Assembly (NCBI RefSeq): GCF_000003815.2
Contig: NC_049982.1
Coordinates: 28,146,329 to 28,210,328, forward strand
Reading direction: 5' to 3'
Length of the DNA stretch: 64,000 bases
From: Branchiostoma floridae
Taxonomy: Eukaryota > Chordata > Leptocardii > Amphioxiformes > Branchiostomatidae
The stretch's first letter is position 1; the number at the start of each line of letters is the position of its first letter. This document shows, one piece after another, positions 1 to 64,000 of this stretch. Under the pieces are notes generated by a model. It saw only the letters and a list, made by a program, of their open reading frames with translations. It did not search any database and had not been told where the DNA came from. A program made the position numbers and the translations under genes.

Positions 1-3000
1 CGAACCTTTTAGCGTGACCTATGCCCTATTTAGATCCACCGTTACTTGAAAAAATAACTCAGCAAGAGCTGGTGTTACCAACTTGCTTTCGCAAAGAAAT
101 CAGACTTACACAAATCAGGTGACATTTGAGAACTTGTACACAAGAAATTAATGGTTCAAAAATTAGAATAATGCTGAGATTTGAGGAATTAACATCAACA
201 TCGCACCTCGAAAATCACTTTCATATTATCATAAAAACTGTCAATACCTTAATATCAGTCTACATGTGGAAAAATCTTTACCCGAACACAAGAAAAGTGC
301 GTAGTTACTAAGCAGGGTTTGACGCGTGTCTGTCATGTTTACTATAAACCGATCATTTTGGCTTCCCCAATGATGTCAGTATATAACTTTTAGCATCAAT
401 ACTTTTACAAGAGACGAACATGCATTCTACTACTTTCGTGACAGACCAATCTGGTAACGATTTAAGTAATAGGTCAGACTTCTGGTATATTTCGTAATGT
501 TCAGACATGCTGCTACGTTTCGTAAGCTGACTATTATTACATCATATTTCTGCCCAGAGACAGGCACCGAAAATGAACATTCCCACGGGCATATATTCGG
601 AACAGAAAACGTTTTCTTGTCTTTCATGTCTTTCAATCTATAGAGCGCATATTTTCGAAAAAAATGTGTTGCGAAAATTGCATTGGCAAAGGTGACACAA
701 CACCTGACAAACAGTATGGACAAACTAAAGTCAAGGTAACGACAGTTTGAAAGCAAAGCGAGATATCTGCAGTTACGAGTTCTACGTTAACATTGGTGTT
801 TATAGCCTCACTAAGTACCATCACCCCATCAACTAATACAGCTGTGATTTACCATGTAATAAGTGCTACTTCTCTAGCCAGGTCCGTGGTTCATCAGAGA
901 CTTGATTTCGAAGCTACAGGAACCTTCTAGAACATTCGGAACAACAGTTACGCCAGACTGTTAATAATGTGTGTGAAATATGGAGATCTTTACCATGACG
1001 GTGCAAAATGTCATCACCCATTGTTGTCAACAAAGTACTTCAGTAGTGTTCAAGAAATAAGACTACCGATGAAAAATAAAATTGCTGTCGGATATTTATC
1101 ATGTACTTTCATCGCTAAAAACGTTTCTATTTCTTACTACAGTTAATACAAGTAGTTTATGAAACAATGGTATATGTAAAATGACAATATCTAAGATAGT
1201 GTGGAAATATAAAGAAGTTATGGCTTTTTCATGTTTCAGCATAAGATACCTGCTCTTTCCCACGGATAAAACCAACACTCTCGAACCTTTAGCGTGACCT
1301 ATGCCCTACGTAGATCCACTGTTACTTGAAAAAATGCTGGTGCTACCAACTTGCTTTCGCAGAGAAGTCAGACTTACACAAGGTAACATTGCTGAACTTG
1401 TTCACAAGAAATGAATGGTTCGAAAATTCGAATAATGATGAGACTTGAGGAATTAACATCAATATCGAAAATCACTTTCATATTATTTAAATTAAATCAA
1501 ATTATCATAAAACTGTCAGTACCTCAATATCAGTCTACATGTGGACATATTTTTATCCGAATACAAGCTTAAGAATAATGTGTAGTTACTAAGCAGGGTC
1601 TGACACGTGTCTGTCAAGTTTACTATTAACCGATCCTTTTGGCGTCCCCAATGATGTCAGTATATAACTTTTAACGTTAATACTTTTAAAAGAGACGAGC
1701 GTGCCTTCTAATACTTTAATGAATGTACGTAACTATGTTGTCATTTTAGAACTTTAACAACTTTTAAAAAGAAACCAACATGCATTCTACTACTTTTCCA
1801 ATCTGGTAATTATCGAATATCCATGGTAAATTCATAGGTCAGGCTCTTTGCATATTTCGCAATGTTCAGACATGGGGTGAGGTTTCATAAGATGACTATT
1901 GCATCAGAAATCTGCCCAGAGACAGGCACCAAAAATGAATATTCCCACGGGCATATATGAGGGACAGATGGTGTTTTCTTCTCTTGCATGTCTTTTCAGC
2001 TATAAACTATATGCCGCTTTTAAATGGGCATTGCGAAAATTGCATCGTTAAAGGTAACACATTCACTGACAAACAGCACGGAAAACCTAATCTTTTTAGT
2101 AAAGGTAACGATAGTTTGAAAGCCCATCAAGTATCTGCAAGTACGAGTACTGAGTTACAAAATGGTGTTTATAGCCTCGCTAAGTACCCACATCTCATCG
2201 GCCATTACTGCATTGATTCAATAGCTTAGTACTACTTCACCAGCCAAGTCCGTGGTCCATCAGAGACTTGATTTCGAGGCTACAGTAGTCTTCTAGAACA
2301 TTCGGAACAACACTTACGTCAGTCTGTTGATATTGTGTGTGAAATATGGGGCTATCTTTACCCTGACGGTGCAAAATGTTACATCAATCACAGGTGTCCA
2401 CAAAGTACTCCAAAAGTGTTCAAGCTGGCCTAGAATCAAAGACTACATAAACTGCCTATGAAAAACAAAATGGCTCTCGGGTATCTATCTCTATTATGTT
2501 ATTCATCGCTAAAACGTTTTTACTTCTTACTAACGTAATAGTATATTCTCGTAGTTTATGAAACAACGGTATATGTAAGGCAATATCTAATATGCTGTGG
2601 AAATGTAAAGAAGCTGTGGCTTTTTCATGTTTTCAGCATAAGATACCTGCTCTTTCCCACGGATGAAACCAACCCTCTCGGACCTTTCATCAGCGTGACC
2701 TTGTTAGTTGAAAAAATGCTGGTGCTACTAACTTGCTTTCGCAAATAGGTCAGGCTTACACCAATCAGGTAACATTGCGGAACTTGTACACAAGAAATAA
2801 ATGGTTCAAAAATTCGAATAATGATGAGACTTGAGGAATTAACATCAACATCGCACCTCGAAAATCACTTTCATATTATCATAAAAACTGTCAATACCTT
2901 AATATCAGTCTACATGAGAAAAAATCTTTACCCGAACACAAGAAAAATGCGTAGTTACTAAGCAGGGTTTGACGCGTGTCTGTCATGTTTACTATAAACC

Positions 3001-5700
3001 GATCATTTTGGCGTCCCCAATGATGTCAGTATATAACTTTTAGCATCAATACTTTTAAAAGAGACGAACATGCATTCTACTACTTTCGTGACAGACCAAT
3101 CTGGTAACGATTTAAGTAATAGGTCAGACTTCTGGTATATTTCGTAATGTTCAGACATGCTGCTACGTTTCGTAAGCTGACTATTATTATTACATCATAT
3201 TTCTGCCCAGAGACAGGCACCGAAAATGAACATTCCCACGGGCATATATTCGGGACAGAAAACGTTTTCTTGTCTTTCATGTCTTTCAATCTATAGAGCG
3301 CATATTTTCGAAAAAAATGTGTTGCGAAAATTGCATTGGCAAAGGTGACACAACACCTGACAAACAGTATGGACAAACTAAAGTAAAGGTAACGACAGTT
3401 TGAAAGCAAAGCGAGATATCTGCAGTTACGAGTTCTACGTTAACATTGGTGTTTATAGCCTCACTAAGTACCATCACCCCATCAACTAATACAGCTGTGA
3501 TTTACCATATAATAAGCGCTACTTCTCTAGCCAGGTCCGTGGTCCAACGGAGACTTGATTTCGAGGCTACAGTATCCTTCTAGAACGTCAGCTGTAGATA
3601 TTCTGTGTGAAATTTGGGGCTATATTCACCATAACGGTGCAAAATGTTATCACCCAAGAGGTGTCGATCAAGTACTCCAAAAGTGTTCAAGCTGGCCTAA
3701 AATCAAAGACAACATAAACTGCGCATGAAAACCAGAATGACTCTCTTCTTTGTCTTGTTATCCCATCTGTAAAAGCATTTTTATTTCTTAAGTATCTACA
3801 CTTAGTCCATGTAACAACGGTACATATTAGACGGCAATCTGTAAGGTGATATAGAAATGTACGGAAATTGTCAACTTCTCATGCTATCAGCCAGTGTCAG
3901 CAAAAGTTTCCAGGTTTTTCTCACAGACTAAATCAGCCCTCCGGAACCTTTTAGCGTGACCTATGCTCTACTTAGATCCCCTGTCAATTAAAAAAACAGC
4001 AACTCAGATATAGCTGGCGTTACCGAAAGTAAACTACTTATATGAATGACTAACCCGACAAAAGTTAAATCTCCACAGTAAAGTCAAAGATCAGGCTTTT
4101 AGTAAATATCGTAATGTTTGGACGTGTTTCATTTCGAATGATGGATATTATTGCATCAGACTTCTGCCCAGATACAGGCACCGACAATGAACATTCTCAC
4201 AGGCATTAAAAACAGACGATGTCGATGTTTCCTTATCCTGCATCTCCTCACAGCTATGAATCCTAGATAGTGCACGTTTTTTTCAAAATGCGAGTTTTGA
4301 AGGAGGCATTGACATAGACAAAGCAACCCCTGACAGTAAGCGCGGAAAACATAACCTTATCATTTAAGTTAACAGCAGTTTGCTATAGCCCAGCATGGAA
4401 CCTGCACGTACAAGCAGTACTTTAAAATTGTGTTTATAGCCTCGCTAAGTACGCAATACACTATCTAATAGGTACTACTTCACTAGCCAGGTCTGTAGTC
4501 CTTCAGAGACTTGATTTCGAGGCTACGGTAGCCTTCCGGAACATTCGGAACAACACTATCTTGTCGCGAAGATCACTTTCATATTATCATAAAATTGTCA
4601 TCACTTCCATATAAGTCTACAAGTGAATAAAACCTACACATGGACATGACAATGATGCGTAGCTACTGGGAAGGGTTTGGCATGTGTCTAGCCTTGTTCA
4701 TTATTAATCGTTCATGTTTACTCGCCAATGTACGTATGTTATCATTTTAGAACTTTAACAACTTTCAAAAAACATGCATTTTACTACTTTTTCAATCCGG
4801 TAATAATTGAATATCCAGAGTAAATTCATAGGTCAGACTCTTTGCATATTTCGCAATGTTCAGACATGGGGTGAGGTTTCGTAAGATGGCTATTGCATCA
4901 GAAATCTGCCCAGAGACAGGCACCGAAAATGAATATTCCCACGGGCATATATGAGGGACAGATGGTGTTTTCTTCTCTTGCATGTCTTTTCAGCTATAAA
5001 CTATATGCCGCTTTTAAATGGGCGTTGCGAAAATTGCATTGTTAAAGGTAACACATTCACTGACAAACAGCACGGAAAACCTAATCTTTTTAGTAAAGGT
5101 AACGATAGTTGAAAGCCCAGCAAGTATCTGCAAGTACGAGTACTGCGTTACAAAATGGTATTTATAGCCTCGCTAAGTACCCACATCTCATTGGCCATTA
5201 CTGCATTGATTCAATATCTTAGTACTACTTCACCAGCCAAGTCCGTGGTCCATCAGAGACTTGATTTCGAGGCCAGTTAAGTCTTCTAGAACATTCGGAA
5301 CAACACTTACGTCAGCCTGTTATATTGTGTGTAAAATATGGGGATATCTTAACCATGACGGTGCAAATTTAATCACCAGTAGGAGTCTACAAAGTGCTCC
5401 AAAAGTACTCAAGCTGGCCGAGAATCAAAGACTACATAAACTGGATATGAAAAACTCTCGGATATTCATCATATCATTCCATCGCTAAAATGTTTTAGTT
5501 CTTGATATAATAAATACTCATAGTTTTCTTAACGATATATAAGTCTTGTTCGATGAAAGCTTGGAAATGTGAGAAAAGTTTAGTGAGTTTTTGTGGTCTA
5601 AGCATATATTGCAACACCCCAATCGAACCCTGAAATCTTTTAACCTGGCCCATATGCTACTTGGATCCACTATTACTTCTAAACATCAAAACTCAAAAAT
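1..5700. repeat. Large divergent tandem repeat block, alternating 1.3-1.7 kb units
   Basis: The opening motif (aacctttTAGCGTGACCTATG followed by a GATCC-containing stretch) recurs at about 1, 1283, 2680, 3942 and 5629, giving four to five units. Units starting at 1 and 2680 are closely similar: the stretches 430-756 and 3080-3409 differ by a handful of bases. Units starting near 1283 and 3942 share a different variant (1780-2240 versus 4760-5270). This suggests an A-B-A-B arrangement made by duplicating a dimer. Small open frames inside it are repeated copies of the same non-coding-looking DNA and vary in frame between units. No transposase, reverse transcriptase or terminal repeats were recognised. 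Confidence 0.8.
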
Positions 5701-6684
5701 AGCTGTTTTTACTACATATATACATCGCTATGTGTTTGACATGTGGTTAAGTTTCCTAAGATGACCATCGCATCATTACAGATTGAAAAAAATTCGATCA
5801 GCAAGATTTATGATTTTGGACAGGCAGTTACGTTTCCTAACTATGACCTCATATTCAAAAATCTGCCCAGAGACAGGGACCAAAAATTGACATTCCCACG
5901 AGGATTGAGGACAGGGTATGCTTTCATAATGTTGTCTTTCTAGCTAAGAATCACAGAGAGCACACGTTTTACGTAATGTGAATTGTTATCGGTTCCAACC
6001 ACTTTTCTTAAAAGGGGAGCTTCCAATGCTAAGATACGACTAACTTCTTGGAACTCGATCCCGAAGAAGTACACCTTATAAAACATAAAACTACCAGCAG
6101 GAACATTTACTTTTCTCACATTTGAATTCAAATTTAGATTTCTGGAATATGAACTTTAAAGAAAGGGAAGGAAAACTAACTCCCCTCTCTACAGCCCACA
6201 TTGGTCTGTGCCAAATCCACTACTTGGTGGAATCTTTCCAATCGAGTCATACCGTTCTGGACAGAGGAGGAGACGAGACTAGAACTGACTTTTCTAGAAA
6301 TTTCTTTTGAGGTATGTACAATCGGGCACTTATGGTTTTTGTTTTTCAAATTGCAAATCTGTAATTCCTTTCTACTTTGAAAATGTTTCAACAGTTTGAA
6401 TGTGTAGCTCATTCAATATTGAAGAGGAGAAAGGGACTTGAGAAATCAGCCGGCACTCGAAAAACTGTGTAGACAGGGTCTTGCTCTTGGTCGGACAGGG
6501 GGTGGGGCGAGGGAGAACAGTTTGGCTAGTCTACCTGTGAATTTGCATGGGTAGAATTGACATTTTCTGGCTAAGCAAAGGACACAGAAGACGGGGTCCG
6601 TTATAACTAGGACAATAGCAATCGCTGCCTCTAGTGTGGACATTTCGGTTTGACGAATACTAACTGTAGTTGTATTTATTTCAG
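5701..6684. other. Upstream region of the secreted-protein gene, no gene seen
   Basis: The stretch between the tandem block and the first recognised coding exon shows no convincing coding exon on either strand. A pyrimidine tract ending in TTTATTTCAG at 6675-6684 is a good splice acceptor directly before the exon carrying the start codon. At least one non-coding 5' exon therefore probably lies in or upstream of this stretch. I could not place the transcription start. Confidence 0.5.
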
Positions 6685-6718
6685 GTTTTTGGCCAATACG
6701 AGTGAAGACTGAGTCACC

Positions 6719-9700
6719 ATGTCATTTCGACACATCGCGACACTTGCCGTGCTCCTTGCAGTCGTCATCGCAGCTGAAGGTGAGTTGTTGTTGCTGATTT
6801 GTTCTTCGGCGTGTCTGCGCGCTCCAAAATCGGTCGGATTCCCTACGAGTTCGTACGGCGGCGGTACTTACCACTTACGGATCCCCAAAGATTGCCCACG
6901 TTTTGGCACGTAGACAGCACGTATTTGCACGTGCGGCGGTTTGTGCCCATAGCTTAATTTGGTTTGTAAGTTTACAGGCGAGAGTTTTTTCTTCGTTTCT
7001 TTTGTAAATCAACATATTTACGGTTTGTTGTTCTAAACTGTTGTTTATTTGCTGTTTATTAGAAGCGCTAGCAGAAAATAAGCTGTTTTGCACAAGTCTG
7101 TGATGTACTAAGTTATAGGCCCTCCGGCAGTATCCAGTACTTTAGTGCGTGTGTTTTTTTCTTCTGTAGAACAAAAACTGTAGGATAGTGTACAGCATAA
7201 CGAACAATATTTTTACTGTTTTCTCCAGGACGCCCCAAGGCCGACGATGACTTTGCTGCTGCCAAGAAACGTGCTGCCAAAGCTGAATCGGACCAGCTCA
7301 GCAAAGCTAATGAATTGCCCAAGGTCAGTCTATCATTTTAAAAAATCATGTCAGCCCTGTATCTTGAACTGTAATTTTGGAATCTAAAAACTTTAGTTCT
7401 AAGTTGTCCACACTGTTCCGGTCTTTTTTCTTTCTTTATATGGATCGTAGCAGTACAATACAGAATGGTGCACTGGGTAAAGGAATGCTGAGGTCATACA
7501 TCCACAACACTAAAACACATTTACAATGTACTTCTCCACCGGAAGTCTATTCCTTTTATTTGCTCATGTCTTGCTATCCACTCAATAAATCAATTTGGAC
7601 AGCTCCCTGCTGAGGTATAGTTTGTGCAAGGGAAAGGAAAACTAATATGATCATGATCTCGTTGTAGGTGGCCCCGGCCGAGTACGAAAAAGTGGTGAAC
7701 AAGGAAGCCCGCGTAGGTATTGACCAGGCAGGATCGAGGGGCATTGTGTTCATCCCCGACTACAGTGATAGCATTGGATCAGAGGCCAGGGCAAATACTG
7801 ATGAAATCAGCCAGGTATGCCCTACCAAAGCATACTCAACAGCTTTAGACCAATTTCTTAGCAGTACATGTGATAATCGCAGCAGTACAATACAATATGG
7901 TGCACTGAAATCACTTTACAATACAATTTCCACTATTGTTACATTTCTTAGTAGTAGATGTGATACTTCCTAACTGTGAAAGTTGCATGTTTTTCCAGTA
8001 ATGTTTAAAGTGTGTGAATGACAAGAGTTTTGTACCTGATATCCTTTAACTGTGGCAGTACTGACCATTCTGTACAAACTTGCCGACAGGTGAGGGACAA
8101 GCTGTACGAACAGGCTGTAAAAGACTTCAAAGAGCAACAGGCCGCTGAAATGACTGCCCTGGTGGAAGACCCGCACCGCCAATTTGTCAGTCCTATATCT
8201 TGTACTTTTAAATTAACAGCTGTAGTTCTATTTCTTAGTAGTACATATGATACTTCCTAACTGTGAAAGTTGCATTTGTTTAGTTCTGTGTAGACTCGAA
8301 TTCTTCTAAGAGTCTAAGACATCATAATTTCTTCGTATAATGTTTAAAGTGTGTCCATGAGGAGAGTTATGTACCTGATATCCTTTTACTGTGGCAGTAC
8401 TGACTCTTTTCTACAAACTTGCCTACAGGTGAGGGACATGCTGTACAGTCAGGCTGTAGAGGGATTCGAAGCGCAACTGGCCGCTAAAATGACTGCCCGG
8501 GTGGAAGACCTGGAGCGCCAATTTGTCAGTCCTATATCTTGTACTTTTAAATTAACAGCTGTAGTTCCATTTCTTAGTAGTACAAGTGATACGTTTGAAC
8601 TGTAAAAGTAGCATTTTTTTTGGATCTGTATAAATTTGAATTATTCTAAGAGTAGTCTAAATCAAAGACATCATAATTTCTTCCGTTAATGTTTTAAGTG
8701 TGTCCATGAGGAGAGGTTTGAACCTGATATCCTTTAACTGTGGCAGTACTATAAACCTTCTGTACAAACTTGCCTACAGGACAGGGCCGAGCTGTACCTT
8801 CTGGCTGGAGAACCCTTCAAAGTGCTGGCCGCTGAAACGGCTGCCCGGGTGGAAGAAATGGAGCGCTACCCATCTGTCAGTCCTATATCTTGTCCTTTAA
8901 CAGCTGTAGTTCCATTTTAGTAGTACATGTGATACTTTTAAACTGTAAAAGTTGCATTTTTTGTTCTCTATAGACTTGAATTATTCTAAGAGGAGTCTTA
9001 ATCAAAGACATCATAATTACTTCCAGTAATGTTTAAAGTGTGTGCACGAGGAGAGTTTTGTACCTGATATCCTTTAACTGTGGCAGTACTGACCCTTCTG
9101 TACAAACTTGCCTACAGGTGAGGGACGAGCTTTACAAGCAGGCTGGAAAAGACTTCAAAGAGCTTGAGGCCTCTAAAATGACTGCCCGGGTGGAAGACCC
9201 GGACCGCCAATTTGTCAGTCCTATATCTTGTACTTTTGATTAACACCTGTAGTTCTATTTCTTACTAGTACAAGTGATACTTTTAAACTGTAAAAGTTGC
9301 ATTTTTTGTTCTGTAGAGACTTGAATTTTTCTAAGAGGAGTCTTATTCAAAGGCATTATAATTACTTTCTGCAATGTTTAAAATGTGTGCATGAGGAGAG
9401 TTTTGTACCTGATATCCTTTTACTTTGGCTGTACTGACTCTTCTGTACAATTACCTACAGGTGAGGGACATGCTGTACCGTCAGGCTGTAGGAGAATTCG
9501 CCGCTGAAATGGCTGCCCAGGTGATCGAAGCACGGGAGTTGTCAAAGGCGGGTGAGGTTCTCATGGCTCGCGCCCTGTCGCATGTAAGTCCCTGCCCCAT
9601 CTTCTTACTTCAGTGCAATAGCCGCATGTGTCCGATGCTTCTTCTGTCTGCGCTTAAGTATTCCTTTATGTTGATTCCATTCTAGACGTTTAAGATGTAA

Positions 9701-10568
9701 TAATTTGTTCAGTTTTTGTGTGCATGTGTGTGCATTAGGGGAGTTTCGAACCTGTTATATCCTTTTACTGTGGCAGTACTGACCCTTCTGTACAAACTTG
9801 CCTACAGGACATTGCCGTCAGGCTGTGGAAACATTCGCCGCTGAAAATGCCTGGCCTCATTGGAGCACGGGAGGTGTCAAAGGGGGATGAATTTCTCAAG
9901 GCTCGCGCCCTGTCGCATGTAAGTCCCTGCCTCATCTTCTTACTTCAGTGCAATAGCCGCATGTGTCCGTTGCTTCTTCTGTCTGCACTTAAGTATTCCT
10001 GTATTTTGATTCCCTTGTAGATATTTAAGATGTAATAGTTTGTTCAGTTTTTGTGTGCATGTGTGCATTAGGGGAGTTTCGAAAGCTGTTGTGCTTTTAA
10101 TGTAGCAGTACTGACCCTTCTGTACAAACTTGCCTACAGGTGAGGAGCGAGCTGCCCCATTTGGCTGAAGACGACTACAAGCGCAAAGAGCAGGAGGTCG
10201 CTGATAAGCCGGAAGCCCGGTCGATAGATTGTAAGTCCCAACCCGTTTTTTTTACTGTAGTCCAATAGCCGTATGTGTTCGTTGCTTTTTCTCTGTCCAC
10301 TCTTAAGTATTCCTGTACGTGGATACCATTATGCACATTTAAGATCATACCACTGATATGATTTAATTCAATACGTTTCTGTTAGAATTATTTCATACTT
10401 TTCTGTTCAGTTCATTTTTGTTCATTTTCATATGAATATATCAAAGTATATATGTATATTTAGGCATTGTTAGCTCGAATAATTGTTTTAACTGTAAATT
10501 AATTGTTGTTTCCTTTGAATTTTTGTAACTGACGGATGTTTTTCTTTCTTTTCCCAGATGAGGAGTAG
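6719..10568 (+). CDS. Secreted protein of unknown function with tandemly duplicated exons
   Basis: I do not recognise this gene. Ten or eleven exons join in one frame to about 340 residues: 6719-6779, 7229-7323, 7668-7814, 8090-8185, 8429-8524, 8780-8875, 9118-9213, 9461-9583, 9808-9918, 10140-10230 and 10558-10568 (ending SIDYEE-stop). All have GT-AG borders. The first exon is a signal peptide (MSFRHIATLAVLLAVVIA) and ends in phase 1; the next ends in phase 0 and every middle exon is phase 0 at both ends. The protein is rich in Ala, Glu, Lys and Arg and probably helical or coiled-coil. The four central exons each encode exactly 32 residues (VRDxLYxQA ... MTARVED ... RQF), so the protein has an internal repeat matching exons. 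The start is chosen for the signal peptide and the acceptor 34 bases upstream. Likely extracellular or secretory; function unknown. It may be specific to the lineage. Confidence 0.72.
8040..10230 (+). repeat. Seven tandem exon-plus-intron units, ~340 bp each
   Basis: Exon starts at 8090, 8429, 8780, 9118, 9461, 9808 and 10140 are 332-351 bp apart. The intron parts are duplicated too: each acceptor is preceded by a version of CAGTACTGACCCTTCTGTAC and then AACTTGCCTACAG, and four donors read TTT or TCT followed by GTCAGTCCTATATC. The last three units have diverged: exons at 9461 and 9808 end with a shared ARALSH segment and use a GTAAGTCCCTGCC donor. Because all units are phase 0 at both ends, any number can be kept or skipped without breaking the frame. 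Confidence 0.9.
9808..9918 (+). CDS. Exon 9 of the secreted-protein gene, internally frameshifted relative to its twin
   Basis: This 111-bp exon is a DNA copy of the exon at 9461-9583 (123 bp) and has lost 12 bases net. Small indels put its first half in another reading frame: the DNA CGTCAGGCTGT that encodes RQAV in the sister exon reads as VRLW here. The frame returns to the ancestral one at the GARE / ALSH end. It keeps acceptor, donor and phase, so it is still usable, but about half of its residues are new. It could be a decaying exon that is skipped or a novel segment; transcripts would decide. Confidence 0.6.
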
Positions 10569-10905
10569 CTCCTGTGATGGCGCCTCGTGCCGCCAGAGAA
10601 CCACCATCTACCTCGCCTTCGTGCTAACACTGCATCACGTGACAGGCTACATCAACCAATCACCGCCCTTCATCGCAACACATAAATAACAACAACATGA
10701 CAGTACATGTAATCCACGTCTATATAGCCGTAACGATCTCAAATATCATCCGCCATTGTTGTAATACTGCTGAATCAATTGTGTGGGTTTTTTTTATCTT
10801 TATACGCATACAAGTTTCTTTTCGTGTATGGCATTTTATCTGATACAGAAATTATATGGCTTGTTAAGTTGAATTTCAGTTAATAAACAAAGATGTGTGG
10901 TCAAC
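10569..10905 (+). other. 3' UTR of the secreted-protein gene
   Basis: After the TAG at 10566-10568 there is about 330 bp without coding potential, ending with an AATAAA at 10882-10887 and a GT-rich stretch (TGTGTGTTGGTTTGT) from about 10905, the usual layout of a cleavage and polyadenylation site. Confidence 0.65.
10882..10887 (+). terminator. Polyadenylation signal AATAAA
   Basis: Canonical AATAAA, 314 bp after the stop codon, followed after about 20 bases by a GT-rich element. Confidence 0.65.
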
Positions 10906-12651
10906 ATGTGTGTTGGTTTGTACTTTTTGTAACTTAGCTTAGTTAGAATTTGAAAGTTTTGATGATAATGGATTGGAAAGATTGTGGTTTTCGAAGGCCA
11001 AGGGTATCATCTTTTGAAATCTAACAGGCCAAACAGAGCAAAATACTTGTAGTAAAATAAATGACTTATTCAAAATGCAAAGAACAATAGTTTATATAAA
11101 GTATAAAGTATAGCAGTAGGTTAAAGTATAAAGTACAACCATAGGTTATATCAAGTATAAAGGATAACAATACATTAACGTTTAAGGAGAGGGTGGACTT
11201 GGTCCGGGCAAGCAGCCCGCGATGATGATGTATTTAGTATTAAGTATAAAGATAAGTTGAAGTATAACAAAAGTTTATTCAAAGCGGCCACATGCATTCA
11301 TCCTTTATTTGATAAATCTTGACATTTTTTATAATGAACTTAGAGAAAGGGCAAAATTATATTTTCATACTCTCTTAGCTTGCATTGAACTTGCAGGTCT
11401 AATACTCGTTTGGTGAATTTAGGGACCAAATAACAAAACAATGCATGTACCTACATGTATATGTGAAGAAAGCATTAAGCAAAACAGATCATGAATTAGA
11501 CACCTTTCCAAAGTTCGGCGCCATGTTGGATGCTGGCTAGTCCCCCTCTCTTTATAAATGGAAAGGTCCAAGGGTTACGTTACGTAGAACAACACAGAAT
11601 TGATGCGCGCCCCCTGGGGTCTATGACAAGGGTTGTACTACATAAAATTGTTGGAGGCTGAGTAAAATGCCTTATTTGAGAAGTAGCAAGGTATAACATT
11701 TGCCGCGTGATCAAGGAATGTGTCCATTTCTAGATGTTATAATTTGGATTGTGACGATTTCACAAGGTTCATGTATAAATGCATGGCCAGCTGCAGTTAC
11801 TTTGACGTCCGCAGATCGGCGTTTCAAAGTGGGCGTGAGAAGACGATACGCTGACAGGAATTTTAAAATATTGTGGCTTGTACCCTAAACACAAACATAT
11901 TCCTTTTCTGTATTCCTGAAGTGCACACTACTATAATTTTTCCGCGTCAAAGCCAGTCACCTTGTGGCCCTTAACTGTGGAAATATCCACAGGCCGAAAA
12001 CTGTGACCTGCTACGGTCCGAACTGAGTATTAGGCTTAAATTTACGACACCTAGCGCGTACACGATAAACTGCAGCGGTAAATCATTGCAGTTATCATTT
12101 AGGCTCAACCGAATGTATCGCTAGTATTGGGCATAGAATTTTAGATATGATAAAAAAGATTGTAGAACGATTTACCAAAATGTTCTCTACATTACTAGTA
12201 CATTTCTGTTTTTTATTGATAGAAAACGTGATACAAACAGAAGGAGCAAACACAGGTCCCATTTATGTGAACACCCAACATTTACGCACGTTATGTATAA
12301 TTAAAATCCAAATTCAAAATTAAAATCTGATTTTAAAATAACAATGTCCTATTGCATTTCAGTTTTTTATTGTCAAATTGTATCATTCTTGATCCTGTCG
12401 GCCGATATATAAACAGGGGGGGTAAAGGAAACACATTCAACATCTTTCGTCTTAGGCCTTATCAATACATCAGGGAATATACAATATTTAGAGTTAGAAA
12501 CAAAAGAATCACAATCTTAGGCTTCTGGCGTTTATATAATCATGGCTGAGGTAGATGTACATGTGAATTACATTACTTAAAATCGCTCAGCGTGTTGTCC
12601 CTTATCCCGAATAACCTCCACCAGGCCTTATTTCGGGGGCAAGGATAGTAG
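10906..12651. other. Intergenic, no gene seen
   Basis: A-T rich DNA with weak AAGTATAA-type repeats at 11090-11270. I see no exon with a consistent frame and splice borders on either strand. Confidence 0.5.
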
Positions 12652-12835
12652 ATCGACTACCACTACTACTGCCACTGCCACTACAACTTCTACTGCTACT
12701 GCTACTACTACTACTACTGCTGCTGCTGCTACTACTACTACTACTAATAATAATACTTCTACTACTACGACTACTAATACTGTTGCTGCTGCTGTAACTG
12801 CTACCACTGCTACTTCTACTGCTACTGCCAGGTTT

Positions 12836-12866
<31 letters not shown>

Positions 12867-12874
12867 AACTACTA

Positions 12875-12912
<38 letters not shown>

Positions 12913-12921
12913 TCTACTACT
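12652..12921. repeat. CTA/CTG trinucleotide microsatellite
   Basis: About 270 bp of nearly uninterrupted CTA, CTG and CTT triplets (plus strand), in runs such as (CTA)9 and (CTG)7. The complementary strand reads as CAG/TAG/AAG. It lies about 200 bp beyond the stop codon of the minus-strand ABCC gene and could be in its 3' UTR. The in-frame TAG triplets argue against translation in that frame. Confidence 0.95.
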
Positions 12922-13124
12922 GATTTCGCAGGAAGGTTAATATTTCAATCTAACAAAGACCTTATACTTGATATACACGCTCGTGTGACAGTGCACCACT
13001 TGCTCATATAGATTATTTAGGAGGGAGAGAAGATATGGATGGATGTCCAAAAACGCTTGAACTGCGATTCCATGAGTCAAATGCATATAGCTGTGTCTGC
13101 CTCGAAGATGGCATTCATCACGAT

Positions 13125-13313
13125 CTAAAGTCTAGTGTCCATTGTCTCGGGCTCGACGTGTTTGCGGTGGAAGCACTGCCGTGCAACAGACCTCATTCTA
13201 GCGGCCTCTGTCGCCCCCAACTCCGCTACCAGACGTCCGAACTGCCCGCTGCCTCCTGACTCCAGTAACTGGTAGGGTTCTCCAAACTCTGCGATGCGGC
13301 CGTCGGCGATTAC
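13125..13313 (-). CDS. ABCC4-like (MRP4-like) transporter, last coding exon
   Basis: On the minus strand an acceptor (TTTACGTCAG) at 13314 opens an exon of 62 codons plus TAG. It starts VIADGRIAEFGEPYQLL and continues FGRLVAELGATEAARM. This is the end of nucleotide-binding domain 2 of an ABCC exporter: the family normally reads (I)MV-L-D-x-GR-x-x-E-(F/Y)-x-x-P-x-x-LL after the H-loop, then a short cytoplasmic tail. It joins in phase 0 to the exon at 15459-15564. ABCC4-type proteins are ATP-driven exporters of organic anions and cyclic nucleotides in the plasma membrane. The tail ends ETMDTRL and has no textbook PDZ ligand beyond a weak TRL (xTxL-like) motif. Family is certain; the ABCC4 subfamily is likely. 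Confidence 0.85.
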   Translation of the reverse strand, partial: VIADGRIAEFGEPYQLLESGGSGQFGRLVAELGATEAARMRSVARQCFHRKHVEPETMDTRL

Positions 13314-13328
13314 CTGACGTAAATAATA

Positions 13329-13490
13329 ATGTTTACAACTGTCTTAAGAGGCGAGAAGAAGTTGAATCTGTACATACTAGCACATAGTAGTCTCTGTAGT
13401 TGAAATTGTGCCTTGTCGCTACGACCTGTACTTAGCTTGTTGGAGCATAAATGTACAATAAAGGTCTTTCATTCATTCAATAATAATAAA
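13329..13490 (+). mobile_element. Retroposon 3' end with ATTC tail
   Basis: The sequence TTACAACTGT...GCGAGAAGAAGTTGAA...GACCTGTACTTAGC...AATAAAGGTCTTTCATTCATTC is shared with 33345-33560 and, for its last 60 bases, with 30050-30115. All three end in CAATAAAGGTC(T)TTCATTCATT, i.e. a polyadenylation-like signal followed by an ATTC microsatellite tail, as in LINE/SINE 3' ends. This copy sits in the last intron of the ABCC gene. Confidence 0.7.
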
Positions 13491-13835
13491 AATTAACCTT
13501 CACATGGTCTAGCCCAATAACCGTTTGTTCTGTTTGTTTTTTCTCAAGCACATTCATATAGATAGTGACCAGCCCTTTAAGGCCCGTCCTGCCTCTTGCT
13601 GCATTATGTAATTGAAAACCACAGGGTGCTATATGTTACCGATAATCATGATGACAGCCGTCTGATCTAACATGCATTGGCATAATACCGGTCATAAGCC
13701 TTATACCGGTCGATTAAAAATTGTGGAACTTAAAGAGATCTACACATGCAACTATAGTTATTTCTGAGGTATGCACACTTCAGACATCTAGGTGTCCAAT
13801 ACATAATTTACAAAGCATCGATAACAATGCATTCG

Positions 13836-14500
13836 GAGACAACAAGGCCAAAAGTTTTCAGGTCATTTTCGGGGCAGGCGAGCTCGTCGTGGGACAAACA
13901 CACTGTCACGTTTATCACCAGATTTGTAGATAATAATCTAATCTTGCTCACGGCACAAGACGAGCATGATTCAACAGCAATCTTGAATTTCTTTTGGTGA
14001 CCTACAACTCATGTAAAAGTGTGAGGAACCGTTGCATAATAGCCCGGATCTACGGCTGAATGGGTCAAATTGAACGTACGCCGCCATTTTCCCGCCATTT
14101 TTAATGCTACGGCCAGCAGTAAAGTTTTACGTCATAGCGGTTGTGACGGACCAAAATTAAATGAAAATTCTTGTCAGTATACGCCCATTTTCTCATGACT
14201 TTTTGTATGCTCATGCAGATTTTTGTTTTGTGCAACTACTAACAGGAAAGAAAGGAACAACAGAGGACGAATAAAGGTACATAGCGGCAGTTAATTGTGC
14301 CGTGTTTCGTTCGACCGGTATAGTGCACCCCCTTCCAACCACGCGCCCGTTCTCCGTGCAATTCCGCGGTGTGTTCCAATTACGATATTATGTTTTTAGC
14401 AGGACCAGAGAGACAAAATAATTTACACAGAAGAAGTGGCAAAGGTAAGCTGTAACAGCAACATGTAACTGGAGAAAATGATGCGTTGACGATTTGCCAA
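13836..14500. repeat. Copy of the flank of secreted-precursor gene 1 (D1)
   Basis: This segment matches 33800-34760, the region just upstream of the minus-strand precursor gene at 33748. Shared landmarks are ACAACAAGGCCAAAAGTTTT / CAAAGGTCAAAAGTTTT, GGCGAGCTCGT, CACTGTCACGTT, GTACGCCGCCATTTT and AGAAGTGGCAAAGGTAAGCT. The copy at 34 kb carries an extra ~410-bp inverted-repeat insertion that this copy lacks. The retroposon tail at 13329 also has its counterpart at 33345. So an incomplete copy of the precursor-gene neighbourhood lies inside the ABCC intron; no clear relic of the precursor exon itself was found. Confidence 0.75.
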
Positions 14501-14644
14501 ATTAGCATTGCTTGAGAAATTGCAGTAAACCGACCGGTATTATGCCAATGGATGTTATGCCTTTGACCTTATTTTTGTTCATAGAAGTAGAAAAAGAAGA
14601 AGCGTGAGCGAAAGGTAAAAATATAGGCTGCAGAAAAAGTTTTC

Positions 14645-16674
<2,030 letters not shown>

Positions 16675-17323
16675 AGCCGGAACTTGAAGCCTAAGCTACA
16701 ATCGCGTTATTAAGTAACCACCTAACCGGTGACGTGACAGGCGTGTTTCAAAAAAGGAGCTAGCGGTTGCGCCTAAACAGAGCCCGTATACTCAAGAATA
16801 TCTCGAGAAGGAAGCATCCGAATATTTTGCGGTTTTCATCTTTCCATTCCTTGCTAAGCGACCTTTCCAACCATACCAAGTTTGCCAGGACGGAACTTAA
16901 AAAATAAGCTACAATCGCTTTATTAAGTCATCCCCCTAACCGGTGCCGTGACAAGCTGTGTTTCCAAACAGAAGCTAGCGGTTGCGCCTAAAGAGAGCCC
17001 GAATACTCAAGAATATCTCGAGAAGAAACCATCCGAATATTTTGCAGTTTTCATCTTTCCATTCCTTGCTAAGCAACCTTTCCAACCATACCAAGTTTGC
17101 CAGACCGTAACTTGAAGCCTAAGCTAGAATCGCGTTATGTCAACCCACTAACCGGTGCCTTGACAGGCGGTGTTTCAAAAGAGAAGCAAGCGGTTGCGAA
17201 TATGAACAGAGTCCGTATACACAAGAATATCTCCAGAAAAAAAACATCTGTGTATTTTGCGGTTTTCATCTTTCGATTCCTTGCTAAGCGACCTTTCCAA
17301 CCATACCAAGTCTGCAAGGCCGG

Positions 17324-17816
17324 TGTGACAGCGTTCTCGCNNNNNNNNNNNNNNNNNNNNNNNNNNNNNNNNNNNNNNNNNNNNNNNNNNNNNNNNNNNN
17401 NNNNNNNNNNNNNNNNNNNNNNNNNNNNNNNNNNNNNNNNAATTGAAACATATAGCTGACGTATTCCGTACCATAGACGGTGTTGATTTAGACGTTCGCA
17501 GTAGCACTGTTTTTATGCCACCTCAGCTGCAAAAATTGTCTTTTTTAATTTCATTGTCATGTTTGCACCGAACAATATAATATCGACTTTCGAGGTATGA
17601 CATCTTACGGTACGGTAATAAGGTGCCGTATAGGTACCAGGTAACACACCATATACGTTACTCCCCAGGTGCAGTATAGTACCAGGTAGCGCACCTGTAA
17701 TATGTAGTAGCCAGCTGCTCTGGGGGGGGGGCGAAAACGCTAAAGGGGGGCGAAAACGCTAGTGATCTCGCCCCCCGGGGGGGCGAGATCGCCGGGGGGG
17801 CGAGATCGCTGTCACA
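17324..17816. mobile_element. Inverted-repeat element inserted in the satellite, CCGG target duplication
   Basis: The satellite normally reads GCAAGGCCGGAACTTGAAG. Here it breaks as GGCCGG|TGTGACAGCGTTCTCGC ... GCGAGATCGCTGTCACA|CCGGAACTT. The ends are inverted repeats (TGTGACAGCG-tt/at-CTCGC) and CCGG is present on both sides, as expected for a 4-bp target-site duplication. The element is about 490 bp as drawn, including a 100-base N gap (17341-17440) whose true size is unknown. Its right end is very G/C rich. No transposase is visible. The TGT start and 4-bp duplication would fit non-autonomous Ginger-like elements, but I cannot assign the superfamily. Confidence 0.7.
17721..17816. other. 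G-tract palindrome inside the inserted element
   Basis: Runs of ten, six, seven and eight G separated by short spacers, plus GATCTCGCCCCCCG / GGGGGGCGAGATC, which is a near-perfect hairpin. Quadruplex and hairpin formation are both possible. Confidence 0.6.
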
Positions 17817-20252
17817 CCGGAACTTGAAGCTTAAGCTGCAATCGCGTTATTAAGTCACCCCCTAACCGGTGCCGTGACAGGCAGTGATTCTATCGGTTGC
17901 GCATATAAATAGAGCCCGTATACTAAAGAATATCTCGAGAAGGAAGCATCCAAATATTTTGCGGTTTTCATCTTTCGATTCCTTGCTAAGCGACCTTTTC
18001 AACCATATCAAGATTGCCACGACGGAACTTAAAGCCTAAGCTACAATCGCGTCATTTAGTCATCCTCCTAACCGTTGCCGTGACAGGCGGTGTTTCAAAA
18101 GAAAAGCTGGCGTTTGCGCCTAAACAGAGTCCGTATACTCAAGAATATCTCGAGAATGAAGCATCCGAATATTTTTGCGGTTTTCATCTTTCCATTCCTT
18201 GCTAAGCGACCTTTCCAACCATACCAAGTCTGCAAATCCAGAACTTCAAGCCTAAGCTACAATCGCGTTATTATGTCACCACCCCACCCCCTATTCAGTG
18301 CCGCGACAGGCGGTGTTTCAAAAGAGGAGCTAGCGGTTGCGCATAAACAGAGTACGTATACTCAAGAATATCTCGAGAAGAAACCATCCGAATATTTTGC
18401 GGTTTTCATCTTTCCATTCCTTGCTAAGCAACCTTTCCAGCCATACCAAGATTGCCAGGCCGGAACTTGAAAGCCTAAGCTACAATCGCGTTATTAAGTC
18501 ATCCCTCTAACCGGTGCCCTGACAGGAGGTGTTTCCAAACAGAAGCTAACGGTTGCGCCTAAACAGAGCCCGTATACTAAAAAATATCTCGAGAGGGTAG
18601 CATCCGAATATTTTGCAGTTTTCATCTTTCGATTCCTTGCTAAGCGACCTTTCCAACCATACCAAGTTTGCTAGACCGGAACTTGAAGCCAAAGCTACAA
18701 TCGCGTAATTATGTCAGCCCCCTTACCGGTGCCTTGACAGGGAGTGTTTCAAAAGAGAAGCTAGCGGTTGCGCCTATAAACAGAGCCCGTATACTCAAGA
18801 ATATCTCGAGAAGGAAGCATCCGACTGTTTTGCGGTTTTCATCTTTCGATTCCTTGCTAAGCGACCATTCAAACCATACCAAATTTGCCAGGCCGGAACT
18901 TGAAGCCTAAGCTACAATCGCGTAATTATGTCAGCCCCCTTACCGGTTCCTTGACAGGGGGTGTTTCAAAAGAGAAGCTAGCGGTTGCGCCTATAAACAG
19001 GGCCTGTATACTCAAGAATATCTCGAAAAATAAGCATCCGACTGTTTTGCGGTTTTCATCTTTCGATTCCTTGCTAAGCCACCTTTCCAACCATATCAAG
19101 TTTGCCTGACTGGAACTTGAAGCCTAAGCTACAATCGCTTTATTAAACCGTCCCCCTAACCGGTGCCGTGACAGGCGGTGTTTCAAAAGAGAAGCTAGCA
19201 GTTGCACATATAAACAGAGTCCGTATAGTCAAGAATATCTCGAGAAGGAAGTATCCGAATATTTTGCGGTTTTCATCTGTCGATTCCGTGCTAAGCGACC
19301 TTTCCAACCATACCAAGTTTGCCAGAGCGGAACTTGAAGCCTAAGCTACAATCGCGTTATTATGTACCCCCCCCCCCCCCCGACCGGTGCCGTGACAGGC
19401 GGTGTTTCCAAACAGAAGCTAGCGGTTGCTATAAACAGAGTCCGTATACTCAAGAATATCTCGAGAAGGAAGCATCCGAGTATTTTGCGGATTTCATCTT
19501 TCGATTCCTTGCTGACCATACCAAGTCTGCAAGGCCGGAACTTGAAGCTTAAGCTGCAATTGCGTTATTAAGTCACCCTTCCTAACCGGTGCCGTGACAG
19601 GCGGTGCTTCTATCGGTTGCGCCTATAAACAGAGCCCGTATACTCAAGAATATCTCGAGAAGGAAGCATCCGAATATTTTGCGGGGTTTCATCTTTTGAA
19701 TCCTTGCTAAGCGACCATTCCAACCATATAAAGTTTGCCAGGACGGGACTTAAAGCCTAAGCTACCATCGCGTTATTATTTCAACCACCTAACCGGTTCC
19801 GTAACAGGCGGTGTTTCCAAATAGAAGCTAGCGGTTGAGCTTAAACAGAGCCAGTATACTCAAGAATATCTCGAGAGGAAAGCATCCGAATATTTTGCGG
19901 TTTTCATCTTTCCATTCCTTGCTAAGCGACCTTTCCAACCATACCAAGTTTGCCAGACCGGAACTTGAAGACTAAGCTACAATCGCGTTAATATGTCACC
20001 CCCCCCCCCCCTTTACCGGTGCCTTGACAGGCGGTGTTTCAAAAGAGAAGCTAGCGGCTGCGCCAATAAACAGAGCCCGTATACTCAAGAATATCTCGAG
20101 AAGGAAGCATCCGAATATTTTGCGTATTTCATCTTTCCATTCCTTGCTAAGCGACCTTTCCAACCATACCAAGTTTGCCAGACCGGAAATTGAAGCCTAA
20201 GCTACAATCGCGTTATGAAGTCATCCCCCTAACCGGTGCCTTAACACGGTGT

Positions 20253-20430
20253 ACCGAAAGTGCGAAAAGGAACGAAAAGGAACGAAAAGGAACGAAAAGG
20301 AACGAAAAGGAACGAAAAGGAACGAAAAGGAACGAAAAGGAACGAAAAGGAACGAAAAGGAACGAAAAGGAACGAAAAGGAATGGAGTATGAAGCAAACT
20401 TAAATAAAATCAATGAGAATATAAGGAATC
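20253..20430. repeat. Decamer minisatellite (AACGAAAAGG)n, left arm
   Basis: About 12 copies of AACGAAAAGG at 20268-20380 after ACCGAAAGTGCG, followed by GTATGAAGCAAACTTAAATAAAATC. The same arrangement occurs in inverse orientation at 21573-21640, so the two arms bracket about 1.15 kb of DNA. The lysine/glutamate-rich open frames over the repeat are artefacts of its simple composition. Confidence 0.9.
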
Positions 20431-21565
20431 GGTACTGCGGGCGTTAGAAGCCTATGAAACGTGTTTTATTTTACCGAGAATTTGACATTATCAAATTTTT
20501 ACAGCGCTGTTTCAGGCTGTTGTTTTTGTGTGGCTAAATTATTCTTTGAAGATCTGCGAAATACAAAGAAACGCAACTGAGATAAGAAAGTAAGGACTAA
20601 AATTCATTGGGTGGTAGATGAATATCGATTATTATACATTTTCAGGATGAGGCAAGATTGTAACGTTGTTGTTGTATTTGGGTGGCTTTTATTCTCCCTA
20701 GAGGGGAGCGCCGCATGCAAATGACCCGCGAAATCCGGTCAGGAAAGATATGCTAATAAACTGCTGCCCCACGAGCATGACAGCTCCTTTTAACAGGGCC
20801 AACAACATGGTTTTCTGGAGACTGGAGACATATCTTCTCGCTCGTTCACAACGAAAGAAAAGCTGTAAAAGGAGAGACATATATACATTGTACCAAAGAG
20901 ATTTCATCAAGTTGTACCATGAGTATTCATCATTTTGGCGGGAAGAAAGGTGCCAACGTGAGGAATTTGTGCAAAGGATATTGGTAAATACAATTTCTGT
21001 CAACAAGTTTCCGTCATATTCAATACAAATAAATTTCTGCCTCTTGCGACCGACATCAGGCCCTCGCTGATGATAAAAAATCCCAATGCCGGGTTTAGAT
21101 GTCCTGGTTGCAAAACAAATTTAAGGCGTTGTATTAATATTAATGAAAGTGTGAAAAAAAAAGGAAGGAAAAATAATTCCCAACATGCTGGGCACGAACT
21201 TCCGATCGTCGACTTCCCTGGGTTCGAACATGCGACCTATATTTCTCTAAGGTCAAGTTCTTGCAAATTGTGCGATACATATACTTGTAACTTTGCTATC
21301 ATTGTATTTTTTTAACAACTATATCCACATAGCATGGCTTTTTATGATAAAATATGCGCAATCGTTCTCGACATAATCCATTTCTGCTTGTGAAATTTTA
21401 TAATATAAATATAATATGGATATTTTAAGGAATGTTATAACCACATTAACACGTACATGAACATAGATATGCATAGATAGGTCTCATCAATATTCATTCC
21501 TCCATTGAACCATTGCTATAGGAATTTCGTGGAACAAGCCGCAAAATGCATTTGCCGATCACAGT
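20431..21565. other. DNA between inverted decamer arms, no gene recognised
   Basis: Holds open frames of up to about 105 codons (20750-21070 on +) that show no recognisable domain, no splice context and no relation to neighbours. I see no transposase motif. It may be the interior of a non-autonomous element whose ends are the inverted arms. Confidence 0.4.
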
Positions 21566-21777
21566 TTACCTTTTCCTAATATTACCATCGATTTTATTTG
21601 AATTTGCTTCATACTTCGTTCCTTTTCGCACTTTCGGTAGCGAAATTGCGAAAAGGAACGAAAAGGAACGAAAAGGAAAGTACCGAAAGTGCGAAAAGGA
21701 ACGAAAAGGAACGAAAAGGAAAGTACCGAAAGTGCGAAAAGGAACATTTGCTCCTTTTCGTTCCTTTTCGTTCCTTT
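21566..21777. repeat. Decamer minisatellite, right (inverted) arm
   Basis: GATTTTATTTGAATTTGCTT CATAC then CGTTCCTTTTCGCACTTTCGGT is the reverse complement of the left arm. It is followed by three blocks of CCGAAAGTGCG(AAAAGGAACG)n and then switches orientation at about 21745 to CTCCTTTTCGTTCC, running into the gap at 21778. The assembly broke in this repeat. Confidence 0.85.
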
Positions 21778-21877
21778 NNNNNNNNNNNNNNNNNNNNNNN
21801 NNNNNNNNNNNNNNNNNNNNNNNNNNNNNNNNNNNNNNNNNNNNNNNNNNNNNNNNNNNNNNNNNNNNNNNNNNNNN

Positions 21878-23160
21878 TGGCAATATCTTCGTCCCACTTG
21901 GAGGTGATTTGCGCTTTGTTTCTGGTGACTTCTTTGCCCCTGTTGACTTTTTTCCTTCTGGCAATGCAGATACATCATGGTGATGGTGATGTTTGATGCC
22001 ACAGGAACAGGGTCTGGTCTTGGCTGTTCTTCTATGCACTCTTGCCCTTGCACATGTCATTGTAATGTCATCATCACGATCTTCATCTTCAATCCACCTG
22101 TGTGAAACTTCCCATGTGTTGACTGATTCTACTACAGGTTCTGGTCCAGCTTTTCTTACAACATGAACATCAGACTTGCTTTGTTGGCTCTTCAATGGCT
22201 TGGACAAGGGCACTGCTTTGATTTGTCTGACTCTTTGAGGTGGCTGAGCAGGTTCAAATTGCTGTGGAGACACTTTCTTCACGAACTTGCCAGTTTTCTT
22301 GTCTCTCATCTGGAAATAAGGCAGCCTGCTTGTCTTTTTCTCTTGTATCATGCCCTGGTTCCTCTCCCCTGACACTGGGCTCTTCTTTTTCGGTGGCGGG
22401 GCGTAGTCCCATTCAATATCACGACTCCTCTTCTTTTTTGGTGGAGAGGTAGACACCTCAGGATAGTATTCATAATTCATTGCATTAAAGAATGATAATG
22501 ACTTTGCAGTCACTCTTCGCCGTGGTCTCCTTCTTGAGCCCCTTTCCTCACCAGAAGCATCGTCATGGTCATCTTTAAAGATTGACACTCTTCTCGATTC
22601 AGGGCTTGATTTCCCACATCTGCATCCATCCAACATGCAGCTTGGTTCATTGCAGTGATCCCTGTCATTGCAGTACTCCCATCCAGAGCTTAGGCTGTCA
22701 CAAAGACACCCCAGTCGACAGTACACCTTACCACAGGGTGGCAAAGCGGAAAACAATTCATTCCCTTCCAAGTAAGTCTTGTCTTCTTCTTGGGGATTCT
22801 CCAACTTCTGGACCATTGCATGGTGGGATTCTTTTTCCTCCATGTTCATATCCTGCGGGCTGGTACACACAGCCATCACTGCTTTTAAGGCCATGGTAGC
22901 TGTCACAACATTTGATGTGAACTGCCTCAGAGGTGGTGTTGGGTGGTCAGGTGTTTTGGGTGGCCTCCACCTACCATAAGGCTTAAAGCTATCAAAGCTT
23001 TCCTTCTGGTTTTCAGGTGCCTTCTTTCTCTTTCTCTTTGGCTTCTTCCCAGCTTGCTTCCACTGCTCAACCATTTCCTTGCTGACTACTTTGATGGAGC
23101 TGCCTTCCGGGATACTTGAAAGCCCCAGTGACTTTCTTCTTCTTGGTGACTTTGCCTGTG
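21878..23160 (-). CDS. MGA-like nuclear protein, internal exon between two gaps
   Basis: One minus-strand frame stays open for about 427 codons from the gap edge at 23160 to the gap edge at 21878. The in-frame Met at 23074 is not a believable start, because the frame is open upstream (VTKKKK...SIPEGSSIKVVSKE). Counting from that Met, residues 11-20 are a basic cluster (KPKRKRKKAP), residues 114-153 form a cysteine cluster (CGKVYCRLGCLCDSL, then CNDRDHCNEPSCMLDGCRCG), and further basic nuclear-localisation-like patches follow (RRRPRRR, PPKKKRSR, PPPKKKSP). The C-x-LGCxCxSL...HC...CM...CxC pattern matches my recollection of the conserved internal domain of MGA (MAX gene-associated protein), a T-box/bHLH-zip repressor of the Polycomb PRC1.6 complex. 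No T-box or bHLH is visible here. The lysine-rich tail seen by reading past the gap is decamer repeat, not this gene. Confidence 0.5.
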
Positions 23161-23491
23161 NNNNNNNNNNNNNNNNNNNNNNNNNNNNNNNNNNNNNNNN
23201 NNNNNNNNNNNNNNNNNNNNNNNNNNNNNNNNNNNNNNNNNNNNNNNNNNNNNNNNNNNNAAGTTGGATAGATTTTTAGCATAGACACCGTAAACGTTGT
23301 AATGTTAGGTATACTAAGAATGGAAGTGACGATACGCAATATTTGGAAAATAACTGCAACATTTTGAAAATATAATCGCCGTGCGTTTACCTCATACCCC
23401 CAAATACCCAGCTTTTTAAACAACAGATTTGGTTACCCCTCGGATAAAGGTAAACTAGTGTTGTTGTGTTGTTGTTTATTTTATTCGGCAG

Positions 23492-23811
23492 GAGGCATGG
23501 TTAGCGGTTATGTGTCAGCCAAGATGAAGAAGCGAGCCCCGACAATGGTGACCATGTTGTTACTGGCCCTCCCCTCTCTCTGGGTTTATAGTGGTAGGTA
23601 TACATGTACATCTGACAATCAGCCGGCAACACCCAAAAATTGTCATTGATAATGACGACAGGCCGACATGTGCTGGACGAAATGGGTCTGGAAACAGTCA
23701 GATCCGGGCCGTTATTTTCCATTTCCGGACTGGATACGACCATATACGGGCGGATACGAATGATATTCGTGTCCGGATCTGACTGTTTCCAGACGATTTT
23801 GTCCACCTGTT

Positions 23812-23886
<75 letters not shown>

Positions 23887-26800
23887 TGATTAAAACGTTG
23901 GCCATTGAACTAATATGGAATACCGGGCAATCATTTAAATGCAAATTTTATGTGTGATTAATTGGTCTCTATTCCAATACAAATTGTATTTTTATGTCAC
24001 GATGTAATAGCATTAGTAATATATGTAGATGATATGCCCTATGCCTAATAGTCAGTGGTGGAAATAAACACAAAGTGTACCTTATATATGGAAACCACTA
24101 TTGATAAAAGTTAAACCCTGTATCACACTTTTTCCAGTTTCCCCACACAACAAGACCACTAATGCTGCACTGATGACCGTGCATGGGGAGTACATGTAGA
24201 CCAGTATGACTAGTTCACCTTTATCCACGCCCTTACCTATATCCGTTGTTTTTACACCCGATTTTGATCATGTCGACTGACGGTGGTTTCTAAATTGCAC
24301 TACCTTAAAGTATTGAAAGTAAAACCAACGTCCATCGACTTGATACATGTACATGTATGTCCATATGCTATGTCGTCAAAACGTATGTAGGCTATCCAGC
24401 ATCTAGAGTCGCATCTAGTGCTCCAATTGAACTGGTCGTTGTGTGAAACTTTGTCAGCTTTTCAACCAATTGTAAATTTGACTATGTAAGAACCACAGGA
24501 AGAAAGGAACCTATAAATATGTCCATAGTGCGATGCCAGTTATGGATACTATTGACAGCTTAAGTCAATCTTTGTGCGATCCAAATTTAAAGCACGGAAC
24601 GCATTTTATCATGTAACACATGACTGGAACAATATAGTGCCCCACACAGGTGCTACGTGGGCACGTGATCTGCTATGTAATGACCTGTTCTAACTGACCA
24701 GAACAATCTTATGTCGTATGTCAAACTGCTATTCATTGGAGGTTCCTGCTTAACTAACGGAAACTTGATATATTATGTCATAGGATTTATGGTCCTGATA
24801 CACAAACGAAAACTTTTTGTGCTTCATTCCACATAGTTTTAATGGGAGGTCCTGCTACGTTTATGTCGAGTGTTCTTTACATGATGTGCTGCTATTCTTA
24901 GTAAATCTTTATATCTATTTCATTCACAGCGTGTTTCATTGGAGGTCGTGCAAACCTGGAAAAAACTCGTGTGTTTTATGTCACAAGGTTTTTCATAGGA
25001 CGTCCAGCAACACTGAGAAATCATCATTGTGTTTTGTATGTCATAGGGTTTTTCATTGGGGGTCCTGCCAACCTTATCAGTTCTGCCATCTCGGCTGACC
25101 TTGGGCGACAGGACCTGATCAAGGGCAACAGCGAAGCCCTGTCCACGGTCATTGGCATCGTGGACGGGACAGGCAGTGTGGGGGCGTCTGTAGGACAGGT
25201 GGGACTTCACACTTTACATGGGCGCATCCTCCTATACTGCAAACTGAAATGACCCTTCCCCCTACTGCTAACTGAAATGGCCCTTCCCTCCCCATTGCAA
25301 ACTGAAATGACCCCCTCCCCTACCGCAAACTGAAATGACCCCCTCCCCTACCGCAAACTGAAATGACCCCCCTCCTCGTACTGCATACTGAAATGACCCT
25401 CCCCTCCCATCCTGCAAACTGAAATGACCCTCCCCTACCATCCTGCAAACTGAAATGACCCTCCCCTCCCATCCTGCAAACTGAAATGACCCTCCCCTCC
25501 CATCATGCAAACTGAAATGACCCTAACCCCCCATCCAGCAAACTGAAATGACCCTCCCCTCCCCTACTGCAAACTGAAATGACCCTCCCCTCCCATCCTG
25601 CAAACTGAAATGACCCCTTCCCACCCCTACTACAAACTGAAATGACCCTCCCCTCCCCTACTGCAAACTGAAATGACCATCCCCCCCATCATGCAGACTG
25701 AAATGACCCTAACCCCCCATCCAGCAAACTGACCATGACCATCCCCCATCATGCAAACTGAAATGACCCTCCCCTACTGCAAACTGAAATGACCCTCCCC
25801 TCCCATCCTGCAAACTGAAATGACCCTCCCCTCCCCTACTGCAAACAGAAATGACCCTCCCCTCCCCTACTGCAAACTGAAATGACCCTCCCCTCCCATC
25901 CTGCAAACTGAAATGACCCTTCCCACCCCTACTACAAACTGAAATGACCCTCCCCTCCCCTACTGCAAACTGAAATGACCATCCCCCCCATCATGCAAAC
26001 TGAAATGACCCTAACCCCCCATCCAGCAAACTGAAATGACCATCCCCCATCATGCAAACTGAAATGACCCTCCCCTACTGCAAACTGAAATGACCCTCCC
26101 CTCCCATCCTGCAAACTGAAATGACCCTCCCCTCCCCTACTGCAAACTGAAATGACCCTCCCCTCCCCTACTGCAAACTGAAATGACCCTCCCCTCCCAT
26201 CCTGCAAACTGAAATGACCCTTCCCACCCCTACTACAAACTGAAATGACCCTCCCCTCCCCTACTGCAAACTGAAACGACCCTCCCCTCCCCTACTTCAA
26301 ACTGAAACGACCCTCCCCTCCCATCCTGCAATCTGAAATGACCCTCCCCTCCCCTACTGCAAACTGAAACGACCCTCCCCTCCCCTACTGCAAACTGAAA
26401 TGACCCTCCACTCCCCTACTTCAATCTGAAATGACCCCCCCCCTCCCCCACTGCAAACTGAAATGACCACTCAGATCTTTATTTCAGAAGGTTGATTTTG
26501 ATAATAGCACGCATGTGTAGCATCTGAAGAAGATATAGATTCTAGATGTAATACTACACGTATTAGAATTATATATTCCCTTTGCTTAAAATCCAGCTCA
26601 TGCAAATAAGCTGGTTCACACTTTCAAGTGCGCATGTGCGACATGTCTCCGTTCAAGTTTCAAGTTGCGACGACATGAATTGTGGGTAATACGCATAAGG
26701 CGAAGAAAAAAATACCATATGAACCTAATCCTCCCTTTTTATAATCTTTAATTGTATTATTGGTATATCCATCATATAGCTAGCATCTTTTTCATGTTCT

Positions 26801-29123
26801 CACTTTTTTTTTCTTTATCTGAAAGCCGAGTGTTACAGTGTGGGGTCTTCATTCTTTCCCAGATCGTGGTTCCTTTACTTCACAAACAGCAGCACTTGGA
26901 CTGGCAATGGGTCTTCTACTTCTTCATGCTGATGGTAAGTTTGGTAAAACTTTGGCTGTATATGATATTCTTCAATACATTCGATCCTATAGATGCTGTG
27001 CTCGACTAGGTAGAAAAAAATTATGTTAAAGAATGTTTAGACCTTTAATAGATCCAGTATACTGTAAATTGTTTGAATTGTTACTACGTTTGTATTCACT
27101 TGTTTGTATATTTGTGTGGATGTAGAAGTCCTTATATTACGAAAGTTGATGTACTATTTTGTGTCAATACTCTTAATCGACCTGTCCTGCAAACTCGGTC
27201 TGTTTTAATGACGACAGTTGAGTCAAGCCAAAGCTTACATGTATTCACAACAATTGCAACGGGTACAATGGAAGGCAAAGTGGGTTAGATTATATCTGTA
27301 TCTGTATATATATATATATACAGCTGGTATAACCGCCCTTTGACGTAATACACTAGCTTCGCAGGCACGCCACGCGGCAGCAGCTGGTTAAATTACACTG
27401 AACGACCCGTCACACCTAACTTTTGCACATCTACATGCAAGCGTTCTTAAAGCGTTCTTTGAGACGTTTTTTTTAAACAAAGACTATCCAGAGAAGATGC
27501 CCCTTCTGTGCTTGGTGATAACGAATTCCACCCTACAATAGTTCTGTGAATATATGAGTTTTTGAACACGTCCATCCTAGCTTGGTAGCTCTGGTACTTG
27601 AAGTCATGGCTGTTTCTTGTTCTTTTTTTAGCTGGTATTAGATACTTATATTGTATGATACAACTAGCTAACAAATGAAATAGGAACATTCTATTAGGTC
27701 AACTTTGTGAAACTTGCTCAATATGACATACTTCTAGCCTGATCTGATCATGATTAAATCGCACTTATAGCGGCCCAACCGACATTCATTGACTGAGGCG
27801 CAAGTAGCAGCTCCGGGCAGCGTAGTTTGCGTTGGTCTTGTTGGCATGCATTGACTAGCATAGGTCTACCTTGCTGATCATATCTTGAGTGTTTTGATCT
27901 CACTGACGCTCTGTTTGTCACACCAGAATTGCTTTATGCGTGACCCGAATCGAAGCACTTAGCCGTAATACCCCCCTCACTTAGGCGCGATTCGAACCGG
28001 ACGACGAGTCTGCGAGCTCTAATTTACGAGGAGGCATGACCCTGATGCCGACGAAGAAATGGCAGTGTCCCCCCTTCCCGTCAGGGTCATGCCTCCTCGT
28101 AATTTAGAGCTCGCAGACTCGTCGTCCGATCGAATCGCGCCTAATGTGAGGGGGGTATAACGAAACTGATATGCTAGGAGGGCATTTGTGTTGAAATTAA
28201 AACATGATGATAACTGAAGAAAGGAAAGCCAGATTCCCATAATATTTGTTATGCAGGTAGCTGAGACAGAAATGTTTGCCATTAAAGACAGATTATTCAA
28301 ATCAAGACCTAATTTGGATAATTAATTCGGAAACTCTATTTTCTAGCATTTGTCCTGTAATACGTGTAATATATTATGTAACACGTGTGATAATATATCT
28401 AAACTTTCGGATGTTTTTAAACATGGACGTTGGTTTCAAATTGCAATATGTTCCCAATTTTGCCATTTGAAATCACCGTCCATCGACTTGATATCCCTAA
28501 ATATCCTGATTATTTAAACGAATAAAGGGTACCCTACGGATAAAGGTGAACTAGTTTTTTTTTTCTGTCTGTGCAGACGTTGATGTCTACAGTGTGTATC
28601 CTGCCCTTGCTGGTCAGAGAGGTACGCAGCATGAAGTGTTTCCGGAGCTACCAGCTGAGACGACAGGACACTCAGAGGACAGAAAGGCTGCGCATGTACT
28701 CTCTAAACAGGTAAGTTCAACATTCACACCTAAGATGTTGAAGTCTTCTTTTACACCCCCGCCATGTCTCTTGTTTAAGTTTATATCCAGGCATTATGCA
28801 ATTTTCCCGCGTCTCATTTGTCAAAATCGCCCTGCTAATCGACTCTCATGGTCAGCCACAGATAATCCCTTTTTAATTGTGACTTTCTGATTCTATTTAT
28901 TTGTATCTAAAAAGAAAGTAAAGTAAGAAAAAAAAGTTCAATAATATATTGTTCCAGACATGTATCTACTAGAGTGCTAGAATTGCCGTCGTTCTTTTTT
29001 AAATTTTCTTCTGACTTTTTCTTTCCGTCCTTCTTCTATGGAAAAGGGTTTTAAGAAGTGTCAACTCAATTTATACGCCTGCTGTATTCGCCTTTCATGA
29101 CCGTCTTTGTCTTTTTCAGTTGA
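23492..29123 (+). CDS. SLC37A3-like sugar-phosphate transporter, C-terminal exons
   Basis: Six plus-strand exons join in one frame to the last ~169 residues of an SLC37 major-facilitator protein: 23492-23593 (GGMVSGYVSAKMKKRAP, then a membrane segment MVTMLLLALPSLWVYS), 24138-24185 (ending NAALMTVH), 25047-25198 (GFFIGGPANLISSAISADLG ... LSTVIGIVDGTGSVGA), 26863-26934 (DWQWVFYFFMLM), 28577-28710 (TLMSTVCILPLLVREV, then a basic tail) and the stop at 29121-29123. Phases agree at every junction (1,1,0,0,2). ISSAISADLG and the GIVDGxGSxGAxVGQ stretch are closest to SLC37A3 of this family (endoplasmic-reticulum or lysosomal antiporters of phosphorylated compounds). The first ~300 residues, six or more membrane helices, are not found upstream; a gap and an MGA-like exon on the opposite strand lie there. 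Exon 2 has GG in place of the donor GT. Confidence 0.85.
23813..23882. repeat. (TA)n microsatellite
   Basis: About 33 uninterrupted TA units in intron 1 of the SLC37A3-like gene. Fully palindromic. Confidence 0.97.
24138..24185 (+). CDS. SLC37A3-like exon 2 with a non-GT donor
   Basis: A good acceptor (CACTTTTTCCAG) opens 48 bases, phase 1 to phase 1, that supply exactly the residues expected between VYS and GFFIGGP (PHNKTTNAALMTVH). The 3' border reads CATG|GGGAGTA where the consensus would be G|GTGAGTA; only the T of the donor dinucleotide differs. A canonical GT six bases downstream (GGGGA|GTACAT) would break the frame. Either a sequencing or allelic change, or a real defect in this copy. 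Confidence 0.6.
24700..25046 (+). repeat. Decayed copies of the SLC37A3-like exon 3 acceptor region
   Basis: The junction TATGTCATAG|GGTTTTTCATTGGGGGTCC at 25037-25065 is preceded by at least four or five diverged relatives: TATTCATTGGAGGTTCCTGC near 24730, TATGTCATAGGATTTATGGT near 24774, CACATAGTTTTAATGGGAGG near 24829, GTGTTTCATTGGAGGTCG near 24930 and TATGTCACAAGGTTTTTCAT near 24978. Spacing is irregular (about 50-100 bp). Each keeps parts of the acceptor and the first codons (FFIGGP), so several cryptic acceptors lie in tandem. Confidence 0.65.
25235..26470. repeat. ~28-30 bp minisatellite with higher-order 302-bp period
   Basis: More than 40 copies of CTGCAAACTGAAATGACCC followed by C/T-rich CTCCCCTCCC of variable length, filling the intron after exon 3 of the SLC37A3-like gene. 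The rare variant CACCCCTACTACAAACTG occurs at about 25624, 25926 and 26227, i.e. every ~302 bp, with the same order of variants between, showing that blocks of about ten units were duplicated together. Open frames on the minus strand (GRGGSFQF repeats) are simple-sequence artefacts. Confidence 0.95.
26480..28570. other. Introns 4 and 5 of the SLC37A3-like gene
   Basis: Apart from the exon at 26863-26934 and the fold-back element at 27966-28160, I see no other exon. A short TA run is at 27306-27320. Confidence 0.5.
27966..28160. mobile_element. Fold-back element, ~78-bp near-perfect arms
   Basis: ATACCCCCCTCACTTAGGCG at the left is the inverse of CGCCTAATGTGAGGGGGGTAT at the right. The arms continue through GGACGACGAGTCTGCGAGCT and ACGAGGAGGCATGACCCTGA with few mismatches, around a loop of about 35 bp. 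The transcribed RNA of the host intron would form a long stable hairpin. No coding capacity. Confidence 0.9.
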
Positions 29124-29179
29124 ACCTGGCTGTCTCTAAAGGAAAGAACAATTGGTGCAATTTCAAGGAGCCGTCCTAT

Positions 29180-29960
29180 ACTGAAAAATAATGTCATTGT
29201 TTATGCATCATTTCCATTAGCCAATTTTGCAGTTTAGGGAAAGTAGAAGATGAAGTACATTTTACTATTGATTGTACTTTGTATGATAGCGATAGGAGCA
29301 TTTTATTTGACTATGTGTTAAAGGGGCATTCCACTCCACACGGGAGTGTTATTTTCCGATAGATATTCATTTTAGGAAGTAATAAATGCATACGACTTCA
29401 CTTTATACGATAAAGTACCCAGTTGCTCCGCATGCCTCAAAAGCATTCAGTCTTCTACTAAACTCCCCAAGTACCCTCTAATTGAATTAATCCTATGGCT
29501 GAATACAATGCAGAACTTTTAGGTAAGGTTACCAAACTAATTTCAGGTTCGATAAGAAATTTCGTCTTGTTCTTGTATTCTTTGCTATCTTAAGAGCAAT
29601 TTGCCTTCTCGGTGTGCTCAGCGTACCTCATTTATTCCGAAAATATGTACGATAAACAAAGTGTCTATGCTTATAGGGAATACATGGGTAGGGTCTGCAT
29701 GGGTTTAGTGAGTGTCATAAAACACACATCACGTAATTCATCCCAAGGTGAATTCCACAAAATTCGGCTGATTATGTATTCATTGACACATTATTTATTG
29801 GAAAAAAAGACTCCCTTCTGGAGTGGAATGCCCCTTTAAGTAAGTATCCCCACTTTAGATACTTGAATAGTAAAGAGAAATTTATATTCCTGACAGCTTT
29901 TGATAAACCAACTCTAACCAACCATACAGCTAGCTACAATTACCAAGAAGCGAGAGGAAG
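29180..29960 (+). pseudogene. LINE ORF2 C-terminal remnant, split by a TTAA element
   Basis: 29230-29321 reads VEDEVHFTIDCTLYDSDR then LFDYVL, and 29836-29970 continues SKYPHFRYLNSKEKFIFL and ends at a stop. This is the C-terminal zinc-knuckle-like region (E-D-E-x-H-F-x-x-x-C) seen at the end of many non-LTR retrotransposon ORF2 proteins. Between the halves sits a 514-bp inverted-repeat element. Removing the insert and one TTAA makes the frame continuous (V-L-S-K-Y-P), so the LINE was there first. Confidence 0.75.
29322..29835. mobile_element. TTAA-flanked non-autonomous DNA transposon (piggyBac-type target)
   Basis: TTAA at 29318-29321 and 29836-29839 bracket 514 bp whose ends are inverted repeats (AGGGGCATTCCACTCC / GGAGTGGAATGCCCCT). 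The target is the middle of a LINE reading frame that is restored on removal. TTAA duplication is diagnostic of piggyBac-like transposition; the inner sequence has no transposase. Confidence 0.85.
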
Positions 29961-30049
29961 TCGAATGTCCTAGAATAGATTAGACGCACATCTACATATA
30001 TAGATGTGTATGATTGCTTCCGTTGTTACATATATGTGGTTCTTACCGT

Positions 30050-30115
30050 GTGACCTGTACTTAGCCCAGTGGGGCAAAAAGGGGCAATAAAGGTCTTCAT
30101 TCATTCATTATATTA
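30050..30115 (+). mobile_element. Retroposon 3' tail
   Basis: GTGTGACCTGTACTTAGCCC ... GGGGCAATAAAGGTCTTCATTCATTCATT, the same 3' end as at 13329-13490 and 33345-33560. Only the tail is recognisable. Confidence 0.6.
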
Positions 30116-30409
30116 TATTATCTTATGACAATGCAACGTTGACCAATCAGAAGTGCCCATGTCGGTTATAACGAAGTAACATAAAAATGTTGAAAATGGT
30201 AAATAAGAAGTCTCAAATGGTCTGTTATTACAATAACATACGTGTCCGTTCTTGAATAACATTATATGTATCATATCATATCATATCATATCAATACAAG
30301 GCAATCTAAACGAAAGGACCTGATAAACAAACCTCTATACACCCCACTCTAAGTGGAACCTTCCATTTTCAAGGTATCAAGAGGCGCAGCTGTGACGATT
30401 TGAAGGAAA

Positions 30410-30810
30410 GGAATTAGTAACAAGAGCACAAGATCACATTTCCTACCCATCCCATCAAATCCCATCATACAACTCACCCTTCTATATATCGATACCTTGC
30501 TACCATACATTTAGCAGCACCAATTAACTCATACAACAAAATAATCCTTCATGCTTGTGGATCTTGCCGTCCCACACAGTTTCCGACAAGAGCACAAGAT
30601 CACATTTCACACCTCAAAACAAAATGGCGGCGCCCATGTTTGGAAACAAAAAATTTGGACAAGACCGCCCATTAACTATTACGTCACATCAAGAATTGCG
30701 TCACACTTCCCGTCATACACCGCAAAACAAAATGGCGGCGCCCAAGTTTGGAAAGAAAAATTTTGGAAGCAAAAACAATACAGGTTTTGCTATCGCAAAC
30801 CTGTAATGAA
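30410..30810. repeat. Short duplicated block with AAAATGGCGGCGCC motif
   Basis: ACAAGAGCACAAGATCACATTTC occurs at about 30420 and 30586, and CAAAACAAAATGGCGGCGCC CA(T/A)GTTTGGAAA at about 30617 and 30723. AAAATGGCGGC matches the core bound by the YY1 zinc-finger protein; whether it acts here is unknown. Confidence 0.55.
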
Positions 30811-30829
30811 TGAATGAGTACCCTCACCT

Positions 30830-31800
30830 CCTTGGCTTATGTTTGGCTATGCTTACCTATCGCACTTAATTTGAACATATGAAAGTTGTACTGTATATTG
30901 GGAATCTATAGTGCCTGAAAAGGACTTATTTACTTCTCTGACTGTCCGTTGAAGTTTCCCGATATGTTCCAGCTGATCGTCTTCCGATCTGAAGAAGCTA
31001 TAGATAAATAATGACATTTGATACGTATAGGTGTCTTAGAAAAGCAAAGGTCATGGTAGAAACTATCATTTGCTGTATCCTATTAACCGGGTGTGACAAT
31101 GTCATTATAAGCGCTCTGGTAGCTTTTACTGATTACTGCGGGTATCCAGATATGCATCGTCACTTTATCCTTTGACCTATGGCTTCCTATGACAAACACC
31201 TATATATTCTTTATAGGTACATTTCCAATATGTTAGAAACAAATTACACAAGACATGTTCACGCACACCAAGCTTGTTTGCTGATCTCTCCAACAGTACA
31301 AAGAGGTCCAGGTGACTTACATCAAACCAGAAGCGTCAAAGTATCATTCATAGAACTAGATGTGAAGTTGTCAATACAATTCTAAAAGTTACTTTGGTCA
31401 TTCTGAACGTGACATAGACAGATACTTGCATCAACTACATTAATAATTGAACTTGTTATGTAATAGCATATTGTTATGTAATAGCCAGAATGATTTAAAT
31501 ATATTTGATATCGACCAGAAGCAATAGGGATAATTATAATGATAAAGTCTGCATTTTTCTAAAATGTATTGTAAACAACGATTTTGAAATCTTCTCAATT
31601 ACAAATTGTTCTTTGGTGTCTCCCCCTCTGTATGTGTTTTTTTAATCAGATAGTCAGTTAACAGTGGTAAAAGTTGTGCTTTATATATGAGCCAGTTGAT
31701 CTCATGTTTATGGACCGAGAGTTTGTGTATTTTTGTACAAAATCATGATACACTATACGTCTGATACGTATACGCGAGCCATACATAATTCTTAAAGTTG
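30830..31800. repeat. First copy of the segmental duplication, distal part
   Basis: Landmarks CACACCAAGCTTGTTTG(C/A)TGATCTCTCC and AACAGTACA(A)AGAGGTCCAGGTGA at 31264 recur at 40470 and 49060, and the region around GATACGTATACGCGA at 31765 recurs at 40965. No gene other than the precursor genes described below. Part of a three-copy duplication with a period of about 8.6-9.6 kb. Confidence 0.8.
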
Positions 31801-31804
31801 ATAT

Positions 31805-31996
31805 GCATGTAAACATCAAACTTTAATATATTTCTTCAAACACAACAGCAGCACACCCGGTACTATCTGGGACTATAACATAATAGCTAAGCTTGTTCAC
31901 GCAATGAAGCATTACTGGACGACCAGTCGGATTGGTGTTCACGGCGTCTCATGAAGGCAGCTGGTCCAGTGCTTGCAGCTGTGGATGAACAGCATC
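31805..31996 (-). other. Precursor gene 1, 3' UTR exon
   Basis: Minus-strand acceptor TGTGTTTCAG at 31997 then GATGCTGTTCATCCACAGCT. The same exon is found at 41197 and 49473 in the paralogues. A reverse ATTAAA at 31822-31827 is the likely polyadenylation signal. It lies downstream of a stop codon, so it is entirely untranslated. Confidence 0.6.
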
Positions 31997-32079
31997 CTGA
32001 AACACAGAGAGGAGAATGAAATGGTTAAAAAAATGAAAAAAAAAGCACACAGTGTTAAAGAATGCCTAACTTTGTTATT

Positions 32080-32460
32080 GCAACGCTACAAAGATGTCAG
32101 ATGTTGAGTGTATTTAGTGCGTTATTATTCGAGCTGCGCTCCGCAACAAGCAAAGTCAGAATTAGCGCTCATCCTCTTGAAGTGGAAAGAGGGAGATATA
32201 AGAGCTTAGCAGTGTGTGAAAGGCTTTGTAAATATTGTACATCTAAAGCAGTGGGAGACGAAACACATTTCCTTTCCAAATGTTCATTCAACGAAACCGA
32301 AAGAATCACTGTTTAGAGAAGTCACAAAGTATCCCAACTTCCCCACAGATGAACAGAAAGCCACTTTTCTCTTGAAATCGCAGAACCCACAAATTTTAGA
32401 AATTGTGGGGCTTTTCGTCTCCCTCTGCTTTCAAAAAAGAAGTCAAACCCAACCTGTTTA
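32080..32460 (+). pseudogene. LINE ORF2 C-terminal fragment, frameshifted
   Basis: Reads KVRISAHPLEVERGRY, then CERLCKYC, then VGDETHFLSKCSFNETER, then changes frame to LFREVTKYPNF and FPTDEQKATFLL. This is the SxH-x-L-x-x-E-x-GRY ... C-x-x-C ... ExHF-x-x-x-C signature near the end of non-LTR retrotransposon ORF2. The frame break near 32310 and missing reverse transcriptase mark it as dead. It lies in the intron between exons 2 and 3 of precursor gene 1. Confidence 0.75.
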
Positions 32461-32584
32461 GAAATAGCCAACACTAGCATTAGATTAAAATATTGTTTAT
32501 GACTGTCCATTGTCACTATGTGTATACCATGTACTTGCAATTAGCCCTCGGGCACGAACTTGCAAATAAACTTCTTATATTACC

Positions 32585-33748
32585 TCAGTCTTCTCCTCCC
32601 GGGCGCTGGGGGATCCCATCGAGTAGATCCTTCACGATCAATGGTTCATCACCTGCACAAAACACCGCAATATGGTAGTTCTCATGGTAGTCTATGGCGC
32701 CCTCCGTCCCTATATACTTATTTATTTATTTATTCCACTTCACAGATTGCGTACAATCTGAGGGGAGCCGGCAACAGGAATCTAGTTCCTCTACGAGGCC
32801 GACTCCCCCAGAAAATATGCAAAGTTGAGATAAAAACAATAAATGAAGGACAAGTCTATACGTACACGTATATGGCTTCTACATAACGTGACGTCACAGA
32901 AGCAATGTATTGTCCAGTGTATTGTCCAGTCACTGGGATTTATAAAAACATGTTCATCCATACTTTATATTTTGCACATCACTATAACGTTAACCTGGAA
33001 TCCAGTCTACTTGTGGCTCGGCCTACCGTAGTTAGTGCAGGCTCTCTACGGGGCCAGTGTAGCTCTCAGCCGCCGGGATAATCGGTGGCCGGCAATTAAT
33101 TATAAACTCCCACTGGGCTAAAGTCTAACCGCGTGAAAATCCTACCGGGTGTGAACGATTACCCCGGCGGCTGAGAGCTGCACTGGCCCCCGTAGAGAGC
33201 CAACACTAATTTTTCCAGGTTAACATCACTGTGGCATGATTTGGAAATTAACACCAATTCGCAAAGTTTCCTAGTTCCTAGTGAAGGCGTTATAACACCA
33301 TATACAGCAAGGAACAGGCTGGTCACTCCACCTGCAACTACATTTACAACTGTATTAAGAAGCGAGAAGAAGTTGAAACTGTACATACCAGTAGTAGTAG
33401 TAGTAGTACTAGTATACTTCAGACTTTGAAGTTCCAGTCATGTATTACAGTTTACACAGATTGTACTTAGGAGATGTACCCTATTCACCGTGACCTGTAC
33501 TTAGCTTGTTAGAAAGCAAAAACGTACAACAAAGGTCTTCATTCATTCATTCATTCATTAACCCTTAATTACATACCAGCCATCACAGCCCGCTTTGGGC
33601 GTTTATCAAACCCGGGCCAAACACGTCGGCGGTATTTCATCACTCCAGAAAGACGGCGATCAGAATCCTGATCCTCAGCTGCAGGCTGGTGGGACATCAT
33701 GGCCACTGTCAGCGCCACGATCAACAGGATGGCGACAGACTTTCTCAT
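32585..33748 (-). CDS. Secreted precursor gene 1 (79 aa, two coding exons)
   Basis: Exon 1 is 33748-33577 (donor GCTG|GTATGT, phase 1) and exon 2 is 32652-32585 (acceptor TTTTGTGCAG, ending TGA). The protein begins with a clear signal peptide (MRKSVAILLIVALTVAMM), has a basic middle (DRRLSGVMKYRRRVWPGF, then DKRPKR), and after the dibasic KR an acidic C-terminal piece with MAGDEP, VKDLLDGIPQR and PGGED. An acceptor ACAG|GTAAAA just upstream of the ATG shows a 5' UTR intron. Two paralogues (43373 and 52949) share this layout. The signal peptide plus dibasic sites predict a secreted prepropeptide cut by a furin/PC-type protease. It could be a neuropeptide-like or cationic antimicrobial precursor; nothing identifies which. 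No cysteines. A retroposon sits 16 bp beyond the donor. Confidence 0.72.
32700..32830 (-). mobile_element. SINE-like fragment with (AATA)n tail
   Basis: On the minus strand GGGGGAGTCGGCCTCGTAGA GGAACTAG ... TCAGATTGTACGCAATCTG ends in AATAAATAAATAAATA. A-rich 4-bp tails of this kind mark retroposed short elements. Lies in precursor gene 1's intron. Confidence 0.5.
32988..33228. mobile_element. Fold-back element
   Basis: GTTAACCTGGAATCC at the left and CCAGGTTAAC at the right are inverse, and so are GGCTCTCTACGGGGCCAGTG / CACTGGCCCCCGTAGAGAGCC and CTCTCAGCCGCCGGG / CCCGGCGGCTGAGAG. The loop is about 85 bp. A non-autonomous inverted-repeat element inside precursor gene 1's first coding intron. 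Confidence 0.8.
33345..33560 (+). mobile_element. Retroposon 3' end with CATT tail
   Basis: Matches 13329-13490: GCGAGAAGAAGTTGAA ... GACCTGTACTTAGCTTGTTAG ... AAAGGTCTTCATTCATTCATT. Contains a short GTA-repeat (33391-33408). Its tail ends 16 bp before the donor of precursor gene 1 exon 1 (opposite strand). Confidence 0.7.
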
Positions 33749-33799
33749 GGTTTACTTTTACCTGTTTACGAAGACAATAAAGTTGAAGACAACAATGGT

Positions 33800-34780
33800 C
33801 AAAGACGACAAAGGTCAAAAGTTTTCAGTTCCTTTTCGAGGTTAGCCTGGTTACCAAACCCCAGCCCGATCTCAAGTATCTATCGTGCAGGGGTCTGACC
33901 GGATGGGATAGGCCGGCTTCTCAATTTTGTCCCTTATAGTGGGCAAAAAACTCCACCAATAGAACAGCAGCAGGATCAGCAGGAGGTAATTACACCCTAC
34001 CATGATTGGTTAAAGACCCCCAACTGTATTTTTTGAATCCATAACAGCGGCCACCAAGTACCTGATTCGCTACTTTGATAGCCTGCTGACCAACTGTGGT
34101 GTGTTGTAGCTGGCTACCTGTGGTGTGAGTGGTCATGAATCATAGGTTCTCCTCCCTCTGATCAAGGGCCTTTGAGAATATTTCTACAGCCATCCTGCCA
34201 GACCCCAACACAAAAGATATTTTTGAGGTTGGGGTATGGTATCCAGGCTATTTCTAGGTAGGCGAGCTCGTAGGAGGAGGAACATACTGTCACGTTCTGC
34301 GCTGGATTTGTAAATGATGATCACACGTGCTCACGGCGCCACAAGACGTGCATGATTTAAAAGCAATCTAAAATGTCTGTTGGTGTTGCATAATAGCCTT
34401 GATCTACGGTTGAATGGGCAATATAGAAAGTACGCCGCCATTTTATTTCTACGCCAGTAGTGAAGTATTAAGGTTGTGACAGACCAAGGTGAATTGAAAA
34501 TTCTGTCGTGACCCATTTTTTCGTGTCCCTTTCTGTGCTCATGCAGCTTCGGAATGCCGGAAATAAAGGAACAACAGAGGAAGTATAAAGGTACAGAACG
34601 GCAGTTATTTGAGCCGTCTTTCTTCCTGGCGGTACACCTATCCAAGCACGCACCCGTTCTCGCTCAATACAAAAAAAAAAGATACAAAGAAGAAGTGGCA
34701 AAGGTAAGCTGTAACAGCAACATGTAACTGTAGAAAATAATGGGTTGACAATTTGCCAAATATGTAACGCATGAGAAACA
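33800..34780. repeat. 5' flank of precursor gene 1, duplicated at 13.8 kb (D2)
   Basis: Matches 13836-14500 across most of its length, apart from the insertion at 33843-34250. Both copies keep GTACGCCGCCATTTT and, on the plus strand, AGAAGTGGCAAAG|GTAAGCTGTAACAGCAAC, a well-formed splice donor in a conserved context. Confidence 0.75.
33843..34250. mobile_element. ~410-bp inverted-repeat insertion in D2
   Basis: Ends TAGCCTGGTTACCAAACCCC and, inverse, GGGGTATGGTATCCAGGCTA. The related copy at 13.87 kb lacks it, so it is an insertion after the duplication. No coding capacity. Confidence 0.75.
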
Positions 34781-34879
34781 CACACACGTTACACGTTACT
34801 TCTTATCAAAGTCTAGTAATTTCTGCACAGCGCAATAAACTGTCTGATTCTGTCAACGATCATCAGTTTTCGTACTGTC

Positions 34880-35100
34880 TAAAACCACCAAATACCCAGC
34901 GATTGGACAAAAAGAGACGAATTTCTGACCTTGTGAGAGAATGTAGGTATGAACAGCGACTGAATTTTGCCTTGTCACGAATGACGTCGCAACAAATCAT
35001 CACAACGTTACGAGTTGAAAAACAGGATTTTTCTATAATCGCAACAAAGAAAAGCCTTGAGACAAATTAAAGTAAATGTCAACACACACAGACATTCTCG
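34880..35100. repeat. Distal 5' flank shared between precursor genes 1 and 3
   Basis: CGATTGGACAAAAAGAGACGA ... AACGTTACGAGTTGAAAAACAGGATTT ... AAAGTAAATGTCAACACACAC at 34900-35090 matches 53577-53765. It marks the outer edge of the segmental duplication. Confidence 0.7.
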
Positions 35101-35227
35101 TCTGCAGTCCGATCACGTTCTACTGCGTTTGTTGTCAGACAGTATCCTGTTCGCCATTGTAACCTCCGCGAAATGGGAGGTATTGTTTTTAAAGTGACTG
35201 TGTTATTGGAGATCTACCATCGTTATC

Positions 35228-35541
35228 TTAAAGCTATACTACGTAATTTTTGGACAATACAAAAAGTAGATTTTCCTGCCATTTCTTTACATAGCAAGCT
35301 AAGTCTACCCTTTAGCATTGAATACCAAGGCTCAGTGAGAGAAGTTGCAACATCAGTGCATCATACAAACATGTCTACAAACTGTGATCTTCCTACATTG
35401 TACATGGGACTCCATGCTTCCTAGGGAACATGCCCACATCTGGCTTATCTACTGGAGGCCTGGAAGTTGTTATTTACAACCAGGAGGGTCTAACTCGGGT
35501 GGTCACTGGTCACTCAGATAAACTACGTGGTATACCTTTAA
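35228..35541. mobile_element. TTAA-flanked 306-bp MITE
   Basis: TTAA on both sides; inverted ends AGCTATACTACGTAATTTT and, inverse, AGGTATACCACGTAGTTTA. Same target type as the element at 29322 but unrelated ends. Confidence 0.7.
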
Positions 35542-35800
35542 GTCATACGAGACAGAAGGCTGGGGTTTGCTGGTCACGCATGGCGGAGTAAAGATGAGAT
35601 CATCAATGACGTTCTGCTGTGGACTCCCAAACATGGTCATGCAAGCAAGCGTAGACCACGCAAAACATATCTACATCAACTTTGTGAAGATACTGGCTGC
35701 TCGGCTGAAGAACTGCCCAAGGTTTGTAGAGGATAGGGAAGGATGGAGGAATCGAAGAGAGTCACATCCATGCACGCCTGGATGATGGATGATGATGTCA

Positions 35801-36242
35801 CAGTAGGGGTGGGTACCGGTACAGAAAATTCAGGTCCAGGTCCGGTTCAGGTCCAGAGGATCAGGTCCAGGTCCGGACCTGAACCTGAAACTGGACCTGA
35901 TTCAGTATGACTCATACCAATGGTCCATTTCACTACAAAGAAATCTGTTTGGTGGTGTATTAGACTCACACTGGCGTTTTAAAATCCTACAACGCTAACT
36001 ACACACGTACGATCAACTGTAAAACTTGGTAGAAATGACTATAAACTCTAATCTGCTTCGCTCATGTTATTTTCTTCCACCTGCAAGCGCCAAAACGTGT
36101 GAATGCCTGATCAAATAGTATGTTAATTTTCTAATAGGTCCAACATCCGATACACCTAATTTTTTCAGGTCCGGTTTTTCTGGACCGGTCCAATAAGAAA
36201 AACCGGTTTTGTACCGGTACGCTGTACCGATACCCAGCCCTG
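35801..36242. mobile_element. hAT-like non-autonomous element rich in GGTCC/CCGGT motifs
   Basis: Ends CAGTAGGGGTGGGTACCGGT and, inverse, CAGGGCTGGGTATCGGTACAG. CAGGG-type ends are typical of hAT transposons. TGTCA flanks both sides, which could be part of a target duplication. The left part carries repeats of CAGGTCCAGGTCCGG and the right part ACCGGT-rich palindromes. Confidence 0.65.
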
Positions 36243-36360
36243 TGTCACTGCATGACGTCTTTGCCATTATCGGTCACGTTCACCGTAAAGTAATAGATTT
36301 ACGTTGTCAACTTGACTAGATGGTGAAGTGTAGAGTTGCCAGAACCAGTAAACTCTCCAG

Positions 36361-37239
36361 ATGGGATGGCACCTGACAGACATTCTAGGTCAAGGGTCAA
36401 TGGAAGAGCTCACTTATTCAAAATTTCTATTCAGGGCTCCTAATGGTACAAGTAAAGCTACAGTGCTCGGAGAACTAGGTTGGAAATCTATATCAAGCTT
36501 ACAAGACAGACTCAGACTAAAATTCTACGATAGACTCATTAAAATGGAAGAGCACAGATGGCCAAAGATGATACTTCTTCAACTATTTGACATTATCAGG
36601 ACAGGGAAATCTATAACATGGTCCTGGGTCAAACACATGAAGAACCTTCTCACTTCCATAGGTTTGGACCATATATGGTGCAATGATTCACCCGTTAACA
36701 GACACTGGATAAACTCAGCAATAAGAATACACAACTCTCAGCAATACGACATTTTCCTAAGTAACATGACCTCTTGTAAAGCATTGGTATTTAGAAACAA
36801 ACATGAGCTCAATCTTGAAGACTATCTTAAAGACCCCATTAGCCCAGAGGAAAGCATATTAAAGTTCAAGGCTAGAGCAGAGGTACTAGAAATGGAAGGG
36901 AGGAAACTATCCTGGAAAAGTTACAATGGAAATGGAAACTGTACTAACTGTAACCTGCAGGAACAAGAAACCGTAACTCATTTCCTACTTATATGCCCCA
37001 GTTATTCGAAAGAAAGAATCTCCCTTTTCACGAACCTTGAAGATGAACTAACACGTGCAGGGGGAGTCTTTCTATGGGAAACATTCATGTCATGCAATAC
37101 TGAAAGAAAGAAAGATCTTCTCTTAGGTTACAAAGGCCCATGGGAATCTATTATAGATAGGCATGTTAAGAAATTCCTGTATAAGGCATGGTCCACTAGA
37201 AAATGTAACAACAATGGAAGTCAAAGTACTCAACACTAG
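36361..37239 (+). CDS. LINE A: non-LTR retrotransposon ORF2, C-terminal 292 codons
   Basis: An intact frame lacking the reverse transcriptase, i.e. the 3' third of a LINE ORF2. The signature is NCTNCNLQEQETVTHFLLIC, a C-x-x-C...H...C knuckle near the end, preceded by KFKARAEVLEMEGRKLSW. The element is 5' truncated, as is normal. Its 3' UTR (37240-37500) matches a second copy at 38797-39210. LINE ORF2 proteins copy their own mRNA into nicked target DNA; this fragment cannot do so alone. The first ATG is simply the first in the open frame. Confidence 0.8.
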   Translation: MGWHLTDILGQGSMEELTYSKFLFRAPNGTSKATVLGELGWKSISSLQDRLRLKFYDRLIKMEEHRWPKMILLQLFDIIRTGKSITWSWVKHMKNLLTSIGLDHIWCNDSPVNRHWINSAIRIHNSQQYDIFLSNMTSCKALVFRNKHELNLEDYLKDPISPEESILKFKARAEVLEMEGRKLSWKSYNGNGNCTNCNLQEQETVTHFLLICPSYSKERISLFTNLEDELTRAGGVFLWETFMSCNTERKKDLLLGYKGPWESIIDRHVKKFLYKAWSTRKCNNNGSQSTQH

Positions 37240-37459
37240 CTTCTCTCAAGATCACTGTCCTCCAGCTCCACTCTATCACACTACTCAACGTTATGTTTAC
37301 CATTACGCTTTCGTTCATTTATGTCCATAGCCAATTACTATAACAATACTGAACCAGTGTTATGATTTGACCTGTTATTATCCATTATCATTTGTTATGC
37401 TCTTTTCGTCCATGATCTGGACATGATTTGTCTTTTTAACGTATTTATCTATCTACGTT

Positions 37460-37507
37460 AACTTTTCCTATAGATAGGCATTGTTAAGAAATTCCTGTAT
37501 ACTAAGG
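37460..37507 (+). mobile_element. Start of a second LINE A 3' end, interrupted by LINE B
   Basis: TAGATAGGCATTGTTAAGAA ATTCCTGTATA and CCACTAGAA repeat 37153-37200 of the first LINE A. The match resumes at 38797 (GAAAATGTACCAACAGCAATG) after LINE B and its poly(A). Confidence 0.75.
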
Positions 37508-38762
37508 CATCATCACTCCACTAGAAGTGTTGTTCAAGTACGGTATCCAAGGTGGAGCTCTTGACTGGTTCGCTTCCTACCTCTCCGGAAGACAGCACTG
37601 TACTTCTGTAAATGGAGTCCTTTCTAGCTTCCACACAGTGAAGTACGGCGTTCCACAAGGCTCGATTTTGGGACCACTTTTATTCATTATTTATGTAAAT
37701 GACATGCCTAACTGTATTCAAAATTGTGAAATTTCAATGTATGCCGATGATACGGTTATTCACTTCAGCAGCAAGGATTCTGGGACCATCGAGAATGCCC
37801 TTCAGACAGATCTCGAAAGGTTGTCTCAATGGTTTGCAGTGAACTATCTGTCGATAAACGAAGGAAAGTGCAAGTGTATGCTAATAGGTACAGATAAAAA
37901 ACTGAAAACTTGTACAAACCCCAGATTGGCCGTAAATGGTCAATTTATCAATCTATGCTACATGTACAAATACTTGGGTATATTCATTGATAATCAACTG
38001 AATTGGAAGCGGCACGTCAAAGACGTCCTTAGCAAGTTAAGACGAGCATTAAGTATTATGAAACATGTCAGTCCATTTGTATCTACATCAGCACTTCGTA
38101 CTCTATACAATACAATCTTCCTGCCGTACATCACATATGGAAGTACTGTTTGGGATACTGCACCGGAGCAAGACCTTCAAAAACTCCAACGAATGCAGAA
38201 CAGGGCCGGGAAGCTGCTACTGAGGGCCCACTACAGAACACCCTCGGCCGAAGTGCTGACTCGTCTCGGATGGAAAAACATCAAATCCATACACAGACAA
38301 CAGAAGGCGTTGCTCACATACAAAGCTCTAAACAACTTACTGCCAGTCTACATGAGGAACTTGTTTACATACTGTAGGGAAAGGTCAACTAGATCAACGC
38401 GACAAAGCGAATCCAACCTACTATACTTACCCATGGTCCACAGGGAAGCGTATCGAAGATGTATAACGTACTCAGGCACAGTTCTGTGGAATAGTCTGAG
38501 AGAGAACGTGAGGCAGGCGCCCTCTTTATCGTCGTTTAAGAACTTAACTCGACTAGAAATTATGTAACTATGGACTATGAGATGGACTGATATTATGTTG
38601 AAGACGAAAGGATCTATGGAATGGTGAATTGTATGATGATGAATTGTATCTTTTGTGTAGTGCATTGTATTTAGAAGGTATTTAGACCTCTGACCTCCTC
38701 CACCCTTGAAATCTTGAAAAACGGCTCAGGCCGAATGATGTATCAAGGTTAAATAAAGGTTG

Positions 38763-38796
<34 letters not shown>
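37508..38796 (+). mobile_element. LINE B: 5'-truncated non-LTR retrotransposon with poly(A) tail
   Basis: Begins within a reverse transcriptase frame and ends with AATAAAGGTTG followed by about 33 A (38763-38796). It splits a LINE A 3' end. AGAA occurs at both borders and may be a short target duplication. The long pure A-run suggests a recent insertion. Confidence 0.85.
37527..38567 (+). CDS. LINE B reverse transcriptase, C-terminal 346 codons
   Basis: Contains palm-domain motifs GVPQGSILGPLLF and, about 40 residues later, the catalytic YADDT, then a thumb region (YKYLGIFIDNQLNW) and a C-terminal domain (YGSTVWD, LQKLQRMQNRAGKLL). The N-terminal fingers and any endonuclease are missing through 5' truncation. 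The sequence reads most like the CR1/L2/Jockey group. The frame is intact through to TAA, consistent with young age, but the protein cannot be active without its first part. Confidence 0.9.
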   Translation: MLFKYGIQGGALDWFASYLSGRQHCTSVNGVLSSFHTVKYGVPQGSILGPLLFIIYVNDMPNCIQNCEISMYADDTVIHFSSKDSGTIENALQTDLERLSQWFAVNYLSINEGKCKCMLIGTDKKLKTCTNPRLAVNGQFINLCYMYKYLGIFIDNQLNWKRHVKDVLSKLRRALSIMKHVSPFVSTSALRTLYNTIFLPYITYGSTVWDTAPEQDLQKLQRMQNRAGKLLLRAHYRTPSAEVLTRLGWKNIKSIHRQQKALLTYKALNNLLPVYMRNLFTYCRERSTRSTRQSESNLLYLPMVHREAYRRCITYSGTVLWNSLRENVRQAPSLSSFKNLTRLEIM

Positions 38797-38798
<2 letters not shown>

Positions 38799-39210
38799 AA
38801 ATGTACCAACAGCAATGAAAGTCAAAGTACCCAACACTAGTTTCTCTCAAGATCCAGCTCCACTCTACTACACTACTCAACGTTATGTTTACCACTACGT
38901 TTTCGTTCAGTCAATATGTTAACATACACTTATGTCTATAGCCATACGCTGACAATACCGAACCATTGTAAAGATCTCATTTGTTACCATCCACTATCAT
39001 TTTGTTATGCTTTTTCTCCTCATAGTTTGGACATGATTTGTCACCTATTTATTTATTTATATATTTTAACCTATCTTCATTAGAGTTAAGTCATGAGTTA
39101 AGTTATGTTATTTGATTTACGTTACTACGTACTTGTACTCCATGCACGCGGCAGTGCCGAATGTGCCGCCGTTTTTAAGGCGAATAAAGTTCAAAGTTCA
39201 AAGTTCAAGG
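38797..39210 (+). mobile_element. Remainder of the second LINE A 3' UTR
   Basis: Matches 37201-37440, e.g. AACACTAG(C/T)TTCTCTCAAGATC and ACTACTCAACGTTATGTTTACCA. It ends in GCGAATAAAGTTCAAAGTTCAAAGTTCAAGG, a polyadenylation-like signal plus a 7-bp (GTTCAAA)n tail, which defines the true 3' end of this family. Confidence 0.8.
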
Positions 39211-39689
39211 AGAGGTATTATCTTGGTCTGTCTGTTTCTCTGATTGTTCGTGTTGTCGTATGGTTCGTATTTTACAGGAGGTGAATAACGGACACCAAGG
39301 TAAGGTCACAACAAGTAAATTCTATTGATGACATCAGAGCGTGCATTGATTTTTTCCTGATTTAAAAGAAGAATTAAATGGTAGAGATTTTCTATCGGAG
39401 ATATCGGTTGCCTAATTAGCATAGTATTTAACGATAATGCCATTGGAATGTGTCATATTTGTATACAGTATAAATATTCATGCCAAAATGCAGTTTGTGA
39501 ATTGGAACGAGAAACTTCTTTGTAAAACGAGTTTTTTTGGGAGGGGGCTAAATTACTAGAGGGGACGAGTCGAGTGTTGCCAAACTCTTTGTCAGATTTG
39601 TCTTGGGAGGGTGGTATCACAAAGTTATATATATGGGGGGGGGGGGGCTTTCGGTCAGCGAAAAAACGTTTCGCCTCCTCTTTATTACT

Positions 39690-41040
39690 TTAAACTGCGT
39701 GAACCATGTCAAAGCTTCGCTACGTCATAGTCGGACGTTTCAACTTCCGGATGGAATGACATTAAATGTCGTGCCAGAAAGCATGCTGTTCACTTGACTA
39801 CCGCTAGAGGCCTTACGTGAGATGGATATGTATACGTAAGACACATGTTTCTATGTGTGCGATGGATACTTGTGTGTATCTCCGTTTACATTCACAATTC
39901 TCAGCAGTGTCTACCTCTCGTCACCTACTTAAAAACGGAGGTATTGTTTTTGGCGTGTCTGTCTGTCTACAGTAGCTATGGATGAATAATGACAGTTGGT
40001 AACCATTAATATCGTAGTAAAGCAAAGGTCAAGGTCAAAACTATTATTATTCTATATATCAGGATGGGTGACCTTCATCGCGTGTAAAGGTCAATTATGG
40101 GCCTTTGGTGGCCTTTTCTGACACTGCAGCAAAACTTCCTTTTTACTAATTTTTTTTTATACTAGACATGGTGCTGTCTTGAATTTTGGTACCAAATGAC
40201 CTTTAAAATAATGAAAACGTGGTGCAGGTTTTATCCCTCAGCAGTTTGTTTTAAAACTGTTGCGGCCTTTTGCTTAACATTTTTCAAGCGGATAGCTGGA
40301 GAGAGAAAGGCTGGATTTATTTTCACGATTACTAGGAATGTCCAGATATGCACTGCTACTTTACCCTCTGACCCATGGTTTTCTATAACAACTGCCTATT
40401 CATTGTATGTCATAGATTCATTTCCTATATGTTAGAAAGAATACGCAAGACATGTTCGCGCACACCAAGCTTGTTTGATGATCTCTCCAACAGTACATAG
40501 AGGTCCAGGTGAGTTACATCAAACCAGAAGCCAAGTCTGTATCATTCATAGTACTAAGATGTGAAGTTGTCAAATTGAATACAAGTCTAAAACGTATTTT
40601 GTTAATTCTGAACGTGGCATTGACAAATCCCTGCATTAACTACATTGGAACATGTTACTAGTATGTAACAGACAGAATGGTTTAAATGTACTTGATATCG
40701 ATCAGGAGCAATGGTGATAATTATGATGCTAAAGTCTTTATTTTTCCAAAGTGTTTGGAAAACAACGATTCTGAAACAGTGAACCCTTAATCCTCAATTG
40801 CAAATCGAGGCATTGTTCCTTGGTGTCTGTAAATTTGTGGTGACGGAAAGCTTTTATTCCAATTAACAGTGGTAAAAGTTGGGCCTTATATGAGCCTTTT
40901 GATGTTATGTTTGTGTTCCGAGAGTTTTTTCTTTCTTCCAAAAACATGATACACGATACGTATGATACGTATACGCGACTCATATATAATTGTAAAAGTT
41001 GACATGCATGTTAGCATCAAAGTTTAATATATTTCTTCAA
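39690..41040. repeat. Second copy of the segmental duplication, distal part
   Basis: TTTCAACTTCCGGATGGAATGACATT at 39737 recurs at 48293; GGAGGTATTGTTTT(T/C)GGCGTGT at 39939 recurs at 48520; the 40470 landmark recurs at 31264 and 49060. No gene of its own seen in this part. Confidence 0.8.
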
Positions 41041-41197
41041 ACACAACAGCAGCACACCCGGTACTATCTGGGACTAAAGCATACAAGCTAAGCTTGTTCA
41101 CGCAATGAAGCATTACTGGACGATCAGTCGGATTGGTGTTCACGGCTTCTCGTGAAGGCAGCTGGTCCAGTGCTTACAGCTGTGGATGAATAGCATC
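41025..41197 (-). other. Precursor gene 2, 3' UTR exon
   Basis: Acceptor GCGTTTCAG at 41198, then GATGCTATTCATCCACAGCT; reverse ATTAAA at about 41023-41028. Matches the exons at 31996 and 49473. Confidence 0.6.
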
Positions 41198-41717
41198 CTG
41201 AAACGCGGAGAGCAAAATGAAATGATATCTCAATAATGAAACTTGTAATTCTATGTTGATTGGATTACATGGATGCCATCCGTGCATGTATTTTGGGCAG
41301 TTGAAAAAATAAGTTTTCAACCAGACTGTTAATCGTTCAAATTAGCTGTAAAATGAGCAAATACATGCTGAAAATGGCAACAAAAAATATCGTTGTATAG
41401 AGTGGTGCCTATCTCCACGTCCATGGCCCTTGTGCTGCATACGATCACTATAGCAGGGGAAAATTCTACTACTAATGGGATGTGTTTAACTCCCATACTC
41501 GTACTCATAAGAGAGAAAACAGTATGTGCGATTTTTTCCTGTTTTCAGTAAGACTCGGTGGAGGTTTAAGTTAAACCCGCGACATCTGAACACCTTACCC
41601 ACTAAGTCATTGTGCTGGTTAGATGTGTTCGGTAAACTGTAACCTTACACTGTGATTGTAACACTACAAAGATGTCTCATGTTGAGTTTAAAAATGCACC
41701 ATGTGTTATTACCTCTG

Positions 41718-43373
41718 TCAGGCTTCTCCATCCAGGCGCTGCGGGATCTCTTCGAAACGATCCTTCACTGGGTCATCCCCTGCACAAAACATAGCAACAT
41801 GGTAGTTTTCATTCTGGATAAAATTTAAAGATAATTTCCAGTACATCAACCTAATCTTTTTCTGCTGTGACGCAATGTTATTTTATGTATTTAACATACA
41901 CTATCATAATTCCACCAGGTGCCAATATACCGCCACATCGAAAAACGTTGTTAACGAGGCCTTCCTAAGATTGCCTTCAACTCCTAAATATCTGAATTGT
42001 ATTATATTTAAGATATTTAATATAAGGTGTTCAAGACAATCTTGAGAAGGCCTCTATAACAACGTTTTTTTTGAGGTGGCGGTATAATGGCACCTGGTGG
42101 AATTATGATAGTCGATGTTAAATGAAACATGACTCAGACGTCGATCATTGAGGTTTCAGGGTTGGCTAAATTGGCATTTTGACTTTCCGTTGTTTTCTCA
42201 TTAATGAATTAAGAAAGAATGGAACTGTAACGCATATTGATAGATCGGCATGAAAGAATTCTAAATCTGATTTTTTGGGGGCCATATGGATGACGTCATC
42301 AGGTTTTATTGCCCCTAATATTATTTTTTCTATGAGAAAATACAAGACTTTGGTACATACCACCGCAATGAAACTATGTTTTTCATGTGCATAATGATGA
42401 AGGCTACAAGCTCTTGTTTGCGCCAATCGATATCTGCTAATGATCTGTAGCTATTAGAAAATAATTGTTTCCATCTAATTATAAAAAATCATTTTCTAAT
42501 AATTACAGATCATTAGCAGATATCGATTGGCGCAGAAAGTCTATGGAGCCCTCCATCCTTATGTAGAAGACTTCTACATAACGTGACGTCACGAAATTAA
42601 GGCAAGCATTGGCTGTTTATACATTTTATAGTATGTTACCAAATATCATAAGTAAACAACCGTTTATCAGTTCGAATCTGTTGTTGATGCGTTTTTGATA
42701 ATTGTACAGAGCTTTTGATGGCAACACTGCGATTTCTAAAAACATGTTCATCTGTACATCATACGTTGCACATCAGTGTGACCTTATTGGGCAATTAACA
42801 CAAGTTTGCAAAATTGCAGCACAGTCTAGTTACCATGCAAACTAACATATGTATGTATGTATATGCATGTACACAAAAACAAAAACTTTCCATAATGCCA
42901 TTATCATACAATATGCATAGATATTGAAGACACAGAAGGCATATTGTCATATCCAAGATACACATGTATTCTTCTTAGTTAAATAGCCCAATACATTTGT
43001 AGTTGTACCCTGAGCACAATGTACTTTTATGTCATATCATCAGTAAGGCAAGCGCTTTGCAGTAGCCCAGGTCTAGCTTAGGCCATGTTGATTTGACAAT
43101 ATGGATGACATCCTTGGGTAACAGAAAAAACTGATGCGAGCGTACGAATTTAAAAAAAAAATTGTCAAAGAATGCCTTTATCACAAAATCTATAAGTGGG
43201 CGGAAACGGATTGTTGAAGAAATTAAATTACCTTCCAACGCAGTTCGCTTTTGGCGATCAACAACCCCGGCGATTCGACGCCGGCGCCTGCCAGAACTTG
43301 TATTTTCAGCCTGGTCGAACATCATGGCCACAGTCAGGGCCACGACCAACAGGATGGCGACAGACTTCTGCAT
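41718..43373 (-). CDS. Secreted precursor gene 2 (67 aa, two coding exons)
   Basis: Exon 1 is 43373-43232 (donor GAAG|GTAATT, phase 1); exon 2 is 41779-41718 (acceptor TTTTGTGCAG, ending GCC-TGA), with a donor five bases past the stop leading to the 3' UTR exon at 41197. Signal peptide MQKSVAILLVVALTVAMM, then a spacer with Asn-Thr-Ser, a run of five Arg (GRRRRRIAG), DRQKR, and the acidic tail with GDDPVKD, EEIPQR and DGEA. The 5' UTR acceptor GGTTTTACAG|GTAAAACC directly precedes the ATG as in paralogue 3. Shares about 60% identity with gene 1 in the signal peptide and the tail but little in the basic middle. Predicted secreted prepropeptide; role unknown. Confidence 0.72.
41888..42125. mobile_element. 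Fold-back element in precursor gene 2 intron
   Basis: TTTAACATACACTATCATAA TTCCACCAGGTGCCA at the left is the inverse of TGGCACCTGGTGGAATTATGATAGTCGATGTTAAA at the right; inner arms include GTTGTTA-AGGCCTTC. Arms about 90 bp, loop about 40 bp. Confidence 0.8.
42415..42536. repeat. Perfect-arm palindrome
   Basis: TGCGCCAATCGATATCTGCT AATGATCTGTA and its inverse TACAGATCATTAGCAGATATCGATTGGCGCA, continuing into TTAGAAAAT / ATTTTCTAA around a short loop. Lies in precursor gene 2's intron. Confidence 0.85.
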
Positions 43374-43399
43374 GGTTTTACCTGTAAAACCAGGAGTAA

Positions 43400-45329
43400 A
43401 TAGTCTCATTTGTGTACCCGATATACACGGGGCGAAAATAAGCCCTTTCGCACATTTTAGTACGCGTTTATTTTTATTGCAGCAACAGATCTAGAGATTG
43501 TAGGTTATATGTCACAGGTGAAGAAGGCTTGACTTGACTTGACTTGATTCTCACAATGATTCTATTAAGATCCACAATGACTTGTAAACACTAGAAAGGC
43601 CGACATTTCCTTGAGAGCAATCGCAGCATATTTCAGCCATCTCCCTCCACATGCAACAACAAAATCACCCATTTGAAAAATCACTTTTACTAATGACGGT
43701 TCAACCCAAAAATGTATCAAACAAAATCCCCCTGTGCAAGAATGGACTCCAGTACACCCCATGTGAATTTGCACAATAGACCAGTCCAGAAATAATCCCA
43801 CTGAAAACATGGCCTTTTTAATAACAAACCGAATCCAAAATTGAAGTTAGCAAAAAGGTCCCACGTGCATGAAAAAGGTATAATAGACCAGTCATAATCA
43901 CAAAAGTTCAAAAATGCTTTTAGAAAATGCTTCATCCGTGCAAGAACCCGTCCAGGAACAATTGAGATAACGTGTTTTGAAGATTTGACAGGAGAAGAAG
44001 AAGAAGAAAGAAGAAACATTACGAATACAATATATTTCACCATACCTATGATATGGCTGAAATATAATAACGTTCCGGACATAGCTATAGGGTATGCAAA
44101 TCGAAATAATGGTCGAGACGAGACTGTTCCTAAGGCCTTGTCATGCCCCGACCAGTGCCTGCCCCATTCCGTGCCCATTCAGGCCCGAAAAACAAAGATG
44201 GCGGGGCTGCAGGAAAAAAAGCACGTTGGACAGACTCCTCCACTAAAAACACTAAGCTCCGCCCCATAGCACAGTATGGGACAAGGACCCCTGTGTGCCC
44301 AGAACTGTGCGCGATTGGGCACGGTCCGTGCTTTTGCCCTAGGCACAGTTTGGGGCACGCGGGGACTGCCCCAAACTGTGCCTAGGCACGGTTTGTGGCA
44401 AGGCACGGTTCGGGGCGCAACAGCCTGCTTTACCTTTGACACATTACTCACAATTCCTGTTGCTGCTCATGTATGATCGAATAAGCGAAAGAGCTTATTG
44501 GGAAATGTTAAGTGCAAATGTCTGTGTAAGGATCAAACAATGGTGACAGGGGTAAAAAAAATCAATTCGGCTTAAATTTTGCAGTGATAATACTTGGTCT
44601 GCAACTCCTCAAAATAGCTTTCTTTTAGGTGAAAACGCATTGTTGGCAAAGTAACTGGCAAATCAAGTTTTCTGGTTATTTCCCCCAATTTTCGCACCCC
44701 AAAAACACGAGAACCATGATGATCATACTTTACGGCATTTTCACTGCAACACCTTCTAACAAATCTTCAAAACAAAACAAGATTTAAATAAACCAACATT
44801 TTAGCAATTACAAGATGGTTATAAAATGTCCAACGAGATAAATTTCAATGATTTTGCAGCCTCGAAGCATTGCAATGTTTCAAGATTCTAAAAAAAAAGG
44901 TAATTTTTGACCCAACTTTGTAACGCTATAAGTGTCACTCTGGAATATTTCTTAGCTTGAAAAGTGTGTCCCATACAGATAAGTTGTATATCTATTGAAT
45001 GCAATGTTGCAAAACTTGTTATCTTTTGGTTTGGTTGTTACGTTGTTGTCCTGAAAGTAGGCCAGTATTAGCATCTTGCCTACATTTGTATTTATTTTAG
45101 CCATGTTCAAAGTAATACATTTAACAAATCAAAACAGAATTTTAACTCAACTTCTTTTCAAACAGATGTCTTTATATTGTCTATCAAATAGATGCTTTTA
45201 GACCTTAAGGGCTAAGAATTTTAGTCAACTGGTTGTACCCAAAAGAAGGGGTAAAGTCTTGAGCGCCATCTTTTTTACCAAAGCTCGTTTTCTTTTGTGC
45301 TTACTTGACAGACTAGCATACCAAGCCCC
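43400..45329. other. No gene recognised; hairpin at 44330-44390
   Basis: Open frames on both strands (43717-44178 minus, up to 153 codons) have no recognisable domain, splice context or paralogue in the window, and I do not call them. CTAGGCACAGTTTGGGGCA / TGCCCCAAACTGTGCCTAG at 44339-44385 is a near-perfect hairpin embedded in GGCACGGT-rich DNA (44270-44420). Confidence 0.45.
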
Positions 45330-45662
45330 TCAATACATTCGTACTATTCCTGTCAGAATAGGTCAAGCATTACATGTAAGTACTTAATACGGCAAGAGGG
45401 GTGGTTTTTACATAACTAACCTTTAAAAATCCTCTCAGCAACGTTTATCCAACGAGGTTTAACCCAGGAGTCGTCCAGAAATCTGTTGCGCACCTGCCTG
45501 GGAGTCAATGTAATGTAATCCTCGGGATCCCTTCCTTTTGTTTTTACCCGTGACATGCGTAGCTTTCCCATTGTCTCACCGTGAACTTGCAACCTTACAC
45601 CTGTTTATGCAAGGATAACATCTAAAGAGCCTGTATAGCAAGTCTCTGTAGCAGGCTTTTCG
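45330..45662 (-). CDS. Three-exon micro-cassette, copy 1
   Basis: I do not recognise the product. Minus-strand exons A 45662-45601 (phase 0 to 2), B 45497-45421 (phase 2 to 1) and C 45349-45330 join in frame to RKACYRDLLYRLFRCYPCIN, then RQVRNRFLDDSWVK with PRWINVAERIFK, then GIVRMY-stop. Borders are AG|CGA...ACAG|GTGTAAG, CTCCCAG|GCAGG...AAAG|GTTAGT and CTGACAG|GAATAG. Introns are about 70-105 bp. The same three exons with the same phases occur in copies 2 and 4, and A and B also in copy 3. Upstream (to 45817) a hydrophobic open stretch LAGLYF...TVFCLYIFC might belong to a signal-peptide exon, but its phase does not fit. Predicted basic peptide with Cys pair; the first exon is not found. Confidence 0.42.
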
Positions 45663-45976
45663 CTGGACCTTTCTTTGGCTTTTGAAAGACGTGTTGTTTC
45701 CCCGCGGCCGATTCTGATTGCGCACAGTCTATATGATTCTACAAACAACAAGGTACAATTACAAAAGATATACAAACAGAAAACAGTACGCCTACACCGA
45801 AAATAGAGGCCAGCCAAGAATTCTGCGATTGAGGCTAAATAGATGCCATATCAGCGTTACACCAACTTAGCTATACATATATATACTAACAACCATACCC
45901 TGTCTTGAGCATCATCTTTTGTTACCAAAGCTCGTTTCCTTGTGTGCCTACTTGACAGACTAGCATGCCAAGCCAC

Positions 45977-46325
45977 TCAATACATTCGTACTATTCCTGT
46001 CTGTCAGAATAGGTTAAGCACTATATGTAAGTGCTTAACACGGCAAGAGGGGTGGTTTTTACGTAACTAATTATAACCTTTATAAATGCCCTCAGCGACG
46101 TTTATCAGACGACGTTTAACCCAGCCGTCGTCCCTGAGAAATCTGTTGCGCACCTGCCTGGGAGGCAATGTAATGTAAACAGTGAGTCTACTCCTGATCC
46201 CTTCCTTTTGTTTTCACCCGTGACATTGTCTCATTGTCTCGCCCTGAACTTGTAACCTTACACCTGTTTATGCAAGGATAAGCTCTAAAGGGCCTGTATA
46301 GCAAGTCTCCGTAGCAGGTTTCTTG
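45977..46325 (-). CDS. Three-exon micro-cassette, copy 2
   Basis: Exons A 46325-46264 (QETCYGDLLYRPFRAYPCIN), B 46157-46078 (RQVRNRFLRDDGWVKRR then LINVAEGIYK) and C 45996-45977 (GIVRMY-stop). Exon B is one codon longer than in copies 1 and 4, an in-frame change. Donors GTGTAAG and GTTATA and acceptors CTCCCAG and CAGACAG are kept. Directly upstream (46340-46375) it abuts copy 3, so copy 2 has no upstream exon of its own. Confidence 0.42.
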
Positions 46326-46373
46326 CTGGGACTTTTTAACACGAAAAAAAAAGAGTGATTTTACTTAACTAAC

Positions 46374-46605
46374 ATTTAAAAAGCCTATCAGGAACGTTTA
46401 TCAGACGACGTTTAACCCAGCAGTCGTCCCCGAGAAATCTGTTGCGCACCTGCCTGGGAGGCAATGTAATGTAACCCTTCTTCCTTTTGTTTCTACCCTT
46501 GACATAAGTAGATTTCCCATTGTATGACCGTGACATTGTAACATAACACATGTTTATACAATGATAAGATGGCCTGTATAGCAAGTATCTGTAGCATGCT
46601 TCTTG
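46374..46605 (-). pseudogene. Micro-cassette, copy 3 (decayed)
   Basis: Exon A (QEACYRYLLYRPSYHCIN) and exon B (RQVRNRFLGDDCWVKRR, LINVPDRLFK) are present at 46605-46552 and 46453-46374. The exon A donor has changed (ACATGTG for ACAGGTG), the exon B donor has lost a G (AAATGTTAG for AAAGGTTAG), the A exon is shortened, and exon C is absent. Probably non-functional by itself. Without splicing, A and B happen to lie in one frame. Confidence 0.45.
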
Positions 46606-46609
46606 CTGA

Positions 46610-47500
46610 GCCTCTTTATGGCTTTTAAAATACATGTTGTCTCACCGATTACATATTAGTTCTGATCGATCTATTCATCTTTTTTTTTTTTTAAATTTTC
46701 AAAAAGACACAACAAAGACATTTTCCCCCATTATATTAGTGCAACAAATTTGCCATGCAACATTGGAAACCCATGAAAGTACTCAAAGCCCTATTCAGAC
46801 CAAATCTTGCCAAGTTGCCATCTGGGACTGTACTGGAAGCTGTTGAATTGTGAAACTGAAATACTTCGCGGCTGCGTCAGACTTTATGAGCCCCAAACAT
46901 CGTATGTTGCATGGGTGTTGTGTGTGACTTAGTAATGGTTGGGGTTGTCTTTTGTTAGTTGTCATTTAGAGTTAGGCTTATTCTGAACTTTGTTCAGAAA
47001 TCACCATTTGTGCTTTTCTGGAAAAAAAAAGAAAGCTCTGGCTAACGCAGTCAGTCTTGTACACCTTTTTGCTTGTATTCAAGGCTCATTTCCTTCTCCC
47101 TACTTTACTCTAAAACTCGGAGTGTCTAGTCCTATTTTGTTCAGGAAAGTTACACTAGGTTAAGTGCTGTTATCTTGTACGTATCTCAAGGCAGCTTTTC
47201 GGTGGCATAAGATAGTATCATAAGCTGGCTAAGGAGTGAAAACGACGTCCAAGATGTGTCCATTAGTGGTGGCGAATGAACACTCCTATAGGCCGACTAC
47301 AATCCTTTGCCAGCTTATGATACTATCTTGAGCCATCGTAGGTTATGCTTGAGGATTGATCTTGAACTATATGATAGATCCGTGTGTACATGAAACAGAT
47401 GTCAGCGTTTCATTAACCTTGCTATAGATACATATACTTAAAACCATACCTTGTTTTGAGCACCATCTTTTTGTTGGCAATCCTCGTTTCCTTGTGTGCC
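46610..47500. other. Spacer between cassettes; fold-back at 47206-47335
   Basis: No gene seen. ATAAGATAGTATCATAAGCT GGC and the inverse GCCAGCTTATGATACTATCTTGA bracket about 80 bp, a small inverted-repeat element. Confidence 0.55.
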
Positions 47501-47528
47501 TACTTGACAGACTAGCATACCAAACCAC

Positions 47529-47869
47529 TCAATACATTTGCACTATTCCTGTTAGAATAGGTCAAGCGTTACATGTAAGTGCTTAACTCGAAAAAAAGGG
47601 GTGTTTTTTTTACATATTAAGAACTAACCTTTAAAAATCCTCTCAGCGACGTTTATCAGACGAGGTTTAACCCAGGAGTCGTCCAGAAATCTGTTGCGCA
47701 CCTGCCTGGGAGGCAATGTAATGTAAAACGCCGGATCCCTTCCTTTTGTCTTAGCCGTGACATGCGTAGTTTTGTCAATGTCTCACTCTGACATTCTAAA
47801 CTAACACCTGTTTATGCAAGGATAGGCTCCGAAAGGCCTGTATAGCAAGTCTCCGTAGCAGGCTTCTTG
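47529..47869 (-). CDS. Three-exon micro-cassette, copy 4
   Basis: Exons A 47869-47808 (QEACYGDLLYRPFGAYPCIN), B 47705-47629 (RQVRNRFLDDSWVK, PRLINVAERIFK) and C 47548-47529 (GIVQMY-stop). Exon lengths (62, 77, 20 bp) equal those of copy 1. Splice borders ACAG|GTGTTAG, CTCCCAG|G, AAAG|GTTAGT and TAACAG|GA are intact. A further 150 bp upstream (to 48060) also matches copy 1, but a hydrophobic frame there has a stop codon in this copy. Confidence 0.42.
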
Positions 47870-48059
47870 CTGAGCATTTTTATGGCTTTTGAAATACGTG
47901 TTGTTTCCCCGATTACACATCAATTCTGATTGCACACAGTCAACATTCTAAAATTCTATAAGCAACAAGGTTCACTTACAACTGATATACAAATAGAAAA
48001 CAGTGCGGCTAAACCAAAAATAGAGGCCAGCCAACAACTCTGCGATTGAGGCTAAATAG

Positions 48060-49230
48060 ATGCAAGGTAGGTAATGCCGAATCCAAGATGGCCGCCGTTC
48101 ATCTAATGTTGCACGTCAAGTTGAATTTTGTTGTCATAATTTTGCTTTCTTTATGTTGTCTCACTGGCCTTCTACGCTTTTGCTCATTTGTGTGTAGTGT
48201 TTTACTAATATATCGGTTAATGGTGTCAGAACTCTATGAAAATAAGGATAATATTTATTGCATATCATTTATCTTTATTGCATCGCTGACATTTCAACTT
48301 CCGGATGGAATGACATTGAATGTGGTGCCAGAAAGCCTGCCGTTCACTTGACTATCGCTAGAGGCCTTGCGTGAGATGGATACGTTAGACACGTGTTACT
48401 ATGCGTAAGATGGAAACTAGTATGTATCTCTGAGTCAGCTAATTTGTTTCTGTTGCATGTAGCACTATCAAACACATTTCTCAGCAGTGTCTACCTCTCA
48501 TCACCTACGTAAAAAACGGAGGTATTGTTTTCGGCGTGTTTGTCTGTATTTTTGAGTCTCCGGATAAGTTTGTCTGAAGAAGCCATGCATGGCTAATGAC
48601 ATTTGGTAAGCATATTCGTCTTTGGCAAACAGATGTCAACTTCAAAACTATCATTTGCCGTATCTTATTACCTGGATGTGTGACTTGTCAAGGTCAAGTA
48701 TTGGCCTTCTGGTGGCTTTCCCTGATACTGTAGCAGAAGATGTTTATTTATTTATTTTTTAAACTTGTGCATGCTGCGATTTGGATTTTTGGTGGCAAAT
48801 GACTTTTGATGTCATTAAAAAGTTGCACAGGTTTCCCACAGCAGCTTGTTCTGGAAGTGCAGTGGCGTTTTTGTTAAAATCTTTCCAACCGGATAACTGA
48901 AAAAAAAGCCGCTAGATTTTCATTATTACTTCATGCGAATGTCCATGCATGCATTGTCACTTTACCTTTTAAACCTATGGCTTCCTATGACAAATATATA
49001 TATAATGTGTTTTAGGTCCATCTCCTATCTGTTGTAAACAAAACATTCAAAACTTTTCCACGCACACCAAGCTTGTTTGATTATCTCTGCAACAGTACAA
49101 AGAAGTCCAGGTGACTTACATCAAACTAGAAAAAAGTCCATATCATTCGTAATAAGATATGAAGTTGTCAACTAATATAAGTTTAAAAGTCATTTTGGTC
49201 ATTCTGAACGTAAGATGGACGAATCTCCGC
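48060..49230. repeat. Third copy of the segmental duplication, distal part
   Basis: Matches 39690-40560 (CCGGATGGAATGACATT, GGAGGTATTGTTTTCGGCGTG, CACACCAAGCTTGTTTGATTATCTC). No gene. CCAAGATGGCCGCC at 48083 is a YY1-like core. Confidence 0.75.
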
Positions 49231-49232
49231 AT

Positions 49233-49351
<119 letters not shown>

Positions 49352-49369
49352 GCATAAAAGCTATGTTTG

Positions 49370-49473
49370 ATCGTGGAGTGAAGCATTACTGGACGATCAG
49401 TCGGATTGGTGTTGTTCACGGCGTCTGGTGAAGGTAGTGGGTCCAGTGCTTACAGCTGTGGATGAACAGCATC
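49370..49473 (-). other. Precursor gene 3, 3' UTR exon
   Basis: Acceptor CATTTTCCAG at 49474, then GATGCTGTTCATCCACAGCT. Matches 31996 and 41197 but runs into the compound microsatellite, so its 3' end is unclear. Confidence 0.5.
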
Positions 49474-49935
49474 CTGGAAAATGAAAATGATGTCTCAAAA
49501 ATGAGGCCTTGAAGGCTAATGTTGATTTGATTACATGGACGATATTAGTAGATATAGTTTGGAGCTTCGAAACTAACATATAGATTTTACCAATATAGAG
49601 AGATTTGAGGAGCAATAGTCCCTGAAAGATGTACAAAACGACGAAAATTTTAGTCAAAACAAAATTATCCATATCTTTCTCTGTGTAGGGTGGTGTCCAT
49701 CCCAATGTACATAAACCTAAATAGGGGGCTAGTTTTTTGTAGATATAGTGTGTTTTATTGCCATATACACTCAAAGAGCAGGGAAAGCAGTACGATTTTC
49801 CAAGTATTTGGTATACGACTCGGTGTTTTTTTTTTAATCGGGACATGCCGAACACTCTACCCACTAGGCTATTGTGTTGGTTAGACTGTGCATGCGTTTG
49901 GTAAACAGTAACTTACACTGTGATTGTAAAGCTAA

Positions 49936-50225
49936 CGGCACAACCCGCCGTGGTGTCTAAGTGCCAAAGCGTGGGCAATCGCACAGAGATTGTACGTTGT
50001 AAGCACGTACAACGCAACGAACGATGCACGCAACCGGTTCACGGCCAGGCGTGGCGTGCAGACCACATACTTACACCTTAGCTTGCGCAACCGTGCGAGA
50101 GACGTGCGTTGAGATTTGCTTTCACCCTGCTCTTGCCAGTTCTTCCCCACGTTTTCGGAAAAACGTGGCGGACATGACTTCCAAAAAACTTACGGGCTAA
50201 ATGCACGTACGGCGGGTTGTGCCCC
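49936..50225. mobile_element. 290-bp MITE with TAA target duplication (PIF/Harbinger-like)
   Basis: TAA at 49933-49935 and 50226-50228. Inverted ends (C)GGCACAACCCGCCGT and GGGGCACAACCCGCCGTACG. A 3-bp TWA duplication is typical of PIF/Harbinger. A relative of the right end (GCACGTGCGGCGGTTTGTGC) is at 6929-6950 in intron 1 of the secreted-protein gene. Confidence 0.7.
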
Positions 50226-50297
50226 TAACTTAACACTACAAAGATGTCTCATGCTGAGTGTAAAAATCAAAGTGCACCGTGTGTTAATAATAATACC

Positions 50298-52949
50298 TCA
50301 GCCTTTTTCTCCGCCCGGGCTCTGGGGAATCTGATCGGGAAGATCTTTCACTGGTTCATCACCTGCACAAAATACAGCAATATGGTAGTTTTCAGAGAAA
50401 ATTAAGGTCCCCTATCTAACGCATCCACTTCAGGTCAATTTTAAGGTCTTAAAGTCATCCTTTTTAAACCTTAAGCACCCGAACTGTTTTTTTTTCCGAC
50501 TAAAATGACCCAGTGGGGTCCAAACGGACCCCGAAATGTTTTGTTCAATAAAATTCAATTTCCAATTATCATCGCTGATACATTGCTTCAAGAATGTAAG
50601 AGGAATATTCTAATTCCAACTCATTATCATGATTTATGCAAAACATCAGAAGAACTACGTTTTGCACTAACCCTATTCTGACCAGGGTGGGGAATTTTTT
50701 TGTTGTGAGGATTAAGTTTTACATGTTTATCATTCTCTGAAGATTTGGTGGTCATACGTGTACGATACACAGTTTTAAGTGGGTCTCAAAAGTTTGTTTA
50801 AAAACTGTACATTTTGCTGGGGTAGAGGCCTGCGCCAACATTGATGTCCTATAACGCCAGAACGGCTTATGCTAGAGCCACCAAATTTAGTGAGTTTCCC
50901 TAAAATATTGTTGGCAACAAATTCACGAAGTTTGACAAATTTCCATGTTTCTGTGTTGCCATGGCAACCGTTTGTTGACAGGCTGTTTTGCCAAAAATCG
51001 CAAATTTCGGTTTTAACAATGTATTTTTCATGTTTATTTGCTATATTGCTGCTAATTTTTTACATAAATAAAATCTTATGTTATTTAGAATATCTTTCAT
51101 AATTAGATATGCATAGATTATGCTAATTTGATGACGTCATCAGCCCAAAATCCAAGATGGCGGACCGAATGGCCAGATCAAGAATAACTACCTTATTATC
51201 CCTTAGAATTTGTAAATAACTGGTATTTTTCACCAAAAACCATCTAAATGAATGTATTTAGTCTATTTCCATTGTCTTTTGTGATTATTTGTTGCAAAAA
51301 CGTATTTTTGAAAATTCAAGGAGGTGGATATAGTATGGCGGAGCCAAACTGGTATCTTAGATGTGCATGACGTCATTGTATGACGTCATTGTGACGTCAT
51401 TGATGTTGCTATTGGCAACACAAGTCGTAACAAACATTATTTTTTCTGTTATCTGCACTTGCTATTACATTTTTGGAGCAAAACTTGAAGTTTTCTGCGA
51501 ATACCCTTTTTTCATGGGTCCGGCCGGTACAATTAAACTGATGACGTCATAATTACGTCATATTACGTCAAGGTAACGTCAAACGTCAAATAATTGTCAG
51601 ATATTATGTCTACATCATTTCCTAAAAATTTTGTGGCCCTATCGCACGTCGTTCAAGAGTTATAGGACTTAGAAGAAGAGGGCCTCAAAAGCCCCCCCCC
51701 CCCCCCCGTCCAGGGATGACCAAAAAAGCCCGGTCTGAATAGGGTTGAGGGTGAGGAAATGGACTATCACACTGTGGTGTTAACAAGCGGGATCAACTTT
51801 ATTTGTAAAACAAAAACACAAATAAAGGGACCAAAAGCTGCCGATGTTTGGAAAGCCACAGCTGTCATTTTGCAATGCACGAAAAATCTACACTTTTCTA
51901 GTTACCATATTTAACTGCCCTGGTAGTAATACTGTGGCTTAATATACATGTACTGTGCTCATTTATTATGCAAATTAGCCCCTGGTTTGCAAATTAGCCC
52001 CTGGTTTGCATGACTAGCCCTTTCTGAAAGGCATATCCAAAGTTTCATATACATAAAAAATCACGATAATCCGTCAACCCCTGCCCGAATTATTCCCTTT
52101 CAAAAGTATGGCGCAATTGCACACGCGCGGGCGAATTGCTGTGGAATTTCGGGAATTTTTGCCCATCGGATATATCCTTAACAGTAAGCCAAATATTTCT
52201 CCATTTTGGAGTTACATATTGCATATTTTTCAGCATTCTTACATGAAATGCAGTGTATTTACAAACTTTTCTCATTAAAAATGCAAGATAGCCCGCGATT
52301 TGTATGTTTTGCACTTATTTATGAATGGCATCTCTGAAGCTATCTACAATCAAAATATCATGAGGATCCGTCAACCCATTCCCAAGTTATTCCACTCTAA
52401 AGGGATGATGCAACTACACATGCCTGTTGACAAATTCACGAGATTTTGGGAATTCTCGTCAAACGGTCGCAAAACTATTAGGCTCGCCCCTGAGGCGTCG
52501 CCAAAAAAGTAAAAACATTATACGTAGGTCTTAGGGGTTTTTTTCCTGCATAGTAGGCATTTGTTTACAAGAATACAACGGGGTCAAACACGGACAAACT
52601 GTGATCAGTTGCGTGACCTATCTTAGAAAATGCTGCTTGTCACCAGTACAGTGTAGTAGGTGTACCTTAAACTGACACAAAACGATTGAGATTCGTATGA
52701 GGCGCGTATTGTGCGTACGACTGCGCATGAAAAAAATGTCGATACGGACCTCAAACGGACTTTAGATACGTATACGCTCTTTTGACTACACACGAAGGCA
52801 ACCAACTTAAACATACCTGTCCGCATAGCTCGCTTTAGGCGATGAACAATGACTATGAAGCGTCGGCGGTATTTCTTTACGACATAAAGATAGGACACCA
52901 GGTGTACAGTCAGGACAACGATCAACAAGATGACTGCAGTCTTCTTCAT
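50298..52949 (-). CDS. Secreted precursor gene 3 (65 aa, two coding exons)
   Basis: Exon 1 is 52949-52817 (donor ACAG|GTATGT, phase 1); exon 2 is 50362-50298 (acceptor TTTTGTGCAG, ending GGC-TGA), followed after one base by a donor toward the 3' UTR exon at 49473. Signal peptide MKKTAVILLIVVLTV, then VVKKYRRRFIVIVHRLKR, an alternating basic/hydrophobic segment ending in a dibasic site, then the acidic tail with GDEPVKD, IPQSPGGE. The KYRRR block is shared with gene 1. The 5' UTR acceptor CGTACAG|GTAAAACC directly precedes the ATG. Here the basic segment is the most amphipathic of the three and looks most like a cationic membrane-active peptide, but this is inference. Its intron contains a MITE (49936 is 3' of exon 2) and a 1.08-kb inverted-repeat element (50669-51746). 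Confidence 0.72.
50669..51746. mobile_element. 1.08-kb inverted-repeat element
   Basis: Ends AACCCTATTCTGACCAGGG and, inverse, AACCCTATTCAGACCGGGC. Inside are three TGACGTCAT motifs in 35 bp (51368-51400), GATGACGTCAT at 51130 and 51540, and a run of 17 C near the right end (51690-51707). No transposase. Non-autonomous. Confidence 0.65.
51960..52505. repeat. Two diverged ~310-bp units
   Basis: ATCACGATAATCCGTCAACCC...CCCGAATTATTCC...GCAATTGCACACG at 52060 corresponds to ATCATGAGGATCCGTCAACCC...CCAAGTTATTCC...GCAACTACACATG at 52360. CCCCTGGTTTGCA is directly repeated at 51980-52010. Confidence 0.6.
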
Positions 52950-52954
52950 GGTTT

Positions 52955-55590
52955 TACCTGTACGGTGTGTCGATGAAGTTTAGACATCCAGGTAATAAGA
53001 TATGCGAAAAAAGCAATTACACAAGAAACTGGATATGACTTTTGAAACCGTCAGACGTTTTAACTAGCGTCCACTAGTTTTCGTCAGTGACACTGAAGTG
53101 ATCCTGAAGAAAATTTCTTTCATGAATAAATTCAAGTTTAGAAATCTAATAGGAAACGTTGTGTCTTAGCCTTGTTTCCCATTGAAATCCAAAATTGTCT
53201 TCAGTCTGCCCTTGCTTTGCCTTAACTTTTGGACACTGTAGCTAATTACGTAACAGTTACGTGCCTGCGGGCATGGGTTACATAACACCGCTTCAACTAT
53301 GTGCAATGAGACGCACGGCCTATAGACATCAGACTGTGTCGCACTTGCACATTTTTTCCACAATTCCAGTGAAGAAACCTTTAACTGTAACTTATCTTTG
53401 AATTCTTAAAGGCAGAAAACTTCCTCACGTTTCAGTCATATCAGCATAATTCGACACATCTGCGTAATTCAAGTCTCGTCAAGCTCATCGCTGGATAGCA
53501 CAGCATGCAGTTTGATTGTATTACTGGTCATTCGTTAAAATTTCGTTAAAAAAAGCACCTTGTACCAAATACTCACCGATTGGCCGAAAAGAGGCGATAT
53601 TTAAATCCTGACGATGTGACGGAATTGACGTATGTCCAGAGTCTGAGTTAGGCTGCCGCGAATTGTCCCAAGGTTACGAGTTGAATAACAGGATTTACTA
53701 TATATATATAGTTGCAACGAGCAAAGGACTGAACGTAAAGTAAAAGTAAATGTCAACATACACGTGGTCAGAGGTTAGGTCCTGAGCTGCCCTCAGCCCT
53801 GACCCCAGGCGTCTGGGATGTGCCGGCGGGTGACATCATTCCCCATACGGATCAGTCCATTCTAAGGAAAATGCAGGAAAATGGGTGGGGACAGGTTGTT
53901 TTAGAGGGGAATCATTGGCCTTAGAACTACGCAAGGCAGGAATGACGTTTGAGAACAAAATGACCGCGCGGTGTATTTGCGATAAACTCCTGTGGTTTTG
54001 TGAATAGTTTTTGTAAGTGTTAAGTCAATTCAGGTCAATGTATGAACACTGGGAGCTACTACCTGTCCTCTAAATTCAGTCGGTTGATTAAATAAAGCCA
54101 AAATATCAGGGAAAAACTTTGGTTGTGTGATTTACTTTGAAACTTTTAGGCCCCCCTCCCCTGTAACAGGTACTTGTAAACATGCAATGATGCATCTGTG
54201 TTATTCCAGCAAGAATAGGTATATTTCCCCGACTGTGAAAGAAATGACTGACGTGCTACGTGTCCCTGGGCCGTCTGGGCTCACGCACGCCGGGTCCCCG
54301 GACAGGTAGCCACTCGTAGAAGTCCATGTAAGGAAATGCAGGAGGAGCCTAGGAAGTCTATCAACTGATTGCTTCCCACTGCAGGAATAGCCTGCCAGGA
54401 CCGGTGGATTTTGTAGTGGCATTATGGCTTTTGAAACATTAGCATTTTTGGTCCATTTTATTTGTGCTGGTATGTTTTATAATTCACTTAGATCCAATTA
54501 TCTAATTCCACCATGTCATAGTCCATTTCATTGCCTTTGCAATGATACCAAAGTTCCCCAGCTGAATTGAGGAGAAACGAGTTTACACCAACCAGCAAAC
54601 TGTGTCGACAACACGCTGGGCGACCTCTTTCCATGATAGAACGTACGAGACGAAGGGTCTTCAACAGAGTGAACATTTTCTATGCCAGTGCTATGCCAGT
54701 GCTATCAGAGTCTAACATTAAGTTACATATCAAATTAAAGCTAAGGTTTCTGGAAACCAAAACACAGATTTCAAGAGGGATAGAGAACTCGTCATGAATG
54801 CAACGCCGTTACAAATAGTGTACTCAAGTTCCAAGGTTACTTGCTAAGAGACCGACTCACTAAGTAGACCGCGCGAATCCCTAAGACAGAAAGTTTGATC
54901 TTACAATCATTACTCATATGATATAAAAGATTTGGATTTTCAGTCAAATTCAGGACCGATCTAAATATGGTATTTGTTTTTTTTGTCCACCAAACACCCT
55001 TTCTATACCAACCAACTAGGCACATTTCAGAAAACATTGAGACAAAACTGTGCAGCATACGTAAACGGTAAGATTTAACGTGTACACACTGCCAGTTTTC
55101 ATTTAATCTCGAAAACCCTAAATATGTCAGGTTCTGTTTTATGAACTGACAACCGTGCCTTATATACCGCACGATCTGTATTCGTACCGATTACGTCACC
55201 CTTTGTAGTGTCATTACTTCCACGTGGAGTTTACCACCTGTCCCGTGCTAACAAAACAAGAATGGCGTCATATTTTTTTTTTCTTTCAACTACTGGAAGC
55301 GACCTCTAGCGGTCCTTGTAAGAAATGCTTTAAGCGGTACAAATCTATGACGACAAAGTTCATTTCTGGTCAAGTAGATGTTCGGAGTAAATGTATTAGA
55401 TGATAGACTAGTACATGTATACAGAGTATGACGGAACAGAATGTATGAATCTCCAACTATCTACAATGTTTACAAGAATTTGTTTTGTTAGAAACGCCAT
55501 TTGATAAGATGTGTAGCTTCACATGTCTTTTGCAAACATTATATTAACATCATTCTCTTCGCCAAGAAGAGTATAATGTTATTGCTGACT
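52955..55590. other. 5' flank of precursor gene 3 and intergenic DNA
   Basis: 53577-53765 matches the flank of precursor gene 1 (see 34880-35100). No other gene recognised; open frames are short and without splice context. Confidence 0.5.
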
Positions 55591-56700
55591 TGGGTCTGTA
55601 TGTAGGTCAACAGCATATAACTCCAGAAATTGTGGATGGAACTTTGTGATTTTTGGTAGGTGTATAGCGGTTGTCAAAAGGAATCCCAAGTTAGAAAACG
55701 GTTTACCTGGCGTTTTCCTACGGTACTGCAGCAAGCTTGGTATGTTTTTGGGGTTTGTTTTGGGCAGCATAAGTCAAAATGCAGCTGGGCGATTTTCACG
55801 AAACTTGGTAGGTGTGTACCGTTTTTGGAGAGGAAGGTCAAGTGCGAAAATGGTTTACCTGGCTCTTACCTAGGGTTCTGTAGCAGGATTTGTATGTTAG
55901 TGCGTTTGTCTGTATGCAAGATAACTCGAGAACCCTTGATGGATCCTGATGATATTTGGTAGGTGGGTGGGTGTCAGAAAAACGAAGGTCAAGTTTGATA
56001 ATGGGCCCTCTAGTGGCTGCCTAAGGTACTGCAGCAAAACTTTTAAATTATACACTTCGTGTTCTGGACAGGCGGTGGTCATGATTTTTTAGTGGTAGAT
56101 AGCCCTTGAGACAGAGAGTAATTGCTGTGAGTTTGGACACCCTAACGGCTTTTGGGGAACTGCAGGCACCGATTTCCTTTCAAAATTTGGACGAGAATAA
56201 CTCAAGAACGTGTTGACGGATCATCAGGATTTTTGGTATGTAGATAGAATGAGTGATGACTTACACAATGTAATACTTCTTATGCAAATCAGCAGATAAT
56301 TTGCATAGTTAATGAGGAACGTTCATAAATCCATTCCAACAGCATATAACTCAAGAATTTGTGTATGGATTTTCATGATATTTGGCATTTGAGTAGCGTT
56401 TGCAGAAAAGAAGGTTGTGGCCGAAAATAGTTGGCATATCATTTTCCGTTAGGACGGTAGCGGGCCGAGTGTGTGCGTCCGTTTGTTTGTGTAATGCAAC
56501 TCGAGAAGCCTTGGAAGGATCCTGATAATATTTGGTAGGTGGGTAGGGGTCAAAACAACGAAGGTCGAGCAAAACTTCAATTTTTTTACATCTTGTGTTC
56601 TGAACATGCTGTGGTCGTGATTTTTTAGTGGTAGATAGCCTAAGTGACGACTTACATAATTTAATGCTAATTATTCAAATCAACAGCTAATTTGCATAAT
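55590..56700. repeat. Diverged repeat with GATATTTGGTAGGTG motif
   Basis: Variants of CTCGAGAACC(C/T)TTGATGGATC CTGATGATATTTGGTAGGTG recur at about 55640, 55800, 55925, 56205, 56350 and 56510, interleaved with GGTACTGCAGCAAAACTT. AAATTAATGAGGAA(A/C)GT occurs twice (56300, 56700). A dispersed non-coding repeat; related motifs are at 39950 and 48540. Confidence 0.7.
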
Positions 56701-56854
56701 TAATGAGGAAAGTACAGAAATCCACTGAATTCCATGATAGGACTTTCAAACTTGTTTGCATTGTTCTTGGCTGAAATGTACTTAAGATAATAATCTACAT
56801 GGAAAGATGCATTTAGTTGTAATCAGTGGCCAATTAACAGAAATAAACTGTTTT

Positions 56855-56901
56855 CTATATATATATATATGATCTATATATATATATATGTGATCGTAAA
56901 A

Positions 56902-56975
<74 letters not shown>
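56855..56975. repeat. (TA)n microsatellite, palindromic
   Basis: Three TA blocks (56858-56870, 56876-56890, 56903-56975) separated by GATC-containing and AAATGATA spacers. Confidence 0.95.
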
Positions 56976-57500
56976 TTTTGACCTATATCTATAGACACAG
57001 CTGTTACACAGATGTTTTGCTGGAGGAGCTTGTTGTATCATAATTCTTCACATTCTATTTTATTTTACTTTTACTTCTGCATAGAATATGTTGAGCCTCT
57101 CAGTGTTTGTAAATGGTAATGGTCAGACCCGGAAGTTAAGTAAAGGAAATTGAGGAAAAAAAACTGTTGATAAACTTGGATACATTAAGCGGAACTTCAT
57201 CAGGTCCTAACTACACGACCCCCTTGCACAATAACTCTGGCAACAAAGTCATTCTACATGGAGCCTGTTAGCTTTGCCCCCTCAGTCACACAAGGGGGAA
57301 CAAACACAAACCTCCTGATAAAGGGTCAAAGTCTGAAGTGTTTCGTACCAGTTTATACCTGTTTGCTGCGTAGTTAATAGTCCGCCATGTTGCTTGCTAT
57401 GTTCAGCCTAAAATTGGTGCCGTCTGAGTACTGTCCACTTTTAACATTGTTTAAGTAAATTAATGTAAAACTCTTACTGTAGAATCATCCAGTACCCAAA

Positions 57501-60500
57501 ATGTTGAGGGTCTGCGAAAAACTTCGCGTAGTGGACGTCAAGAGTAAGAGATTCGGACTAGCGCGTACGGAGACAGACTACCTCCGTGCCCTGCAGGACG
57601 CCATGGCGAACATGGACAGGTGTGTGGAAGTGGAGGTGCTCAAAAGTCTAGGCGACGTGAACTTGGAAAAGGGGCAAATGGACAAGAACTTAGAAATGTT
57701 TGACAGAGCCATGGTGTTGTACAGAACCGCACTGATCCGGTGTAACGACGCAGATGTGGGAGAAAGTCTTGAACATCGCTACCACTTTGCAGAAAAACTA
57801 AGGTTAGGGAAGCGATTAACAGTTTTAAGTAGTTATGAGCCCCTTGATAGCCTCAGGAAACTTTGTTCGCTGCCTAATGTAGCAGAGAGGTTCCTAGATA
57901 TAGACAGAAGATTGACTGTTAGCGGCAAAAGCCTCTTTTTGCATATTGAATATACCAGATTGATGGTAGAAGGGATCGTAAGCGACGACAATGTGTTAGA
58001 GGCGGAAGCGATCAAGAGTCTCGGCGACGTGTACCTGAAAAGAGGAACAGAAACTAGAGACACGACATGTTTGACCAAGGCCACTGCTCTGTACAACACT
58101 GCACTGGCACGGTGTGAGCGGTTCCAGGGTACAGTGGCACTCATTCACCGCTTACTGTACACCGGAAGAATCAGACAAAAGAGAACGACAGGAAAGAAGG
58201 TAACCACCCTTAAAACAAATATGGAAATACATGATGTGTGTTTTATGGCTTAAGCATTCACTAATTCTTCCACATTCTTAATAAACTACAACGTAATCAG
58301 GCGTGATCAAATATTTTAATGGCAGTTGAATATCGACTGACCTGATAGTGACCACGTTGACTTGAATTCAAACCATGTATTGATCAATGCTAATTTGATA
58401 ATGCGTTGATCATGATTACTATGAAATTCATGTCAACGATATTGAATTGTCGAAGATGGAAAATTTCGTTTACGTCTTACATGACTGTGTTGAAGGAAAT
58501 CTTACTTTCTTGTCATGATGTTTAGATTGTAGAATAACCAATATTGTCCTAATGATTGTTCTTATCGTAGAATCCAAAGCGCAGATTACAACAACAGCAG
58601 GGTCACGTTTCACGGGACTTCCCGATTACGTCACCCAACACTGACGTCAGCGATGTCAAGGGCCATCAGTCTATGTAAGCACAGGTGTTTGGTTTGTCGC
58701 TAGTGCTAATAGTTGATAAAAGGTAAACACACTCGATATGTGTCACAAAAGCCAGTGTTAGAGCAAGCAATTAATTGGAGATTTCTATTGGTTCTAGTAT
58801 CTACTGCTCGGCACAAAACTGCGCACTGAGATTCAGCAAACTATTTGGGAGTTTGTGCCATGGTAATTGTTGCACTGTGATCATTCAGGTACTTTAGGTT
58901 TTGGACCGCATTGTAAACACCTCATTTGCTATGTGTGTATAAGTTGCGTTTGGGACTGCATGTATTACTATGTATAAAGATATCTCCTTCTGTACTATCA
59001 GTAAAAGAATTTTAAAAATTAAGAATTAAATTAAAAGCCTCAAAATCTATCTCCACTTCAGATCTTACGAGGAGTACCTGACCACAGGGGACCGCGCACT
59101 GACTGATGGGAAGCTGGACGTGGCAGAACAGAACTTTGCGTCTGCTCTAAGAGAGATTCACAGTATGTTATATAACTGTGCAACTTTTTTTACCAAGCTT
59201 CCTCTTCGATTATGTTGATGGACAAGACAGTTTTACCCATAAAATTGGAATTTAAGTCACTTTCTAGCAAAAAATTGGGCAAATTAGCAAGTAAACATTT
59301 TTACAATAAGAAAGTTCTCATCACATAACATCAGGCAGTTAAATTATTTTTGTCTCCAAAATGGTGTCATCAGTTCAAGATTTTTTTTACCGTAAGCATT
59401 CTTTCTTGTAAATGGTGTATCCTTGCGAAAAGTAAAACTTTGTCAAATGTTAAAAAAATATAACCTCTCCATTTCATGTGAACACAGAGCCGAGCAAACC
59501 CGATCGAGGTAAGGAGGCTGAATGCCTGTCCAGACTTGGTGACGTTTACGTCCAGCGAAGTAAAACAGCAAAAGAAGGTAGGAAATTCACACAGGCAGCA
59601 GCTCTGTACAACGCAGCCATGGCAAGAACAGACAAGAACAAACATAGTGTGACAAAAAAACTACAGGAGATAGAAAAATTGTTTCTCTATTACACAGGAA
59701 ATGTAGAAACAAAACACGTTCCTCCTGATTTGGCTATAGGTCATAAGAAGCGATTACAAGAGATGCGCACGCGCGCTAAGTCACAACTAGAAGCCATCGA
59801 TCAGCAACACAACCCGTACCAATACGACGAGGATGACCCGGTCATGATAACAGTCGAGGCTGAGAGAGCTGAAGCAGTCAAGTCTCTATTCAAGAACATT
59901 GCCAGAGATAGACAGAGTTTTATCCAAGGCCTTGTTGATGAGTGCATTGGCACACTCGGTCCTCCTCCTTGTAAGTACGCTTTCATCGGGTTGGGCTCAC
60001 AGGCAACAGAACTGGTCACACCTTACTCTGACCTGGAGTTCGCCATTCTGATTGAGGAAGGGAAGGACAATGACGACACACGGCGGTACTTCCTAAATCT
60101 CACACACTACCTACACCTGAAAGTCATCAACCTCGGAGAGACCATTCTCCCAGCCATGGCCATCCCGTCACTCAACGATTTTCTATCCGAGGATCCGGAG
60201 AAAGACTGGTTCTTTGACTCTGTAACGCCGCGTGGGTTTGCTTTTGACGGCTTCATGCCATGGGCCAGCAAGACCCCGTTTGGAAGAGACGAGACGAAAA
60301 GGAAGCGGCCCGTAAGCCTTATCCAAACCCCTGCCGAAATGGCAAAGTTTCAGGAACTAGACGTTTCCGTGGCAGAAGGGTACCACTTGTCAGACATCCT
60401 CAGGCGGGTTGTTTTCTTAACAGGAGAAGAGGCCCTCGTGACGACTTATATGGGAAAACTTAACAAAGTCGTCACAGATGATGTACTCTCACATTTCATG

Positions 60501-62696
60501 TCCAGAATGTCTGTGATACAAATCTTACTGGATAACATTGAGCAGTTTTCTTCCTATGAGCCTACTGGTCAACTGCTAAATGTCAAGAAAGACATTTATC
60601 GTTTTCCTGGCATTGTCATCGAAGTACTAGCTCTGTGCTGTCAGATTACTCTTGCCAGCGCGTGGAACATCATAGATAAACTAAAGGAAATGGAAAAAAT
60701 CCACGAAGAGAATGCAACCCACCTGACGGTTCTGACCAGTATCTCAGCTGAGCTGCGGTTAAGAACATACCTAAACAACGGGGGACAAGAAGACAGTATA
60801 TCCCCTCTTACACAAATAAAATACCATTCAAAGGCAACAGAGATATCTGACTCCACACTAAGTTCAATATTCCACATTCCAGACATCCAAGTTCTTTTTA
60901 GATACTACTGCAGGGCTATCCCTTTGAAGAAATGTATGCCAGGCATTTTGAGGGTCAAACCGAAAAATGTATTGAAAACGACAATCTTCGATACCTCCCA
61001 TGAATGTAGAGGTCGAATATCCAGAACACTATGCCTGTATGATAGAGCAAAACACCATCTAGAAGCTGCGCTAGTGGATGGTAGAGGTATCTACGGAGAC
61101 CACATGGCACATCCGGACATTGCCGGATCACTAAGCAACCTGGGATTGGTTTGGAGTGATCTAGGAGACCACAAGAAAGCAATCCGCTTCTTCGAACAGG
61201 CACTATCGATGAGGATAACTATCTATGGAGAACACACGGCTCATTCGGAAATTGCCGCGTCACTAAACAACCTGGGGGGATCTTGCAAAGGACTCGGCGA
61301 TTACAAGAAAGCCATCCGTTACTTGGAACAGTCACTATCGATGATGAAAACTATCTATGGAGAAAACACCGCACATCCGGACATTGCCATGTCACTAAAC
61401 AACCTGGGATTGTCTTGGAGTCGTCTCAGTGATCACAAGAAAGCAATCAACTTCTACGAACAGTCACTATTAATGTGCAATAGTATTTATGGAGAAAACA
61501 AGGCACATCCGGATATTGCCAAGTCACTAATTAACCTGGGATTATCTTGCGGAGCACTTGGCGATCACAAGAAAGCAATCCGCTACTACGAACGGTCACT
61601 ATCGATTTTGAATACTATCTATGGAGAAAACACGGCACATCCGGACATTGCCACGGCACTAAACAACCTGGGATTGTCTTGGAAAAAACTCCATGATCAC
61701 AACAAAGGAATCCGCTACTTTGAACAGTCACTATCAATGAGGGCAACTATCTATGGAGAAAACACGGCACATCCGGACATTGCCGCGTCACTTAACAACT
61801 TGGGATCGTCTTGGAGTGATATCGGCGATCACAGTAAAGCGATTCACTACTACAAACAGTCACTGTCGATGAAGAAAACAATCTATGGAGAAAACACGGC
61901 ACATCCGGACATTGCCAAGTCAATTAACAACTTGGGATTGTCTTGGAGTGAACTCGGCGATCACAGTAAAGCGATTCGCTACTACAAACATTCACTATCG
62001 ATGAGGATAACTATCTATGGAGAGAACACGGCACATGCGGACATTGCAAAGTCATTAAACGATCTGGGAGAGTCTTGGGCGACTCTCGGTGATCACAAGA
62101 AAGCAATCCGCTACTTCGAACTGTCACTATCGATGAGAAAAACTATCTATGGAGAAAATACAACACATGCGGACATTGCCGCGTCACTTAACAATCTCGC
62201 TTCGTCTTGGAGTGAACTCGGCGATTACAAGAAAGGAATCCTTTACTGCGAACAGTTACTACCGATGATGAAAACTATCTATGGAGACGACACGGCACAT
62301 CCGGGCATTGCCAAGTTACTAAACATCCTTGGATCGTATTGGTATAAACTTGATCTGAAAAAAGCAATTAGTTACTCTGAAGAGTTACTATCGATGAGTA
62401 AAACTGTCTATGGAGACGACACGGCACATCCGAACATTGCCAACTTACTAAACAACCTTGGATCGTATTGGTGTAACCTTGATCTGAAAAAAGCAATTAG
62501 CTACTTTGAAGAGTTACTTTCGATCTGTAAAACTATCTGTGGAGAAAACACGGCACATGCGGACTTTGCGTCGTTACTAAACAACCTAGAATCGTATTGG
62601 GGTACTCTTGGTGATCTAAAAAAAACAGTCAGCTACTTTGAACAGTCACTGACGATGTATCGAATTATCTATGGGGAAAAAATCGACAAATCCTGA
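57501..62696 (+). CDS. Nucleotidyltransferase-TPR protein (~1370 aa)
   Basis: Four exons join in frame: 57501-58199 (phase 0), 58571-58674 (phase 2), 59062-59162 (phase 1) and 59488-62696. All borders are GT-AG. Residues 1-330 hold three diverged SLGDVY-type helical motifs (EVLKSLGDV, EAIKSLGDVY, ECLSRLGDVY). Around residues 460-515 lies a nucleotidyltransferase-like core: FIGLGSQATELVTPYSDLEF, then a helix RRYFLNLTHYLHL. The G-S and S-D-L-E spacing is as in the GlnD/DUF294 branch of the polymerase-beta superfamily. A helical segment follows (SLIQTPAEM...YHLSDILRRVVFLTGEEAL). Residues ~835-1370 are 12 TPRs of about 44 residues (AHPDIAxSLNNLGLSW, GDHKKAIRYYEQSLSM, TIYGEN), of kinesin-light-chain/NPHP3 type. 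No membrane segment or signal peptide, so probably cytosolic. Substrate unknown; TPRs should bind protein. I cannot exclude further 5' exons. Confidence 0.88.
61088..62690 (+). repeat. Twelve 132-bp TPR-coding repeats
   Basis: The string GGAGAAAACACGGCACATCC and neighbours recur every 132 bp (126 bp in the units near 62320 and 62450, which lack GDH). Units 3-8 are almost identical at DNA level including silent positions, while the first and last are diverged. This points to recent unequal crossing-over or gene conversion within the array. Confidence 0.93.
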
Positions 62697-62822
62697 TATT
62701 ACCAGAACCTGGCATTGGTTAACATTTGTAATTTTTAAGGCAAAAGAGTACAAGCAATGATTACAAGAATGCTAATCGCTTTTTATGGCTACGGTCCTCC
62801 AAGATTCTAATTCTTTGCATAA

Positions 62823-62828
62823 ATAAAT
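62823..62828 (+). terminator. Polyadenylation signal AATAAA
   Basis: AATAAA about 130 bp after the stop codon of the nucleotidyltransferase-TPR gene, followed by TGGTGGG. Confidence 0.55.
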
Positions 62829-63174
62829 GGTGGGAAACAAATGCATAACAATTGTTAACAGTTTATCAACGACAGGATATAGCATACTTTTCAATTATGC
62901 GTTACGATCAGTCTTGATTATGACATAAATACAAGTAGAAAATTTAGCGATGTCTTTTTAAAGTCTGAAAAATTCATTTTGACTCTTTCGTGGTACCAAA
63001 AGTGTAAATCTAAATATGAAGAGTTGTAGGCAAAATTTCTCTACCTAGAATCATTGTGTATATATTTTGTTTCAAGTTAAAAAATATACTACTTATATTT
63101 TTATTTCAATTTTTCTTTTGGCACTTTTGTACTTATTCATCCTCTAAGTGAGAGGCTATATGCATATGATGAGT

Positions 63175-63320
63175 GCTCTGTGTATGTGTGTATGTGTCTG
63201 TGTGTGTGTGCGCGCGCGCGCGCGCGCGTGTGCGTGTGTTGTGTGTGAAAGAGAGAGAGAGAGGTGTGTGGTGTGTGTGTGTGTGTGTGTGTCTGTCTGT
63301 GCGTGTTGTTGGTGTGCAAA
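63175..63320. repeat. GT / CG / GA microsatellite cluster
   Basis: TG-rich run, then (GC)9-10 at 63210-63228, (GA)n at 63250-63262, then (GT)n to 63300. The CG run is able to adopt Z-DNA. Open frames across it are simple-sequence artefacts. Confidence 0.95.
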
Positions 63321-63689
63321 TATTTGTGTATGTATTTGCTGACAACATACCATATGACCTCGGCGAATGAACTTTATGATATTTGTAGTCGGGTTGTTAG
63401 GTAAGCAAAGGTCAATTCCGGCAATGGTCCTATATATATATAGCGCGGTTCTCTCTGTCAACATTTGTGTGCTAAGTGCGTTTCTCAATGGTACAGCACC
63501 GGGGCATGCCTCGAGACGTAGATCCAGGACCTCTGAGTTCTTGACTTTTCATCTTAACCATTACATATACGACGTCATGTATTCTTACAAACAGTCAACT
63601 GTTTATGTACTATCAATTCGTCCCATACTTATATGATATAGATCACGTTGACGAACATGAAAGTTGCCGGACTTAGGAGTCACAATCTG

Positions 63690-64000
63690 TTTTTGCACCC
63701 ATGTCCAGTATCAGGTCCAGTATCAGGGTGAAATGCACGAAGTTGTCCTAAGTTAAGTTAGATAGCAGAAGTTGTCCAAAGTTGTCCGAAGTTATGACGT
63801 CATCGTAACCATTATGCATCCTAACTTTGGACAGTCATCCGGATGGTGTACGAAGTTGTCCGAAGTTATGACGTCATCCTAACCATTACGTCATCCTAAC
63901 TTTGGACAGTCATCCGGGTGGTGTACGAAGTTGTCCATAGTTGTCCGAAGTTATGACGTCATCCTAACCATTACGTCATCTTAACTTTGGACATTCAGCC
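63690..64000. repeat. Short tandem repeat with TGACGTCAT cores
   Basis: Units of about 75-85 bp: ACGAAGTTGTCCGAAGTTAT, GACGTCATC(C/G)TAACCATTA, then TAACTTTGGACAGTCATCC. At least three units up to the window edge. Each unit is internally inverted (AAGTTGTCC / GGACA..AACTT) and carries the palindromic TGACGTCA (CRE/ATF core). Confidence 0.85.

Follow-up and report, generated by a model that had tools for sequence, protein, structure and literature searches.

What do three small split genes of the amphioxus Branchiostoma floridae encode, and what might their products do? The genes (A, B and C) lie on the minus strand of a 64,000-nucleotide stretch (contig NC_049982.1, positions 28,146,329 to 28,210,328), which we call the window. 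The first-pass annotation described each as a small secreted precursor with a basic middle and an acidic tail. We re-derived the exon starts, phases, splice sites and translations of all three, and found them as described (Table 1). A, B and C encode 79, 67 and 65 amino acids, respectively, with identical splice phases. With a probability of roughly 0.55, we propose from sequence that their products are precursors of linear host-defence peptides, cationic and rich in arginine, each precursor having an acidic, charge-neutralising propiece. To our knowledge, few antimicrobial peptides have been described from cephalochordates.

Table 1. Features of genes A, B and C, in window coordinates.
Gene	Feature	Positions	Strand	Remarks
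A	Putative TATA-like box (ATTATA, 35039) and 5'UTR exon, donor at GTATTTGG (34895)	34896..35039	-	blastn, genome search
A	Coding exon 1 from ATG: signal peptide, basic middle, RPKR	33577..33748	-	phase 1 end, then GTATGT
A	Coding exon 1, 5' border: putative acceptor AG/GTAAAAG			13 nt left before ATG
A	Furin-like site RPKR/A	33590..33601	-	R-x-[KRE]-R at same place in 7/7 genes
A	Coding exon 2: acidic tail GDEPLIVKDLLDGIPQRPGGED and stop	32585..32652	-	then donor G/GTAATA
A	Non-coding 3' exon, 3' end approximate	31812..31996	-	identity to B; genome matches
B	Coding exon 1: signal peptide, RRRRR block, RQKR site	43232..43373	-	phase 1 end
B	Coding exon 2: acidic tail GDDPVKDRFEEIPQRLDGEA and stop	41718..41779	-	
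B	Non-coding 3' exon, 3' end approximate	41013..41197	-	
C	Putative TATA-like box (ACTATATA, 53712) and 5'UTR exon, donor at GTATTTGG (53572)	53573..53712	-	
C	Coding exon 1: hydrophobic N-terminus, KKYRRR, RLKR	52817..52949	-	phase 1 end, then GTATGT
C	Coding exon 2: acidic tail GDEPVKDLPDQIPQSPGGEKG and stop	50298..50362	-	
C	Non-coding 3' exon, 3' end approximate	49340..49473	-	merges into CT and AT microsatellite

A family of at least seven intact genes

The family had been counted as three genes, which is too few. Outside A to C, the same genome holds at least four further intact copies (D to G), and the resulting seven members are a lower bound. Searching the genome with the tail recovered five of the seven tails; those of F and G were located by blastn in fetched DNA. 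In a separate genome search, a sixth, weak hit on contig C19 (E = 1.11) contained an internal TAA, and we took it for chance. We looked for frames broken at random, the observation named beforehand as telling against the genes, and found none among the seven. No stop codon lies inside any frame, and exon lengths vary in multiples of three. The first coding exons of A to G measure 172, 142, 133, 178, 142, 160 and 166 nt, and all end in phase 1. Every gene has the phase-1 intron, placed a few residues past the cleavage site, and its tail exon closes with a stop codon. By sequence reading, all seven have a putative acceptor AG that leaves 8 nt ahead of the ATG, or 13 nt in A. A candidate upstream 5'UTR exon is present in five, with none found for B or F. 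Tandem and dispersed duplication probably account for the growth of the family.

Among A, B and C, pairwise blastn places most similarity in exons: in the tail exon, in the 3' exon and, from a point slightly upstream of the ATG, in the signal-peptide part of exon 1. E-values were 1.3e-20 for exon 1 of A and B, and 9.3e-24 (A-C) and 3.3e-30 (B-C) for the tail exon with its flanks. Outside the exons, similarity extends to small islands within introns and, for A and B, to the 3' flank.

A promoter- or 5'UTR-like element is likewise common to five of the seven genes and lies upstream of each (blastn E: A-D 1.2e-69, A-C 3.3e-12, A-G 1.2e-7, C-D 3.6e-15). Searching the genome with it returned four matches, all upstream of family genes (A, D, C and E; E = 3.3e-7 at C), the E-side match being about 6 kb upstream of E. 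This search missed the copy of G and a partial copy nearer to E. No copy was found for B or F, and 3.8 kb fetched around the distant E-side copy yielded no further gene. Note that nhmmer E-values for this element are circular, because the same copies built the model; the pairwise blastn and genome searches are the non-circular evidence.

Opposite charges on either side of a furin-like site

The description as a secreted prepropeptide, one part basic and its partner acidic, holds up well: the frames are intact in all seven genes, the charges are opposite and a furin-like site is present. The signal peptide, assessed by eye and from hydropathy, is clear in six genes and doubtful in C, where no clear signal-peptidase site is seen. 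The middle had been said to end in KR. Its end is indeed basic, but the fuller motif is R-x-[KRE]-R-[AST], present in 7/7 genes (RPKR, RQKR, RLKR, RQRR, RQKR, RQER and RQER in A to G), and the Arg block aligns. The site is dibasic in five (KR in A, B, C and E; RR in D), whereas F and G have RQER instead, which is a weaker site than those of A to E.

The basic middle spans 19-31 residues with a net charge of about +4 to +8, a pI of 10.9-12.0 (10.9 in A, above 11 in the other six) and an Arg content of 24-42% in all seven. The acidic tail spans 22-26 residues with a net charge of about -2 to -6 and a pI of 4.1-4.4. With signal-peptidase sites picked by eye, the whole pro-part has a net charge of -0.2 to +2.8 in six genes and +5.8 in C. 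GRAVY of the middle is -2.4 to -1.4 in six genes and -0.2 in C; such strong hydrophilicity makes classical amphipathic helices unlikely, which counts against the host-defence proposal. Five or six consecutive Arg occur in B, E, F and G. Arg runs use mixed codons (AGG CGC CGG CGT CGA in B), with nearly all CGT in F and G.

These parts suggest how the precursor might work. The N-terminal signal peptide would direct it (doubtfully in C) to the secretory pathway, where a furin-type proprotein convertase would cut after R-x-[KRE]-R. The freed basic peptide would be the active part and could bind anionic microbial surfaces. Until processing, the separately encoded acidic tail would serve as a propiece, which by the computed charge balance could nearly neutralise the basic part. 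The same chemistry would also suit a secreted or surface polybasic protein that binds polyanions (mucus or matrix glycosaminoglycans, nucleic acids) and does not kill microbes, with C perhaps anchored in the membrane. The runs of consecutive Arg, which reach ten in a second family described below, fit such a binder, as do the low hydrophobicity of the middle and the hydrophobic stretch of C, which leads to KKYRRR with no obvious cleavage site. However, a furin-like site conserved between the two charges in all seven genes would be superfluous for a binding protein, and near-neutral precursors seem better suited to a latent, released peptide. We consider a polyanion binder quite unlikely.

Conservation of the tail and middle

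The tail had been called conserved and the middle not. This is true of raw amino-acid change (pN 0.25 in the tail versus 0.34 in the middle) but not of pN/pS, which is highest of the three blocks in the tail (0.82, versus 0.60 in the middle; bootstrap ranges overlap). For each of the three blocks the point estimate falls below 1, with an upper bootstrap bound of 1.50 for the tail. Since this bound exceeds 1, and since B and E are about as similar in the tail exon (88.7%) as in intron 2 (88.1%), constraint on the tail is not demonstrated.

This bears on whether the separately encoded acidic tail could itself be a hormone-like product, the basic middle being a disposable linker or sorting segment that ends in the furin site. 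Beyond the signal peptide, the tail does have the lower pN, an exon of its own and a pattern, GDxPxKD..IPQ..GGE, recognisable in A to E (E has VND and TPQ). Against this, its pN/pS is the highest, and the motif is largely gone from F and G, though their Arg block and R-x-x-R persist. Furthermore, no cysteine and no repeated peptide copy occurs in any of the seven genes, and only C ends its tail in an amidation-type Gly. We consider a hormone-like tail unlikely, if worth weighing.

A conserved non-coding 3' exon

The 3' exon is present in six of the seven genes, with its core kept in C, D and F; for G, none was found by genome search or in fetched DNA. In A, B and E, it is conserved better than the coding exons. 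Over its first 110 nt, counted from an ATG one base into the exon, these three are 93-100% identical, compared with 75-77% just downstream (A versus B, 93-98% and 76%). A blended 3'-exon query matched the genome six times, each time within a family gene.

Such a pattern could mean that the RNA is the conserved entity, its transcript mainly carrying the 3' exon and its short frame incidental or decaying. The near-equality of tail exon and intron 2 between B and E would agree with this, as would the persistence of the exon's core in C, D and F. Yet the frames are intact in all seven genes, exon lengths shift by multiples of three and the point estimates of pN/pS are below 1. Rfam gave no match over 31400-54000, and folding of the first 110 nt of the B exon was nothing unusual (z-score -0.98). 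We find this explanation barely credible.

An ATG frame in this exon (MLFIHSCKHWTSCLHETP in A), which begins 2 or 6 nt past the main stop, has a pN/pS of 0.24 over 48 nt, based on only 16 variable columns, 8 of them at third positions. However, D has no ATG there, and conservation among A, B and E runs beyond the stop of the frame. A splice that skips the tail, joining exon 1 to the 3' exon, would open a frame reading CCSSTAVSTGP... We did not take it as coding, because the non-ATG frames have pN/pS of 2.72 and 0.72 (first 48 nt, six genes) and D, by eye, ends early.

Comparison with known precursors

Pfam searches with A, B and C and a PDB sequence search with B gave nothing significant. Sub-threshold matches were Git3 (E = 0.12), Inhibitor_I53 (E = 0.011, below its cut-off) and Msh3 (E about 1). 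A literature query for the tail and signal-peptide motifs found no publication.

By analogy, the layout and intron positions appear to match those of mussel myticalins almost part for part. Myticalins and modiocalins are linear cationic antimicrobial peptides of mussels, reported as restricted to Mytiloida (PMC5577615, PMC12294457). Their gene plan, as described there, comprises a 5'UTR exon, an intron right before the ATG, a phase-1 intron and an anionic tail, and their first coding exon carries the signal peptide, the cationic peptide, a dibasic site and the first tail residues. Four of these features recur here: the order of parts (signal peptide, cationic middle, anionic extension; 7/7), the Arg-rich, high-pI middle, the basic site before the extension and the phase-1 intron, which follows the cleavage site by a few residues. 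The pI above 11 and Arg above 10% of myticalin middles are found in 6/7 and 7/7 genes, respectively. Both are multigene families, and where myticalins have the intron right before the ATG our genes have a putative acceptor. There are also differences. The extension is 35-75 residues in myticalins versus 22-26 in all seven window-family genes, and the myticalin 3'UTR lies within the last coding exon, whereas here it is apparently a separate conserved exon. The mature myticalin region is often Pro/Arg rich and hypervariable; because pN/pS of our middle is not above that of the tail, a hypervariable-effector signature of this kind is absent or undetectable here. We compared gene plans rather than sequences and do not file the window family as a member.

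Two chordate systems are also relevant. Cationic antimicrobial precursors of Ciona (Ci-MAM, Ci-PAP and relatives; PMC7387483) likewise come from an invertebrate chordate and have a signal peptide, conserved within families, then a cationic and an anionic C-terminal region. Their cationic part is an amphipathic helix, a form that GRAVY values of -2.4 to -0.2 make less likely for our middles, and according to the authors their boundary has no basic processing motif, whereas R-x-[KRE]-R is present in 7/7 of our genes. BjAMP1 of Branchiostoma japonicum (PMC4683396) is, like ours, an amphioxus secreted precursor with anionic and cationic parts and a dibasic site. However, its order is reversed (anionic first, cationic C-terminus; 97 residues) and its mature peptide has two cysteines, of which our genes have none. 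BjAMP1 is a different gene.

The first-pass annotation named both host-defence peptides and neuropeptide precursors as candidates; the former fit better, given the myticalin-like layout and introns, several diverging paralogues and no Gly, the amidation signal, directly before R-x-[KRE]-R in any gene. A small precursor with a signal peptide and a convertase site is what a neuropeptide or prohormone would have, but repeated peptide copies are also missing. Diverging paralogues together with a large Arg-rich sister family would be unusual for neuropeptides, and we regard that identity as very improbable. If the host-defence reading is true, a multigene class with a tripartite, myticalin-type precursor would be added to an early-branching chordate lineage. 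It would also raise the question of whether this arrangement, with one intron at the ATG and a phase-1 intron past the cleavage site, had a single or repeated origin among animal defence peptides.

A second, larger amphioxus family

A genome search identified a second, larger amphioxus family of 38 loci at E<1e-3, a count that may include recent or assembly duplicates. For example, L057 and L058 share 97.6% identity across some 5 kb. The typical layout (e.g. L048-L058) is a signal peptide ending DDSEG or DHSEG, a W, F or similar residue, an Arg run and an acidic stretch. Runs after the signal peptide reach ten consecutive Arg, and 7 of 12 fetched loci have W and 8-10 consecutive Arg directly after it. 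A literature query for W-R8 and amphioxus returned neither Arg string among the matches listed.

Both families share the sequence of signal peptide, Arg run and acidic stretch, with a possible acceptor before the ATG. The phase-1 intron occurs in all eight second-family loci with a located exon 2 (12 fetched; splice sites by eye). Unlike the window genes, most members have no R-x-[KRE]-R ahead of the acidic part, and L056-L058 and L059 carry the acidic stretch inside the first exon, without the phase-1 intron. In the second-family search, window genes matched at E = 0.02-0.52, and in another comparison the best match between the two families had E = 0.10. Homology of the two families is plausible but weak.

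It is possible, although we would sooner bet against it, that both belong to a large lancelet clan of secreted oligo-arginine precursors, animal-made equivalents of octa-arginine, in which the window branch adds a furin site and the acidic half acts as a charge chaperone. If so, the clan peptides would be equivalents of synthetic octa-arginine cell-penetrating peptides, and the sister family, with up to ten Arg, would parallel in nature the oligo-arginine peptides synthesised for delivery.

A family of at least seven split genes

The small secreted-type precursors encoded by genes A, B and C are best explained as giving rise to cationic host-defence peptides, with the acidic part serving as propiece, a reading to which we give a probability slightly above one half. 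The exons of all three genes lie where the first-pass annotation had placed them, and judged from sequence the gene models are sound. Their products are 79, 67 and 65 residues long (A, B and C, respectively). In each gene, the first intron inside the coding sequence is in phase 1, and the second coding exon terminates with a stop codon adjoining the donor (TGAG/GTAATA in A, TGACAGAG/GTAATA in B and TGAG/GTATTA in C; slash, junction). Pairwise blastn similarity among the three is mostly exonic. It covers the signal-peptide part of exon 1, beginning just 5' of the ATG; the tail exon, together with ~30 nt of the preceding intron; and the 3' exon. Minor matches form short islands within introns and join the 3' flanks of A and B.

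We searched the genome (513,431,437 bases, 431 contigs) with exon 1 of A and of B plus a blended tail, and found four further intact copies, D to G. The first-pass annotation had thus read the family correctly and undercounted it, claiming three members where there are at least seven. GT/AG splice sites, the phase-1 intron and an unbroken frame are found in all seven; exon 1 ranges from 133 to 178 nt and is always 1 mod 3. A match on contig C19 (E 1.11, internal stop) was discarded as chance.

Positions of family genes and of the shared upstream element
Feature	Location	Strand	Basis
Gene A	coding exons 33748-33577 + 32652-32585; 3' exon from 31996	minus	sequence
Gene B	coding exons 43373-43232 + 41779-41718; 3' exon from 41197	minus	sequence
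Gene C	coding exons 52949-52817 + 50362-50298; 3' exon from 49473	minus	sequence
Promoter/5'UTR-like element	34896-35039 (A); 53573-53712 (C)	minus	sequence shared among family
Gene D (L021)	contig C14		exon 1/tail genome searches
Gene E (L022)	contig C4 (the window's contig), ~60 kb past the window		exon 1/tail genome searches
Gene F (L023)	contig C5		exon 1/tail genome searches
Gene G (L024)	contig C5		exon 1/tail genome searches

Precursor anatomy and selection

All seven precursors begin with a hydrophobic stretch (15-residue hydropathy maximum 2.7-3.1). A linker, an Arg block (3-6 residues) and a variable stretch then lead to the conserved cleavage motif R-x-[KRE]-R-[AST] (7/7). The phase-1 intron falls a few residues past this motif. 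The tail exon of A to E encodes a GD[ED]P.KDLLD.IPQRPGGE-like sequence, of which F and G carry a degraded form; no paper on the tail motif turned up in a literature search. Arg-run codons are mixed in A to E and almost all CGT in F and G. Across the family, the middle is strongly basic (pI 10.9-12.0, 24-42% Arg) and the tail acidic (pI 4.1-4.4). With signal-peptidase sites picked by eye, and C having no clear site, the summed charge of the pro-part is -0.2 to +2.8 in six of the seven genes and +5.8 in C. We infer that the genes are transcribed and their products secreted and cleaved; the basic middle would then be the active half, and its action that of a host-defence peptide.

The tail had been described as conserved and the middle as not. 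Raw pN follows that order (signal 0.14, middle 0.34, tail 0.25), but the middle exceeds the tail in pS as well (0.57 versus 0.31). Summed over 21 non-independent gene pairs, pN/pS is 0.58 for the signal (bootstrap range 0.40-0.89), 0.60 for the middle (0.44-0.75) and 0.82 for the tail (0.53-1.50), so all point estimates are below 1 and the upper bound for the tail exceeds it. For B and E, the most similar pair, identity is 88.7% in the tail exon and 88.1% in intron 2, the exon being no better kept than the intron. Given the order of pN/pS, the higher pS of the middle and this last comparison, the data show neither free evolution of the middle nor stronger constraint on the tail.

Family-specific non-coding elements

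Five genes (A, C, D, E and G) share an upstream element, partial at E, made up of a TATA-like box, AAATCCTGTT, and ~130 nt closed in A, C, D and G by a donor-like GT[AG]TTT. A genome search with A's copy returned four matches, at A, D, C and ~6 kb upstream of E. The element is likely a promoter plus 5'UTR exon, and it supports the 5'UTR intron proposed earlier. Neither B nor F yielded a copy, and these two genes may be regulated differently. The acceptor region at the 3' end of intron 1 (~30 nt, e.g. 32682-32653) reads AACTACCAT.TTGC....TTTTGTGCAG, recognisable by eye in all seven genes. Between B and E, 31 of 32 positions of this acceptor region are identical, versus 43 of 57 immediately upstream; regulated splicing of the tail exon is possible.

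The 3' exon is present in every gene except G, where it was not found, and a genome search with a blended A/B query matched family genes only (6/6). Comparison of A, B and E gives 93-100% identity over its first 110 nt, versus 75-77% downstream, and among these three genes this non-coding exon is better kept than the coding exons; for A-D, identity is 96% over the first 60 nt and 81% over the following 50 nt. RNA folding of B's copy was unremarkable, and Rfam gave no match. In A, B, C, E and F an ATG frame of this exon (MLFIHSCKHWTSCLHETP in A) opens 2 or 6 nt past the main stop. Its pN/pS is 0.24 over 48 nt, but D lacks the ATG.

Comparison with other peptide families

In myticalin genes as published, the first exon is 5'UTR only, with an intron directly before the ATG; the next runs from the signal peptide through the mature peptide and dibasic site to the first tail residues; and a phase-1 intron precedes the last exon with the remaining anionic extension (PMC5577615). 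As far as can be read from the DNA, our family repeats this plan and looks built like a myticalin. We do not class it as one: its tail is shorter (22-26 versus 35-75 residues), a strict dibasic pair is missing from two of its seven genes, and the comparison was of precursor layout, composition and gene plan. Ciona cationic precursors have their parts in the same order but, according to their authors, no basic site (PMC7387483), and BjAMP1 has the reverse order (PMC4683396).

A wider search, with G's exon 1 and then with one gene that it matched, revealed a second, larger amphioxus family with Arg runs. The second round gave 66 matches at E<=10, 38 of them at E<1e-3 and none with internal stops. 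Among the 66 are four genes of the window family, F, G, E and B (E 0.02-0.52). Note that Arg-rich composition inflates E-values, so only matches covering the signal peptide should be relied on. Second-family precursors read MKLFVCMMLVTMVVMATLIDDSEG-W-RRRRRRRR-GRLD... and similar. Of the 12 fetched loci (L048-L059), 11 have a longest Arg run of 4-10 near the end of the signal peptide; in L059 the longest run is 2. The eight loci with exon 2 located have, with sites picked by eye, a phase-1 intron, an AG 7-13 nt 5' of the ATG and a Glu/Asp-rich next exon. The remaining four (L056-L059) carry the acidic stretch inside the first exon and lack that intron, which weakens the parallel. The link between the families is weak by score and lies mainly in gene structure. 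In five loci (L051-L055) GR follows the Arg run, which could lead to C-terminal amidation.

Other features of the window

Between A and B, plus-strand open frames of 295 and 353 aa (36352-38567) resemble, by eye, a non-LTR retrotransposon reverse transcriptase. Long plus-strand frames at 57483-62696 include one of 1080 aa with tandem 132-nt (44-residue) repeats (AHPDIAxSLNNLG), which are of TPR type, named by eye. At 8000-10200 a unit of ~340 nt is repeated; every unit holds a possible exon with CTACAG before it, and the array looks like a multi-exon repeat gene.
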